The notes beneath the pieces were generated by a model that searched no databases, was not told where the DNA came from, and saw nothing but the letters and a program-made list of their open reading frames with translations. The position numbers and the translations under genes are program-made. From assembly GCA_018466975.1 (NCBI GenBank), contig CM031558.1, forward strand, positions 682,001 to 746,000: DNA of 64,000 bases, given 5' to 3'. Positions 1 to 64,000 of the stretch are shown here, in pieces; the stretch's first letter is position 1; the number at the start of each line of letters is the position of its first letter. The stretch is from Sparassis latifolia (taxonomy: Eukaryota > Basidiomycota > Agaricomycetes > Polyporales > Sparassidaceae).

Positions 1-2
1 AC

Positions 3-2217
3 CCCACTGAGTATCGCTATCAAGAACAGCGGTTCTTCTTCTCCACGCAACTCGGTGCCTACACTGCGTCGATGCTCTGCGGTAACTTCTTGAGCAGTCT
101 GGCGTTCGCACTCGACTCTGAATGGGTTCGGCGGAGGGCTGTAGAGAGAGGTACGATAATGTATTTACTAGACCTTCAATTTTCGAGACTGACCTGTGTC
201 CCAGACTCGATATGCATGGCGCAAGGTATGTACGAGCCCGTGCCGGAGTTGCCAAAGCTCAATGTTTCATTTCCTTTCTGCAGGCGCACTCGGTCAAGTG
301 GGCCACATGGCGACGGCGTTCTTCACCGCTACGGTGGCAGTTCATTCGTTCAATTCGCTTGTACTGCGCAATCGGCTGCCCAGGTGGGCATGCGTCATCG
401 TCCTCTTGGGAGGTTGGATCACGGCTGTGGTGGTAGGCATCGTTCCTGCGGTCGTCTCCGGTGCGGTCGGGCCTGTCTTCAGCTACGACGGCCTGTCTTG
501 CGGTGTCGCGTGGCAGTATCCCGCGGCACAGATCATCCTGCTACTTGTTCCTCTTTTCATTTCTGCTTTATGCTCCGTGGTATTCTACGTCCTCATCTTT
601 CTCGTGCTCCGCGGAACGCTGGTATTCAAGAACGGACTCAAGTTTCACCTGGATCCAGAGGTCCGTCGGAGTGTGCTCGATGCCAATGGCACTCCGTTGC
701 AGTATCAGCGGTTCATCGCCGCGGTAGTGAAAAGCATGCTTTGGTGAGTACCTACCTCTTTCGCATTGTCGAAATTGACTGATGTGTCGCTGCAGTTTAC
801 CCATCGGTTCGTAAATTATTTTCAAGATGAACTGCGTGGCTGACAGTCCTCCAGCTTATCTGGCACTCCTAATTTGGTACATCATCGTTGTTCTGTTGCA
901 GGCTTCTGGCAAGAGCGTTTCGTTCGGGTTCCAGGTGTTCGCAAGCACGATGAGGGCGATGCTTGGTAAGACAATGACAGATCAGTCGGCGCACACAGTC
1001 TGACTCTCCCGTCGACAGGTCTGGCCAACGTTCTGATCGTACTGAACACAATGCGAATTCTATCCCCGCACCTCAAAGGCCGCTCCGACTCGAGCAAGTC
1101 GAAGCGCGAGGCGGACATGGAAAGCTTCTATGTACCAAGCAAGTCTCCTCCATTCACCTCGCCTTCAGAGAAGACTCCGCCCGTGCCGCGTCTGACGTTG
1201 AGTGCGCCCTCGCCCGCCTCGAGCGGCGGATCCGATTCTGGGCGCTTGTGGATACCGCCAGTAGACATACCTGTCCCACGCCCCGCGTCGCACGCCTCGA
1301 CGATAAATAGCATGACTGTGCGCAATCAGGCCGGCCCATCACTTCCGTCTAGTCCCCGCGCAGGGCTACCTTCGCAGCCTCCGTCCTTCGGGTCCGCCTT
1401 ACGTATTCCCGAACCTGCCTTCCAGAAGACCGCGCAGAGCAGAGACAGTGCTAGATGGTCCAATAGCTTGCACGTCGATGTTCCGCTCCCTGGCCGGCCA
1501 TCGCCTCCGCATCGGCCTGTGCGGCCTCCGACATCACCTCACTCGCGCAACGTCCCGCCTGTGAACGCGAATACCTCCGTTGACTCTAACAAGCCCAATG
1601 CGCCGACCGTAAAGAGAGTGGCCTTTGACGACCGTGAAAGCAAATATGTGCAGGAGATCCCGAGAGTCACGTCCCCCTTGGCCAACACTCCTGCATCGCT
1701 TCCTGGTTCATCAGCTGGGTTTAGGTCCTCGCCTGCATTCGCGCGAACGTTCAATGAGGCGAATCTCCTGCTCAGTCCCTTGCGTCAGGCACGACAGTCC
1801 CCAGCGCCTCGTACTGTTGGTGAGGAGGTTCATACCGCAGTGTCCCCGAGGAGTAAGCCGGTAGCGCTCTCTAGTTCTGCTTGGGCAGCTCTCGTCGCTG
1901 GGGCGGCCACGAGCAGATCTCCGCTCCCTGTATCTCCGCAGGTGTTAGCCTCTGGTCGTCATTCGCGATCTATCGACCTGCCTCGTGCTCTGCGCCCGCG
2001 TTTACAAACCCCAATGTCCGCCGGAGTAGCGAGCTCTTTCAGGGAACCGTACCCCCGACCCATCCAAAGCGCGAAACCAAGTGCGTACGCGACACGTTCG
2101 CCTGATGTTGTCGTGCGAGATGGTCCACGTTCTAGTAGAACCTCCGTGGCATTGAAACCCGATCTGGTACCTAGCACATCCAGGACATCCTCTACACGAC
2201 CGTATGGGTATATCTAA
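3..2217 (+). CDS. Fungal G-protein-coupled receptor, Git3/cAMP-receptor-like (5' end outside window)
   Basis: Predicted seven-helix plasma-membrane receptor signalling to G proteins; the ligand cannot be told. I spliced exons 3-150, 284-743, 796-806, 855-965 and 1019-2217, giving 642 residues with the N-terminus missing. Hydrophobic helices are visible in order: one around LGAYTASMLCGNFLSSLAFA (TM2), one after GHMATAFF (TM3), WACVIVLLGGWITAVVVG (TM4), IILLLVPLFISALCSVVF (TM5), LPIAYLALLIWYIIVVLL (TM6) and the helix ending GLANVLIVLNTMRIL (TM7). An 11-base micro-exon joins TM5 to TM6. The long Pro/Ser-rich tail of about 390 residues is presumably cytoplasmic and may be phosphorylated. Family assignment rests on helix order and the QYQRF...KSML loop seen in basidiomycete receptors. 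The 796-806 exon is the least certain part. Confidence 0.75.
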
Positions 2218-3729
2218 TCTTACGAACTGCTTTCCTGGTTCGATCCGCTGTATTCTCGCTGTCACTTTTCACGCACCGTCGACGAAGTTCCTAGTCCATA
2301 GCCCCCTTCCGTTCTCCTTGTACTTTTCTAGCATGACGTATGTAGCAGTACATTGTCTGACCATGGATGATCTCCTGCAAGACAGTTTCAATACTATTCG
2401 AGTAACTTATTGTTGTAGATATCTTCGTTGTCGTTCTTCCGTTGTCGCAAGCACCATGTAGCCAGTTTTGCCGTTGAGAGTCCGTTGATCTTTTATCACC
2501 TTCTGTGCCAGCTAGTTCACTAGCAGCATCAGGCTTCCTTTGATTCGCGCAGCTACGTATACTCTGTTTGGTCATCGACTGTGATCTGTGTTCACCTGAC
2601 AGGCTTATCAGAAGCAGTGACCCGCCGAGGCAACGATCGCACTCCATTCTTATGTGATGAAGGTGAGTCTGAGCTTTCACCTTCATAAGTAGCACGTCAT
2701 ATTCATCCGTACTTTGATCACCAAGTTTCTTTTAGGAGGATTGTGTAATCGGAGACAATCTCACATTTTCATTCTTCAGACCTACAGTTTTGTGATTTTT
2801 GCTTCTCCTGGAAACGTGTGATACCGGTGCTCGAGAAGGCCGCTCGTATATTCTCGTGTCTGACGTTGGCTAGAAGTCACTCCGTGTTTCTGCTACTCAT
2901 CTATCTCATGGCTTTCTATCAGTCGCAAGGAACTCTCCGAAACATGTGGAAGTTCCTGTGTCGCACACTACACCATAAGCAGGTTTCACCAACCGCTGGT
3001 GGCGAAGAGGTTGGGACCGTACTGCGGTTCGGCTCGCAGAAGCAAGCGTAACGTCGACCGCGGTTCCACTGCATCAACATTCCCTCCACTAACATGGCCT
3101 AAAGCATGACAAACATTTTGAGACTCTCGAATGTGGATTTGACCACAATGAACTTTTCCGATGTCAACGAAGAGTTACGTAACTTGGTTCATGCGATGTT
3201 GAGACTTAAAAAACAATCTACTGCAACTCTTGAAACCCTCGCGCTCATGCTAATGAACGTGTACAGTGGCGTCCACGATTGGGGCGGCACTGCATGGTAG
3301 GCCTAGTTGTCTGCAAGGCCCCATGATCCTTTGATCTCCCGCTGTTGCAGTGTACATCATCAGCTCTGACTCGTCTCTGCATTTACATAGTCATTATTGG
3401 CGCTTCCGACCGCTGGCATATACCTGATACATCAGTTCCGCATTGACAGCACTTCACTGCCTCCTGCGAGCAGTGGCTCTCAGAGCTCAAATTCAAACGC
3501 TGATAACGTGCACCCGCGCCGCCGACGTCGGTGGAGCACCCTCATGACAAGGCGATCGCGATCTGTATCTGCTTAATTTGCGCCTTGAAACCGCGAAAGT
3601 AAGTGGTTCGGACCTGGCGCTATGCATTTATGACATCGACAGAGATATGCCTGCCAGGCAACTAAGCCACAACCCTGAAGTACGGACTGTCGCATCGCCG
3701 GTCAACCGGTCACGGCCCACACTGTGTTG
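2218..3729. other. Intergenic; no convincing gene
   Basis: Only short uninterrupted frames occur here and none shows family resemblance. A short stretch at about 3150-3215 reads NVDLTTMNF then SDVNEELRNLVHAML, which faintly resembles the end of the Ras GTPase domain. It could be a still older Ras fragment, but the match is too weak to call. Confidence 0.5.
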
Positions 3730-4600
3730 GACCATATACTGAACGTTCTGCTGATAGGTGACCTTGGTGAGTGGCAATGTGGTTTCTTCCAGTCGTCCAT
3801 CTTAGGCCTCCGACACTCGTAGGTGTTGGGAGGATCACTCTTGCGTTTAGAATTGTTTATAACACTTACGTGGAAAATTATGACCCAACAATTGAAGGTG
3901 ATTTTTCATCTGTGCACGACGAAGTGAAGACGAGTGATCTTTTATCCGTAGAATCATTCCGGAAGCAAGTTGCAGTGGATAACGAGACCGTATTTGTAGA
4001 ATTACACAAGTATTTCTGGGAAGAACCAGCGGTGTATGTCCCCAAGAATCTTGTGGAGCACCCAGTGATCATCTTGCGACACAGCCCGCGGGATAGCTAT
4101 TTGCGGTAGATGGACGGATTTTTACTTGTGTATTCCATCACGTCGCGGGACTCTTTTGAACATATCAAAGCCTACCACGACTCCATTGTACACGACAGAG
4201 GGGAACAGTCGTTTCCGCTGGCCTTGTTCGGCAACCAATGCGAGATGGAGTTCCTCCGCGAAGTGAGTAAGGCAAGTGGGTAGCTGGAGGGACCGGCGTT
4301 CAACCAATATTCTGACATGGCCGACAGAGGGACAAGCACCGGCAGACAGCTTGAAGTGTTCGTTCGCGGAGACGTCTGCGAAGATGGGTGTGAACGTCGA
4401 GCATCCTTTCTATGGCCTGATTGGTGACATGGTGAGCTATTACAAGGTGCGGTGTTATCTCAAGGCTGTTATTTCATTGAGTACTTATCTTGACAGACAG
4501 ACAAAGAAGAACTAAGAGAAAGAGGCAGACCAAGCTCGCGAAATCGGTGAGCGGAGACGAGCCCGAAGAAAGAGTGTCAGGAGAGTAGCATGTTTGTCAG
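3730..4600 (+). pseudogene. Decayed Ras GTPase paralogue with introns retained
   Basis: Reads as a diverged copy of the Ras gene 2 kb downstream. Blocks in order: NVLLIGDLG, then (after an intron at 3767-3822) GVGRITLAF and YVENYDPTIE, then (after 3898-3951) ESFRKQVAVDNETVFVELH, then [16 protein letters not shown], then (after an intron ending near 4327) AETSAKMGVNVEHPFYGLIG. Intron positions match the intact gene, so it arose by DNA duplication, not by retroposition. The P-loop Lys-Ser is replaced by Arg-Ile, the DTAGQ switch II motif is unrecognisable, NKSD has become NQCE, an in-frame TAG lies at 4107-4109, and no CAAX box is visible. It cannot encode a working GTPase. Confidence 0.75.
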
Positions 4601-5949
4601 GCTGTGTAGTTGTCTAATGCCATGGAACCGGTAGAGCACTTTCGAGACATTGCCATACTCCCAAGGCCAGCTGTCCGAGCATATGCTGTTGGATCGTTAG
4701 ACGGTCCACCTGTCCCGTCGAACATGATTGGAGGGATGCGTAATGATTTCATAGGCAACTTCTCCCGGGCAGCGCGCAGCGGTGTAGATACCTCCGCCAC
4801 TCAGCGCCACTACAGATATGTAGCTGTGCTAGTAATCCACCTCCACACCGATGACCACAAAAGAGAGTATGCGAAGCACAGATATTATGGATGGAAGGAG
4901 ACCCCGGCCTTGAATTTCCGACAGCCGGCACCAGAACGTCAGGAGTTCGAGAAAAATTTCGGGACAGGTCCCATTCCGACAAGTCAAGCCTAAGGTTCGC
5001 GGTCCAAACCACTGAGCCTGTTGTTGTCGGAAGGAACAACAATGCATGCACAGCCGAGGGCGGCGTCCAGGTATTCGGCACATGCATTGGACGAGTTACG
5101 TAGAAGAGTGAAGGAGCATCTCGACCGCGCTCGATGAGAGAATATTCATAGTGTACTGAGCTTGGAGAGGGAACGCACATCTTTGTCGACGATCCCAGAC
5201 AGAAAATTAGGCTGCGAGGTGGGGCCAAATATCGGTGCTGTAGGTGATGCGTCACGGAGCCACATCGCGTATTCCAGGATCCTAGGTGTACTTGATGATG
5301 CCAAGTCCATGGACTTAATATGACAAATACACCGTAGAATGGCGTTGTGGGTCACGTCAGTTGAAGCCGAGGGAAAGCGAGGACACAGGGTAGGTAACAA
5401 CACACCAGTATGTTGAGTCCACACGAGTGACAGCCGGCACGAAAGAAAATATCATGACAACATCCCTGAGTCATTCTCGCTCCTGTCAAAATGCGCTTTT
5501 TGAACGGCGCGGTAGTATAGATGACACCGACTTGAAGTACTACCAATTCTGAGGACAGAAAACCCTGATATCGATGGTATTCAGGCCTGGGTTCGTCCTC
5601 GAGTGTTCGTGATCCTGTTCATGATGAGATGTGCACATCAGCGACATGACATTGGCTGCGGTCCAAATGATTGCGTATCACGACAGACGCCAGAATCTCA
5701 ACAATATGAAGCTGAATGCCATGCGGTGACATTCTCATGCCAAGATCTAAATGTTCCTAGAAGAGACCATAAAGAGGCACTTCAGACGATGTAACAAGTA
5801 TAAGTAACCCTCGCACTGACCCGGAGACGCCCGCTCGTCTGCCACAAATTCCCTTATTTAGGACATTTTCTATTTGGACCCGTTTGGCAAGACAGATCTG
5901 CCGTTTAATATCAGTCCTACGGCGAAACACAGTTTGAGCTGTTCAGCAG
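4601..5949. other. Intergenic between Ras relic and Ras
   Basis: Contains overlapping open frames on both strands (for example 4610-4993 plus and 4749-5255 minus). None has a recognisable domain, and the two strands are open at the same place, so neither is supported. The last part is the Ras promoter. Confidence 0.45.
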
Positions 5950-6020
5950 CCTGTCTCCTCCTCCTTCCTCCGTTCCCCTTCCCTTCTACTTGTTTCCTAT
6001 CGTTTAAACCCTTCAAAACC
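5950..6020 (+). promoter_or_regulatory. Pyrimidine-rich tract before Ras start
   Basis: A run rich in C and T (cctcctccttcctccgttcc and similar) ends about 20 bases before the Ras ATG. Such CT-rich tracts are common just upstream of start codons or transcription starts in highly expressed filamentous-fungal genes. Promoter function is inferred. Confidence 0.4.
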
Positions 6021-7116
6021 ATGTCGAGGGTACGGAAACCGTGTTTGCGGCCTTTCACACACTGATTATCGTCATAGGCACAATTTTTACGAGAGTACAA
6101 GCTCGTCGTCGTTGGCGGAGGAGGTGAGTATTTCCAGCAGTACGGTTTCAAGCGAGAGCCTGACGAGTGTCCCGCAGGTGTCGGAAAGTCGGCCCTGACG
6201 ATTCAATTCATTCAGAGCCATTTCGTGGACGAGTACGACCCCACCATCGAGGGTGAGTAAGCGCGCTAGGTTGCACCGTTTATCTCCGCTGCATTTGCTT
6301 CCGCCCCCCCGCGTTTATCGTGTCACCTCTCGTGAATCCTCAAATAGCTCCAGCACAATTCGTTTATCGTTTAACCTCAGATACGAGGCAAGTAGCTGTA
6401 GAGACAATTCTGACGGTCTCGCTCAGATTCGTACCGCAAGCAATGCGTGATTGACGACGAAGTCGCGCTCCTGGACGTACTAGACACGGCCGGGCAGGAA
6501 GAATACGGGTGTGTTACCTCCGCTCACGCCTGCCCGTGACAGTGACTCACGCCATTTCACGCGCTGCAGCGCGATGCGTGAGCAGTACATGCGCACCGGC
6601 GAAGGTTTCTTGCTCGTCTACTCGATCACGTCACGCAACTCCTTCGAGGAAATCAGCACATTCCATCAGCAGATCCTTCGCGTGAAGGACCAAGATTCGT
6701 TCCCTGTCATTGTCGTCGCGAACAAGAGTGATCTCGAGTATGAGCGCCAGGTCGGGATGAATGGTACGTTATCTCCTGCACTTTCCAGCGTCGGTGGGAC
6801 TGACGGAATGTGCCGCTGCACAGAGGGCCGCGACCTCGCAAAACATTTCGGTTGCAAGTTCATCGAGACGTCTGCAAAGCAACGGATTAACGTCGACGAG
6901 GCGTTTCATAACCTCGTCCGTGAAATTAGGAAGTATAACAAGGTTGGTGTCGATACGGTCATTTGCAGTGCCTTCTGAGAATAGGTTCGTGTACAGGAGC
7001 AGCAGACAGGCCGTCCCGGTGTGCAGTCCGCCGCACCGACCGCGCCGGGCATGTACTCGGAAAAGCACCCTGAAGATGGCGCAGGGGGCTGCTGTGGTGG
7101 GTGTGTCGTCGTATGA
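6021..7116 (+). CDS. ras1: Ras small GTPase
   Basis: Membrane-anchored GTP-binding switch controlling cAMP/MAPK signalling, polarity and mating in fungi. Exons 6021-6029, 6078-6123, 6178-6252, 6427-6508, 6570-6763, 6824-6942 and 6997-7116 give 214 residues, the normal Ras length. The first exon encodes only MSR, and the [15 protein letters not shown] start after it is typical. Visible motifs: P-loop GGGGVGKS (16-23), effector YDPTIEDSYRK (about 38-48), switch [10 protein letters not shown] (63-70), NKSD and ETSAK. The C-terminus has paired cysteines for palmitoylation and the CAAX box CVVV for prenylation. All catalytic residues are present, unlike the relic copy upstream. The exact gene name in this species is assumed. 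Confidence 0.95.
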
Positions 7117-7859
7117 TGGCATCCTGTATTCTGCTTTCCGTCACTGCTGTTCCCATTCCCGCGGTACCATGGATCGTAGCGCCACCTTCTCTTCTCGTTT
7201 TCTCGTCTTCTCTTGTGAGTTATGAGCTTCCGTCGTCTGCGGCGTCCCGCAACCGGATCGTCTCCCACTGTCGTCTTGCTCTGTATTTTCAATGTGCGCA
7301 ATTGTTGCAGCTTCCGTCTCTCACTCCCTCACACTCCGTTTCTACTCGTTCCCGTCATGGATTCTCCCGTTGGATATTAGAACTTCAATGTTGTGAATAG
7401 TACATTAAATGTTCGCAGTCATGTCCGTCCGTGAATGCAAAACACTGTATTTGGCTGCGGGCCGCCAGGGCTGCCGTCTGCCTCGACATATCACTGATTT
7501 CGTGGCTGCGCCCTCCGACAGATGTATCACGTCGAGGTGTCATTATCACAATGGAAGTGGGAGGTGATATCCACACATCTTACGGTAGCAAGTCCGGTTC
7601 CCATACTCGCCACGAGTATACCAATCACCAACTTTTAAGATGACGTGAGTGGCGGATAGTGCCGATAGAAGTGCCTTTTTTGTGGAGCTGTTCGACAGAG
7701 GCGGCCGTCGCTCAAGGCTTCGAGCATCATTTCCGGCGTGAAAGTAGAGGAATAGAAGTCCTAGATAGAGAGGGCACACACAGCAAGCTACACGACCGCT
7801 CACACAGGATGTCTCTCCCATTGCGTTCCTTTCGACGGTTCGACTTCTGCAAACGTGTG
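7117..7859. other. Shared 3' region of Ras and the CIA30 gene
   Basis: Ras (plus) and the CIA30 gene (minus) converge on this interval. It should hold both 3' UTRs. Open frames on both strands look random. Confidence 0.5.
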
Positions 7860-8818
7860 TCAGCACCCACCTCGTCGTGTCGGAACACACGTACTAGGTA
7901 TAGCAGCAAGCGGCATGTCCTCGTGGTTCACCGCGCGGAAGGAGTCGACGCCAAGTTCGTACGGGCCTGAGACGCCGTTGTTACCACCGAGCATCGATAT
8001 GCCGACGGTGCGGACACGCTCGCGGAACATCTTGATCTGCTCCGGCGATACCTCACCCACATTCGTAAGCACGAAGTCTGAGAAGGGGATCTGCAGTACG
8101 GGCATGGCTCAGCGGGGCTGCGGGATGAAAGAACATGAGGGCACAGCGCGTACGAAAATGTCCTCCCATCCGCCGTCATCTCGGTGGAAGAACAGGCGGT
8201 GCTGCCAGAGGTCAGTTGTTATTGGCCCATCTGTCTGAATGTTGACGTAGTATGAGTTGCGCGTGCGGGGGTGCCCCGCGACGCGTAGACGCATCGCGAG
8301 GAATTGGTGGTTCGATACATCATTCGTTATTTCTCCAAACAACGTAGGGCGTGGCTGAGGTGTAGAGATAGGCTAGGCATATATCGCACCGCATAGGGAG
8401 TCTGCAACGCACCTTGCTCCGGAAACCTGCGTACCCTCCTCTGATTTTTCCCTGCAGCCCACTGCGCACACCGAGGCTCATCTCTCCCGAAAAGCGCGCC
8501 GTCGGTCGCCGCACCTCAGTCTGATTCGGGCCAGGGAGCACGCTGGACTCGTCAAGGTCGAAGTGCACGGTGGACAGCCCGCCGATGTCCACGTCGCACC
8601 CCGTCGCGAACTGCTGGAGGTCCTCACGCGAGTTAAGGTTGAAGAGCGCCAGGGGGGCACGCGAGGGTTCGTCCGCGCCCGACATACGGAGCACTAAGTG
8701 CGCGCACCACTCAGCCGGAGGGAAGGGGAGGGGCAGGCGGAGCAAGGTGCGTACTGCGAGAGGTGCTGTCCCGGAGTAGCTTGCTGGATCTGTTCAGGTA
8801 TTGCGCGAGGCGCGACAT
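7860..8818 (-). CDS. CIA30-domain protein, complex I assembly factor (NDUFAF1-like)
   Basis: Members of this family chaperone mitochondrial NADH:ubiquinone oxidoreductase assembly. Exons on the minus strand: 8818-8755, 8693-8413, 8354-8154 and 8090-7860, giving 258 residues. The N-terminus MSRLAQYLNRSSKLLRDSTS is basic and Ser-rich, like a mitochondrial presequence. The CIA30 domain runs from about residue 35 to the end: LFNLNSREDLQQFATGCD, then GYAGFRSK, FLAMRLRVAG, YYVNIQTDGP, a DLWQHRLFF strand, IPFSDFVLTN and VRTVGISMLG. The start was moved upstream of the first long frame because a short intron at 8694-8754 joins an in-frame ATG exon. The gene converges on Ras. Confidence 0.88.
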
Positions 8819-9636
8819 TTCGGTGGGATTAGTTATACGAATACGACGTTCAGATAGCCAGAAATTCCGCAAGTGGTGAGTATATGTTAAGAACTGAAAC
8901 AGAAGATGGTTAGCATTCGATTCATTATTCTGGGAGGATTATAGCGCACTCCGGGTTTAACGTCTCGGGAAAGTATTGCCTCGGACAATGAGCGCCGTTT
9001 CTCAGACAATTGGATGTGAGGATAGCGAATTATAGCAGAGGATTACTTTTATAGGGCACAGAGACGGGACGCGACAAATTGTACCAAGTACATACCCCAG
9101 CCGGTGTGCAGATCTGCCAGTGGCTGAGGTCACATCCAGACGCCGAGGGTTCTCAGCACGTGATGTATTTTACCTCGACGCGTCTATGTGCGTGTCGCCA
9201 GCTTCGAAGGTTGTCACCATGGAATCGCAACCGGTTATTGCTCATGTTTATGTTTTGGCACGTTTTGTTCCATTTATGTCTCAATATGAAGAACATTGAC
9301 GCATTAAAGTCCTGATTGCATCCGCCAGCAAAATTCTTTGGAAATGTACCATTACGTCGGACGATCTGACCGATCACAGAGATTGCGAGACGGAGAGGTC
9401 AAATAGTAAGTATTCAAGCATTCTGAAGTACTGTATAAACTGTGATCGCTACCGTGAACACTTCACGGAGGTTAACACCCTGGTTTCATGGGCCGAGTCA
9501 GCCTCACCTTTGAGCATGTCAGCCGTTCTGCATCGCGAAAACCATCTGCTTGGAAGAAGTACCACCCTGTCGATTCCTGCCTTCTACCTCCATCTCGTAC
9601 ACGCCCACACGGCACCTACATTCATTACACGATACG
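8819..9636. other. Divergent intergenic region, CIA30 gene / membrane protein gene
   Basis: Lies between the start of the CIA30 gene (minus) and the start of the Ser/Thr-rich membrane protein (plus), so it should contain both promoters. It is AT-richer than its surroundings. No coding sequence is supported. Confidence 0.5.
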
Positions 9637-11202
9637 ATGTCGAGGCACCAGTCATTCCTTCATTTCACGCTCATTCTCTTGTCGTGTTCACCCTCAGGTC
9701 TCACCGCGCCTGTCGTGTCCCTGGCATCTTCCTTGGTCTCCCGGGAAATGTCTCTGGAGCCTCCGACTGTAATCTTATCAGTCAACAGTAACAGCGACGT
9801 CACTAGCAGCAGTACTCCCGCCGCAACCGGTGCGGCCGTTGTACCCAGCGTTGTCTCTGCATCCTTGTCTGCGACCCTGTCAGCCACTGACATAGATTTT
9901 GCTGAAGCGTCTCCTACCTGGACGATCACGACGGAGTCCATCCTCACTATCACAGACGTCTCTGGCACTGCTTCCCCCACACCTGACCCATCAACTACTC
10001 CCGTTGCGTTGGATGTCGTGGCTATGGCGTCTGAGTCTGCGTCGACCTCTGCTCAAGTAGACCTGGTAGATATTTCTACAGCGATGCCTACACCTACACA
10101 GGCACTATCGTTAACTTTGACACCGACACCGGAGACATCATCCTTCACACCGACCACGCTTTACCTTCCCGCTACTTCGGTGCCTCCGCTATCTCAGGAT
10201 GTAGTTTCCTCCTCTTCTGCATCCTTGTCAGCCGCAATTTCTGGTACATCCTACGCGCAGTTTTCAGGCGTCAAGTACCTCTCGTCTGGCTTATCCGGAC
10301 CCACCGCCATCACCAACCCGAACCCGAGCTCAGCAGCTCAAGGCACTTCCAGCCAGCAGGCCCGCAAGTCCGCGCTCGTCGCCGCCTTCGTGACGCTCGG
10401 GTCGTTGACAGCGCTGGGTGTCTGCATTCTCTGCCTGCGCTGCAAGATCGTTTCGCGCGTGCGGCGGCTTAGGCGGGAGAGCAACCGACCGTCCTCAGTG
10501 CTGACGATCGAGGATGGTTTCCAGCCCAAGTCTATCCTTATCAACCGCGAGAAAGATAGCCTCATACCGGGCCCTGCCCCTCAGGCCGTTACGCTGCAAC
10601 CGTTCTCACCGAGCACCACATGTTCGGACGGTCCCCCTACGCCACGTCCGCTCGACTGGGCGCTTTTCGCGATGAACAACGAGGGTCCCTTTGAAGATGT
10701 GACGCACGTCCTCTCCACCTCCGCACCACGCGACGGCGCCGTCTCGCGCTTGTCTGAGGCAAGCACGACGACGCGCACGAGTGGCGGCGCCAGCCTCGCC
10801 GCGGAGTCGTACATGACGTGCGAGTCACGATACTCGAGCCCGAGTGTCGAGCGCCGCTCGCAGGACAGCACCGCCGCGGCACGCGGCTCGGGCGAGTCCA
10901 TGGCGCTCTCGTTCGCGTTCCCTTCGCAGTCACTACCGCCGTCGGAACCCCTGCGCGCCCCTGAAGCGTCCACCGGCGCACTTGCTGTCCTGCCTGCAGT
11001 GAACCTGGTGGGGCAGAAGGCGCTCCATGTTCCGTCGTTGGCGCCCTCGGAGGAGCTCGTCCTTGCGGGCTCGGAGTGGGACGTCGCAGATGCATATGGC
11101 GCACGCAGTAGCGGAGCGAGCTCCGTCCTCAACGAACCTGAGGAACATATGGAGACCGTTGAGATCGGCGGGAGACTGTGTGTGCTAGTGCAGGGGATCT
11201 AG
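9637..11202 (+). CDS. Ser/Thr-rich single-pass membrane protein with signal peptide, function unknown
   Basis: An intronless frame of 521 residues from the chosen ATG. An in-frame ATG 87 bases upstream exists, but the chosen one gives a signal peptide, MSRHQSFLHFTLILLSCS. Residues about 25-240 are rich in Ser, Thr, Pro and Ala, expected to be heavily O-glycosylated outside the cell. A transmembrane helix follows at about 245-267 (SALVAAFVTLGSLTALGVCI) with a basic stop-transfer KIVSRVRRLRRES. The remaining 250 residues form a Ser/Pro-rich cytoplasmic tail. The layout resembles fungal cell-wall sensor or Mid2/SKG6-like proteins, but no specific domain was recognised, so a sensor role is only inferred. 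Confidence 0.75.
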   Translation: MSRHQSFLHFTLILLSCSPSGLTAPVVSLASSLVSREMSLEPPTVILSVNSNSDVTSSSTPAATGAAVVPSVVSASLSATLSATDIDFAEASPTWTITTESILTITDVSGTASPTPDPSTTPVALDVVAMASESASTSAQVDLVDISTAMPTPTQALSLTLTPTPETSSFTPTTLYLPATSVPPLSQDVVSSSSASLSAAISGTSYAQFSGVKYLSSGLSGPTAITNPNPSSAAQGTSSQQARKSALVAAFVTLGSLTALGVCILCLRCKIVSRVRRLRRESNRPSSVLTIEDGFQPKSILINREKDSLIPGPAPQAVTLQPFSPSTTCSDGPPTPRPLDWALFAMNNEGPFEDVTHVLSTSAPRDGAVSRLSEASTTTRTSGGASLAAESYMTCESRYSSPSVERRSQDSTAAARGSGESMALSFAFPSQSLPPSEPLRAPEASTGALAVLPAVNLVGQKALHVPSLAPSEELVLAGSEWDVADAYGARSSGASSVLNEPEEHMETVEIGGRLCVLVQGI

Positions 11203-11485
11203 CTCTTTTCATCGAGGATGTGACTGTTGATTCGTCATGGGCACGGTGTGTGGAAGCAGAGAAGGTTCTGACCTGTCCTGACAGTGCCAGATTCATGGCT
11301 GTCGAAACGTCGAAGGCTCACTAGCATGTCGCGCACTGTCTGATCCATCGTCGGTAGTGTCTATTCGCTTCTGCAGAAAGGACGCGACGGTATAGCACGC
11401 CGAGAGTCCATCGAGGGGGTGTATATTAGATCACGAATAGTTACATTCCACCGATAGATAAACTTCATAACTGCTAGTTTTACTC

Positions 11486-13887
11486 TTATGCCTCCGCCTG
11501 GATCGACTTGAGCACAAACCCTTCCAAGCCTCCGCACACCCAGAGTTCCTGCACGCTCGCGCCGACACCACCCACGGTGTACGCGTGTTTTTCGCCATTG
11601 GACCAAACCACTTCCACCTGGCCGTCTACGACCTTCACGTCCACCTTGAGCCCCTCGTTCACTGTCAACTCGCCCTTATTTCCACCCGCACCGCGCTTCC
11701 CGTCCTGAGTGAACGAGCGCGTGAGGTCCGCGACAAGCTCAGGGCACTCGACGCACACGAGCCCGTTGTTGATCGCGTTCCGCTTGAAGATGTCGCCAAA
11801 CGAGCCCGCGATGACGAGCGGCACGCCCGCGGACTTGAGCGCCGTAGCAGCCTGCTCGCGCGATGAGCCAGTGCCGAAGTTGTAGCCAGACACGAGGATC
11901 ACGCCTTGCTTCACGTCTGCCTCTTCGTCGGACTGTGCCTGCTGCTTGCGAATGGAGGCGACGAGCGCCGCGAAGGAGGGGTCGTAGTTCTCCATAACCA
12001 CTTCCGCCTGGCGCTCGAGCGTGATGTCGTCCTGGTATGTGTACTTCCCGGGGTAGAGCGCGTCGGTATTCAGGTTATCCTGCGGAGCGAAGAGGAGGGG
12101 GCCGGAGAACACGGTCGGGAAACCGGGGAGGACAGGCTCCTGCGCGGCTATAGAGCTGGCGGGGGTCGATGACGTGGTGGTAGTTGCAATGGAGAATGTG
12201 GGGGCTCCAGCAGGTGGCAGCAGCGCAGGATCCAATGAGTCAGGTCCGCAGATATATCCTTTTATTGCGCTGGCAGTGACGACGGCGGGACTTGCCAGGT
12301 ATGCTTGGGCTTTTGGGTGCCCCATGCGGCCCTTGTAGTTCCTGTTCGTCGCACTGATTCCCGTCTCGCCCTCCTCAAGTAAACCAGTACCGAGGCCGAT
12401 GCACGGTCCGCAACCAGCGGGGAGAGGCTTAGCGCCTGCTGAAATGAGTGCCTGCCAGTCGCCCAAGCGTTCCGCGTCCTGCTGCACCTCTGAGCTTGCA
12501 GCAGCAATGTAGAACTGCACGCCGGGAGCGACTTTGTGTCCCTTCATCACGGTGGCGGCGGCGGAAATGTCGGAGAGACGTGCGTTCGTGCAGCTCAGGA
12601 GATAAGCCTTCTGGATTGGGATACGTGCAGCCTGCAGGGTGGGCAGCGGCGTTGAGACCTTGACGCTATTGGGGCCGGAGACGTGCGGGACGAGTGTCGA
12701 GAGATCGAAGACCAAACTTGACGAGTACAATGCATCGGGATCGGAGTGAAGGGTAGCCGCACGCAGGGAATCGAGCCGCCGACGGTTAATGCGCGGGTGC
12801 TCCGGTGGTGGGGGGATGGATGAGGACAGCGAAGGCAATGAGAATGTGCGGAGCTCGAATTTCTTCAGCGCACGTTCATACCATTCTAGAAGGATGGCGT
12901 CGACGGGGAACACGCCAGCGAGCGCGCCCCATTCCGTGGTCATGTTTGAGATCGTGAGACGATCGTCGACAGACAGGGCAGAAACTCCCTCCCCGGAGAA
13001 TTCGATAGCGGCGTTGAGCACTTCGTCTTGGTTGAAAGAGCCGCACAGCGCGACGATCACGTCTTTGCCAGTAACACCGGGAGCCAACTTTCCCTTGAAA
13101 TCGACTTTCACCATGCGGGGTACCTGCCACCATGTCTTTCCGGTCGCCCAAAGGGCAGCGGCGTCCGTGCGCACGATAGGTGTTCCGACGCAGCCTACAC
13201 CTCCGTACATGTTGCTATGGCTGTCACTCGCGACCGTCAAGGTATACGGAAAGACGTATCCCTCTTCGACAAGAATCTGATGGCCAATTCCCCGGCCAGC
13301 GGGGTAGAAGTCCACCCCATGCTTGCGCGCGAAAGCCTCTATTGAAGCGTACTTGGACAGGTTCTTGCTAGATTTGTTTTGTACATCATGATCGAGCGTG
13401 AAAACTAGTTGCGAAGGATTCTTGATACGTGTTGCGCCAATGGAGTTGAACCTACAACGTCTTGATTATGAGTCTGTACTGAGGAGTACCGTGACGTTCA
13501 ACCAAACTGCTAGCAATATGGAAATGCAATATACTGCTGAAACTGCTCTGAATCAGGTAGGATTTAGAGAAGAGTCAGGAGTATCCTGCCACATGCCTCC
13601 ACCACGCCTAGTGTGAAATTTTGGAACCCTCGTCCGTTCGTACTTTGTTAAAACACTCACTTCGAAATAACAGGCCCAGTGTTATCGTGTGTCATGACAT
13701 GTTCCGGGCGGATCATCACGTAGTCGCCTGCTTTCACGACCTTCCCTGGTGGAAGGTCAACAGCATAGTTCTGCACGACCTTTTCAATGATTGTCTGGGG
13801 TATCCGAGATGTATCTGCCGCTGTCGCGAAACATCTTGCAGAAATTGAGTTGGCCCGTACCAGGCTCGTTGGCCAGAGGAACCGCAT
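11486..13887 (-). CDS. LYS4: Homoaconitase, mitochondrial (lysine biosynthesis)
   Basis: Converts homocitrate to homoisocitrate via homoaconitate in the fungal alpha-aminoadipate route to lysine. Two exons, 13887-13661 and 13451-11486, encode 730 residues, close to known LYS4 enzymes. The start [20 protein letters not shown] is a mitochondrial presequence. Aconitase-family landmarks: [48 protein letters not shown] and NMTTEWGA. The [4Fe-4S] cysteines lie in SCTNARLSD and [10 protein letters not shown], and the swivel domain holds [14 protein letters not shown] and [21 protein letters not shown] and the QNKS motif favour homoaconitase over isopropylmalate isomerase. It shares a 440-bp divergent promoter with the trimethyllysine dioxygenase gene. 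Confidence 0.95.
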
Positions 13888-14328
13888 GCTTAGGTGTCCG
13901 ACCTACAGCACTAGCTGCGAAGCAAAACAGCGACCGCAGAAGTCAAAACGCCAGAATTTCTGCAGGAGACCCTCGGGCATGAGAGAAAGTGCATCACTCG
14001 GATCGAGAAGCGGATCACCATGATTCTAGGTGATGAACCAAACCGATCACGCGGCGCGACCTGCCGCGCATACGGCCAACTTGAAAGCACGTTGGAGCCA
14101 TTCTGCGCGGATAGATTATGCCCTCTTCCACCACTCGCCCTTGCTAGCGGGTCAGCAGGAGATAATTGGTATACTTCTTGTTGTCTCCGTGAAGCACTAT
14201 GTGGCGAACGTCTACTTGTTTGCGGTCAAATGCACCGAAGAGAGCTGTCAACCGCTCTTCCAGAGCTCTATTTACGAAGGGACTCGGGTCGTCGCCACCG
14301 AACGTCGTATGTTGCAGAATCCAACTCA
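13888..14328. promoter_or_regulatory. Divergent intergenic region LYS4 / trimethyllysine dioxygenase
   Basis: About 440 bp separate the two start codons. It must contain the promoters of both mitochondrial enzymes. An open plus-strand frame continues upstream of the chosen dioxygenase ATG to 14020, so the downstream start could lie further left. No specific operator was recognised. Confidence 0.45.
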
Positions 14329-16168
14329 ATGTCAGACCTAGCTCATTTGTTGAGGAAGCGGGCGTGTTTGAGTCACCCAAAATGCGCTCATTCCACTAGC
14401 ACGTTGTCTCGATGGGTTTCAGGCGCGGCTGCACTGAGACCACAATCAAATCCCGAAGGCTCCTCTGCAGCCAGGGATCTTCCAGTTAGTAGGATAGACG
14501 ACCGGAAGGTCGTAATTGGCTGGGATACGCATACGTGGACCCGATAGTATGTACCAGCCTTCTCATAATCTAATTCTATCCTCAGTATCCTCTGCAATCT
14601 ATTGCAGCCATCATATCTGGCTCCGGGACCACTGTCGATGTTCCCAGTGTTTCCACCCTGTGACCAAACAGCGCCTTGTCAATACATTCGAGGTAGACTT
14701 GATCAGTGTGCGCAGTGAGTCGGCTTACTGATGTCTACGTAGATTCCACCGGAAATCAAGCCAGTGAACGTCGAATCCAAAATAGATGGCCTAGAGGTTA
14801 CTTGTTAGTGTTTAAATTCAGCTTAACTTTTCGGAGACCAGGTCATGAATGTGTCAATCACAGGGCCATCATCACAACCTCACACTTCTTTCTACCCATG
14901 GTCATGGTTACAAGAAAACTCGTATGACCCACCAATGCATCAAACACCACCTACCGAGTATGTTACCCAGTCCATTCTCACTCTTGCATTATCGATGTGC
15001 CATGCGACAGAAAAATCCTTTGGGGATCCAAAATTCAGCAATCCCCGCCAACCGTAACGTTCGAAGAAGCAATGTTAGAAGATGACCGAGGTGTATTTAA
15101 ATGGCTGTCGAACATTGTCAGTTTACGCGAACCTACCGACTTGCTTCGCTCACGCCTCCCTATGTAGGACAAGTTCGGTTTTTCTTTCATCACAGATGTC
15201 CCTCCAACGCCGGAGGCGACTGAGGAGCTCTCCCGTCGTATTGGATTTATCCGCGAGACACAATGTGCGTTTCATTGAGTTTGCGGCTGTCTGTTATACT
15301 CAGTTGTCTGTAGACGGGACATTCTGGGACTTCACCTCGGATCTTGCCAAGGGTGACACCGCTTATACCACACTAGCACTCGGTGCGCACACCGATACTA
15401 CCTACTTCGTGCGTGTCCGCTACTCCTGGTCAAAATATTCCACTCAGTCCTCATTTTCCGTGATAGACAGATCCCTGTGGTCTACAACTATTCCACCTGC
15501 TGTCGCATACCGATGGCACGGGCGGCGCAACTCTTCTTGTAGACGGTTTCTATGTTGCGTCAATTTTGAAGGAGCTGCACCCTAGAGCTTACGAATTGCT
15601 GTCTACCGTTCCCGTACCTGCACACGCCGCTGGCGAACCTAGTGCTCTGTATACCCCTAGTATGGGCGGCTCTCCAGTTCTAAAGCACGAAGGAGGACAG
15701 CTGGTCCAGGTTCGCTGGAACAACGATGACCGCAGTGTGATGCGGAACCTAGAACCTGGATTGGTCGAGGAATGGTGCGTGCAGTGTCTTACGTGGAAGG
15801 GATGGCGTTTCACTGCTCTTCGATTAGGTACGATGCGATCAGATTGTGGCAGAAGTTCCTTACGAGCTCCGACTCCGAGTATTGGGTGCAGCTTTCGCCG
15901 GGCACTTCAGTCGGCAAGTCTGCACTTCGTCTCTGACTGGGCTGCATCTGATGACATTATCGATACAGTCGTGGATAACCACCGCGTGCTCCATGGGCGA
16001 TCTGCCTTCAGTGGCAAGCGGCGAATGTGCGGCGCATATATCGGCGTGGACGAGTATCGCTCCCGTCTTGCGGTTCTCGCTGAGAGGTTCGCCCCTGATG
16101 CCGTGGTGCGTGACACTACGCCTTATGCAAGTGTCAATGGACGGAGCGTGTGGAACCCCGCCCTTTGA
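14329..16168 (+). CDS. Trimethyllysine dioxygenase (carnitine biosynthesis)
   Basis: Fe(II)/2-oxoglutarate oxygenase that hydroxylates N-trimethyllysine, the first step to carnitine, usually mitochondrial. Ten exons: 14329-14546, 14608-14692, 14743-14803, 14864-14957, 15011-15116, 15168-15264, 15314-15408, 15467-15774, 15828-15913 and 15969-16168, giving 449 residues. The N-terminal GBBH-like domain has HHIWLRDHCRCSQC with its zinc cysteines. The oxygenase domain shows FGFSFITDVP, AYTTLALGAHTDTTYF (iron His-x-Asp), GGATLLVDGFY and DNHRVLHGR (distal His and 2OG Arg). AHTDTTYF and LLVDGFY match TMLHE better than gamma-butyrobetaine dioxygenase. Intron 9 (15914-15968) uses a GC-AG splice pair. 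The start codon is the least certain part. Confidence 0.85.
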
Positions 16169-19100
16169 CGCACCGCTGCTTTGCATTACAATATGACATG
16201 GTACAACACCTCAACCACTTACAAGATAGTCATGACTATCTGCCTACGAGGAAGGATGTTGTACGATATGTTTGTCTCCCCTAGGTAGACTACAATATAA
16301 CCGTATTGATTGGGGGAGGACCAGCGAAGTAATGATAGCGAGAGGTGAGAGACGATGAGACAACAGACGACGAGACGAAAGACTGTAGCGATGAGACGTT
16401 ACGAACAGCAAACGGTGACGACAAGACAAGACAAGCAGCAGAAGACAGCGGCGAGCAGACATAGTGGTAGTAAACCTATGGTACATGGATATATATACGT
16501 TGCGGGGACCAACAAGGAGAAAGCAGCAAAAGCAATGAGGTAGCATTAAAAGCAAAGATTTCTAAGAAAGCAGCTGAAGAATGAGAAAGCAACGAATGAC
16601 GTGGACGCATGGCCAACCGTCTTCGTACGAGGCCCAGGAAAACAAGCTCAAGCATATAGATATCCAAAGCCCAGGAGGAAAGTAGCAAAAGGAAGGACCG
16701 AGCGCACCAAGCATCTGATAGCCACGACGCAGATCCTAGCAAGCGACGCTGCATCCACGGACCGCCAACGCGCCTACCCTACGAGGTCCATTCTGGAACA
16801 AGTGTAAGTACGGATCGGGGTAAGAGCGGAGACGGATACGGACTCGTCAAGACTTGACACGGCCAGCCAGAGGATGCCTCCGAGAAACGCTGCCAAGATT
16901 ACTGCGACAATCTTGAGAGTAGTATTCATGAAGATACGGCGGGAGGAGGGGCGGAAGGAGACGGCGATGCCATAAGGGGGGTCGTCGGAAGGGTGAGAAA
17001 GGACAGAGGTGGCTGCGGTGAGGTCATGGACAGTGATGAGGAAGTGGGCGGGTCTGTTCTCTGGGATGGTCAAATTGATGTGCAGAGGCGGGGCAGACAT
17101 CGTAGTCGTCTTCGTGTCTGAAGACGACTGGCCTAGCTGCGTTATGCGCGCCATGTATGGTGAGGGCATCGGGTTCTGCAGTGGGGTAGCCTGAGCATTC
17201 TTTGCGACACCACCGGTAGCTGCAAGGTGCGATGACGGAGTAGGTGGAATTGGCTGGGATGAAGGTGACAGCTGCTGCGATGGCGCGGGTTGAGAGTGTT
17301 GAGGCGGCTGCAACGGAGGTTGTGTCGGATATGACATCTGTTGTGACGTAAATTGGGGAGGCGGACGAGACTGTAGACCCTGCTGCGACGACTGGGTAGG
17401 AGCGATCGTAGTATGCGAGGAAGGCAGAGCAAACGGTGGAGGGGGTGATGGCACAGGCGCTGCGGAGTGGGAAGGCGAGGTGTTGGACGCCGATGATAGT
17501 GTATGTTGCGCATAAGCCTCACTCGTGCCTTGCATCAGAATGATCATTTGTCGCATTTGCTGGATGTCCATTATACACTGCGATGAAGCGAGGAGTTTCT
17601 TCTGCTGCTGAGCATACACAATCTGCCAAGCGTAGCGTGAGTCGTAGCAGTGAAAACCAATCAAGACATTCATACGATTGCGATCAACTTCCGAACGGCT
17701 TCCTGGCTGATGTAACAAAGATAAAGACGCAGCTTGGAGTCCGTCTCGGTAGCACAGCGACACAATTCCTCAAATGCCGCATTGAATTGGGCCTTCTGAT
17801 CGTCAGGTATAGGACGAGGCGTCATATTGAGCACGCCTGTCAACATGTTAGCCTTCACATGCCCCGTTACACAAGAGGAACGCACTACTCTTGACCGAAT
17901 TGATAAACCTCAAGTTATTCAGCAACTCCTCTTCCGTTACAGGCTGCGTACGATGTCGAAATGGTACTGTGGCTGTCACCGAGGCGACAGTCATCGCTGG
18001 GCCTGCAGATCCAGATGAGTTCTGCTGAAGTTCATACTGTCCACTCCGCACGGCCATCGCAGGATTTCCGACAGCACCTTGTTGCTTTATCTGCGCGATA
18101 TCTGGCGAGGTCATCGGGTGATGCTGCGGAGTAGACTGAGCATTCTTAGCGACCCCATCGCGTAACTCGCGCTGCAACAATCGCACGAGGGGCAGACGAT
18201 TTGCTTCCACCAAGTCACTAATGCGAGCGGGGACATTCTGCCGCTGCAGTTCTGGAGTCGGTACCGTTGCGTACTGCAGAATTTCATTGAGCTGCTGGAG
18301 GTCCGATGCGCCAGCCAAACCCGGAACTCCATTAGCGTCCTGTCCATTTTGGCTAAGCAATGCGTGGGGAACTTGGGGAGGGCGTCCACTCATAACAGTA
18401 CCTTGAACAGGAATGAGCTTCTGGTGCATGCGCGCTTGCTCCACGGCCTGCTGCACGTCATGTTGCTGCTGCTGGCTCCGTTTGGCAAGCCAAGAACGTA
18501 GATATGTCGAATCAAAAGCATGGAGATATTGCTTGTATACGTGCTCCAGATGTTGCGCCACGCCCGGGCCAGACTTGGCCGGCTCACTGTTACTTGCAGG
18601 AAATTGTACGAAGCCTAGCTCGACACCTATCACGGGCCACTGGTCATTCTGAGCCACCTACAGCGACAGCGTCAATGAAAATCACCGGAAAGAGAAGTAC
18701 GTCGCCTTACCCGGTTATAGAAACCCGCGTTCATTACCTCGACATGGAGCGCGTACAGGTCAATCGGACGACCATCGTGCGACATAAGCGCCGGATCATG
18801 CACAACATTGTTCTTCGTGCAAAACGTCTTGTACGCTGAACTGAATATCTCTGCAGACAAAGGCGGGATCTGCACACGCAATGGGGCATGCTGCTGCTGT
18901 TGTTGCGGCGGCGGCGGCGGCGGCGTCGCCTGGGCAGGCACATGACCCGGGAACGGCGTCGACATCACGTTTGGAGACGATTGACCAGCGCCTGGCTGGA
19001 ACTGCATGGAAATCGAGTTCGGAGAGAACTGGTTCATCTGCTCCCCTTGTGGCGGCATCTGTGGTACCTTCGATGCTTGCGACGGGCCTGATTGCATAAT

Positions 19101-19520
19101 CTGCGCGGCGGATTGCTGAAAGGGAAACATAGGCGTCTGCGAGGCACCTGTCTGCAACGGCCAACCTTGTTGAGGGTGACCCTGGTCGTTCTGGGTAGCA
19201 GCAGGGTGCTGTTGCGACTGGACAGGCGACGTGCGGAGTGCACTCCTGGACGTAGACCGTAAGCACAACACAACAACAATAAAAGCGTCGCCAACAACAC
19301 TCACTGATTTGCAGCGAGGGCGGCAGAGTGTGCATTGGTCATTTGTTGCATGGCAGTACTCAGCTTTTCCAGAAGATCTCTCCTCCGCTGGAGCTCCTCG
19401 TTGATCTTCCCGATCTCGACCTCGAGCGCCGCGTCCGGCATAGTCAAATTCTGATTGTGAGTATTCAGTCTCTGCCGTTCCAGCTCACGAATTGTGTTAT
19501 TGAGCGCGGCCATCCGCGTC
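16120..19520. repeat. Arm A of a tandem segmental duplication
   Basis: Runs from the last codons of the trimethyllysine dioxygenase gene through the intergenic spacer into the ARID gene, up to the coiled-coil codons near ELRTRMAALNNTIREL. The same order of sequence recurs at about 21,165-23,908. Both arms contain the dioxygenase end WNPAL-stop, the GCAAAAGCA-rich spacer, and the ARID gene 3' half. Outside these borders the similarity stops. Confidence 0.8.
16169..16773. other. Spacer between dioxygenase and ARID gene 3' ends
   Basis: Convergent 3' region, repeated in diverged form at about 21,225-21,720. It contains several gcaaaagcaa-like words. Open frames appear in both strands and are not supported. 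Confidence 0.5.
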
Positions 19521-20596
19521 CTAAGCTCCATGAACGAAAACGGGCATCTTGGGACATGTTGCTGCTGCGGCATGCCGGAAGGCGAAGGAGCGAGTGCGCC
19601 AGACTGTTGCTGTAAGTTCTGCTGTGCAGAAGGCCCCCGAGCGGCATCCGGAATGGGCTGATGTTGCTGCTGGGGCTGCGATTGCTGGTATAGTTCCTGC
19701 TGTTGCTGAGACTGCTGGTGCGACTGCTGGTGTTGCTGTGCCTGCTGCTGCATTTGTCGCAAGGCCGCCATGGCAGCGGGGTTGCCATTCTGTGGTTGTG
19801 GGTTGTGCGCGAGGCCCACAAGCTCCGACTGTTGGTTACCCTGGCTCTGCAGCGCGTGATTCTGCATCGCGTGTTGGTCGTGCAGCATCTGCTGGAGCAT
19901 CTGGGGATTGCGCGACGCGAGGGACTGCATTTGCAGTGTGGTAGGGAACGCCGCACCCCTAGATATATCGGCGGATTGTTGGTGCATGACGCGAGCCTGG
20001 ACATGGGAGGGGGAGGAAGGGACGTGAGGGGGGAGGCCAAACGACATCCGCTGGTTCGTGAATGGGTTGGTTGCCTACGCGGGTGGACAAGAGGGTGTTA
20101 GCGAGAAGAATGTGGAAGATGACGTAAGTAAACGGGCGTGAATAAGTAGTAGTGGGTGGAGGTAGTAGAACGGACGATGGCGGTGTGGGAAGATGCACAT
20201 ATGGACGAACCGTGGCTCGATGAGATGGGGGAAGTAATACAGGTAAAGAGGGAGCGCGAGACAGCAGAGCGATGGGCGAACGAATAAGGTAATGATTTAG
20301 GCAAATGAAACAAGACTCACTGGCTGCTGCTCTATGGAGGGAGGAGGGAAGTTATTCTGAGCGGCCTGTAGACACATCTGCTGCTGAAGCATATGGGACG
20401 AGATGCGGGTCCGGGCGGAGAGAGACTGGTTAGCCGTCTCGGGATCGACCTGGAGCTGTTGGAGAAGCTGCTGGAGGCCGTTAGACTGTTGAGGATTAAA
20501 GCCGGGGAAGTTGGCGGAAGACTGCTGGGGAAGGCGATCAGCCATGGCGATGTCGAACGGGGTGGCAGCAGCGGACGCGGGGGCGATCAGAGACAA
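16774..20596 (-). CDS. Gln-rich ARID-domain protein, SWI1-like, with C-terminal membrane-like helix
   Basis: Predicted AT-rich-DNA-binding chromatin protein related to the SWI1 subunit of SWI/SNF. Minus-strand exons: 20596-20321, 20074-19305, 19245-18711, 18657-17896, 17852-17676 and 17622-16774, about 1122 residues. The first third is rich in Gln, Pro and Met, with a coiled coil (LNNTIRELERQRLNT and following). The ARID domain starts near IPPLSAEIFSSAYKTFC and continues through DLYALHVEVMNAGFYNRV, AQNDQWPVIGVELGF and VAQHLEHVYKQYL. PVTEEELLNNLRFIN follows, as in fungal SWI1. The usual Arm-like C-terminus of SWI1 is absent; instead there is a Pro/Gln linker and a hydrophobic LKIVAVILAAFLGGILWLAV near the end. 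The donor at 17895 is weak. It is probably a derived paralogue, not the core SWI1. Confidence 0.72.
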
Positions 20597-21164
20597 TCAC
20601 AGAGAGAGAGTGGCAAGGCAGCCCTGGCGATGGTCGAGTACGAAGTAGAAGAGGGAACGAGCTCCAAGTGGCGACCCGAATATATACTTAGTCTCCCAAA
20701 GGCAGACTTCGTTCCTCAGGACCACCGTGGGACCGCGTCTGGCGTCTATAGGCAAATCACGTGCAGCGACGCGTCGACGCGTTCTCATCTACCCATGCAA
20801 GTCTCGCGTTTCTGCCGCATCTCCGTAGCTCTCTGGTGCGCAGAGTGTTCTCCTGTTATGTATTGTCTGTATACTGAATGTATTTGCAAAAAAAATTGCC
20901 TCTCAGGGCCCTCACTGTTTACCTTTTCAGGTGGGGTACCAGTACACCGCATTTATTTACAATCACGGTAGTGGTATCCAGAGTAACTTTCAATCGGTCT
21001 TCTGGGTTTCTTCACATATTCTACACTAGAACAAGCAACAAAATTATTGGGATGTAACGGTGTCCAGAACTTGCAAAAACTGTTTTTCCATGACATGCTA
21101 TTTAAGCTGGAGCGGTCATAAGAGACAACGTATTATTGGCTTCTCCGGGTAGAGGAGCAACAGT
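20597..21164. other. Upstream region of the ARID gene
   Basis: Should hold the ARID gene promoter, followed by sequence up to the duplication border. No gene recognised; the plus-strand frame 20393-20971 mirrors the Gln-rich exon. Confidence 0.5.
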
Positions 21165-23908
21165 CATAGTAGCTACACCGTCCCTCGATGGACGGCGCGT
21201 GTGGAATCCCGCGCTTTGACTCCCGGCTGCTTTGAATTACAATCAGCTACAACAACACCTCGATCACTTACAGAATAGTCACGACCATCTGTGTATGCGG
21301 AAGGATGTTGCATAATGTCTGTCTCGTAGGTAGACTACAGTATAACCCATATAGAGTGGGGGAACACCAGCGAGGTAATAATGATCGTGAGGGATGAGAG
21401 ACGATGATATATCATACGACGAGACGACTTAATGACTAGCGACGAGACGATACAAGCGGTAGATAGTGACGACAATAGAACGTGACAAGTAGCGGAAGAC
21501 AGCGGCGAGCAGACACAGTGATACTAGGCCTATGATATATGTCGCGGGATGTACAACAATGAGAAAGCAGCAAAAGCAATGAGATAGCAGCAAAAGCATG
21601 GATTTGTAAGAAAGCAGCAAAAGCAACTAATGACGTGGGCGCATGGCCAATTGTCATCGTTCGAGGCGCAGGAAAACAAGCTCGGGCATATGGCTATCTC
21701 AAACCTAGGAGGAAAGTAGCAAAAGGAAATTCTAGAAAGAGTGTGATCGGGGTGAGAGCGGAGGATGACACCGACTGATAGCCAGAGGATGCCTCCGAAA
21801 AACGTTGTAAAAATGAAGATCATCATGCCCATCTTGAGAGGGGTATTCGTGAAGATACGGCGTAAGGAGGGGCGGGGGCAATGCCATAAGCGAGGTCGTC
21901 GGAATGGAGAGAAAGGAAAGAGCGAGGTCATGGACGGTAACAAGGAGATAGGCTGATCTGTTCACTGGGATGGTCAAGTTGGTGTGCAGCTGTGTGGCAG
22001 ACATCGTGGTTGTCTACACATCTGGAGACGACTGGCCCTGCTGCGTTATATTGGCATTGGGAAAGGCGGATGAGATTGTAGACCCTGCTGCGGCGATTGG
22101 GGGGGAACGGTCATAGTATGCGAGGAAGGCAGAGAAAATGATGGAAGAGGTGCAACACCAAGGTCGGTTGATGGCGCAGCCGAATGGGAAGGAGAGGTGC
22201 TGGATGCCGATAATGGTGTATATTTCGCATAAGCCTCACTCGTGCCTTGCATCTGAATGATCATTTCTCGCATGTGCTGGAAGCGCTTTACACACTGCGA
22301 CGAAGCGAAAAGTTTCCTCTGCTGCTGAGCAATCGCAATCTGCCAAGCGGAGCGTGAGTCGTAGTAGTGAAAACCAATGGAGACATTCATACCATCATGG
22401 TCAACCTCTGGACGGCCTTCTTATCGATGTAACAAAGATAAATATGCAGCATGGGTTCCGTCTCGATTGCACAGCGACACAATTCCTCCAACGTCGCATT
22501 GAATTGGGCCTTCTGATCGTCAGGTATATGATAAGGGGTCCTCTCGAGCACGACTGTCAACATGTTAGCCTTCACATGCCCCGTTACACAAGAGCAACGC
22601 ACAACTTATAAATTGCGACTTGGCCGAATTGATCAAGCGCAAGTTATTCTGCAACTCCTCTTCCGTGACAGGCTGCGTACGATGCCGGAATGGTACTGTA
22701 GCTGCCACCGAGGCGACAGTCATCGCTGGGCCTGCAGATTCAGATGAGTCCTGTTGAATCTGAGACTGTCCGCTCCGCATGGCCATCACGGGATTCACAA
22801 CAGGACCTTGCTGCTTCATATATAGCGAGGGCATCGGGTGCTGCTGCGGAGTAGGCTGAGCATTGTCAGCGACCCCACCGCCTAACTCACGCTGCGACAA
22901 GGACCGTAAGAGTGGACGATTTGCTTCCACCAAGTTGATAATGCGAGCGGGGACGTTCCGCCTTCGCAGTTCTGGAGTCGGTACCGTGGCGTACTGCAGA
23001 ATTTCGTTGAACTGCTGGGGGTCCAACGCGCCAGCCAAATTCGGGGCTCCATTTGTGTCCTGTCCATTTTGGCTAGGCAATGCGTGGGGACATTGGGGAG
23101 GGCGCCCATTCAAAACAGCACCTTGTACAGGAATGAGCGTCTGGCGCATGCGTGCTTGCGCCACGGCCTGCATTTGTTGCTGCTGCCGGCTCCACTTGTC
23201 AAGCCAAGAACGCAGATATAACCCGTCAAAAGCATACAGATATTGCTCGTATACGTCCTCCACATGTTGCGCCACACCAGGGCCAGACTTGGCAGGCTCA
23301 CTGTTACTTGCAGGAAATTGTACGAAGCCCAGCTTGGCACCTATCACGGGCCACTGGTCATTCTGAGCCACCTACAGCGACAGTGTCAATGGAAATCACC
23401 GGAAAGAGAAGTACGCCGCCTTACCCGGTTATAGAAACCCGCGTTTACTACCGCGACATGGAGCGCGTACAGGTCAATCTGATGACCATCGTGCGACATG
23501 AGCGCAGGAATATGCACAATGTTGTTCTCCGTGCAAAACGACTTGTACCATACACTGAATATCTCTACAGGGAGAGGCGGAATCCGCACAGGTAATGGCT
23601 GCTTCGTCTCGGCAGGGTGTTGTCGATGAACCAACATAGGCAACGTACACAGTGCATTCCTGGACGTAGACTGTAAACACAGCCATAACAACTATAAGAG
23701 TGTCGCCAACACTCACGAGAGGACGGCAGAAAGCGTATTGTTCATTTGTTTCATCATGATGGCAGCATTCACCTCTTCCTGAATATCTCTCTCTCGCTGG
23801 AGCTCCTCGTTTATCTCGACCTCCATCGTCGCGTCCGGCATAATCAAGTTCTGGTAGTGAATGAGGTTCAGTCTTTGCTGTTCCAGCTCACGAATGGTGC
23901 TGTGTAAG
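21165..23908. repeat. Arm B of the tandem segmental duplication
   Basis: Begins with a second copy of the dioxygenase 3' tip (codons for DGRRVWNPAL and stop near 21,190-21,220) and ends inside the coiled-coil codons of the duplicated ARID gene at about 23,905. It is shorter than arm A because of internal deletions, and it has no copy of the Gln-rich first exons. The AP-3 beta gene begins about 125 bp beyond its right border. Confidence 0.8.
21530..23905 (-). pseudogene. Truncated duplicate of the ARID/SWI1-like gene
   Basis: Carries diverged counterparts of most exons of the neighbouring ARID gene: coiled-coil codons (TIRELEQQRLNLI) at about 23,905-23,710, the ARID start IPPLPVEIFSVWYKSFC near 23,590-23,440, AQNDQWPVIGAKLGF and PVTEEELQNNLRLIN in 23,371-22,565, the IPDDQKAQFNATLEEL exon at about 22,560-22,393, and the IAIAQQQRKLFASSQC exon to 22,046. 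The Gln-rich N-terminus and its promoter are missing. The donor used by the intact copy after LRFINS is lost, and the C-terminal codons are split between frames. Large open frames persist, so loss is recent or a shortened product may be made. Confidence 0.7.
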
Positions 23909-24032
23909 GGTTCCGAGCCAGTATTCCGAGTCCGTGGTCGGGTGTCCCCGACTCCCCCTGATCTAGATCTTGCCTTCTATAGTTTGACTTCGACGATCGC
24001 AAGCGCGGCTAACTACTCTGACGTTCTGCAAT

Positions 24033-26842
24033 ATGGCCTCTTTGAACCTGAGTGCTATCTCGGAAAATGCGTCAAGGTTGGGCATGCGCCTACAGGAGAC
24101 GCTCTCAGAGCATACCAGAGATCTCGCTCGAGGTTCGACTTCGGCATACCTCGACAGTCCAGATGAGAAAGTCAAGAACATCAGGAGACAGCTCGACTCT
24201 AACAGTGAACGAGAGAAGTTAGACGCAATGAAAAGGCTCATTGCGGTATGTTAGCTGCTGTTGTTCGAGAACAGTATTTATTTGATGTCATCCAGTTGAT
24301 CTCCAAAGGCCGCAATGTCTCAGAGTTCTTCGCGCAAGTGGTCAAGAACGTGGCCTCTCAAAATCTCGAAATTCGTAAACTGGTTTACATCTACTTACTT
24401 CGTTATGCTGAGCAGGAACCGGATCTCGCTCTTCTATCTATCAATACTTTCCAGAAGGACCTTTCAGATCCTAGCCCTCTCATTCGTGCCATGGCTCTCC
24501 GTGTTCTCTCCGGTATACAAGTTCCAATGATTGGGAGCATAGTGATTTTGGCGATCAAGAAGTGCGCTGCAGATATCAGCCCGTATGTGAGGAAAGCTGC
24601 GGCCCTTGCCATTCCCAAATGCTTTAGGTCAGTCTTCAGTTATGTAGCACCTCTTTTGCACCTATTGACCTTATAATACCACAGTCTAGACTCGAATCGT
24701 CAACCAGAGTTGGTCAGTATCATTGCCACTCTTTGGCGTGATCATTCGCCGCTGTCCTTGGGCGGAGTAGCTGTCGCCTTTGGGGCAGTCTGTCCCACTC
24801 GTCTCGATCTACTTCATCAGCATTACAGGCGACTGTGCAGAACGCTGGTTGATGTGGACGAATGGGGCCAAGTCGATCTGCTGAATATACTGGTACGATA
24901 CGCGCGAACGATGCTTCCACGGCCACATAAACCACAAGTCGACTCTGAGTACCAAGTCGATGAAGATCTCAATCTCTTGCTAAAGTCCTCGGAGCCATTG
25001 CTGCTGTCGCAGAATGCCGCTGTGAGCACCTTCGTGAAGGATATTATACCTTGAGTAACGTTATTACAGGTGGTGGTGGCCGTTTCCCGCGCGTTCTACT
25101 TTCTTGCTCCACCGCCAGAACTGTCGAAGTTGATATCGCCTCTGCTTCGCCTTCTCCACATATCTCCAGAAGTGGAGCGCGTCGTGCTTGGTTATCTCAT
25201 GGTGGCTTCACGGTCACTTCCTGTACGTAACTACGATGGTCGTCATTGCACGTGTTCTCTTTTACTTATGTCCCCGTGGTCTCCATCTAGCATGTTCTCG
25301 CACCTTACTATTGTCGTTTCCTAGTACGGGCACAAGATGTACGTGAAGTGAAGAGAGACAAGGTTCGGTTATTGCGCGCGGTCCTTTCCATGGAAAACTA
25401 CCAGTCATTGTTGCGGGAATTCATCGTGAGTCTGCGTTTTCTAATGAAGATTGCGTATTGGCTACATTGTTCTGATCAAGCTATGACAGGTCTACACTGA
25501 CGATGCAGATGATGAAGTTGTTTCTGATACTATACAAGCGATCGGCTATTGTGCTCGGTCCATCCCAGAAGCTACACAGCAATGTCTTACTGCTCTAATG
25601 TCATTCATTCGGAGTAAGAATGGTCAGTCTGTTTCCTTGTCGACGATTTTCCTTTGCTTGCTTTCTAACAGACCAATAGATGTGGTTGTCGCGCATGCGG
25701 TAATCGTACTTAAATCGTTGATCCAGATGCAATTGCGACAAGAGCAGCCCAACGTCTCCACGTCGGCATCTGAAATCATTGCTCGTCTGGCGTATCACAT
25801 AGAAGATATCCACCACCCGAAAGCAAGAGCATGTGTATTTTGGCTTGCGGGCCAATACGCCTCCACAGGGACCAGAGACGACAGTCTGCAACGCGAAGGC
25901 CTGCAGGATAGCGCGAGATGGGCTCCGGACCTCCTTCGCAAGTCGGCTAAGTCGTTCTCTGAAGAGGTATTATACCACGATTCTGGTTATTCCACTCGTA
26001 CTGACGGTCCACTCGGTGCGTTTCACACCAGGCACCCGTAGTGAAATTGCAAGTAATGACTTTGGCCGCCAAGCTTCTTACCTTAAGCCCTGCTCATCGC
26101 ACGATTGGTTTCCTCAATCGCTATATCTTTTCTATGGCTCGCTACGATTCGAATTTTGATGTGCGTGATCGTGCGCGGACGTTGGCCTCGCTCATGGCGG
26201 GTGTTTCCTCCGGCCTATACGACGGTGGTGATCACGAGGAACAAGGGGGTGTAGTCCTACGACGTGAACAGGTTCGCATGGTGCTTTTCGCAGGCAAAGT
26301 CGATCCATCTGAAGATACCGTTGTAAACCGTGCTGTTATATTCACTCCGTCGTTTTTCATTAAGCTCATTCATCAACGGTACAGACATCAATCCTATGTC
26401 TTTTGGTTCCTTGGCAGCAATCACCGGCAAGGATTCGATGGTTAACGATGCGTATCTTCCGGATTGGCTCGAGGAGGGAACAGAATCGTCCCTCAGAGAC
26501 ACTGAAGATGATGCATCTCTAATCCCCAGTCTGCAATCCTCGGTAGGTCAACCGTCGGTGCCCTACTCTGTGGCACCCATCATTGGCCCTTCGTCCATCG
26601 TTTTAACGCCTTCTGGACCATCTCCTGCCGGGTCATACGTTGTTGCTGGGTCAAAAGCGCCTTGGACTGACTTGGATAAATTCTACGAAGAATCCACTGA
26701 TAATGATGACGAGGATGTCGAGAGCGAAGAGAGCGATGGCGGTGAGGATCGGAGCGATGAGGATGTATCTACAGAAAGTGAAGGAAGCTCTAGCGATGCT
26801 GTGAGTGGCAGTGGAGACATGGAGGATGACCATCTGACGTAG
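24033..26842 (+). CDS. APL6: AP-3 adaptor complex, beta subunit
   Basis: Large adaptin of the AP-3 coat that sorts cargo from Golgi/endosome to the vacuole. Exons 24033-24245, 24296-24627, 24685-25021, 25070-25222, 25291-25425, 25490-25622, 25680-25966, 26032-26329 and 26385-26842 give 781 residues. The adaptin trunk shows [60 protein letters not shown] and [15 protein letters not shown]. Near the end [16 protein letters not shown] is a family signature, and the C-terminus is a Ser/Asp/Glu-rich acidic hinge as in AP-3 beta. No ear domain follows, as is usual for fungal members. The donor of the last intron (26330) is a weak site. The start lies 125 bp from the ARID duplication border. Confidence 0.92.
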
Positions 26843-27025
26843 CTACTATATTACCACCGGGCTTCCGATCTTACCATGGAACATGGACAGACAGCTACTA
26901 CACCACCCCATCGAGCATAGTACAATAATCAAATGATTAAATGTGTAAATTGAAGCAGAAGGTGACCGTATTGAACTCGTAGTAGAAATGCCGAAGCATG
27001 CAGGCCGTTCACCTCACCGTCTATT

Positions 27026-27033
27026 ACCATGAC
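27026..27033. repeat. Candidate 8-bp target-site duplication, left copy
   Basis: ACCATGAC directly abuts the left terminal inverted repeat. The identical octamer lies at 47,920-47,927, directly outside the right inverted repeat. Eight bases is the duplication length reported for Zisupton-type elements. Confidence 0.7.
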
Positions 27034-27120
27034 AGCCCATTCAGTCATGTTTGTGAACTGGACTCCCATTTACCCTGACATTGTCATGAACTGGACAGCC
27101 AGCAGGACGTCGGCCCATCG
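27034..27120 (+). repeat. Left terminal inverted repeat of the KDZ element
   Basis: Matches the reverse complement of 47,832-47,919 with only a few differences. Shared blocks include TTCAGTCATGTT, CTCCCATTTACCCTGACATT, GTCATGAACTGGACAGCCAG and GGACGTCGGCCCAT. The inner end contains CGGCCCATCG, the same core that is repeated in the adjoining array. Confidence 0.9.
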
Positions 27121-27129
27121 GTCTGTGTA

Positions 27130-29070
27130 AGGAGCTGTCAGCGATCGGCTCATGGCGATGAAGGGAATGCTGGAGCGATGGGCCCACCGCCATAGGAGTA
27201 TTTCTGAGCGATCGGCCCACCACCATGATGCAACTATTATACAGGCATGGGCCCACCGCCGCGGTGATAGTTCTGAGCGATGGGCCCACCGCCATAGGTG
27301 TATTTTTGAGCCATCGGCCCACTGCCACGGGGCTATTATACAGCCATCGGCCCACCGCCATAGGTAGTGTTCTGAGCGATCGGCCCACCGCCACGGGGCT
27401 ATTACACAGCCATTGGCCCACCGCCATAGGTAGTGTTCTGAGCGATCGGCCCACCGCCACTAGGGCTATTACACAGCCGTTGGCCCACCGCCATAGGTAG
27501 TGTTCTGAGCGTGGGCCGACCGCCATAGGTAGTGTTCTAAGCGATCGGCCCACCGCCATAGGGATATTTCTGAGCGATCAGCCCACCACCACGGGGCTAT
27601 TGTACAGCCATCGGCCCACCGCCATTGGAGCTGTTCTGAGCCATCGGCCGACTGCCATAGGTAGTGTTCTGAGCGATCGGCCCATCGCCACGGTGCTATT
27701 ATACAGCCATCGGCCCACCGCCACCGTGGTAGTACTGAGCGATGGGCCGACCACCATAGGTAGTGTTCTGAGTGATCGGCCCACCGCCACTGGGGCTATT
27801 ATAGAGCCGTCGGCCCACCGCCATATGTAGTGTTCTGAGCGATCGGCCTACTGCCATAGGTATATGTCTGAGCGATCGGCCCACCGCCACGGGGCTATTA
27901 TACAGCCATCGGCCCACTGCCACCATGGTAGTACTGAGCGATGGGCCGACCACCATAGGTAGTGTTCTGAGTGATCGGCCCACCACCACTGGGGCTATTA
28001 TAGAGCCGTCGGCCCACCGCCATATGTAGTGTTCTGAGCGATCGGCCTACCGCCATAGGTATATTTCTGAGCGATCGGCCCACTGCCACGGTGCTATTAT
28101 ACAGCCATCGGCCCACCGCCATAGGTAGTGTTCTGAGCGGTGGGCCGACCGCCATAGGTAGTGTTCTGAGTGATGGGCCCACCACCATAGGTAGTGTTCT
28201 GAGCGATGGGCCCACCGCCATAGGTAGTGTTCTGAGTGATGGGCCCACCACCATAGGTAGTGTTCTGAGCGATGGGCCCACCGCCATAGGTAGTGTTCTG
28301 AGCGATGGGCCCACCGCCATAGGTAGTGTTCTGAGCGATTGGCCCACCACCACGGTGCTATTATACAGCCATCGGCCCACCGCCATAGGTAGTGTTCTGA
28401 GCGGTGGGCCGACCGCCATAGGCAGTGTTCTGAGCGATCGGCCTACCGCCATAGGTATATTTCTGAGCGATCGGCCCACTGCCACCATGCTATTATACAG
28501 CCATCGGCCCACCACCATTGGAGCTGTTCTGAGCCATCGGCCGACTGCCATAGGTAGTGTTCTGAGCGATTGGCCCACCACCATAGGTAGTGTTCTGAGC
28601 GATCGGCCGACCTCCATAGGTAGTGTTCTGAGCGATCGGCCACGGTGCTATTATACAGCCATCGGCCCACCGCCATAGGTAGTGTTCTGAGCGGTGGGCC
28701 GACCGCCATAGGCAGTGTTCTGAGCGATCGGCCTACCGCCATAGGTATATTTCTGAGCGATCGGCCCACTGCCACCGTGCTATTATACAGCCATCGGCCC
28801 ACCACCATAGGTAGTGTTCTGAGCGATGGGCCGACCTCCATAGGTAGCGTTCTGAGCGATGGGCCCACCGCCATAGGTATATTTCTGAGCGATCAGCCCA
28901 CCGCCACGGTGCTATTATACAGCCATCGGCACAACCCCATAGGTAGGGTTCTGAGCGATGGGCCGACCTCCATAGGTAGTGTTCTGAGCGATCGGCCCAC
29001 CACCACGGGGCTATTATACAGCCATCGGCCCACCGCCATAGGTATATTTCTGAGCCCATAAGCATGGGTC
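27130..29070. repeat. Left subterminal minisatellite array
   Basis: Roughly 55-60 units of 33-34 bp. Each has a core of the form GATCGGCCCACCGCCA with variants such as GATGGGCCCACC. Two spacer types alternate irregularly: one reads TAGGTAGTGTTCTGAGC, the other GGGGCTATTATACAGCC. Long open frames on both strands are by-products of a period near a multiple of three. Isolated diverged units continue to about 29,580. The array begins at the inner edge of the terminal inverted repeat. Confidence 0.92.
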
Positions 29071-29137
29071 GCCTGAAATATCTGACTAGCCTGGGCATAG
29101 CTGAGTTATTTGCCTTGCCCTAGGTTGTCAACTGGGC

Positions 29138-29476
29138 TCATATCGTGTCCGTGTCGTCTTGGTGAAGCATGGGTGGGTGAAGGAACATACCAGATGATTC
29201 GTCAGGGAGTAGCATAGGTGGATGTATGAAACATGGAGATTGGTCGGGGGGAAGCATGGGCGGATGTATGAAACGTGGAGATTGGTCAGGGGGAAGCATG
29301 GGCGGATGCCACACCTGGTTGCCCGAGCCAAGAAGTAGACCATACGAAGTGAACGGATTGTACCCGAAGTCAACCGAAGAGCACGAAGTAGACGAGGATG
29401 CGGACGTGTGCAAATCAGCGTACGAGCCGAAGGACACCACAGAAGAAGGGGGCTCTGACGCCGAGTCATTGCTCAT
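29138..29476 (-). CDS. Small repeat-containing protein of the KDZ element, unknown function
   Basis: A 112-residue frame starting MSNDSASEPPSS. The first half is Ser-rich. The second half has four near-repeats of HPPMLPPDQSPRFI, the DNA of which includes two adjacent 42-bp units at about 29,222-29,300. No homologous family was recognised. It sits between the left array and the other cargo genes. It may be a genuine small gene or another repeat by-product; repeat-unit length divisible by three keeps it open either way. Confidence 0.4.
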   Translation of the reverse strand: MSNDSASEPPSSVVSFGSYADLHTSASSSTSCSSVDFGYNPFTSYGLLLGSGNQVWHPPMLPPDQSPRFIHPPMLPPDQSPCFIHPPMLLPDESSGMFLHPPMLHQDDTDTI

Positions 29477-29700
29477 GCGGCACCTCTTGCTCAGACCTAT
29501 CGGCCCACCGCCATAGGTGTAGTTCTCAGCGATCAGTCAACCGCCATGGGCATATTTTTCAGTGATTGATCCACCGCCTAACAGGGCAATGATGGAGCTA
29601 CCGCCGGCCAATAATTTCCACGTAATCCACCCATCATTCCCTCCAATTCTGGTTAGCTCACTATCAGCTCTCCTTGCAGTATCACACTCTCTCCCACTGT

Positions 29701-30023
29701 GGGAAGGGTTGGCGAACTGTGGCGAATATCCTTCGCCATCTGAACATGGAGTTCAGAATGACTTCGCCAAACTCTCCCAATTGGCATCGGCGTTTCGAGA
29801 CATGCATCAGATACAATTTGGGATGTGCCCTTCTGGGTAGAGTATGTGGAGACGAATGGCGGTCCTTTCCACCGTGAGTAGGGTTGGCGAACTGTGGTGG
29901 ATATCACTCGCCATCTGAACATGCAGTCCAGAATGACTTCGCCAAACTCTCCCATGTGGCATTGGCTTTCGAGCCATGCATCAGATACCATTGGGGATGT
30001 GCCCTCCTGAGGAGAGTATGTGG
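29701..30023. repeat. Direct duplication of about 150 bp inside the KDZ element
   Basis: The block beginning GGGTTGGCGAACTGTGG at about 29,706 recurs at about 29,881, with shared later words CGCCATCTGAACATG, ATGACTTCGCCAAACTCTCC and GCATCAGATAC. The two copies are roughly 178 bp apart and about 85-90 percent alike by eye. It contains no gene. Confidence 0.75.
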
Positions 30024-30129
30024 CTACTATGTTTCGCCTTACCACACCAGGTACATTGCCCAGGTTCAAAGACATGACAACCTTATATTCGACACACTAC
30101 AGCACGAACGGACGCCTGGCATTGGGCGA

Positions 30130-30850
30130 TTACATTTCTAACTCACGCAGCTGCCGCGTCGCCTCCTGCAGCTCTTCCAGCACCACATCCAGGTTCTGAT
30201 CTGTCCTCTTGTGCAACCAACTAGTGAGGTTCGCGACGCGAACATGCAGCTGTTCAAGCTGCACCAGTGTAGACTCGGAGATGGTGTACACCTTCTCCTA
30301 CATTCTCGAGGTTCAGCAAGACTGTAAGGTGCTGGAACGTACCACTCACCCAGGGATCACCAAGTTTGTACCACCAGGCCTCCATAGGGCTCCCCGCCGG
30401 CCCAACCTGATGATCCCATTTCCACCAGTAGTCGGGTGAATCCTCGAGTAGGTTCTTAGGACGAGGAACGAGGGTGGTGGGGCGTGGAATCGCCTTGACG
30501 TCAATGCTGATGGGGCGCAGAACTTCGCGATTGAAAGTGCAGACGGTGAGGACACTGGCGATAACTCCGCCATGGTCAATATGGTCAGCATGACCCGCCA
30601 ACGCGAGGTCGCCACAGATACCCCTGACGGCGAACTGCACAGGACTCAGCAGGGTCAGGCGATATCAGCAAGAAAGGCGTACCATCTCCCGGCGCAAGCC
30701 TTCCTCCCAACGGACCTTGGTGAAGTGATCTGGGTCAGGCTCCAGTGCCAGAACAGCTTCTTGGATCCTCCAAGTGTAGACTTCCAACTGCAACCTCCCT
30801 CTGGAGAACAGGCAGGGGCGCGCATCTGATGTTGAAGACTGGGCAGACAT
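30130..30850 (-). CDS. 206-aa protein of the KDZ element with C-terminal coiled coil, unknown function
   Basis: Three exons on the minus strand, 30850-30683, 30634-30350 and 30297-30130, join in phase to 206 residues. The start is MSAQSSTSDARPCLFS. The middle has KVRWEEGLRREM, FAVRGICGDLAL, FNREVLRPISIDVKAIPRP and PDYWWKWDH, which look like a folded, Trp-rich domain. The C-terminal 55 residues (SESTLVQLEQLHVRVANLTS and on) form a predicted coiled coil. Splice sites are clean and there is no break, in contrast to the transposase just upstream. It lies about 210 bp past the transposase stop on the same strand. Its function is unknown; a helper role in transposition is only a guess from position. 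Confidence 0.65.
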
Positions 30851-31063
30851 GACGGTGAGTGGATGAGCCGAGGTTGATATCTGATCGACCTTATCTGATG
30901 TCTGATGTCATGCGATTGGAGAGCACATGCCGAGATGAAGCCCTCAGGCGAGGATGGAGGTCACTTCGCCAAATGTGATATTGGTGAGTAGGAATTACAC
31001 ACATGACGATCACTACATCGATATAGCAAACATGAATATGCGTACACCCCAGTGAACCCTGAC

Positions 31064-34000
31064 TCAAAGCACATTTTCATCGCCCGCCCTTTCGTCCTCA
31101 ATGTCCAGGGCGAGGATGTGGCTGAACGCGTCAGTGGCGTGGCTGGCGAAGGTCCGCCACATACTCACTTGCCTGGCGGCATAGCAAACATGACCCCGCC
31201 AGGAAGGATCCGTCATCTCGAGCCAGTGAGCCCATCGTTCCGCATTCCGCTTGAAGGTGGCTATGGTCCAGGCCATTTCCGAGTGGACCAAGACACGCTC
31301 CTCCCTCCATCTCTCATATCGAGCTCTGGCACGCAGCCAATTCACTCTATAGACTGGAGGGTAAATTAGCAGGAGGCCTAGAGATCGATCGGACAATTAC
31401 GAACACTCGTCCATCCATTCTGATGAACCTCGATCTCCAGCGACATCCATGGTCCAGAACCAAGCCAGGTTGACGTTCCTGAGCCCGGAGGTGCTAGCCT
31501 CGATGACGGCAGTCTTCACGTGCAGGTCCTTCTTATCCAAAGGGCGATAGAGGGCCAAGTCTTCATCGGTGGCGCCCAAGCGCATAATGGCGCGTCGGTT
31601 GGCGGAATAGAGCCTGGTGCAGGCCAAGATGGTCTGATCGGCAGCATGAACCTCTGCCTGTGCACGGGTCATGGTTCCGACGCTGTTGGCAGGACGAACC
31701 CTCTTGTAGTAGAGGTAAGACTTCAGTCCAAGCGCCATGCGAAGCTCGTGGAGGATGTCATTCATCAGGCCTTTGCGCAACTCCAACTCTTGGGCCACCA
31801 GGGTCTGGAGCCCGTTGGCGACGGCAGCCATGAATCCGATCTGCGAAGGTAAATTCAAGGAAGCTCACTCGGGAGGAATCGCATCCTCACCATACTCAGC
31901 ATCCTCCAGGTGTATTTGAAAAGAATTCTCATCCAAGGAATCCCAGAGCGCACCATCTTCACGATCTTCCATGGTGGGAACGTCCTCCAACCTTCCCATG
32001 AACTTCTCAGAGCGACATTGGAATGTGAGAATGCTGACTTCAAGGCGCTGACGGCAGTCGAGAGTCTTGAGGTCCTCCGCCACGCTCGGATTTTGACCCG
32101 CCTTGCGGATATCATTCGCAAGCTTAAGCCTGAAGGCCGTCAGAGCTGTATTTTTGTAAAGACGAGGCAAACTCACTGTGCTTCTTGAATTTTGAGGCCA
32201 GTCGACAACCATCTGGCGGTGCCCTTCTCCAAGCCCTTGGCGGACTCCTCGCCCGCCAGTCTGAGTTGGGTGAGGTCTTTACCCGGGGCTTGCATTCACG
32301 TCAACTACATGCCACACGATGATGGAAGGATACTCACCCTTCCTGAGCTGGACATCGAAGGTGTCCATAATCTTCGGATTATTTTGGCGAGCCTCCATAG
32401 CGTCGTCGTACTCCTTCTGCCATGCCTCAAGGACCTCCTCATCTGTGGATGCAGATAAAGCTTCAAAGGACTCCTTGCTTCTTGGGAAGCCCAGGAGCAC
32501 GCGCTTCCACTTTGTCATCAAGGTTGGCACTGTAGGCAGCATAAGGCAGGTGGCAAATAGGGAAGGAGGAACCAGGCTCACCCATGCGAGTCGCCTTCTT
32601 CCAGTTGGAGTCATTCATGTGATCGTCAAGGACTTCTTGGCGGTGAGCTCGGTCATGCCCTGGTACTGCCTGAGACCTCATTTGTGGGCGCCCACAGGGT
32701 CTCGATGACCTCGCCATCGACCATACCAGCGCCAACTATAAAGTTGGGCGAGAACCGTTGGATGCAGCAATCTTGGTGTCTGTGCACATGAAACAAGCCG
32801 ATGCCTTGGTCTATCTTGAGCTCGAAGGGCATCCTCAGATAGGCGCTGTGGCGGAAATGTTTATGACATGGACGCCATACTGGCACATGATGTCGCATAT
32901 GACGAGGACGAGGGTGATACCGGTGAGGGTCAGGAGCGCATTGCTGAGAGAGTAATCCATATTCATTTGTCTGCAGAGGGTGCGTCGGTGAGAATGAATC
33001 ATGACAAGAGACATATGCGAACCTTTCTCCCTTCTGGAAATCGACGACAGTATGAGGGACGAAGAAACCATGTCTGGCGCAAGCAGTGGCCCCGATTCCT
33101 GTGGCGTCGAGGTTGGCGCGATCCACATTGGCCTGATTGACAGCGCAGTGCTCATGACAAGTGGAGCGCTGGTGGGCTTAGGAGTCAAGGGCGGAAGAAG
33201 AACGTGCAGCCAGACACGCACCTGATGGGACTCCATGGCCACCGCCAGATGAGCCTTGTAATCCTCTTGGCCGACCATGAATGCCTGGCCGTCACTGAGG
33301 GCGACGTCCTCCTCGGGGTGCTTCATCTTCATGTGCTCTGCACTGAAATTGCCATCCATGACAAAGCCGCGTTTGAACTTCCACTGCACTGGATCCGCTT
33401 GCCAATCAAAAGGCAGGTTGAGCCCAGGCTGGGGACAGGCGGGACAAAAGATGGCGAGGCCACCCTTCTCCACAGGACGGAGGGCATCGTGAGAAGCCGT
33501 GCCACTTGCGATATTTGAGTTGGCGCCATTGGCGGGACACCCGCATCAGCTCACGATAACGGTCCTGGCGAGGAACTGGCATGAACGGTTGGGCCATGGG
33601 AATGCATGTGAACACTTACAGGAACGGTGCCAGGGAAGGCATTGCTCGTGACCCGTTTGAGCTTGCTGTAGTAGTTCAATGCCGCCGTCTTGCACTCTTT
33701 GTTCTCCAGAAGGAAATCGTCGAGGACGGCGAATGTGAAGGCGGTATGGGGATCCTTGACGGTACCAGGGTAAAGTCCCATTTGAAGAAGCTGCATGTCA
33801 CACTCCACTGCCATCTCACACTGGCACCAGTCAACGCCGATATGGTGAACGCCAGAGATGTCGACAATGACTATGATCCGATTCCCATAACTGTCACGGC
33901 GAGGTGGCCGGGAGAGCACCGGTGGCACATCTTCCTCCCAAGTGGGATCGGGAGCATCGTCGGTTTGCCTTGCTTCACCATCAAGGGTGCCTGCCAGAGG

Positions 34001-34750
34001 TGCAAAGTTGAATGGGACCTCGCCATCATCTGAGACCTCGCCATCATGTGCATTTAGGTCTTCATTGGAGGCATTCCAGAAATCGGACCCCGGGGCCACC
34101 ACCGGCGCAGGGTTGTTATGTGCTGTGAAGGCGCCCAGAGGGCAGGGATCTCCGCCATGCCCCAAATGGATGCAGACGCCAACCCGATACAGTGATGCCG
34201 GCTCAAAATACTGACCCTGCCAATGCTCTATCCGATGGAAAGGAGCACGCTGATGGCCGTTACGACAGCAGTCAGTACAGGTGAGCGGTCTGCCCATACA
34301 GTCCAGGCATCGCCACCGTCCCTCGCTAACCTTGCATTCCGCACAGTTTCTGGGCTCAGGCGGGGCTTCCATCTCAACAATGGCATGAAGATAGTCATCA
34401 CGGTGGGGTATCCAGTCCCTCATGAAGTCATTCTGGGTCTATCGCGCATGGTCAGACCGTCAGATATTCATGGCGGGAGTGCCCACCTTTGTCTTCCGAG
34501 CCGCCGGATCCAGCTGAATCGGCACACCTATGTTGCCCAGGACGTCGCCATCATCCAAGTTAAACAAGGAGCCTGAAGCTGGAGCCTTCGATGGACTTTT
34601 GGAAGGCGATGGCACGTTTGAACCCGTGGGCATGGGCAAAGGTACGTCCACATAGCGTACTCCCCTAGTGGTCTGCTTAGCTACCTTGGTCACAAACTCA
34701 ACCTCGTCATCCAGGTCTACAACGAGCCTGCTTTTGTTGCGTCTGCTCAT
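31064..34750 (-). pseudogene. KDZ transposase with CxC cysteine cluster (frameshifted)
   Basis: Ten exons by my splicing: 34750-34487, 34432-33620, 33564-33222, 33168-33023, 32970-32582, 32529-32338, 32288-32177, 32129-31869, 31840-31401 and 31346-31064. Motifs in order: NDFMRDWIPHRDDYL, a cysteine cluster (CAECKVSEGRWRCLDC then CTDCC and two His), VHHIGVDWCQC, RELMRVSRQWRQLKYRK, FCPACPQPGLNLPFDW, MDGNFSAEHMKMKHP, NLDATGIGATACARHGFFVP, QMNMDYSLSNAL, GIGLFHVHRHQDCC, VGAGMVDGEVIETLWAP, AHRQEVLDDHMNDSNWKK, NWLRARARYERW. These are hallmarks of KDZ transposases. The frame shifts near 33,498, near 32,880 and near 32,690, and the junction of exons 8 and 9 does not keep phase. Splicing cannot explain the first three, so it is probably inactive unless they are assembly errors. 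Confidence 0.85.
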
Positions 34751-35299
34751 GGTTCAGGTCAGTGGGGAGTCGTATTGCAAACTCATCGATGAGCATTGTG
34801 TCCCTATCGCACAACACAACACGTGCAAATCACACACGGTCTTGCTGCCCACCAGACTACTCATCAAGGTGGTTAAGAATGGCTGCAATGCCTGGGCCTT
34901 ATCACCTCGTGGTCTCTTTAGGCACCAAATCAGCGTTATGCAGATAAGGATGCCATGTTGGCGAGAGGTCCGCCAATTGTATGTCGCTCTCAGTGCTAAC
35001 TTTGCCTTGACTCGGAGTAGCATAATGCTCAAAAGGGAAACGTGCACTTGCACCGCGCGCTCGCCAACGCTGCCGCCATCTGCCCCACTAGCACTCACAA
35101 CTTCTCAACCGAACACATTTCGCCACCATCTCCGCCAACTTCGAGGTCCGCCAACCATATGCTGCCATCAGTGATAACTACACCTTGAGCTGAACACTGT
35201 CGAGATGTGAAATGCGCACTCGTACCGCACGCTCGCCAACCTTCAGCTAGGATTCGGAAATTCGAGACTCCATACATTTCGCCATCACCTCCGCCAACT
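34751..35299. other. Spacer between TET/JBP gene and transposase
   Basis: Upstream region of the transposase. It holds two diverged copies of a block of about 150 bp: words such as CCGCGCGCTCGCCAAC near 35,060 and CCGCACGCTCGCCAACC near 35,225 sit in similar surroundings (a GATAACT/GCTAACT word followed by CTTGA). No gene is supported; the minus frame 34754-35098 shows no family resemblance. Confidence 0.45.
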
Positions 35300-36950
35300 T
35301 TATCCCGCCAATGAAGCTGCCATCGACAGTCTCCATCCCCTGCATAGTGTTCTCGTCTCCATCAGTCTTTGGCATGATGTCCCTCTAATAAGCGAGCCAG
35401 TTAGGACCTGTTCTGAGTTAGGAATGCAGACTCGGTGATGAACTGTGCACATGCCAATGTGTGAGGCGTAATATGAAGCTTGCATCCAGTGGGGTGCCGG
35501 AATGCCTAGCCTGTTCTGGACACCCTCTCGCATGAAGTATGCATAGACGAGCCTTTCGCCATCTGCTCGAGTGACGCCATGATGAATCGCCTTTCCACAG
35601 AAGGCTATGACAGTTCCAGGACTATAATCGATGGCGACACGCATGGCGGGGAACTTCAACCACGCGCAAGTGTAGTTGCCCAACGTCGCCAACAGGTCGT
35701 AGAAGGTGTATCTTGTCTTGCTATCTCGGTGGAAAGGAGTTTCCCGGTTGGCGATCACCTGGAGCGCATTGAATGGCGACGACCAGTTCAGCGCCATCTC
35801 TCGCAATTCTGGGTCTTGCTGGATCAAACCCAAGCACTGGCGTCCTGCGGCATATAGTGTTGGGTGAACGACGGCCAGGATGGCGCCCAGCAATGCGGAG
35901 GAGTCATGAATATCACGCAGCCAACTTCTTCCGCCCTCAAGCTTCAGGCTGGCGGAGGTCTCCAGCCTCCCAGACTCCATATGCTGCAAAGGCTGTCCAG
36001 ACGCAAGGCAAATGGCGTGGCGAGGAGACCCACCTCTCTTACTTGTTGGAACCAACCTGGCGAGAGACACAAGGAGCCCGCTGGGAATTGGGCACACTCC
36101 TCAGGAGGCAAGAAGTACAACGGGTTGTGTCGCCAACTGGCGGTGGTGCTGGAAGGCTTACTGGCTGCTATTGCTGGGTGTAGGGCCCTGGTCGCTTGGA
36201 GCATCTTTGTCTGACAAATTTGTCAGATCACAGCGCAAGGCTGGGCAAGCCACTCACCTGGCGGTCTGGTATCAACACTCTTGGAAGTATCCAAGCCAAG
36301 ATGCGTCCGCATGTCCACGAGGGTGGCGGGCTGGTCTATGCGTATTTCGCTCTCACCAAATGGAGGAGGCCACTTCCATTCCAGTTCTGCCTCGAGGACT
36401 TCATTCTGCCCCGTGGGCTGAATCGAAAGGCTGTCGCAATATCTATCAATGTCCCACTGCAGCCTTACTATTACAATGGCGTGATCAGTGTGATCAGACC
36501 TGCGGCAAGACTAATGACTACCAGGATTACGGATGGCCTTCACAAGAGCATCTGCAATGCCATTGCACTCCAATAGGAGGGCGGATGGCATGGACGGAGG
36601 CACTTCTATAGATGGCGCAGAATGGGCTGCATGAGTGGCCAGATGGAGCTTTCGGCGGAACATGAGCTCCAAGACTCCTGCTATCTGATCGGTCAGTGGC
36701 ATGGGTGACAGATTGCTCATCTTGATACTGTCTGCCAATCAATGGGACGATTACAGCATGCATCGGTTGAAGGAACGCACAGGTGTATGGCGGGCTCAGG
36801 CGGTTGGCTTGCAGATGCAGGGGAGAATGTAGGAGGGGCCAGAATGGCAAAGAACAGTATGCATTCATCTGCCTGCATATTGCTTGCAAGCACGTCCCTT
36901 GCACATCTCACATGTTCATCATGCCGCCGAGCCAGACATGATGCCGCCAT
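35300..36950 (-). CDS. TET/JBP-family 2-oxoglutarate/Fe(II) dioxygenase, possibly disrupted
   Basis: TET/JBP enzymes oxidise 5-methylcytosine or thymine in DNA; fungal members often ride in KDZ elements. The core, about 35,870-35,480, reads FNALQVIANRETPFHRD (iron His-x-Asp), TRYTFYDLLATLGNYTCAWL, YSPGTVIAFCGKAIHHGV (distal His) and GERLVYAYFMREGVQNRLG (2OG Arg), so all catalytic residues are present. Upstream exons: ARDVLASNMQADECILFFAI (from ATG at 36,950), AGVLELMFRRKLHLATH and LLLECNGIADALVKAI, then IDRYCDSLSIQPTGQNEVLE near 36,450, then PLYFLPPEECAQFPAGSLCL near 36,080. Frame changes near 36,722 and 35,945 that splicing does not readily explain suggest disruption. The exon chain 36,520-36,210 is uncertain. 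Confidence 0.8.
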
Positions 36951-37397
36951 GCCGGATCACGGGCCGGGTGGTCCGCCATGTCTGGGCCCTTCGTCACTGC
37001 CATCTAATTGGCCGAGCCTAACTCCGAGGAAGCCCTTTATCCCACAGATTGGCATGCAGATGATCGCCAGATTGCCTCCGCCCAGCATTCGTGAGATGAA
37101 GTTGGCGTGGTGTGCTCTGCCATAGAAGCGGCATTCAACATTGCCTTTCACCAGGCATGAATGCTAGTGCATACCTACTACCACCTCCCGCCACTGCGAA
37201 AAATACACATACAATGCTTCAGCAGTCACCACACACCATGGCGAGGAGGGTAATTGGTGTAAGCCCAAATGGGCCATCAGCACGTGCATGTTGAGTTGTG
37301 GGCGGCCGATGAGGAAATGGACAGAGCGCTGCCCGTTGAACTATCGACCCCCTTCACTGCCCCAACACAAAAATCTCATCCTCGACATCAAGAAAGC
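36951..37397. promoter_or_regulatory. Divergent promoter region, TET/JBP gene / HMG-box gene
   Basis: About 450 bp between the ATG of the dioxygenase (minus) and the ATG of the HMG-box-like gene (plus). Shared upstream DNA suggests joint expression of the two cargo genes. No specific binding site was recognised. Confidence 0.45.
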
Positions 37398-40300
37398 ATG
37401 CCAGCGAGATTTGTAATTTTGACGGAGCATCAGCCCATACTCTCTGAGAAGCTGCGGTCTTATGACACGGCAGATGCCAAGGGACGCAAGACTCTGGTTC
37501 AGAGCTTGTGCCAGAAGCTGAAGACACAGTTTGTCGACACGTCAAATTATGACGACATCATTGTGGAAACTGTGAGCAGTGTTTCATGTCTGTGAGGTCC
37601 CCACTAACTCTCACCGCAGAAAATCTGAGAGTGGCTCAATAACCACGCCCGCCATGCGCAGGAGAAAGCGACGAAAAAGCGTATGCATGTTTCTGGCAAG
37701 CCCAATGCCTTCAAGGTGTGGGATGCGCTGGAGAGGGACAAGGTGACTGAGGCCGCGCGAGCACTCGCTGCAGATAAGGGTTGCAATGTCTCCAAGGTGT
37801 GGAGAGTCGCACGGAGTGCCGAATGGGCAAAACTGTCCGAGGAGGAGCAGAAGGTGTATGAGGAAAAGGCGGAAAGTTGGTGCAATGGCACTCTGGATGA
37901 TAAGACGAAAATGAAGTGCGTACCTCCTGTCACGTAGCATAAGGCAAATCCTGACCTAAGACAGGCTGAGGGAGCAGCGAATGATGCAATATCTGAAGAA
38001 GTTTGCCAAGACTATGTGGGACACCATGGGCATTCGCATGGCATTCATGCTAGCATATCCGAAGGAAGCGGGGAGTCTGAAGGTAGAGATGTGAGCGTAG
38101 ACCGTCTGACTGTCGCCATCTGCTAACCCCCGAGTGAAGGGTGGAGGTCAACCACGCCATCACCAATGGAACTCCATTCGGGGCCTATCCTGGGTGGCTG
38201 CGTGCTTACCAGCCTCTAGCAAAGGTGTTCTCTGAGTGGGCCAAAGGCGAATACGGTAAGAAGACCTCAGTTGCATTGTCGCTGGCACACTGACCTGATT
38301 CCTTAGGTGTGACTGAGACTACGGTGACGGTGAAGAAGACACCTGCCGATTGCATGCGGGCCATGGACAAGATTCAGTTGACAGCCAACGGTTTTCCTCT
38401 GCTCCCATCGGTGCCTGAAGGTATGGCGGAAGCGCCTCTCAAGGTGATGAAGGTACAAGTTCGAGACTTCATGAATCATCACTATGGTATGACACTCCCA
38501 CTCAGTGTTGAGAGATGCTGACCAGTTTACAGCATTGGCGAAGGGTGTTCAGAACTGCAAGTCGCCATGGATGAAGCTGAACAGCATAGACGACATCAAT
38601 GAGGTTATTCCAGCGGAGATGCTACCTGAGAACTTCCAGTGGATCGATCCCTCAAAGATGACAAGTGTTCCCGTTTGTGCCCTCCTTGACCACTGGCAGG
38701 CACGCCAAGAGGAACATGGACCTGAGCAGACCATGCGATTCACCCAGTACTTCGACAAGGATGGCGAAGCTGCTCCCGCCAAGTATGATCCTCTTCCACC
38801 ACTTGACGGATCAGCACAGGCATTAGAAGAAGGATCTGAACATGAGGTCCAAGAAGCACTCACACCCAAGAAGGCGGGGAAGGTGAAGAAGAAGGGTAAA
38901 CCTGTGCGCAAGGTCACGGGAAAGGCGGCATCGAAGGCGACAAAGGGCAAAGCGGCCCCTGGCAGAGCCAAAGGCGGTGGGCGTAAACGCAAGACGAAAG
39001 ATGCATACGACTCGGAAGATGATGCCAGAAGCAGCCAAGACTCTGATCGGAGTTCGCCAGATATACCCAGCATGGCTTCCGAAGAAGATACGGCCAGCGA
39101 TGAAGATTCAGGGGATGGCGAGAGCGTGATTGCGAATAAAGCGAAGGGCAAGGCAGTCGCCACCACCAATGGACGTAAGGCTAACAATGGCGGTGCACCT
39201 CAAGCGAGTGGTAGCGGCGGTGCCAAGACGAAGGCAAAGCGAGGTCTCCAAGACCTTCCTCTGGGCGAACTGCACAGATTTGACACAGAGGAGACCGATG
39301 AAGCATGGAGTGAACTGGAGCCCAGTACAAAGGAGCTCAGGCTTGAGCTTCAAGGCCGAGCCCCACGTCTCACTGGCGGGAGTACTGTGGGGAGTACTGT
39401 GCCCCACCTCATCAAAAGGAGAGACGTGTTTCTCGCCACCCTTTCCGTCGAACCGCGATACCAGGATATGCTGAAGCAAGTCAAGATTGCGACTGTGGTG
39501 AGCTCCTTTCGTGGGGATTCATATACACTATTGATCATCCGTCATATAGCCCCAGGTGTATCGTTTCGCCAGGTATGATCCGATTCCCTGGAGCGAATGG
39601 TCGTATGGCCAGCGCTACCTCCCGCCGTCATTTCATGCGGTGGACAACTTTGACATCGTCGAGAACTGGTTGGGCGACAAACCATGGCTGACAAAATATC
39701 GGTTCTTACATCCACAGGGCGTACAACAATCTGCACTCGTGATTGGTATGGCGCTGAGGGACCTCACACGATCTCAGTTCATTGAGGAGGGCGAACCGAC
39801 CAACCTTCCCGACTATGTGGTGAACTCGGCGATCTCATTTGACACAGTAGAGCAGCTGCTTCGCTGTTGCGAGATCATTACCTTGAACATGGTGGAAGGG
39901 AACGTCACCCATGCCATGGTGAAGCCAGTGAGCAAGCCTGCCATACGCGGTGCCCCACAAGGTGGCGATGGCCTTGGGGGCCAGGAGGAGCAGGAAGGTG
40001 ATGCCTCTGCAAGAACTCACGATGGCGCTGCTACTGCTGCCAAAGTTCACAAGGCTCACCAGCCTGCCCCCATGGCTGACAAACCAATCATTCCAAGTGG
40101 AGGAGACGAAGGGCCGAGCCAGGAGACCAGTGGTGGGGCCTCTGACGATGGCGAAGAGGACGATGCACACTTGTCCGTACCTAGCAGTGGTGCTGAACGA
40201 CCGCCACCGCCTCCGTTTATACCTAAGACGAGGAAGGCCGCAGCCACGGAAGACCGTCCATCAGGTCAAGCCAAAGCGCTCCAGGGAAGGTCGATCACCG

Positions 40301-40809
40301 ATGCCCTTCAGAGTAATATCCCCGGCAGGATCACTCGCAGTCAGCATCAAGCGATGGATGAGTCGCCCGCCAAGAATACCCGCAGTCAGCATCCACTAGG
40401 AGCTGTGAAAGATTTGAAGAAGCTTCCTGATCCAAAGCGGAAACGTCAACCAGCACGTCCCGAGCCCGATGGCGAAGACAGCTCTGGCGAAGACAATCCG
40501 CCACCTCGGAAGCGTGGACGTGGTACTCGGGACGAGTTGGTAGTGGCCTCGCCGAGGAAGAAGAATGCGAGGCCGAGGACTCGGATGATGGTGACAAGCC
40601 TCCCGCAAAGCGAAGACGAGCTCTGCCTCAGACCCCGGAGGTCAAGGACAAGGAGAAACCAAGCTGAAGCCGGTCCGTCTGGGGAAAGCAGCCACCAAAG
40701 TGAAAGAGAGTGGCTGTTGGCGCAGGTCGCAAGACCCGCAGTGGCGGCACCAGACCTTGACAATATAACTCCAGTTCAAAGTAGACTCGTAGGCTTCCAC
40801 ATTGTTTAA
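37398..40809 (+). CDS. Large basic nuclear-type protein with HMG-box-like domain, KDZ element cargo
   Basis: Exons 37398-37571, about 37632-37915, 37965-38090, 38140-38255, 38307-38486, 38533-39497 and 39556-40809 give about 1032 residues. An HMG-box-like segment lies near residues 75-135: KPNAFKVWDALERD, then SKVWRVARSAEWAKLSEEEQ and KVYEEKAESW. A conserved-looking region follows (MGIRMAFMLAYPKE, NGTPFGAYPGWLRA, VQVRDFMNHHY), then Lys-rich stretches (KAGKVKKKGKPVRKVTGKAA) and Ser/Asp tracts, then a second folded region (YDPIPWSEWSYGQRYLPPSF, NWLGDKPWLTKYRFLHPQG), and a basic Pro-rich tail. If exon 2 began at the stronger acceptor (37620) it would meet a TGA at 37,626. The acceptor at 37,632 avoids it. 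DNA binding and nuclear location are inferred. Confidence 0.7.
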
Positions 40810-40989
40810 TGTGACCCATAGATCTACATAGGTAAAGCCATGGAGATGGTGGCAATGGCGAGGGGAGTTGGCGAGAACTTCAGCAGGCATTCAGTTGACT
40901 TGGAGTGGCAGTGGCGAATCGAGTGCATGGAGATTCCATGCTAGGTTAAAAAGCATGTATATCAATACTCTAATGACTACACATTGTGG

Positions 40990-43900
40990 CTATCTGGGCG
41001 AAAGGCGGTGAAGACCATGGCGGAGTCGACCTTCTCTCGAATGCGCCCAGAGACTTCGCCACCAGCGAGGTTTCCTCTCTGCCGCCGCCACCTCCTTCCC
41101 CACCTTCTTCGCTTCATCCAAAGCGGACGTCGCCACCGCCATCGAATCCTCTTTGGCGAGCGCCAATTCCATCTCCAGCTTGCTCGCTTGAGCGATCGCC
41201 TCTGCCGCCGAAGACCTGAGCTCCTTCTCCATGCTGTCTGACCGCGCTGCCTGGAGCTCCATCGAATGACGGAGGTCGGCCAATTCGCCCTGCAGCTTGT
41301 CGACATCCGCTTGGCTCACCGTCTGGTTCGCGCCTTGCTCCAACCTGTTGACCTTCTCCTTGAGCTCTGGCAGGCAATGTCGCTTGGCGACGAGGTCCGC
41401 CACCGCCAACTTCACGCTCTCCTGAAGCTCGATGGTGACCGGCCTGCGAAACTCCTCCATGGCCAACTTGACCTCTTCGCGAATGCTCCGGGCATTTTCT
41501 TGAAATGCGGATGGCGGGTTGATTCGCTGGAGTGCCACTGTGATCTCTGCCTTGACGGTGTTGAGGTCCGCCATCCTCTCCTGGAATTGGACTTCCATCC
41601 CGTCCTTGTGCGCCAGGAACTCCTGTCGCAACTCGGCACAATTCGCGCAGTCATCGTTGGATGACTGCGAGGTTTCTTCGCCACTGGGGGTGTCGCCTTC
41701 GTTCACCGGAGCGGGACTTCCAGTAGACACTCGCTGGACGTCGCGCAAGTGGGGTGCTGTATCCCTGGTCAGCGCTGCATGGATTCGAAGCTGTGGCGGG
41801 CGCACTTACCCTTGCTGGTCGGAGGCACTGCTCTGAGGCAGTTCGCCTTCGCATCCCTTTTCGCCTCCACCTCCTTCTTCACTGCATTGCGGTCCAGTGG
41901 GGCGCCCCTCTTAGCTGGCCTTCGCCCTTCATCGAGATGTCCTGCCTTCGCCAATGTGGAGGACTTCGCTCCCTTCGATGCCTTGGATATCTCCAGGGAG
42001 GGCGTCACCTCCTGTGCCACCTCGGCAGCTCCTGCGCTCATCTCATGGGGCATCAGCAGCAAACGCCGCCGATCGTCGTGTGGCCGCTCCAAGGACGCGC
42101 GCTGTTTCATGGTTACATCGACTCCAGCTGCGACAAGATGTCCTGCTTACCTCATCCTCCGCCACCTCTGCCTGATACTCTGGCACATCCTCTGGTTCGT
42201 CGGCGACTGGTGTCAGCATGCGCTTGCTGCTGCTAGCTTGCGGCGGAGCAGCTGGCCCTGTTTGGAAGGTCATAGCCCGCACCGCCTCCATTGCCAGCCT
42301 GGCGGCTTCCTCCATGCCATCGCCTTCCGCCAGAGGCATCTTGGCTGCTGCCTTCAGAGCACTCGCCTTCGCCTTCCTGGTGATCACGGGCACCATTGGG
42401 CCCGAGCGACCTCCCATCGCCACCCTTGTCATCTGCCCGCCCTCCTTCGCAACAGACTTGGCAGGCGGGACCTCATCCGCCTCACGTACTGAGGTCCTGG
42501 TGACCTCGCCACCATCTTGCGCACCTGAGTTTTGGCTCCTCACCGGCTTTGGCTTGTGTCCTGATTTCTTACCTTCGCCAGGTTTGGCGACCGCACCAGA
42601 CTTGGCAGGCGCGCCAGACTTGGAGACCTCGCCAGAGTTGGCGACCTCGCCAGAGTTGGACAGAGCCACAGCTCCAGTGGCGGTGGCGGACTTGGTGGCG
42701 CGCTTGGACTTCGACGATTTCTCCACCGAGGCCTCGCCTTCAGCGTTGGCTTCATAGCGCGTGACGGTCGCCTTCTGCTTCGTCGCCTCGACCTCCTCGC
42801 CACCCTTGACCATGGAGCTGGATGCTGCAGCATTGCGCGTCTTGGTCTTCTTCAGCGACTTGCGCTTCGACGCTCCCATGACCATGGGTTCTGCACCGTC
42901 GGGCTCATCGGAGTCGACCTTGACGTCGTATGGAGGTGGCGACGTGGGCAGTGGCTTGCCCTCTACCACCAGCGCTGCGCACATCTCTTGGAACTCACGC
43001 TGTGCGGTGTGTGAGTTTCCTCGCAGGGGCACGCCGTCCGTGTTCCTCGGCGCGATGCTGCAACTGACGCCTCGTGCTGCACATTCGAGGCAGCGACCAA
43101 AGTTGGCGGTGTTGAGCTTGCATGGCCACTCTTTCTCCTGGCAGCCAACGCAAGGGACGAGCTGCAGGAACATTAGCACAGGTCAATGTCTCACAAGATC
43201 ATTACTCACCAAATCTGTTGCATGTGCCCACATGAAGTCAGACACGCGGGTGGACGTCTTTTTCCACATGTCCTTCTGCGACACTGTCACCTTTGCCTTC
43301 CCCTTTGCCGTCGCCTTCCCCTTCACCGTCGCCTTTGCCTTCCCCTTCGCCTTCCCCTTCGGTGCGACATGAGGTGTCGCCGTCATCCTCATTGTCTGTT
43401 TGACAGGTTTGGCAGGGGCGTTCGTCTTCGCAACACCGTCGTTACAGTCCCCTGCGGTCTTGGCGGGTAGATTGGAAGGCGGTGCCGGAGTCTCGTCTTC
43501 GCTTTCGATGAACTCCTTGCTCTTGTATTCCTTCGTCGCACGCTTCTTCTTTGGCGGCTTGACGGTCGGTACTTCCTCTTCATCGCTTGACTCCTTCGCC
43601 TTCCTCTTCCCGCTCTTCTTCGTGCTCACCTTCGAGCCCTCCACCTCGGTCTGCGCCATCCTCTTCTGCGCACGCTGCGCTCGGCCAGAGGTGGTCGGGG
43701 CCTCGCCTTTCTCCTTTGCGACCTCGATCGGCTTCATCCGCTTCGCCTTCGGAGCTGCCTCCTCATTCTCACTCTCCTCACTCGACTCTGTGATGACCGC
43801 CTTGCGCTTTCGGAGTGATGGGGCAGCTGGCGAGATCGATATTGGTCTGGCAGTTGGCGGAGGGGGCGACGCCGCATCGACCTCGATGGATTCGGGCTGG

Positions 43901-44764
43901 CCTGCACCCAGCACGTCTTCCGCCATCTCATCGTCATCATCTTTGTCGGCATCGTCGTCCTCGTCACTGTCGGCATCGTCGTTGTCCTCGCCCTCCTGCT
44001 CCTCTCCCTCTCCCTCTCCCTCTCCCTCTCCCTCTCCCCCATCCTCTTCCTCGCTCATCGCATGCGCCGCCTTCCCCTGCGCCTTCTCCTTGCTCTTGCC
44101 CTTTCCCTTGTCCTCCCCCACCTCCACGTGGACGATACGCTCACCCACCATGCCTGTCCCGACGTCGTTGTCAGCTCTTTCCTTGCCTTTCCCCTTGGTG
44201 ACGAGGTCCCCGGTAGCCAGGTCCTCCTCGCCACGTCCCTGGGTGTCGTCATCGGCTGGCACATTGCCCCAGCCCTCCGCTGGCATACTCTTCACCGGTG
44301 GCAGCTTGCAATATGGATCTGGTGCAGTCAGTGTGTCGCTTGACGCCTCACAACGCTTGTGACTCACCTTCAGTCCACCACTGCCTTCCCAGGTCCTCAC
44401 ACTCCCCATACTCGCGCACAGCCAGAGGGTACCTCTTGTATATCCTCTCGTCCTCGTTCGATATGTGGTCCAGCCGCGCCAGGGCCTTCTGCTGGTACGC
44501 CCGGGTGAATTCCAGCAACGCACTGATGACGATGCCAGGCATCCTCAACGACTTCAAGGGCTGCGGGAAACTCTTTTCAAGCCGACTCTGTGTGGCATAT
44601 TCGGTGAGGGTATGCCAGACCTGCGACCGATGACTTACCACTTCGAGGTAAATCCTCGCCTCCCAGTCCGAATAGCGAGGGTCGTCCTGGCGAGGCGCCG
44701 CTGCAACAATGGCCGTCAGTCGCGCGGCCTGCAGAACATAGTTGGGGTCGATATCCAGAGTCAT
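40990..44764 (-). CDS. 1191-aa protein with Zn2Cys6-spaced cysteine cluster and coiled coil, KDZ element cargo
   Basis: Five exons that splice in phase with no break: 44764-44368, 44318-43210, 43161-42151, 42101-41810 and 41756-40990. Residues 1-135 look helical (MTLDIDPNYVLQAARLTAIV, SHRSQVWHTLTEYATQSRLE). Residues 150-500 are acidic and Lys-rich, with an EGEGEGEGEGE run from a CTCCCT simple repeat. At about 505-535 the cysteines are spaced C-x2-C-x6-C-x9-C-x2-C-x6-C (CVGCQEKEWPC ... CLECAARGVSC), the spacing of fungal Zn(II)2Cys6 clusters. A low-complexity stretch repeats SGEVANSGEVSKSG. The C-terminal 230 residues form a long coiled coil (LKEKVNRLEQGANQTVSQAD). DNA binding and dimerisation are inferred. 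No known full-length homologue was recognised. Confidence 0.7.
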
Positions 44765-45133
44765 GGCGAGCTTGGCAGAAGAAAGCGTGAGGGTGTTTCA
44801 AAAGCAGAGGTTGCAGTACAGCGGAGGCGGAGCAGACGACGCTATGAGCTGGCAGACGCGATCTGCACCAAGTTCAACTTCACACGCCACGCGACCACGT
44901 GCTTTGCACGTGATCGCTGGACTTGCACGATTTCTCAAGTCTCTCAAGGTCAGTGTGACCTGCTGCAAGTTCTCATAGCTCCCAACAGTAAGTTCTATTG
45001 CTCTCCTTGTGGAATCTGACTCCTTCGTGATGTTATCTGACCTTTCTATGTCATATCAATCCCCTTTCTACAACTGATCTCCCGCGATCCAGGACTGATC
45101 GAAGACTTGTCTGCTCGCCACAATCTACCTGCC
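44765..45133. promoter_or_regulatory. Divergent promoter region, Zn-cluster gene / repeat-protein gene
   Basis: About 370 bp separate two divergent start codons inside the KDZ element. It contains CGACCACGTG at about 44,892, an E-box-like palindrome. Promoter function is inferred from position. Confidence 0.4.
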
Positions 45134-46532
45134 ATGGCCAGTGACGCGGAACCTCCTGACACGCTGGACATTACGATGGGCGAGTCGGATGAGGAGGATA
45201 GTATCGCTGAGCCCCGTCGTCCACTCATTTCGGATCTCCTTGACTCTCCTGGATCTGCCCAGATCTCCTTGCCTCTCCACTCTGCTTCTCAGACACCCCT
45301 CACGCCCCGCCACACTACCCCGTCCCTGGCAGCTCCATTTGCGCCATCCAACTCGCCACATGAGCATCTTCACCGCCACGCCTCGCCAAAGGTACAGGCA
45401 TCATCTGGATCTGTGGCGCCTGTGGAGGGAAGTCGCGCACTTATTCCTGACCCTCTGGCGCCAGCTTGGGATGAAAGTCGTGGCAGTTCGCCAATCCATA
45501 GGCGTGCACTCATCTCAGATTCCACCCCCACTGCGCCCAGTGGAATGTTCGACTTCGACACTCCTGGCATCTCGCCAATCCCTCGACGTGCCCTGTTGGA
45601 AGCTACTTCCCTTCCTCCACCAGCTCACACTTTCGACTTTCGCACTCCTGACACCTCCCAACTCCCTCGACGATCGCTCATCGCTGAGCCCCTTGACGCT
45701 ACACCACGTACATCCATCCACTTCGATAGTCAAGCAAGTACGCCGATGGCGAGGGGCATGCTGGTGGACGAGACACTTGATGCGGAACCAGTGCCGAAAC
45801 TGCTGGACTTTGACAATAGTCCTCCTGCCACGCCAGGACGACGGCGAGCTCTGGTGATAGACAGCCCTGGCGCGACGCCTGTGCATAGCCAGGTCCGGTG
45901 GCTAAATAGTCCCAGCACTTCGCCTCCAAAGAGGCAGCCTTTGTTGGACGATGTTTTAAGTCCACCGCCTCCGCCATCGGCGCCCTCTCACTCGCCAGCT
46001 CGCACTTTCGATGACAGCAATTTCCGCCACGATGCACCTGTCATTCACTATATGAAAGGCAGCATCGAGCCAGTCACTGTTACTTCCAGGATGCCAAGTC
46101 TGGCAGCACTTCCAGATGAGCTGCCGATCCATCGTCCCACCCATTGGGAACAGGTTCCAGGCTTATTCCCAGATACCACACAGCTGCTGCCAATGGCAGT
46201 CCCTGGAGAGACGAATGCCGCTTCTGGCTCACAAGTGGCCCGCCTCGGTAGATCGTTTGCGCAGATCGCAGCAGAGGCAGACAGTTCCAGTGAGTGCATC
46301 CCTGGCAACCTTCAGTCTGATGTTGACCTTATTCATAGTGGACGATGACGAAGGTGATAGCTTTGCGGTTAGTCGTCGTCGCGCCATGTTGCGGGAGCAC
46401 ATTGTATGTCTTCAGCGTGAGCTCAACCTCACTGAGGATATGCACATTGCGAACCTCAATGCCAGCTCGACCGTGTTCCAAATGGGGTACATTCTGAGGG
46501 ACATTCGTGGCGAGGCGTATCGCAGCAACTGA
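45134..46532 (+). CDS. 449-aa protein of degenerate 33-residue repeats, KDZ element cargo
   Basis: Two exons, 45134-46289 and 46339-46532. An acidic start (MASDAEPPDTLDITMGESDE) is followed by about eight degenerate repeats centred on an RR-x-L-I/L/V motif: RRPLISDLLDSP, SRALIPDPLAP, RRALISDSTPTAP, RRALLEATSLPPP, RRSLIAEPLDATP, ARGMLVDETLDAEP, RRALVIDSPGATP and RQPLLDDVLSPPP. Most are followed by a HxFDF/LLDFD-like word. The second exon encodes a predicted helix (MLREHIVCLQRELNLTEDMH). A longer start at 45,107 is possible. The regular short linear motifs suggest a multivalent binding scaffold, which is inference. No family recognised. Confidence 0.6.
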
Positions 46533-46639
46533 ACTAGTGTCTTTGAGCATTTTGGTGTTAGCAATATATGACCGCTATGTAACAGCTTGTATACCAGTAC
46601 AAAATGGATACATTCACTTCTGCATCACTAAGCTCTAAA

Positions 46640-47831
46640 GCCCATCGCTCCTCCAGTGTACTCTTCAGATGGGCGGACTGCGCTCGCCATCACCAAGGCA
46701 TGTTGTTGCCAGCAATTGGCCCATCGCCAAAGGACCTGAGTGAAAGCTTCACTGCATGGGAATATCGCTCCGCCAGCAAAGGGCCCACTGCCAAGGGTCA
46801 GAGGGTTGGCCATCGCCAAGCCGTGTTTCGCCACCAATTGGCCCTCCGCCATGAGTGCTGGTGAGTGATGGGCCCACCGGCAAAGGTCAGAGGATTGGCG
46901 ATCACCAGAGCACGTCATCACCACCAATGCGCCCGGAAACTGCAGGGCTGTATGTGACAATGGGCCCATTGGTGGCGATGACATATCCTGGTGATCGTCA
47001 ACCCACTGGCCTTTGGCGGTGGGCCGATTGCTGGCGATAACATGCTCTGGCGTTGGCCAACCCACTGGCTTTTGGCGGTGGGCCGATTGCTGGCGGAAAC
47101 ATGTCCTGGCGATGACCTATCCCATGGGTGCTTGCAGTAAGGCCCTCACTGAGGGTGCTTTGGCGATGGGCCGACTGCTGGCGATAACATGCTCTGGCAA
47201 TCGTCAACCCTCTAACCTTTGGCGGTGGGCCCATCCTTCAGGTTACACTCTGGGCGATCGGCCCACTGCTCATTCGTCATACTCTGGTGGTGGGCCGATT
47301 GCTCAGACAAACATGCTCTGGCCATGGCCAACACTCTGACCTTTGGCGGTGGGCCGATTGCTGGCGGAAACATGTCCTGGCGATGACCTATCCCATGGGT
47401 GCTTGCAGTAAGGCCCTCACTGAGGGTGCTTTGGCGATGGGCCGATTGCTGGCGATAACATGCTCTGGCAATCGTCAACCCTCTAACTTTTGGCAGTGGG
47501 CCCATCCTTCAGGTTACACTCTGGGCGATCGGCCCACTGCTCATTCGTCATACTTTGGCAGTGGGCCCATCCGTCATCTTACACTCGTGGCGATGGGCCC
47601 ACTGCTCATTGATCATACTTTGGCAGTGGGCCCATCGATGGCGATAACATGCTCTGGCATCAGCCCACCCTCTGACCTGTGGCGGTGGGCCCATTGCTTA
47701 ACGGTTACAACACTGTAATATGCCCTGCTAGTGGGCCGAGCACTGGGATAAGAACACTAGCGGTGGGCCCACTGCTAGTATCCCACACATGAAAGGTATG
47801 GGCCCACTGCTGGTAGAGGTCAACATGGTGA
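46640..47831. repeat. Right subterminal minisatellite array
   Basis: Irregular units of about 30-60 bp, each with a core such as GGCGGTGGGCCGATTGCTGG or GGCAGTGGGCCCATC. The spacer words CGATAACATGCTCTGG and CCAACCCACTGGC recur. The core is the reverse complement of the left-array core, so the two arrays point inward symmetrically. A block of about 215 bp at 47,072-47,290 is repeated almost unchanged at about 47,340-47,560. The array ends at the inner edge of the right terminal repeat. Confidence 0.9.
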
Positions 47832-47919
47832 CAATGGGCCGACGTCCGCTGGCTGTCCAGTTCATGACAATGTCAGGGTAAATGGGAGTTCAGTTCAGGT
47901 AACATGACTGAAAGGTGTG
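47832..47919 (-). repeat. Right terminal inverted repeat of the KDZ element
   Basis: Reverse complement of the left terminal repeat over about 87 bp, with small differences near the outer end (an extra base and a few substitutions) and one deletion near the inner end. Confidence 0.9.
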
Positions 47920-47927
47920 ACCATGAC
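47920..47927. repeat. Candidate 8-bp target-site duplication, right copy
   Basis: ACCATGAC, identical to 27,026-27,033. One base of uncertainty exists in where the right inverted repeat ends. Confidence 0.7.
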
Positions 47928-48499
47928 CTCATACGGAGTAGTTGCATCCATACAACCAACCATAAATGCTAGATAATTTTTGCAGATGGTGAGGACTTAC
48001 GCCTCGGAGCAAGCGGGTTCATCGCAGGACAAGGTAATTGCCTTCGCCATGACTTGTGCCGATTCAGTGGCCAGCAACTCGCGATCGAGGTGTGTTTCCT
48101 CTCTACGAAAAGTATCTGAGCAAAAATTTCATTTTCAATTCGACAATTTATTCTACCTTGTTCGTTATGTGCAATGACCACAATGACTTCTGTGCCGTAG
48201 ACGTCCAAAACAGTTAGCTGTGACAAGGACCGTAGTAACTGTAATAACGGCGGGCGAACAAGGAACGAACGACCTCGTCCGCCCAGAAAGAGTGAGGGTC
48301 GGTACAAGAGAACGTACATGGGGCCGTCGAAACGCGAGAGCCTAAGCGACTATTGTCTCGATCCCCCCTTAGACCCGTTCAACAAATATCCTATACAACT
48401 ATATCAAAAAGCATTACAAACAGAGCAAATGGGATAGACAGTCAAATACAAGGTATCAATCGACACGAGCTCAAGACGACAATCACTCGGGTAGCCAGC
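47928..48499. other. Intergenic between KDZ element and DUF1295 gene
   Basis: No gene is supported. The minus frame 47,969-48,319 shows no recognisable domain. The right part should hold the 3' UTR of the DUF1295 gene. Confidence 0.45.
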
Positions 48500-49816
48500 T
48501 CAATCGGTCTTCTTCCCTTTTCCGAACAGTAGTTCGTCCACCTCTTCCTTCTTGCCCCGCACCTTCAAGAACAAGCCCCATACAGGCGTAAGGAACGGCA
48601 CGAACATCGCGACGCGCCGCTGGTACGCGCGGTATGCGGGATACTTGGGCGAAGAGATACTCTCCGTGAAGGAAGTCGACGAAATGAAGAGCGAGCAGAG
48701 TACGAACGCGGGAGTCAACGGCCAGAGGGGCGCCATAGAGGTGATAGGGAGAGTCGGGAGGCTAGGGGGTTCAGGAGCAAGTAGCGGGAAGAGTGTGATG
48801 ATTGCCTGTGCAACAGAGTCTCATTAGGGACGCGCAGAGAAGCGGTGACAAAAGGCACATACCCAGAAAGTCTGCTCAAAAAAGAAGTTCGGGTGTCGGG
48901 ACCATGCCCAGAGCCCGCGCGTAATGAATCCGCGCTTGACGTCCTCCTCAGTCCACTGGATCCGAGCGCCCGGCCAGTCATTCTTTTCGAGCACACCGTT
49001 GTGCTTGAACGTTTGGAAGGAGTACTGCTGGTTGTCTGCTACGAATTCCAGAGCAAGGTCGAGTAGGGCCAGAGAACCAAGGACATAATCAGATGTGCTG
49101 AGCTCTGTGGGCTGTTGGAAGGCGGCGATATGCGTAGGCAGGCCGAGCAGGAACAGGATGACGTTCTGCATCGCCGCTACGGTCGAAAAGTCAGGTCTGT
49201 TCAAACACTATATATTCATTTATTACCGATGAAGACGAGGTTAAAAATCTCGAAAAGAAACCGTGATGGGACGTTCTTGCGGACAATTGCCCAGCGGTAG
49301 TCCTCGTCATGCCTAGTAGTATATCAAGTTATGATTTCACGCGAAAGAAAAAACTGAGCTTGCAAATTGAACAGGCCCCTCCTCCAAGTGTTGTATGATA
49401 ACCTAACAACGACGTGTGCTCAATTTTATACTTGCTCGGAAAGTGATGTGAACATACCTGCTCATCCATATGAACTAGAACAGGAATGAGTTCAGGAAAA
49501 GACACATTGGATAATGACGTACCACCAATGCAAACATGAGCAAAGCCCTCGGACTGTAGTTCACTGCGACATGAGAATCCAAGACTTCCGGCTTGTACGG
49601 CCATAAAGGCAGAGGCGAAACGTGCGACCAAAGAGGTAGCAACGCGAAATACGCGGTGTAGATCGTCGGCATGAAGGTCCATATCCTGTCAACTTGCGAG
49701 ACATTCCCAGTAATCACTGAGAGGACATATGCCACAGCGGTGGTGTACAAGCCGAACTTGACAGGCCATTCAAAGGAGGGTGTAATTCCTTGCTGGATCA
49801 AATCGAGTGCGGTCAT
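48500..49816 (-). CDS. DUF1295 / steroid 5-alpha-reductase-like membrane protein
   Basis: Polytopic membrane protein of the DUF1295 group, which shares the C-terminal fold of steroid 5-alpha reductases; the substrate is unknown. Six exons, 49816-49523, 49474-49458, 49402-49360, 49302-49227, 49176-48863 and 48805-48500, give 349 residues. Signature parts: TALDLIQQGITPSFEWP start, QVDRIWTFMPTIYTAYF, RLSYNTWRRGLFNL, QDYRWAIVRKNVPSRFLF, GFITRGLWAWSRHPNFFFEQ and the end SPKYPAYRAYQRRVAMFVPF. The second exon is only 17 bases. The intron after LFNLQ would use a GC donor (49359), so that border is uncertain. Several hydrophobic segments lie between the motifs. Confidence 0.82.
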
Positions 49817-50089
49817 TGTAGATGCTCTCAATTGTCAAGTACTGCTCAGGTAGAGCCTGTAACTTCAGGTATGGTGGTTTAGGGAAGAGAAGTGTGATGG
49901 GGCTCAAAATTACGAGAGTGGGACTTTAAATGCCACTGGTAGCGGGTGCCAAGCGGATGCAGTTGTGACGCGTTGTCATGTGATCCAGTGGCGAGCCTCT
50001 GTTTGGCAATATTTGCTGCCGACTCTCGACGAGCTCAACTCTTACCTCATCGACCAACCGACTTTCAGATCTAGTGCATGTCTTTCACC

Positions 50090-50997
50090 ATGTCTGCCTC
50101 CATCCTCGTCTCAACCTTCCCACCTTTTCCCACACTTTCCCTCTCAGCGCCGCTGGATACTCCCTTCTCTGCCCTTGATGGCCTCCTCGCCGATCGTTAT
50201 CCCTCACTTCCTTCCGACCTGGTCCTATCCCCGCACCGCGGCTCAGTTCCATCTCCAGAGACTCTACTGTCGTTGCTGTATGCTACAGACGACGAGGGAA
50301 GCAATGGCCCAGCTCTGGTGAGCTTGCGCCTGGTTCCCAGGCTGAGAGGCGGCAAGGGCGGTTTCGGGTCGCAGCTGCGAGCCGCTGGTGGCCGTATGAG
50401 CAGCCAGAAAACGAGTAACAACGACTCGTGCAGAGATCTCAGTGGCAGGCGTCTGAGCACGATCAAGGAAGCCAAGAGGTACGCTGTGATTTTCACGTTT
50501 GCACTGTGCGACTGACTCACGTCTTCCGCCGCAGACTCGCAGAGTACATCGAAAGTGAACCCGAGCGCAAGAAGGCCCAGCAGGAGACGCAGAAAAAGAA
50601 ATTGGAGGCGCTGGAGAAGAAGCTCGGGATCTCGTCAGACGGTTCTGGCCCTTCTGAGCCTGTTGCGGGAAGGAAACACCGCTTCGACGATACAGAATAT
50701 CTGGAGCAGAGCAGAGACATCGTTGACAACGTCAAGAATGCCGTTACTGCAGGTATGTTCATGCTTTATCCCTTGCCTTGATTAGTTACTCATGTTTTCG
50801 TAGCTATGCTGAAGAAGAGGAAGAAAGCCAAGACTACGCATAGTCCGCCTGCGGCCGAACCTGCTATATCTGCGGCAACTCCATCGGTGGAGACTTCAAC
50901 GACAGAAGCTATAGCAGACAAGATACTCGAGTCACCTGCTACCATTCCCGTCATCGCCATGGCCTCGGCCGCTGCTGGGCTAGCCGCTAGTGCATGA
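50090..50997 (+). CDS. SDE2: SDE2-like protein (ubiquitin-fold, splicing/genome maintenance)
   Basis: SDE2 proteins have an N-terminal ubiquitin-like fold that is cleaved after a GG motif; the released C-terminal part acts in pre-mRNA splicing, silencing and replication-stress responses. Exons 50090-50478, 50535-50752 and 50804-50997 give 266 residues. The ubiquitin-like part (1-84) ends LRLVPRLRGG, followed by the family signature KGGFGSQLRAAGGRMSSQKT and DLSGRRLSTIKEAKRLAEYI. A Lys/Glu-rich helix (KKAQQETQKKKLEALEKKLG) and an Ala/Ser-rich tail follow. An in-frame ATG at 50,078 would add four residues; the chosen ATG sits in CACCATG. Confidence 0.9.
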
Positions 50998-51441
50998 TTC
51001 TCCCGTCCGTTTGTAACTTTTGTATTTCTGCTGCCAATGCCATCGTCTGCTCACTCGCCTATGTTCACGTCACCTCCCGCATCGTGGTTGTTTCAGCTCT
51101 TGTGGTTTGTAAGTTGTCTGAGGATTGGTGCGATCGTCGTTACGGCGGATTTCAGTGAGCTTCGTTGTTCGCGCTGTGCACAGCGCTTATCGAGTATCGA
51201 TGGTTCGTCGAGTCAGCAGGTGGGATGCCCGAGGGAGCGAGGGAGGGCTTGTGTAAGATTGCACGTGCTGTGAGGGTATAGAGAAGATGGGAGGTAGATG
51301 GTTAAAAGAGTTGCTCGGTCGACCAGTGTACCCATTGCCAACGTACTCCGCGCAGTTTAGGACTTGGTGCGTATATCACACTTGCAGCCTTACTCAGTGG
51401 CTTACGTCGCTTTCAGTTTAGTATTGATTCCCAGTCTAGAA
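50998..51441. other. Intergenic, SDE2 to cyanamide hydratase
   Basis: 3' UTR of SDE2 and promoter of the next gene. No gene or repeat recognised. Confidence 0.5.
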
Positions 51442-52475
51442 ATGTCGGACAACAACGTTGTGTTCTACGGGTTTACCCCTGTCCCACGGGACCCAGATGT
51501 TCTATTCAAAGATCATCCCACCGCCAGTGGTCCCAACCCAAAGCAAGACTTGTTCGTGGCTTCGGACTTTCCTCTCCCTGACTCCGCCGTCGTGCGCCAG
51601 GTTAAGGCGTTTGTCAAAGTAGGCGTCTAGCGTCATTCTCCGACCGGAACTGCTGACGCGTCTATTCCCTGCTGTGAAGAAAGAGCTCGACGAGCAGACA
51701 TACAATCACAGCCACAGGGTGTACGTCTATGGTAAACACCCCTCGGCGCATCCGCAGTAGATCTTGTGTTGATGCGTGCTGTGATGCAGGTACTGCACTG
51801 GTGAAGACGCACTTCCCTACCTGGACGTACGACTCCGGGACGTACTACCTTGTGTGTCTCCTCCATGACATTGGCACCGCCGAGCGATTTCTCGCGTCAA
51901 CGAAGATGTCGTTCGAGTTCAAGGGCGCGATTGTTGCGCGCGAGCTCATCCTCGCACAAGGTGGGCATGAGGACCAGGCAGACAGTGTGTGCGATGCGAT
52001 TATCCGGCACCAGGATATCTTTGTGAAGGGGTGAATAGAATCATTTACGTGTGTGCGCGATGGTCTTGACCCGTTTTCGTCAGAGGGAACATTACCATGG
52101 TCGGACAGATTTTGCAGTTGGCGACCATCCTCGGTAAGTTTTCCAGCCGCTGTTGTCATCGCGTGGTGATCACTGAGGTATTATTCGTTCAGATAATGTT
52201 GGGCTGTAAGTTCTCGATGCAGGGTGTCCGCTACAGATGCTTAGCTTACTTGCAGGCGCGCGAATCTCGTCCACCCACGACTCATCGAAACTACGACCGC
52301 GGCCTTCCCACGCAAGGGCTGGTCTGAGCATTTCGCGCATGTCATCGAGACTGAGCTCACGCTGAAGCCATGGTGCCACACGTCTACGTTTGAGCAGCCG
52401 AACTGGAAGGAGGGAGTGCGCAGCAACTTCGCGACGGACGTAAGGGGGAACGAGGTTATGCGTAAGTACGACTGA
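51442..52475 (+). CDS. Cyanamide hydratase-like HD-domain protein
   Basis: Fungal cyanamide hydratases turn cyanamide into urea with a metal-dependent HD domain. Six exons, 51442-51618, 51680-51731, 51790-52030, 52084-52133, 52193-52205 and 52256-52475, give 250 residues, the usual length. After YGFTPVPRDPDVLF come YNHSHRVYVYG (first metal His), YYLVCLLHDIGTAERF (the HD pair), FEFKGAIVARELIL and CDAIIRHQD (further His), then ITMVGQILQLATILDNVG and HPRLIETTTAAFPRKGW. The fifth exon is a 13-base micro-exon. Related family members act on other isocyanides or unknown substrates, so the reaction is assigned by family. Confidence 0.88.
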
Positions 52476-53635
52476 GCTCAAGAGGCATCATTCTGTTTAC
52501 TCGTCTTTTCTAAGAAATGGTTATATACAATTCTAAAAGTACTTGCTCGACGTGTCGTGAGGGCTGTCATATTATAGCTAAAGTGCTAAGGCGCAGCATG
52601 ACGTCACCTGCGCCATATCTCACGTGAAGAGCGCGAGCTGTCACTGTTACGTCACGGAGTCGTCACGTCACGGTCTCCACTCGGCGCGTTCAACAATTCC
52701 ATCCATCCCCACTCAAAACTTGAAGCTTGAAGCTTGAAGGGATGATATCTTTTGTAGTACTCTGCCTCTGGGGAGACTATGTGCTCCGGCTATCTGCGAA
52801 CTCTGCTTGTGTATGTCAGCATTGGACCCCGAAGAGGATTGCGATTCAAACATTGATGAGTTGAGTAACTCATTGTGATTGTGATTCAGCCTACATGTAG
52901 CCATGAATAGTCAATCCGACTGATTATTTATGACCATATAGTTTGAATCGCAATTATAATGATATGCTTATCCTCGAGTCAACTAGTCAACTTGAGAAGA
53001 CATTTTTCCGTCATTTTCCTTCACACACTCGCGCACTCCGGTAAATATGTCTTGTGCTGTTTCGAGATGCACGTCTTTGGCCGCTGGCGGTCACAAGCGC
53101 CTGTCATCCTCATCATCCGATTCCATCTTCAAGGCCTACTTGCGGTAGAAGAAGTGGGCGGCGATAATGGCCAGAATATCAACTGTGGGGGTGTCATTCT
53201 GATTCCGAGCCTCGAAAGATTCCAGCCTATACGCGCTACTTCTGCTCGAGGTGGCCCAGATGCGTTCAGATATCTCTCGTCGTACGTTCCCACCCAAAAC
53301 TTCTTCTTGAATATGAGTTTGACTATCCACGCAGGTTCTGAGCGCTTGATTTACCGTGCAGTGCGCAGGGGACTCGTTGGGGGCTGCGGCGTCCCTCCGA
53401 GTTTCTAGGCCTCGTGCGGACATCTCAGGTAACTCGTCGAGGACGAACCTGCCGCTCAGCCTATCGGGGAGAGACTGGCTGTTGAATGGTCATCCTTCCT
53501 CGTTCCTTTTCTTTTGTTTCCCGTGCTCTATTTTGCTGCGATTCGCTTGCAAAATATGGAGAGCGACAGGAAAGAAAGAAAGGGATCATTGGGCTTTTTT
53601 CTCTCACGTTAACGTTTTGCTGTTTGAGCTTCAGG
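52476..53635. other. Intergenic, one weak minus-strand ORF
   Basis: AT-rich, with no clear gene. A 95-residue minus frame at 53,136-53,423 (MSARGLETRRDAAAPNESPA ... ILAIIAAHFFYRK) shows no known domain and no splice signals to extend it. It could be a small gene but is not counted. Confidence 0.4.
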
Positions 53636-54110
53636 TTTTATGACGACGGACGCGCTAGGCAGTCTCAGGCACGAAGAGTAAAGACGCGGATTGACGGCCA
53701 GGTAAGGCCCCCGTCGCGGACGGGTCATCGGGGGAGGGAGTCATGAACCCGAAGATCTTGGTGCTTCTGACGCGTCCGGGGCCGTTCATCATTGCATCGT
53801 GTTCGTTCGTATCATGCTGAGCGCCTGGTTTTTCCATGAGTACAGATCGCAATATGAACTGTGAAGCCGACCGACTTGGATGTATGGTTCCGGCGAGGCT
53901 GAGGGAGGGCTTGATCACCCCGGTGAACTTGGCCTCCCCGGATATGGTACAGTGCTTGATGCATTTTGCACGTTTGGAGAACAGTGCTAAATAACACACT
54001 TCAAACCAGGCTCCGGTGGAATGCGATTGGAAGACACGTTGTAGTTGAATTCTGAAGTCGCATGGATTGTCATTCGGTGCCGCCTTCATTGCGTTCTTAT
54101 CCTCCTTCAC
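53636..54110. repeat. Diverged duplicated block, copy 1
   Basis: Resembles 56,490-56,860. Shared words include GAGGGAGTCATGAACC and GGGCTTGATCACCCCG / GGGCCTGATCACCCCG with CTTGGCCTCCCCGG / CTGGTTTCCCCGG. On the minus strand both read as similar peptides (GEAKFTGVIKPSLSLAG here, GETRFVGVIRPSPSFAG there; FGFMTPSPDDPSA here, VRFMTPSLDGSFA there). This copy has an open minus frame of 151 residues across 53,655-54,110. It may be a degenerate gene pair; no family recognised. Confidence 0.55.
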
Positions 54111-54249
54111 GATGCGGACTTTCTGATCGTGGCACAGTAGAGCCCAGCCGAGCTAACTATCTCGCAGCCACCTTGCTGCATTCTCAGACTGATCGTGCGG
54201 TAGGAGGCGTCAAGTTCAACAGAAAGGAAGTTCGAAACGTATTGAGGCA

Positions 54250-55130
54250 ATAAGAGCGCACTGACGGCGGCAAGGGGTGGCTGAGCGAGTGACGGCCGCT
54301 CTCGCTCAATCCTCCCTTCTGGTCGCCTTTGACGGACAAGAGATGATATTTCCGCGCGAGGTGAGCGTTACCTGGGACATAGAGGAACGGTCGACTCGTG
54401 TGCTCCCGCTTGTCCTAGGTTTGCGCGTTGGAGGATGCGGAGGGAAATCGCTGGCGGAGGTAGAGGTGGTTGAGCGGGTGTCGTGGGGGCGCTCTCTCTG
54501 CTGCTTCTTTCGTAATCAGTGACGGAGGAGGTTGACGAGTAAGCCCAGGTAGGCGCTACATGTTGCCCGGAGTAAATTGGGGCTCATCGAACTTTGCTCA
54601 GGCTCGTGCTGGATAGCAGATACGGACAAGGATGATCACTGGCGGCGAGAGGAGTGGCTGAGCAGGTGTCGTGGGGGTGCTTGCTATGTCGCTTCTCTCT
54701 TCCGTCGGTGACTGCTAGAGAGCTGACACTCACACGGGGTAAGCGCTGTTTGTCGCCTAGCACAGCGAATCTTCATTGATAATCAATGTGTATCAGGTCT
54801 AAGTGCAGACGAGGACTGGACGGATGGTAGGAGGTCGCCGGCGGTGAGGGAGATGGCTGAACTGGTGTCGTGGGGGCGCTCGTTCTGTGGTCTCTCTTTG
54901 TCGCCGGTGATCGGGTAGATGGTTGAGACATGCGCCAGGTAAGTATGTCCGTGTGCGATGATGTGGCTCCTCGCTGACTTTTGCTCTTTCCCAGGTTCGC
55001 AACATGAGTTGGGTTTGATGAAGGTCACCAGCGGTGAAGGAGGTGCTGGGCGGCGTCGAGGGGGCTGTCGCTCTGGTGCCTCTTTCTCCGCCGGTAATCG
55101 GAACCTGCCATCGAAGTGCGAGTGGTGCGT
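54250..55130. repeat. Diverged tandem repeats of about 190 bp
   Basis: At least four units, each with a GGCGG(C/T)(A/G)A-type start, a GTGGCTGAGC(A/G)-like word, GTGTCGTGGGGG(C/T)GCT, a CTTCTCTC/TCTCTCTT stretch and a final GGTAAG-like word (at about 54,280, 54,455, 54,645, 54,845 and a weaker one at 55,035). A related unit lies at 57,460. GTAAG at unit ends could be splice donors of repeated exons or chance. No coding sequence is established. Confidence 0.6.
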
Positions 55131-55518
55131 GTGCGTCTTCTCGAGATTTGTCCAGTACAAGTTCCACCTGCGGACGTTACATATGCATAGCTTTTCCGGA
55201 CTTGTGTGCTCGTATATGCCAGTGATGGTCTGATAGACTAACACATTTAAGCTTCTTCAGGCCTACCTGTTCTGTGCTTGCGTGCCTTATCTATGCTTCT
55301 TCACTGTCCTGTTCGAGTTCGTGTAATTTAAGTTGGACAATCTGGCTGCTCGATATGACCTTTACGTCATGTTCAATCCCTTCGGATTTCAAAAATGACT
55401 GCCTTTCGCCGTCAGGATTTCGTACAAGACCAAACTCTGAGAAGGGGCCGGGTTCACCCCGACTTGTATGTCGCACATCATATCAGGTATCTGAAGAGTT
55501 TCTTCGAGGCTCAGGCGT

Positions 55519-55574
55519 CTGAAAAGTTTCTCTGAGGCTTTTGAGGCTTTTGAAATCTCAGAGAAACTTTTCAG
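55519..55574. repeat. Perfect 18-bp inverted repeat (hairpin)
   Basis: CTGAAAAGTTTCTCTGAG at 55,519-55,536 is followed after a 20-base loop by its exact reverse complement at 55,557-55,574. The loop itself holds two GAGGCTTTTG-like words. It lies about 200 bp before the start of the 127-aa gene. It could form a stable stem in RNA or cruciform DNA, or be the remnant of a small inverted-repeat element. Confidence 0.8.
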
Positions 55575-55772
55575 ATCCCTGGTGTGACGAACGACAGGCG
55601 GATCCGCCTGTCATTTATATCGTGACCGACAGCTTCCGTGAGACCGAGATTTGCTCTGGTTGGGATCGCAATGTATAGTGTAAAATCCCCCTTCGTTTTC
55701 CCCCACACCTCACAACACGCTCCCGCATTTTCACCGTTCACACCTACCCACCCTACCACACACACATTTACC

Positions 55773-56156
55773 ATGTCTGCTGTAACTCTCCAGGTTCCCA
55801 CCGTGGATCTCGTGAAGTGCGCATCGCTCCCGCCCGTCGTGCGCGTCTCCTCCGTGCACTTCAACTCGCTCCCGACCCGTAGCAAGTCTTCGGCTGCTGG
55901 CGGCCGCAAGATCCTGCACTCTCCCCCTCCCAAGTCCAAGGCCAAGCCCGTTCGCGTCTTCTCCTCTGAAGGCAAGAAGAGCGGTGCGATGCTGAAGGAC
56001 AAAATCGCGGTGGTGAAGGGCACCGGCAGGCGCTCTGACCTCGACTGGGTGCCCATTCCGGGCTTCAAGCCAGTCGAGTACACGCTCCTCCCGGTCGCGG
56101 TCGCGCGGGGCCGCGCGGACATCTCTCACCGTGCGTTCCCTAAGACTGCTCTTTGA
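55773..56156 (+). CDS. Small basic protein, 127 aa, function unknown
   Basis: A single-exon frame from an ATG in the context TTACCATG, preceded by a C/CA-rich stretch (CACCCTACCACACACACA) like that of strong fungal promoters. The frame stays open upstream to 55,638, but the chosen ATG is better placed. The product starts MSAVTLQVPTVDLVKCASLP and contains GGRKILHSPPPKSKAKPVR, KDKIAVVKGTGRRSDLDWVP and IPGFKPVEYTLLPVAVARG. It is GC-biased at third codon positions, unlike its repeat-rich surroundings. No known domain; nuclear location is possible given the Lys/Arg content. Confidence 0.6.
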   Translation: MSAVTLQVPTVDLVKCASLPPVVRVSSVHFNSLPTRSKSSAAGGRKILHSPPPKSKAKPVRVFSSEGKKSGAMLKDKIAVVKGTGRRSDLDWVPIPGFKPVEYTLLPVAVARGRADISHRAFPKTAL

Positions 56157-56489
56157 GGAGTCAGGGTTGTTCGTGTCGATGTTCACTGTCCGCTATTTTT
56201 TTGGCGACGGATGCTTGGAGATAACTCGTCGTGGCTGCGACGTTTGTCCGAGTTTCTAGGGCTCGGATACGTGTCTCGGACCCTCCGATGGGGAGAGCTC
56301 CAAGCTGAAATCGCCACCGTGACGACGCATTCGCGTCTCACGGCCTGCTACTTTTCCGTCTTTCTCGTTTCGTTTCTTCATCCATCTAAATCCAAAACGC
56401 TACAAAAAAAAAGAAAAATACTAAAACCAAAAACAGAGTCTCGGATATTCGCTTCATGTGCCGTTGACATTTCTCTCTGATTCCTTTCT

Positions 56490-56860
56490 TCAGGTGCTTT
56501 TTTACGGGAGACCAACCGCGCTGCGCAGCCTCAAGGAAAGACCGAGGATTATAGGTAAGGTTTCCGATGCGAACGAGCCATCGAGCGAGGGAGTCATGAA
56601 CCTGACGACCTCGATGTCTCCGCCGCGTCGGAGACCGTTTTGAATCGTGCTCTCTTCGGTGTAATAGCCGTGCTGAACACCCTTCTGTATTGGAGGACAG
56701 ATCGTCGCAGGGGCACAACTTGATAAGACTGGAGCGACCTACACTACTGGATAGATGGACTTGCCTGCGAAGCTGGGGGAGGGCCTGATCACCCCGACGA
56801 ACCTGGTTTCCCCGGCGGTACAGTATTTTCCCGCATCTTGCATCCCGCGGCTCTTCTTTA
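56490..56860. repeat. Diverged duplicated block, copy 2
   Basis: Partner of 53,636-54,110, in the same orientation. Together with the related units at 54,280 and 57,460, it suggests that a segment of 1-1.5 kb was duplicated on either side of the 127-aa gene and then diverged. No open frame spans this copy. Confidence 0.55.
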
Positions 56861-57894
56861 TGCTGAAAAGAAAGAGTCTATGAACCCTCAGGAACAGGAT
56901 GAAGCAGAAGCAGTTACTGCGCCGAGCGTTGGACTTTGAACGTCTGGTACGCTTTCATCGATTCCCATCGCCCTAGCTACTGATGGGTTCGTAGATTTCA
57001 GATGCGAAACTGACAAGACTGACGTGAGTCGTCTCACGCGATGGAATGTATCTGTAAGCATCCTACTTCTGCATCTAACGCCTCCAGCAGGTCAACCGTC
57101 TCGTACATTTACTTACTTCGTACGACCGTTTCCTAGATCAAACACGTCATGCTACCCAAGTGATCAGATTGGTATCGGAAAGAAGTCGCAGGAGACGAGG
57201 AGAGGCGTCTCGCCCAATCATCTCTTCTCATCACTGGCGACTGCGAGGGTAAAACAAGTGGTATGAAGCAAGCGCACCATCTTCCTACCGGTTTTGTCTG
57301 TCTCATGCGTCTCTCCGATCTTAGGATTAGGTGGAACCATGGAGCACGGTTTCTCGGTCGCCTCACGTAAGTACTGCCTAGCTAAATGACGAGTCATCTC
57401 TCAACGACGCCATTGTAATTGTAGATCGTGACACGGAGGGTGGAAGGAAGTTTGCGAGAAGGGGCGGGTGACTGAGCGAGAACTGGCCATTCTCGCTCAA
57501 TCATCCTTCTCTTCTCTACACAAGGGACATGAAAACCCGACAAAGGGTAAGTGCTGCATTTTCGTTCTTAGTATGAATCGTCGCTGATCCAAAGTCTATG
57601 GTTAAGCTCGAGGTTGACTCGGAGGAACAATGCGGGAACGGCTCTGGGGAGATCACCGGCGATGAGAAGGGGCGGCTATGCATAAGAAGGGCCTTGGTCT
57701 TTTCTCTACGATGGAAGGAGGAGCGGTTGAATAATTACTATTGATCGATTGACTCACGTTTGTGGGTTTCACGGTTCAGTGACTGTGGTGAGATGGGAAC
57801 ATTGAGCTTTTTCTACCGGTGTTACAGCAGTTCTCACAACATTCCATCATTGTAGATTCACGTACAGATATACTGTACAGATGTAGCGGTTGTT
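56861..57894. other. Non-coding, with remnants of the 54-kb repeat
   Basis: Contains one clear unit related to the 54,250-55,130 repeats (about 57,455-57,560) and a weaker one near 57,185-57,260. No gene is supported. Confidence 0.45.
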
Positions 57895-58870
57895 GGCCAC
57901 GACACGACCACGTGACGTATCGACGCGTTAGTGAGCGGCGCGCGCGTCTCGACTCGGAGTGAGGATTGTTCAAGTTGAACTGGGGCCACTACATACTATA
58001 AATAGAAGCTTTGGCGTACCAAGTTCCACATCCTGACAGCACAAGCACGCATAACAGTAGACGACCGATGAAGGAAGATATAAGCCGACTTACAAAACAT
58101 TGCCAACTTGACCCTCTACTCTACGTCGTGAAGATACCAACGGTCCTTCGGCAGCAGATCTCTGTACCATATTGGCTCCTCTCCAAAAAGCTGGACAAAC
58201 CAATCATACTGCGCCTGTGTGGGTCTCCTTTTCAAAAGCTCTCGGGTGGCGGAGAATGTGACGGCAATAATGCGCTGCGTCTGCGACGGAGCATCCTCTC
58301 CTGTGGTACTGCGTGGCGGAATTGGTGCACCATCAGCCAGAGTAGTGAACGAGCAGAGGTGCTTATAGCCAGACCACCACTTCAGTTGTTTTAGGCCAAG
58401 CCAAAACAGATTGGATGTGCGCATCGCGACATCCCGAGAGCTAGCCTGCAGCCCGAAGTTCCTCACCCAACTGTTTGTAATCCTCCAACCTAAGGTGTAG
58501 TGTCGCTCATGCGTCTGGTAATCTGGAGGTAGAGGTGGTAACTGAGCTGGCATTGAGGATATTTTGATGTCCACTGGGTATAGCATGAGCTGGCCACGCT
58601 CCTGGTCACTCCGGTCCTTGTCCTCGAGCTAAGACCACTGATCAGGATGCGGATGCAAGTCAGTGTAGTAGGCAAGACTCACCTTCAAATCGTTCATTGC
58701 ACGGCGCAATGACTGCGTTGTAGCCATGGTGATGATCTAGAATGCACTCTGAGGTCAAGAAAACTTCGAATTTGCTTGACAGACTCACGATATGATGTGA
58801 ACGTATGTGGGTGAGATGACGCCGAATATGCAGCATTTTATACGGTGCGTGTGATCGGAGTTTGCCGAGA
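57895..58870. repeat. Tandem segmental duplication, copy 1
   Basis: About 1 kb that recurs at 59,025-59,960 with roughly 90-95 percent identity. It spans a whole gene with its intron plus 200 bp of 3' flank. The 3' flank of both copies contains ACGACCACGTGACGTATCGA and CGCGTTAG. Confidence 0.85.
58116..58727 (-). CDS. Unknown-family protein, 185 aa, copy 1 of 3
   Basis: Exons 58727-58683 and 58628-58116 join in phase. The start is MATTQSLRRAMNDLK, then LEDKDRSDQERGQLMLYPVD. Features: HERHYTLGWRITNSWVRNFG, a hydrophobic NLFWLGLKQLKWWSGYKHL, a Thr/Pro loop, and the Trp-rich end QAQYDWFVQLFGEEPIWYRD. The third, diverged copy at 60.9 kb keeps the LGW, QAQYDW and EEP/GEP-x-W motifs, which marks these as the conserved core. 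No membrane segment or known domain. The second copy 1.1 kb away differs at only about a dozen residues. Confidence 0.65.
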
Positions 58871-59221
58871 GGTGCTGATTACTCACGTTGGGATCAGGGC
58901 ATTTCAACATCATTCTGACAACATCCTGTGCACATTATACCGAAATCCGGATGTGGGTTTGATGTTATGTAGCAGTTGTTGAGGGCCCACCGGTTGAATT
59001 TTCAGCTGCAAGCCCATTGGTGGGGACACAACACGACCACGTGACGTATCGACGCGTTAGTCATGTGAGGACTGTTAAAGTTGAACTGAGGCCACTACAT
59101 ACTAGATGGATACAAGCTTTGGCATACCAAGTTCTACCTTCGGACTGTACAAGCACGCACAACAGTTGACGTCCGAAAGAAAAATATAAGCTGATTTACG
59201 AAGTATTGCCAACTCGACGCT
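58728..59221. other. Spacer between the two tandem copies
   Basis: Promoter side of copy 1 followed by the 3' flank of copy 2. A GGGCCCACCGG word near 58,984 resembles the KDZ array core, but as a single occurrence it may be chance. Confidence 0.4.
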
Positions 59222-59960
59222 CTACTCTATGTCGTGAAGGTACCAACGGTCCTTCGGCAGTAGATCTCTGTACCATATTGGCTCCTCTTCAAAAAGCTGA
59301 ACAAACCAATCATATTGCGCCTGTGTGGGTCTCCTTTTCAAAAGCTCTCGGGTGGCGGAGAATGTGACGGCAATAATGCGCTGCGTCTGCGACGGAGCAT
59401 CCTCTCCTGTGGTACTGCGTGGCGGAATTGGTGCACCATCAGCCAGAGTAGTGAACGAGCAGAGGTGCTTATAGCCAGACCACCACTTCAGTTGTTTTAG
59501 GCCAAGCAAAAATAGATTGGACGTGCGCATCGCGACATCCCGAGAGCTAGCCTGGATCCCGAAGTTCCTCATCCAATTGTTCGTAATCCTCCAACCTAAG
59601 GTGTAGTGTCGCTCATGCGTCTGGTAATCTGAAGGTAGAGGTGGTAACCGAGCTGGCATTGAGGGTATTTTGATGTCCACTGGGTATAGCATGAGCTGGC
59701 CACGCTCCTGGTCACTCCGGTCCTTGTCCTCGAGCTAAGACCACTGATCAGGATGCGGATGCAAGTCAGTGTAGTAGGCAAGACCCACCTTCAAATTGAT
59801 CATTGCACCGCGCAATGACTGCATTGTATCCATGGTGATGATCTAGAATGCACTCTGAGGTCAAGACAACTTCGAATTTGCTTGACAGACTCACGATATG
59901 ATGCGAACGTACGTGGGTGAGGTGAAGCTGAACATGCCGGCACTTTATATGATGCGTGAT
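59025..59960. repeat. Tandem segmental duplication, copy 2
   Basis: Partner of 57,895-58,870, in the same orientation. It keeps the same exon-intron structure; the intron donor is GTGGGT here and GTGAGT in copy 1. Confidence 0.85.
59222..59833 (-). CDS. Unknown-family protein, 185 aa, copy 2 of 3
   Basis: Exons 59833-59789 and 59734-59222, same length and phase as copy 1. Starts MDTMQSLRGAMINLK. Differences from copy 1 are mostly conservative (for example NNWMRNFGIQ for NSWVRNFGLQ and FEEEP for FGEEP), and the frame is fully open. Two intact nearly identical copies point to a recent duplication or gene conversion. Function unknown. Confidence 0.65.
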
Positions 59961-60237
59961 CGGAGTTTGCCGAGGAACCGATGCGGAGAAACGTTGCGAT
60001 CATGAGGAGGACCGAGAAGACGACGAGACCTTGTCCGAGGTTCATCGACAACTTAACGACATATTCCGCGATTTTCGGGTCATTCACCTCACCAGTCAAG
60101 ATGGACTAAAAGCTCTTGAACTTGCTCGCCTTCGCCTCAAAGAGCTGAGCGGTGAATTTCTCGACCCTCCAGTGCGAGGGCCTGGAGAAACGAATGCTTC
60201 GGGCACTGACGCGTTTGACGATGCTTCTGACGACTAG
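59956..60237 (+). CDS. Possible small acidic protein, 93 aa
   Basis: An open frame MIGVCRGTDAEKRCDHEEDR with a helical middle (EVHRQLNDIFRDFRVIHLTS, ALELARLRLKELSGEFLDPP) and an acidic end DAFDDASDD. The opposite strand is also open and encodes a hydrophobic helix (LGQGLVVFSVLLMIATFLRI), so the coding strand is not certain. No family recognised. Confidence 0.3.
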   Translation: MIGVCRGTDAEKRCDHEEDREDDETLSEVHRQLNDIFRDFRVIHLTSQDGLKALELARLRLKELSGEFLDPPVRGPGETNASGTDAFDDASDD

Positions 60238-60912
60238 GAGGAAAGTGACGCCGTGTAAAGCCGTTGCTCTGGTGCAAGGTTAAATACTTGGTCACAGGCT
60301 GTTTCGGAGTTATTACAGGTCGAGGATAGGCAAGTAGATTGTTAGCGATACAAATGATTGATTTACTGGTCGGAATGCGCGACGTCGTCGTTCACGGATT
60401 TGAATGTATGCTGTGAAAAACTCCCTGAGGAGTACACACGAATTGAACGAACACCATGCTCCATCCGCACACGCCGCGCATCAGAATATCCGAAAGTAAT
60501 GATTTCCGAGCGTTCCTTGGTCGTCGAATAACCTTACGGTCCCGCAATCTTCATCGAAAACACCAATAAACCAGTATATATCGTGCCTGTGTGAGTCTGT
60601 TTGTCTAGGAACCGGGGAGTGGCAGTCAATGCGATGGCAATCAAGCAATCTCTGGACCAAAGATTGACACCGACAAAGTCACCCAAGGCTGACAAAAAAG
60701 CTTCCAATGGTGAAGAGTATAGAGATTCAAGAAGATGCCAGTCAGATCAACTACCAACATAAACGCGACCACGTGATCTACCGCGTATTCAGGCCACATT
60801 CTCATAATCCCATTGACGTGCATAAACATGTATACGTAGGGAGCTAGAAACGCTAGCGTGCAAAGAAGGGATCACAAGGAAGAGATAGGTACGACGGGAA
60901 CGGTAACAGGCT

Positions 60913-61504
60913 TCACCATGTCTCGATGCCATGAATGTGAAAATGCTCCTTCGGTAACGAGTCCCTGAACCACTGAGGTTCGCCACCAAATATCTCCATC
61001 AACCAATCGTACTGTGCTTGGTTCGGCCTCCGATAGAACAAGAATCTCGTTGCTGTCCACTATATTGCGAGGATAGGTTGGGTCGAGTCGTCACCGGTAG
61101 CAGTGAGTGGGACGTTGTCGGGTATCACGACGAAGCAGTTCATGTGTTCATACTTCGCGTACCGCTTCAGCATCACGAGTCCGAGAACGATTAGACTATG
61201 TGTGTGCTTGATTCGAGCTTTAGAGCACGTTCGGCGGGCGAAGTCCTTCAACCATTCTTCTGAAATCTTCCATCCCAGCGCGTAGAATCTCTCTGTCGTG
61301 GCTCGGGCTAATGGAGGATAGCGAGCGGGGGGCGAAGGCACAGTGAGGTCGACCGCTCGAATCTGTGGTCGTGTTGGCTGAGCGTGTTGTTGTTCAAGCT
61401 GTTCAAAAAGCATGTGAAAGATCTGCAGTCAAGGTGGGAGAGCGAAGACGGACATTTAGAGTTGTCAAAGAGTATTGCACCGACTCAACGTTTACGTCAG
61501 TCAT
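60913..61504 (-). pseudogene. Unknown-family protein, diverged copy 3 of 3 with internal stop
   Basis: Likely exons 61504-61481 (MTDVNVES) and from 61422 on. The frame reads FYALGWKISEEWLKDFARRT and LIVLGLVMLKRYAKYEHMNC, parallel to HYTLGWRITNSW and LGLKQLKWWSGYKHLC of the other copies. A TAG at 61,060-61,062 interrupts it. Beyond the stop, in the same frame, the conserved end continues as RRPNQAQYDWLMEIFGGEPQ and FRDSLPKEHFHIHGIETW up to a TGA at 60,913. Position of the TAG matches a sense codon in the other copies. Either a pseudogene or a truncated protein of about 125 residues. Confidence 0.6.
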
Positions 61505-62946
61505 CGTGCTGTCATAAGACTAAGTTAGTGAAGACGAGAATGCAGTCCGCATAATACGAACATTGAGGATTCACGCTGTGGCGCCAGCAATGTCTGACAC
61601 ACGATCGGGAGACAAAGAACGCGTGAGTTACCGTGACTGTATTACTGTTCGCATAGTTACTTTTCCAGAGCATCACGAGACCTGGACTTGTTCTCGATGG
61701 AAAAGCTTGGCCGGGCGGCCAGCATGGCATTGGCCGTAACATTCGCAAAGTTGTTAACCAAGTAAGCGCCATGGACCTGTAAGGTATGCTGAGGAACGAA
61801 GGTTGAAGCAGAGTGTCAGTCTGCCTTTGGGAGACTACTGTAAGGGCCTGTTTCGGCATTGTACGGGCTTCAAATCTCCGTAGCCGAGATCGTCACGAAC
61901 TGCATTGCTATTGCCTTTGTTCATACCCATTTCGCAGCCCCCTCACCTTGCAACGTATGGAGATTTCAATGCTGGATTGTTTCGAATGCAATCCCATACA
62001 AGCATCGAACATGCTGAGCTCTGTCAGTGCATCATCGTCGTCACAGAGAACAAAGCCGGGAACAAAGGACGCGTGCTCATCCAACTCGGCCGATGTTCAA
62101 ATGGGGGACTGTGCAGGACGAAGCATCCATGAAAGGAAAGGTTCTACATCTATTCCGCAAGGATCAAGCCATCTCATCTTCCCTATATTGTCGCAGGATG
62201 TGGGGGAAGGACGTAGGAGGAGACTCAGAGTCGCTTCATCGGATCTAGAAAAAGGGAACAAAGCGGAAGAAGAGGAGCAGTAAGTGGTTCAGCAGCAACT
62301 CAGCGAGAAGAACGTTTGCTCGAAAATATTCTTTTCGCTGAGTTACTACCGAACCTTCAGTGAATCCAACATCATTTCGATTCAAAGCACACACGGATAT
62401 ACAGCATTTGGACTTATCTGCGAATGAGTCATGGAGCTGGACCAATTAAGTGCTGTTGATGAAGCTTCTAATATTCTGACACCACATATCAAACTGCCAT
62501 ACTGAGAAATGCAACACATAACTATCACGCTGCATAGTGAGTGTGCAAATACCTGTCTGCTTCGTTGATGACCGATTCGCAGGTTGAATCAGTCTTACCG
62601 ACGAAACGATCGTTCGTCCAACAATGTGCTGCTTCACTGCCCACGCCACCTGTCGGATGAGAGTGGAGGAGACGGAATGGATGTTCCTGATGGGGGTAGG
62701 GTGTTATTAGTCCGTCACTTCGTCGAATATCAGCATATCGTCTTGAAGTGCTGGAAACGTAGACGAGGATTCCATAGAGCGAGAGGCGCTTGAGCTGCGC
62801 CTCAACACGAAAATTCTGCAGCTTCCACTGACGGTACGACTCGTTCTTGAACGCTTGCCATCTTTGGCATGTAGAGTCAGGCGGCTAAAACTGAGTCGAT
62901 CGCGAGACGCGTGCGAGTCATTCACGTCCTTCTTTTGCCAACCACC
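61505..62946. other. Intergenic before ILV5; no convincing gene
   Basis: Several medium frames occur (for example 61,813-62,283 plus and 62,707-62,925 minus) without recognisable domains or consistent splicing. The last 100-200 bp should be the ILV5 promoter, and the ATG lies in the strong context ACCACCATG. Confidence 0.45.
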
Positions 62947-64000
62947 ATGTCTTCCTTCGCTGTTCGCTCTGCTCAGGCTCTCCGTTCCGCCACTCGCCGT
63001 GTTCCCCGTGCGGCTGCAAAAATTCCAATGTCTGCCCAGACTGCGTCGTACTCCTTGCTCGCGAGGAATGCGATGTCAGTGCCCCGACGTGATGTACCGG
63101 TAAGTAGTGCACCAATACCCGTGTTAGCGGAGCTAATTCACTCCACTTATCAGCTCACGCGTGGAATGAAGACTTTGGACTTTGCTGGCACTAAGGAGGT
63201 CGTCTACGAACGGAGCGACTGGCCCCTTGCCAAGCTCCAGGACTACTTCAAGAACGACACATTCGCTCTTATTGGCTACGGCTCCCAGGGCCATGGTCAG
63301 GGTCTCAATGCGCGCGACAATGGCTTGAACGTCATTGTTGGCGTTCGTGAGGGCGGCGAGAGCTGGAAGCAGGCCGTGGAGGACGGCTGGGTGTGTATGG
63401 ATCTCTCGACTCCGCGGACGGTTTTTGAACAGCTGTCCATGTTAGGTCCCCGGAAAGACCCTCTTCCCGATTGAGGAAGCCATCAGTCGTGGCACCATCA
63501 TTATGGACCTTCTCTCCGACGCTGCCCAGTCGCAAACATGGCCGAAGGTTGCACCGCTGATCACCAAGGGCAAGACGCTCTACTTCTCGCACGGTTTCTC
63601 CATTGTGTACAAGGACGACACGCACGTCATCCCTCCTCCTGACGTCGATGTGATCCTCGTTGCGCCCAAGGGATCTGGCCGGACGGTCCGCACCCTCTTC
63701 AAGGAGGGCCGTGGCATCAACTCCAGTATTGCCGTATGGCAGGACGTGACTGGCAAGGCCAAGGAGAAGGCCGTTGCTATTGGTGTTGCCATCGGCTCCG
63801 GCTACATGTATGAGACGACCTTCGAGAAGGAGGTTTATTCGGACCTGTACGGCGAGCGTGGTGTTGTGCGTATACATAAAATTTGGTTATCGCATGAACA
63901 CCACTGATTGAGTGGGATAGTTGATGGGTGCCATCCAAGGATTGTTCTGTGCGCAGTACAAGGTCCTCCGTGCCAACGGGCACACCCCGTCCGAGGCCTT
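62947..64000 (+). CDS. ILV5: Ketol-acid reductoisomerase, mitochondrial (3' end outside window)
   Basis: NADPH- and Mg-dependent enzyme of valine and isoleucine synthesis. Exons 62947-63099, 63154-63390, 63446-63865 and from 63921 to the window edge. The N-terminus MSSFAVRSAQALRSATRRVP is a mitochondrial presequence. The Rossmann NADPH site is FALIGYGSQGHGQGLNARDN. Later motifs: VPGKTLFPIEEAISRGTIIM, ITKGKTLYFSHGFSIVYKDD, ILVAPKGSGRTVRTLFKEGR and IAVGxGSGYMYETTFEKEV-type sequence, then LMGAIQGLFCAQYKVLRANG. The C-terminal domain with the remaining metal ligands lies beyond the window. Confidence 0.95.

Follow-up and report, generated by a model that had tools for sequence, protein, structure and literature searches.

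The window, a 64,000-nt stretch of Sparassis latifolia contig CM031558.1 (assembly GCA_018466975.1, positions 682,001 to 746,000, forward strand), contains a long region with inverted ends that encloses a transposase gene and a TET/JBP dioxygenase gene. Is this region a single transposon that moves with all the genes between its ends, and could it control the methylation of its own DNA? The analysis points with good confidence to a complete copy (27,033-47,919, 20,887 bp) of a high-copy TET+ Kyakuja (KDZ) DNA transposon of the Sparassis genome. The second question has a less favorable answer.

Borders and target site duplication

The features at and near the ends are as follows.

27026..27032, no strand: left target site duplication ACCATGA (7 bp), present as a single copy in a paralogous empty site
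27033..27118, forward: left terminal inverted repeat, tip CAGCCCATTCAGTCATG
27173..29055, forward: left subterminal minisatellite, 33-bp unit, facing inwards
46961..47636, reverse: right subterminal minisatellites, facing inwards
47834..47919, reverse: right terminal inverted repeat, tip read inwards CACACCTTTCAGTCATG
47920..47926, no strand: right target site duplication ACCATGA (7 bp)

The inverted ends, put at about 87 bp by an earlier sequence-only reading, are 86 bp long, with 79 of 87 alignment columns identical between them and a local score of 86, against a maximum of 20 for 500 pairs of 200-bp pieces drawn at random from the flanks. That reading also described identical octamers outside the ends and a left border at 27,034. 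The octamer ACCATGAC is indeed found on both sides, but all 41 left ends of the family start with CAG, so the left border is at 27,033 and the duplication is the 7-mer; the eighth base, being the first of the element itself, is not duplicated. The right border, 47,919, stands. Read inwards, the right tips are CAC in 41 of 41 family right ends, giving termini of the form 5'-CA...TG-3' (tips CAGCC/CACAC).

Among 30 copies whose ends were paired by hand, the 7-bp duplications match exactly in 13, with one mismatch in four, and not at all in 13, for which either rearrangement or misassembly is offered. Comparisons of ends across loci gave three exact matches, which are read as rearrangements. These data bear on the link with Zisupton made in the earlier reading. 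Zisupton and Dileera have 8-bp target duplications (Kojima, 2025; PMC12730594), and they resemble the Sparassis element in their KDZ-family transposase and, for some, in carrying TET/JBP genes. Placing the element there, as the octamers on both sides and the KDZ-family transposase would allow, is nevertheless very improbable: every left end begins with C, the right 7-mer is followed by C no more often than chance would give (3 of the 13 exact pairs), and the paralogous empty site has T at the eighth position. The 7-bp duplication is instead that of Kyakuja.

Copies, empty sites and movement as one unit

The earlier reading had proposed a search for unoccupied sites with a single octamer. A paralogous site with one ACCATGA was found (83% alike, the left arm matching over only ~20 bp), but the T following it again limits the duplication to the 7-mer. 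A second site lies within the element itself:

40340..40346, no strand: GTCAGCA, unoccupied equivalent of another family copy's site in a sister element

Here the flanks of the other copy overlap by 7 bp. The proposed alignment of cargo across copies was also informative, since six further full copies can be aligned with the window copy from end to end at 96.3-98.5% identity, cargo included and co-linear. All 29 gene C loci found (47 of 138 candidates scored) and all 31 gene D loci found (39 of 106 scored) sit next to a family end and are correctly oriented to it. Together with the empty sites, this bears out the suggestion that the genes between the ends form one mobile cargo: a 20,887-bp unit with CA...TG inverted ends inserts, duplicating 7 bp of target, and the genes between its ends travel together. 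That the stretch instead came together by chance, from unrelated elements nested in one another, is exceedingly improbable. Family members do occur nested within one another, and one 34.7-kb copy carries inserted DNA, but the same order is kept end to end in the six other full copies. The family offers a large TET-carrying transposon whose borders are placed to the base, with empty sites and a large number of copies.

Shorter derivatives that share the family's ends are also flanked by 7-bp duplications. Two loci, L043 and L044, were suspected of being copies with swapped cargo, a reading that was set aside. L044 keeps ends and arrays, and none of nine KDZ, TET, C and D query proteins matched it at E 1e-3; L043 is seemingly a left end followed by other DNA.

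Genes between the ends

The following gene features were mapped.

30133..30841, reverse: tentatively, further 3' exons of the KDZ gene or a short gene of its own, match to P0003
31067..34750, reverse: gene for the KDZ transposase, with CxC2 and KDZ domains, its frame seemingly broken here
35277..36878, reverse: TET/JBP dioxygenase gene with an open Tet_JBP domain that retains HRD and the distal His
37269..40809, forward: gene C, model of ~1,067 aa, weak hint of an HMG box, start uncertain
40990..44770, reverse: gene D, model of 1,174 aa, Cys cluster with weak Zn2-Cys6 likeness
45134..46348, forward: ORF E (tentative), Pro/Ser-rich, no family match

Exon chains from a home-made splice predictor wrongly joined neighboring genes and were rejected; exons consistent with S. 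crispa proteins were retained. No useful gene signal came from codon-position periodicity in the comparison of copies. The count of seven genes made earlier is reduced to four with protein-level support (KDZ, TET, C and D). ORF E is an open frame only, its 435 codons open in four of eight copies, and one S. crispa annotation (P0003) fuses 30,133-30,841 with the KDZ gene.

The identification of a KDZ-type transposase is upheld by matches of window ORFs to CxC2 (1.7e-26) and KDZ (1.4e-6), and of the S. crispa relative P0001 to KDZ (1.3e-51). The frame appears to be broken in the window copy. Single-base deletions number 49-95 in four of the seven copies, mostly beside the same base, and 6-9 in the other three; the excess looks like assembly error, and frame breaks were therefore not taken as a general sign of dead copies.

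A TET/JBP gene does lie between the ends, as first read (Tet_JBP 2.1e-20 for the window ORF). P0004 matches CcTet of Coprinopsis cinerea (PDB 7vpn, 7w5p, 8jkk) at 2.7e-25, and both P0004 and the window ORF share with it the TET domain, the HRD motif, the distal His and the equivalent of Asp337, and thus have the HxD and Asp337 expected of an AG-type TET/JBP. They differ from CcTet in having Thr at the position of Gly331, a substitution that might favor 5mC over 6mA. Across the genome, 32 Tet_JBP domains score above cut-off, 27 of them free of stops; 29 adjoin ends of this family. The host may therefore depend on them, and the stop-free domains would also suit a TET gene serving host gene regulation rather than the transposon. 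Such a role is improbable, however, given the many near-identical copies, an omega of 1.33 among the seven compared, and the three other domains away from located family ends.

Genes C and D are more difficult to place. P0121 begins near 37,470, compared with 37,269 for the gene C model, whose AlphaFold structure has a mean pLDDT of just 30.1. Relatives of gene C were found only in Sparassis, and those of gene D only in S. crispa; NCBIfam gave no matches for P0121, P0128 or ORF E. Genes C and D may be passengers, with no part in movement or methylation, a possibility to be taken seriously although not the one preferred here. A derivative without KDZ, TET, C or D matches keeps both ends and a 7-bp duplication (one mismatch), no relatives were found outside Sparassis, and omega among copies is 0.95 for C and 0.90 for D. 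On the other hand, such derivatives could be moved by proteins from other copies, both genes are retained in the full copies compared, none of the loci found is a host version standing on its own, and in S. crispa the locus tags are neighbors, which suggests that the linkage holds there too. Overall, omega among copies is near 1, and no gene shows its use by selection.

Relation to Kyakuja

The element is a transposon of a known kind, with unusual repeat-rich ends and cargo. It was assigned to Kyakuja by its 7-bp duplication, CA...TG termini, KDZ transposase and TET type. These features, with an AG-type-like TET/JBP and an Agaricomycete host, are those of the TET+ Kyakuja elements described from Agaricomycetes, including Kyakuja-1_LB and Kyakuja-2_LB, and Kyakuja is the only TET+ type reported there in Polyporales (Kojima, 2025; PMC12730594). 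According to the same paper, the two Laccaria families (the statement concerns those two only) have no inverted repeats, in contrast to the 86 bp here, and the Gly331 position is Gly or Ser rather than Thr; neither subterminal arrays nor the extra genes are known from its account of Kyakuja. The word Sparassis is absent from the paper's main text, and no title in the literature searched describes this family in Sparassis.

CpG decay and methylation

Copies differ mainly by C-to-T changes at CpG, at an 11-fold rate (counted within the Sparassis family only). The decay is heavy and is seen in all seven full copies of the comparison; it runs evenly over the length of the element, with no TET-protected zone visible. 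This CpG-restricted excess indicates a methylation footprint, with methylation reaching inserted copies; escape from methylation is therefore partial at best. PF00145 methyltransferase matches were found at four loci. The decay may have built up through slow 5mC deamination and not in a burst; hypermutation is reported as undetected in Agaricomycotina (Kojima, 2025; PMC12730594). The earlier idea of a self-contained system controlling its own DNA methylation is not borne out: the TET catalytic residues are kept, but the decay is heavy and even, the transposase frame of the window copy is seemingly broken, and genes C and D could be given no function. The idea that TET protects a transposon becomes testable here, since one family holds 29 of the genome's 32 TET domains above cut-off and yet shows strong CpG decay, which provides a measurable record.

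Subterminal arrays and a possible mechanism

The inward-facing minisatellite arrays noted earlier were confirmed: at the left end all 47 occurrences of their motif are forward, at the right end 14 are reverse and 2 forward, and the element core and the flanks have none. The motif was composed after inspection of the arrays, and these counts describe their orientation rather than test it. The arrays are CpG-bearing.

In the proposed mechanism, the ends of the element would be recognized by KDZ transposase from copies with intact frames, with the arrays probably serving as extra transposase binding sites. Host methyltransferases would place 5-methylcytosine on the element, and the TET enzyme would oxidize it, easing silencing for a time; C and D would be accessory DNA-binding or chromatin-type proteins. 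A more specific and rather unlikely version is that protein C or D binds the CpG-bearing arrays and brings TET to the ends, where oxidation of host methylation allows the transposase to act. In large plant CACTA transposons, such as soybean TgmR*, element proteins are thought to bind the subterminal repeats with a sensitivity to methylation (PMC4219821), and repeated motifs inside the ends are a working likeness between the two. Array-bound TET recruitment, if true, would be an enzymatic counterpart of the binding proposed for CACTA ends. Membership in CACTA/EnSpm itself was considered and rejected: in place of a 3-bp duplication, CACTA ends and an EnSpm-type transposase there are 7 bp, CAGCC/CACAC and KDZ. 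Among copies of the Sparassis element, the length of the left array is the most variable part.

Borders and target site duplication

The host genome (G000; 41.4 Mb in 22 contigs, with the window at C7:682,001–746,000) was searched with both ends of the element. The left end has at least 41 near-full matches (40 scored of 143 first-look candidates), and the right end matches at a minimum of 40 places (40 scored of 126). Retrieved stretches yielded 82 ends for scanning, 41 left and 41 right; the left tip from 27,033, CAGCCCATTCAGTCATG, is exact in 38 of the former, and the right tip, read inwards, CACACCTTTCAGTCATG, in 37 of the latter. All 41 left ends open with CAG, so the element starts at 27,033 and not at 27,034, the border proposed in the sequence-only reading. 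The 8-bp target duplication proposed with it is likewise shortened, to 7 bp. Among 30 end pairs matched by hand on orientation and distance, the flanking 7-mers are identical in 13, differ by one base in four (two of which resemble one insertion counted twice via a duplicated segment), and are unmatched in 13. Just three of the 13 exact pairs have C immediately past the right 7-mer, so the constant left-hand C is the element's own.

Shortened derivatives with the same ends also occur. In two of them, of 9.1 and 12.4 kb, the 7-bp duplications are exact, and in two more, of 6.5 and 8.1 kb, they differ at one position. The 8.1-kb one (locus L044) retains ends and arrays but shows no match to any of nine query proteins (KDZ, TET, C, and D).

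Empty sites

A search with the flanks for an unoccupied site carrying a single target copy, as had been suggested from the sequence, did find one. When the two flanks of the window insertion are joined, they match C7:832,512–832,621 at 83% across the junction; this site reads TATTACCATGATCTCG, with a single ACCATGA followed by T. Left of the 7-mer the resemblance spans only ~20 bp, so the site is paralogous, not orthologous. A second case is the 6.5-kb copy at C10:2,838,182–2,844,661, inserted within a sister element between GTCAGCA and GTCAGCG. Its flanks match window positions 40,199–40,346 and 40,340–40,487 (94.6% each), overlapping by exactly 7 bp, and GTCAGCA in the window is the unoccupied counterpart of its insertion site. 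The copy at C8:728,597–748,494 has the duplication TTCAGTC, in a sequence resembling the TET–KDZ intergenic spacer (89.6%, with a small gap close to the junction).

Co-linear copies and their genes

The gene content of the window copy is as follows.

Genes of the element (window positions)
31,067–34,750, minus strand: KDZ transposase gene, downstream of the TET gene
35,277–36,878, minus strand: TET gene, upstream of the KDZ gene
37,269–40,809, plus strand: gene C, divergent from TET
40,990–44,770, minus strand: gene D, model in agreement with the S. crispa protein P0128
45,134–46,348, plus strand: ORF E, tentative; 435 codons open in four of eight copies

Six other full copies can be aligned with the window copy from one end to the other, with pairwise identities of 95.7–98.5% among all seven (96.3–98.5% against the window copy), the left array being the most length-variable part; an eighth copy, of 34.7 kb, contains extra DNA. 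Matches to genes C and D, clustered by hand (47 of 138 and 39 of 106 candidates scored, respectively), fall at no fewer than 29 and 31 loci, and every one has a family end within 25–30 kb on the expected side. Tet_JBP has 44 matches in the genome, 32 of them above the cut-off; 29 of these adjoin a family end and three do not. The proposal that the cargo belongs to one mobile unit is borne out by the co-linearity of the seven full copies and by the family end next to every C or D locus found. Locus tags suggest the same KDZ–C neighborhood in S. crispa (SCP_0501990 for KDZ with SCP_0502010 for C, and SCP_0211800 with SCP_0211830).

Among the best 120 of 467 matches to a rough model of the KDZ transposase, the four closest are S. 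crispa proteins (83–91%), followed by Lactarius, Ganoderma, and Suillus proteins at ~38–40%, which places the host in the genus Sparassis. Genes C and D each had seven matches, from Sparassis only, in a procedure that scored the candidates sharing most words and may miss distant relatives. The gene D model matches P0128 (1,175 aa) at 94% over 98% of its length; its Cys cluster bears a weak resemblance to Zn2-Cys6 (0.42), and P0128 is named after that domain in one source. For gene C the sole domain hint is HMG_box_2 on its Sparassis relative P0121 (0.00056), under the curated cut-off (21 vs. 22.4 bits).

The S. crispa protein P0004 has a TET domain that aligns to CcTet (7vpn) at 2.7e-25. By positions counted on that alignment, the HRD motif is retained in both P0004 and the window TET ORF, as are the distal His and the equivalent of Asp337, and both have Thr at the position of CcTet Gly331 (roles of these residues are treated in the available part of PMC11040006). 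In some S. crispa annotations TET and KDZ appear as a single, putatively fused protein (P0002).

The window KDZ frame appears from its sequence to be broken. It has a 2-bp gap common to two other copies and absent from four of the seven, and shifts again inside the KDZ domain relative to the S. crispa proteins. It is open over 174 aa there, vs. stop-free frames of 384–387 aa at nine KDZ matches elsewhere; the break may instead be an assembly error. Omega, computed across the seven copies with mutation-class scaling of the expected counts, is 0.92 for KDZ (897 of 1,090 codons used), 1.33 for TET (410 of 450), 0.95 for C (897 of 981), and 0.90 for D (1,015 of 1,175). This is the pattern of inert transposon copies, and it does not tell useful from useless cargo.

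Subterminal arrays

The motif GGCC[CG]A[CT][CT][AG]CC, written after the arrays were inspected, is present at the left end in 47 forward copies and no reversed ones, and at the right in two forward and 14 reversed; the 16.4-kb core and 43 kb of flanks have none. Across eight copies no left end has the reversed motif, and at each right end most motif copies are reversed (4–18). A natural reading of these inward-facing arrays is as putative binding sites for the transposase or accessory proteins, by analogy with the subterminal repeats of plant CACTA transposons (in the portion of PMC4219821 available).

CpG decay

Sites in 29,100–46,900 were compared among the seven copies of this one repeat family, polarized by the majority of copies. 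C-to-T change at CpG makes up 885 of 1,767 minor-allele cells, at 0.054 per site and copy vs. 0.005 for other C, and is evenly divided between strands (443 C-to-T, 442 G-to-A) and spread evenly across genes and spacers (0.043–0.071). Observed/expected CpG is 0.77 here, against 1.03 and 1.02 in the flanks. The terminal repeats, at 0 and 0.048, have too few CpG to judge. Decay is highest at ACG and lowest at TCG, in contrast to the TCG pattern of Pucciniomycotina (Kojima, PMC12730594, available portion). PF00145 methyltransferase matches occur at four host loci. Our reading is that the host methylated CpG across the inserted copies and that 5mC was then deaminated, which the TET gene did not prevent. 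TET may act briefly around transposition, or leave oxidized cytosines in place, as is discussed for Coprinopsis and Laccaria in the same portion of Kojima (PMC12730594).

Relation to described Kyakuja elements

The class of element is already known; mechanism past insertion is what we infer. KDZ transposons were reportedly first linked with TET/JBP genes by Iyer et al. in 2014. TET+ Kyakuja, as described in the available portion of Kojima (PMC12730594), shares with this element a KDZ transposase and an AG-type TET, CA...TG termini, and a 7-bp duplication, as well as an Agaricomycete host. Relative to the published Kyakuja descriptions, to the extent available, the long inverted repeats, inward-facing subterminal arrays, and two large genes with relatives found in Sparassis only are new, as are the precisely defined empty sites and the record of CpG decay.

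Rearrangements and other repeats

Two of the unmatched pairs, C10:495,586–515,388 and C10:538,596–560,016, are inverted copies with swapped 7-mers, TGCCATC and GTCACCC (loci L055, L056, L065, L066). Inversion by recombination between inverted copies would leave this arrangement; the alternative is misassembly. CAAGCGT is common to the right end at C7:1,758,602 (L022) and the left end at C19:40,252 (L067), which suggests exchange between copies, or a misjoin. C10:2,829,356–2,853,598 and C11:3,027,344–3,051,688 appear to be a duplicated segment in inverted order, with the same nested insertion and neighboring ends. On C8, left-end pairs in opposite orientation have the same 14-bp flank (1,504,721/1,968,757 and 1,439,306/2,367,486), hinting at duplicated segments. 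Four copies (C7_1738k, C5_4301k, C17_73k, and C11_3836k) have 49–95 single-base deletions each, mostly beside the same base, vs. 6–9 in three others; the excess probably reflects repeats left unpolished in the assembly.

Family members are also nested in others, one in a left array and two in a KDZ gene (L094, C10:4,330,448 and 4,331,048; L040, C10:4,315,111). At L079 (C8:507,246–507,616) the right terminal repeat is split by ~170 bp, perhaps a small element, with pieces overlapping by 2 bases. Six Tet_JBP matches below the cut-off (28.8–32.5 bits; C10:525,251, C10:4,950,538, C14:688,115, C9:283,737, C11:2,344,673, and C8:489,342), each in a 204-aa open frame distant from family ends, are perhaps a second TET-carrying repeat family. 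The KDZ domain has 164 matches genome-wide, many stronger than those of the present family, and the genome therefore holds other KDZ families.
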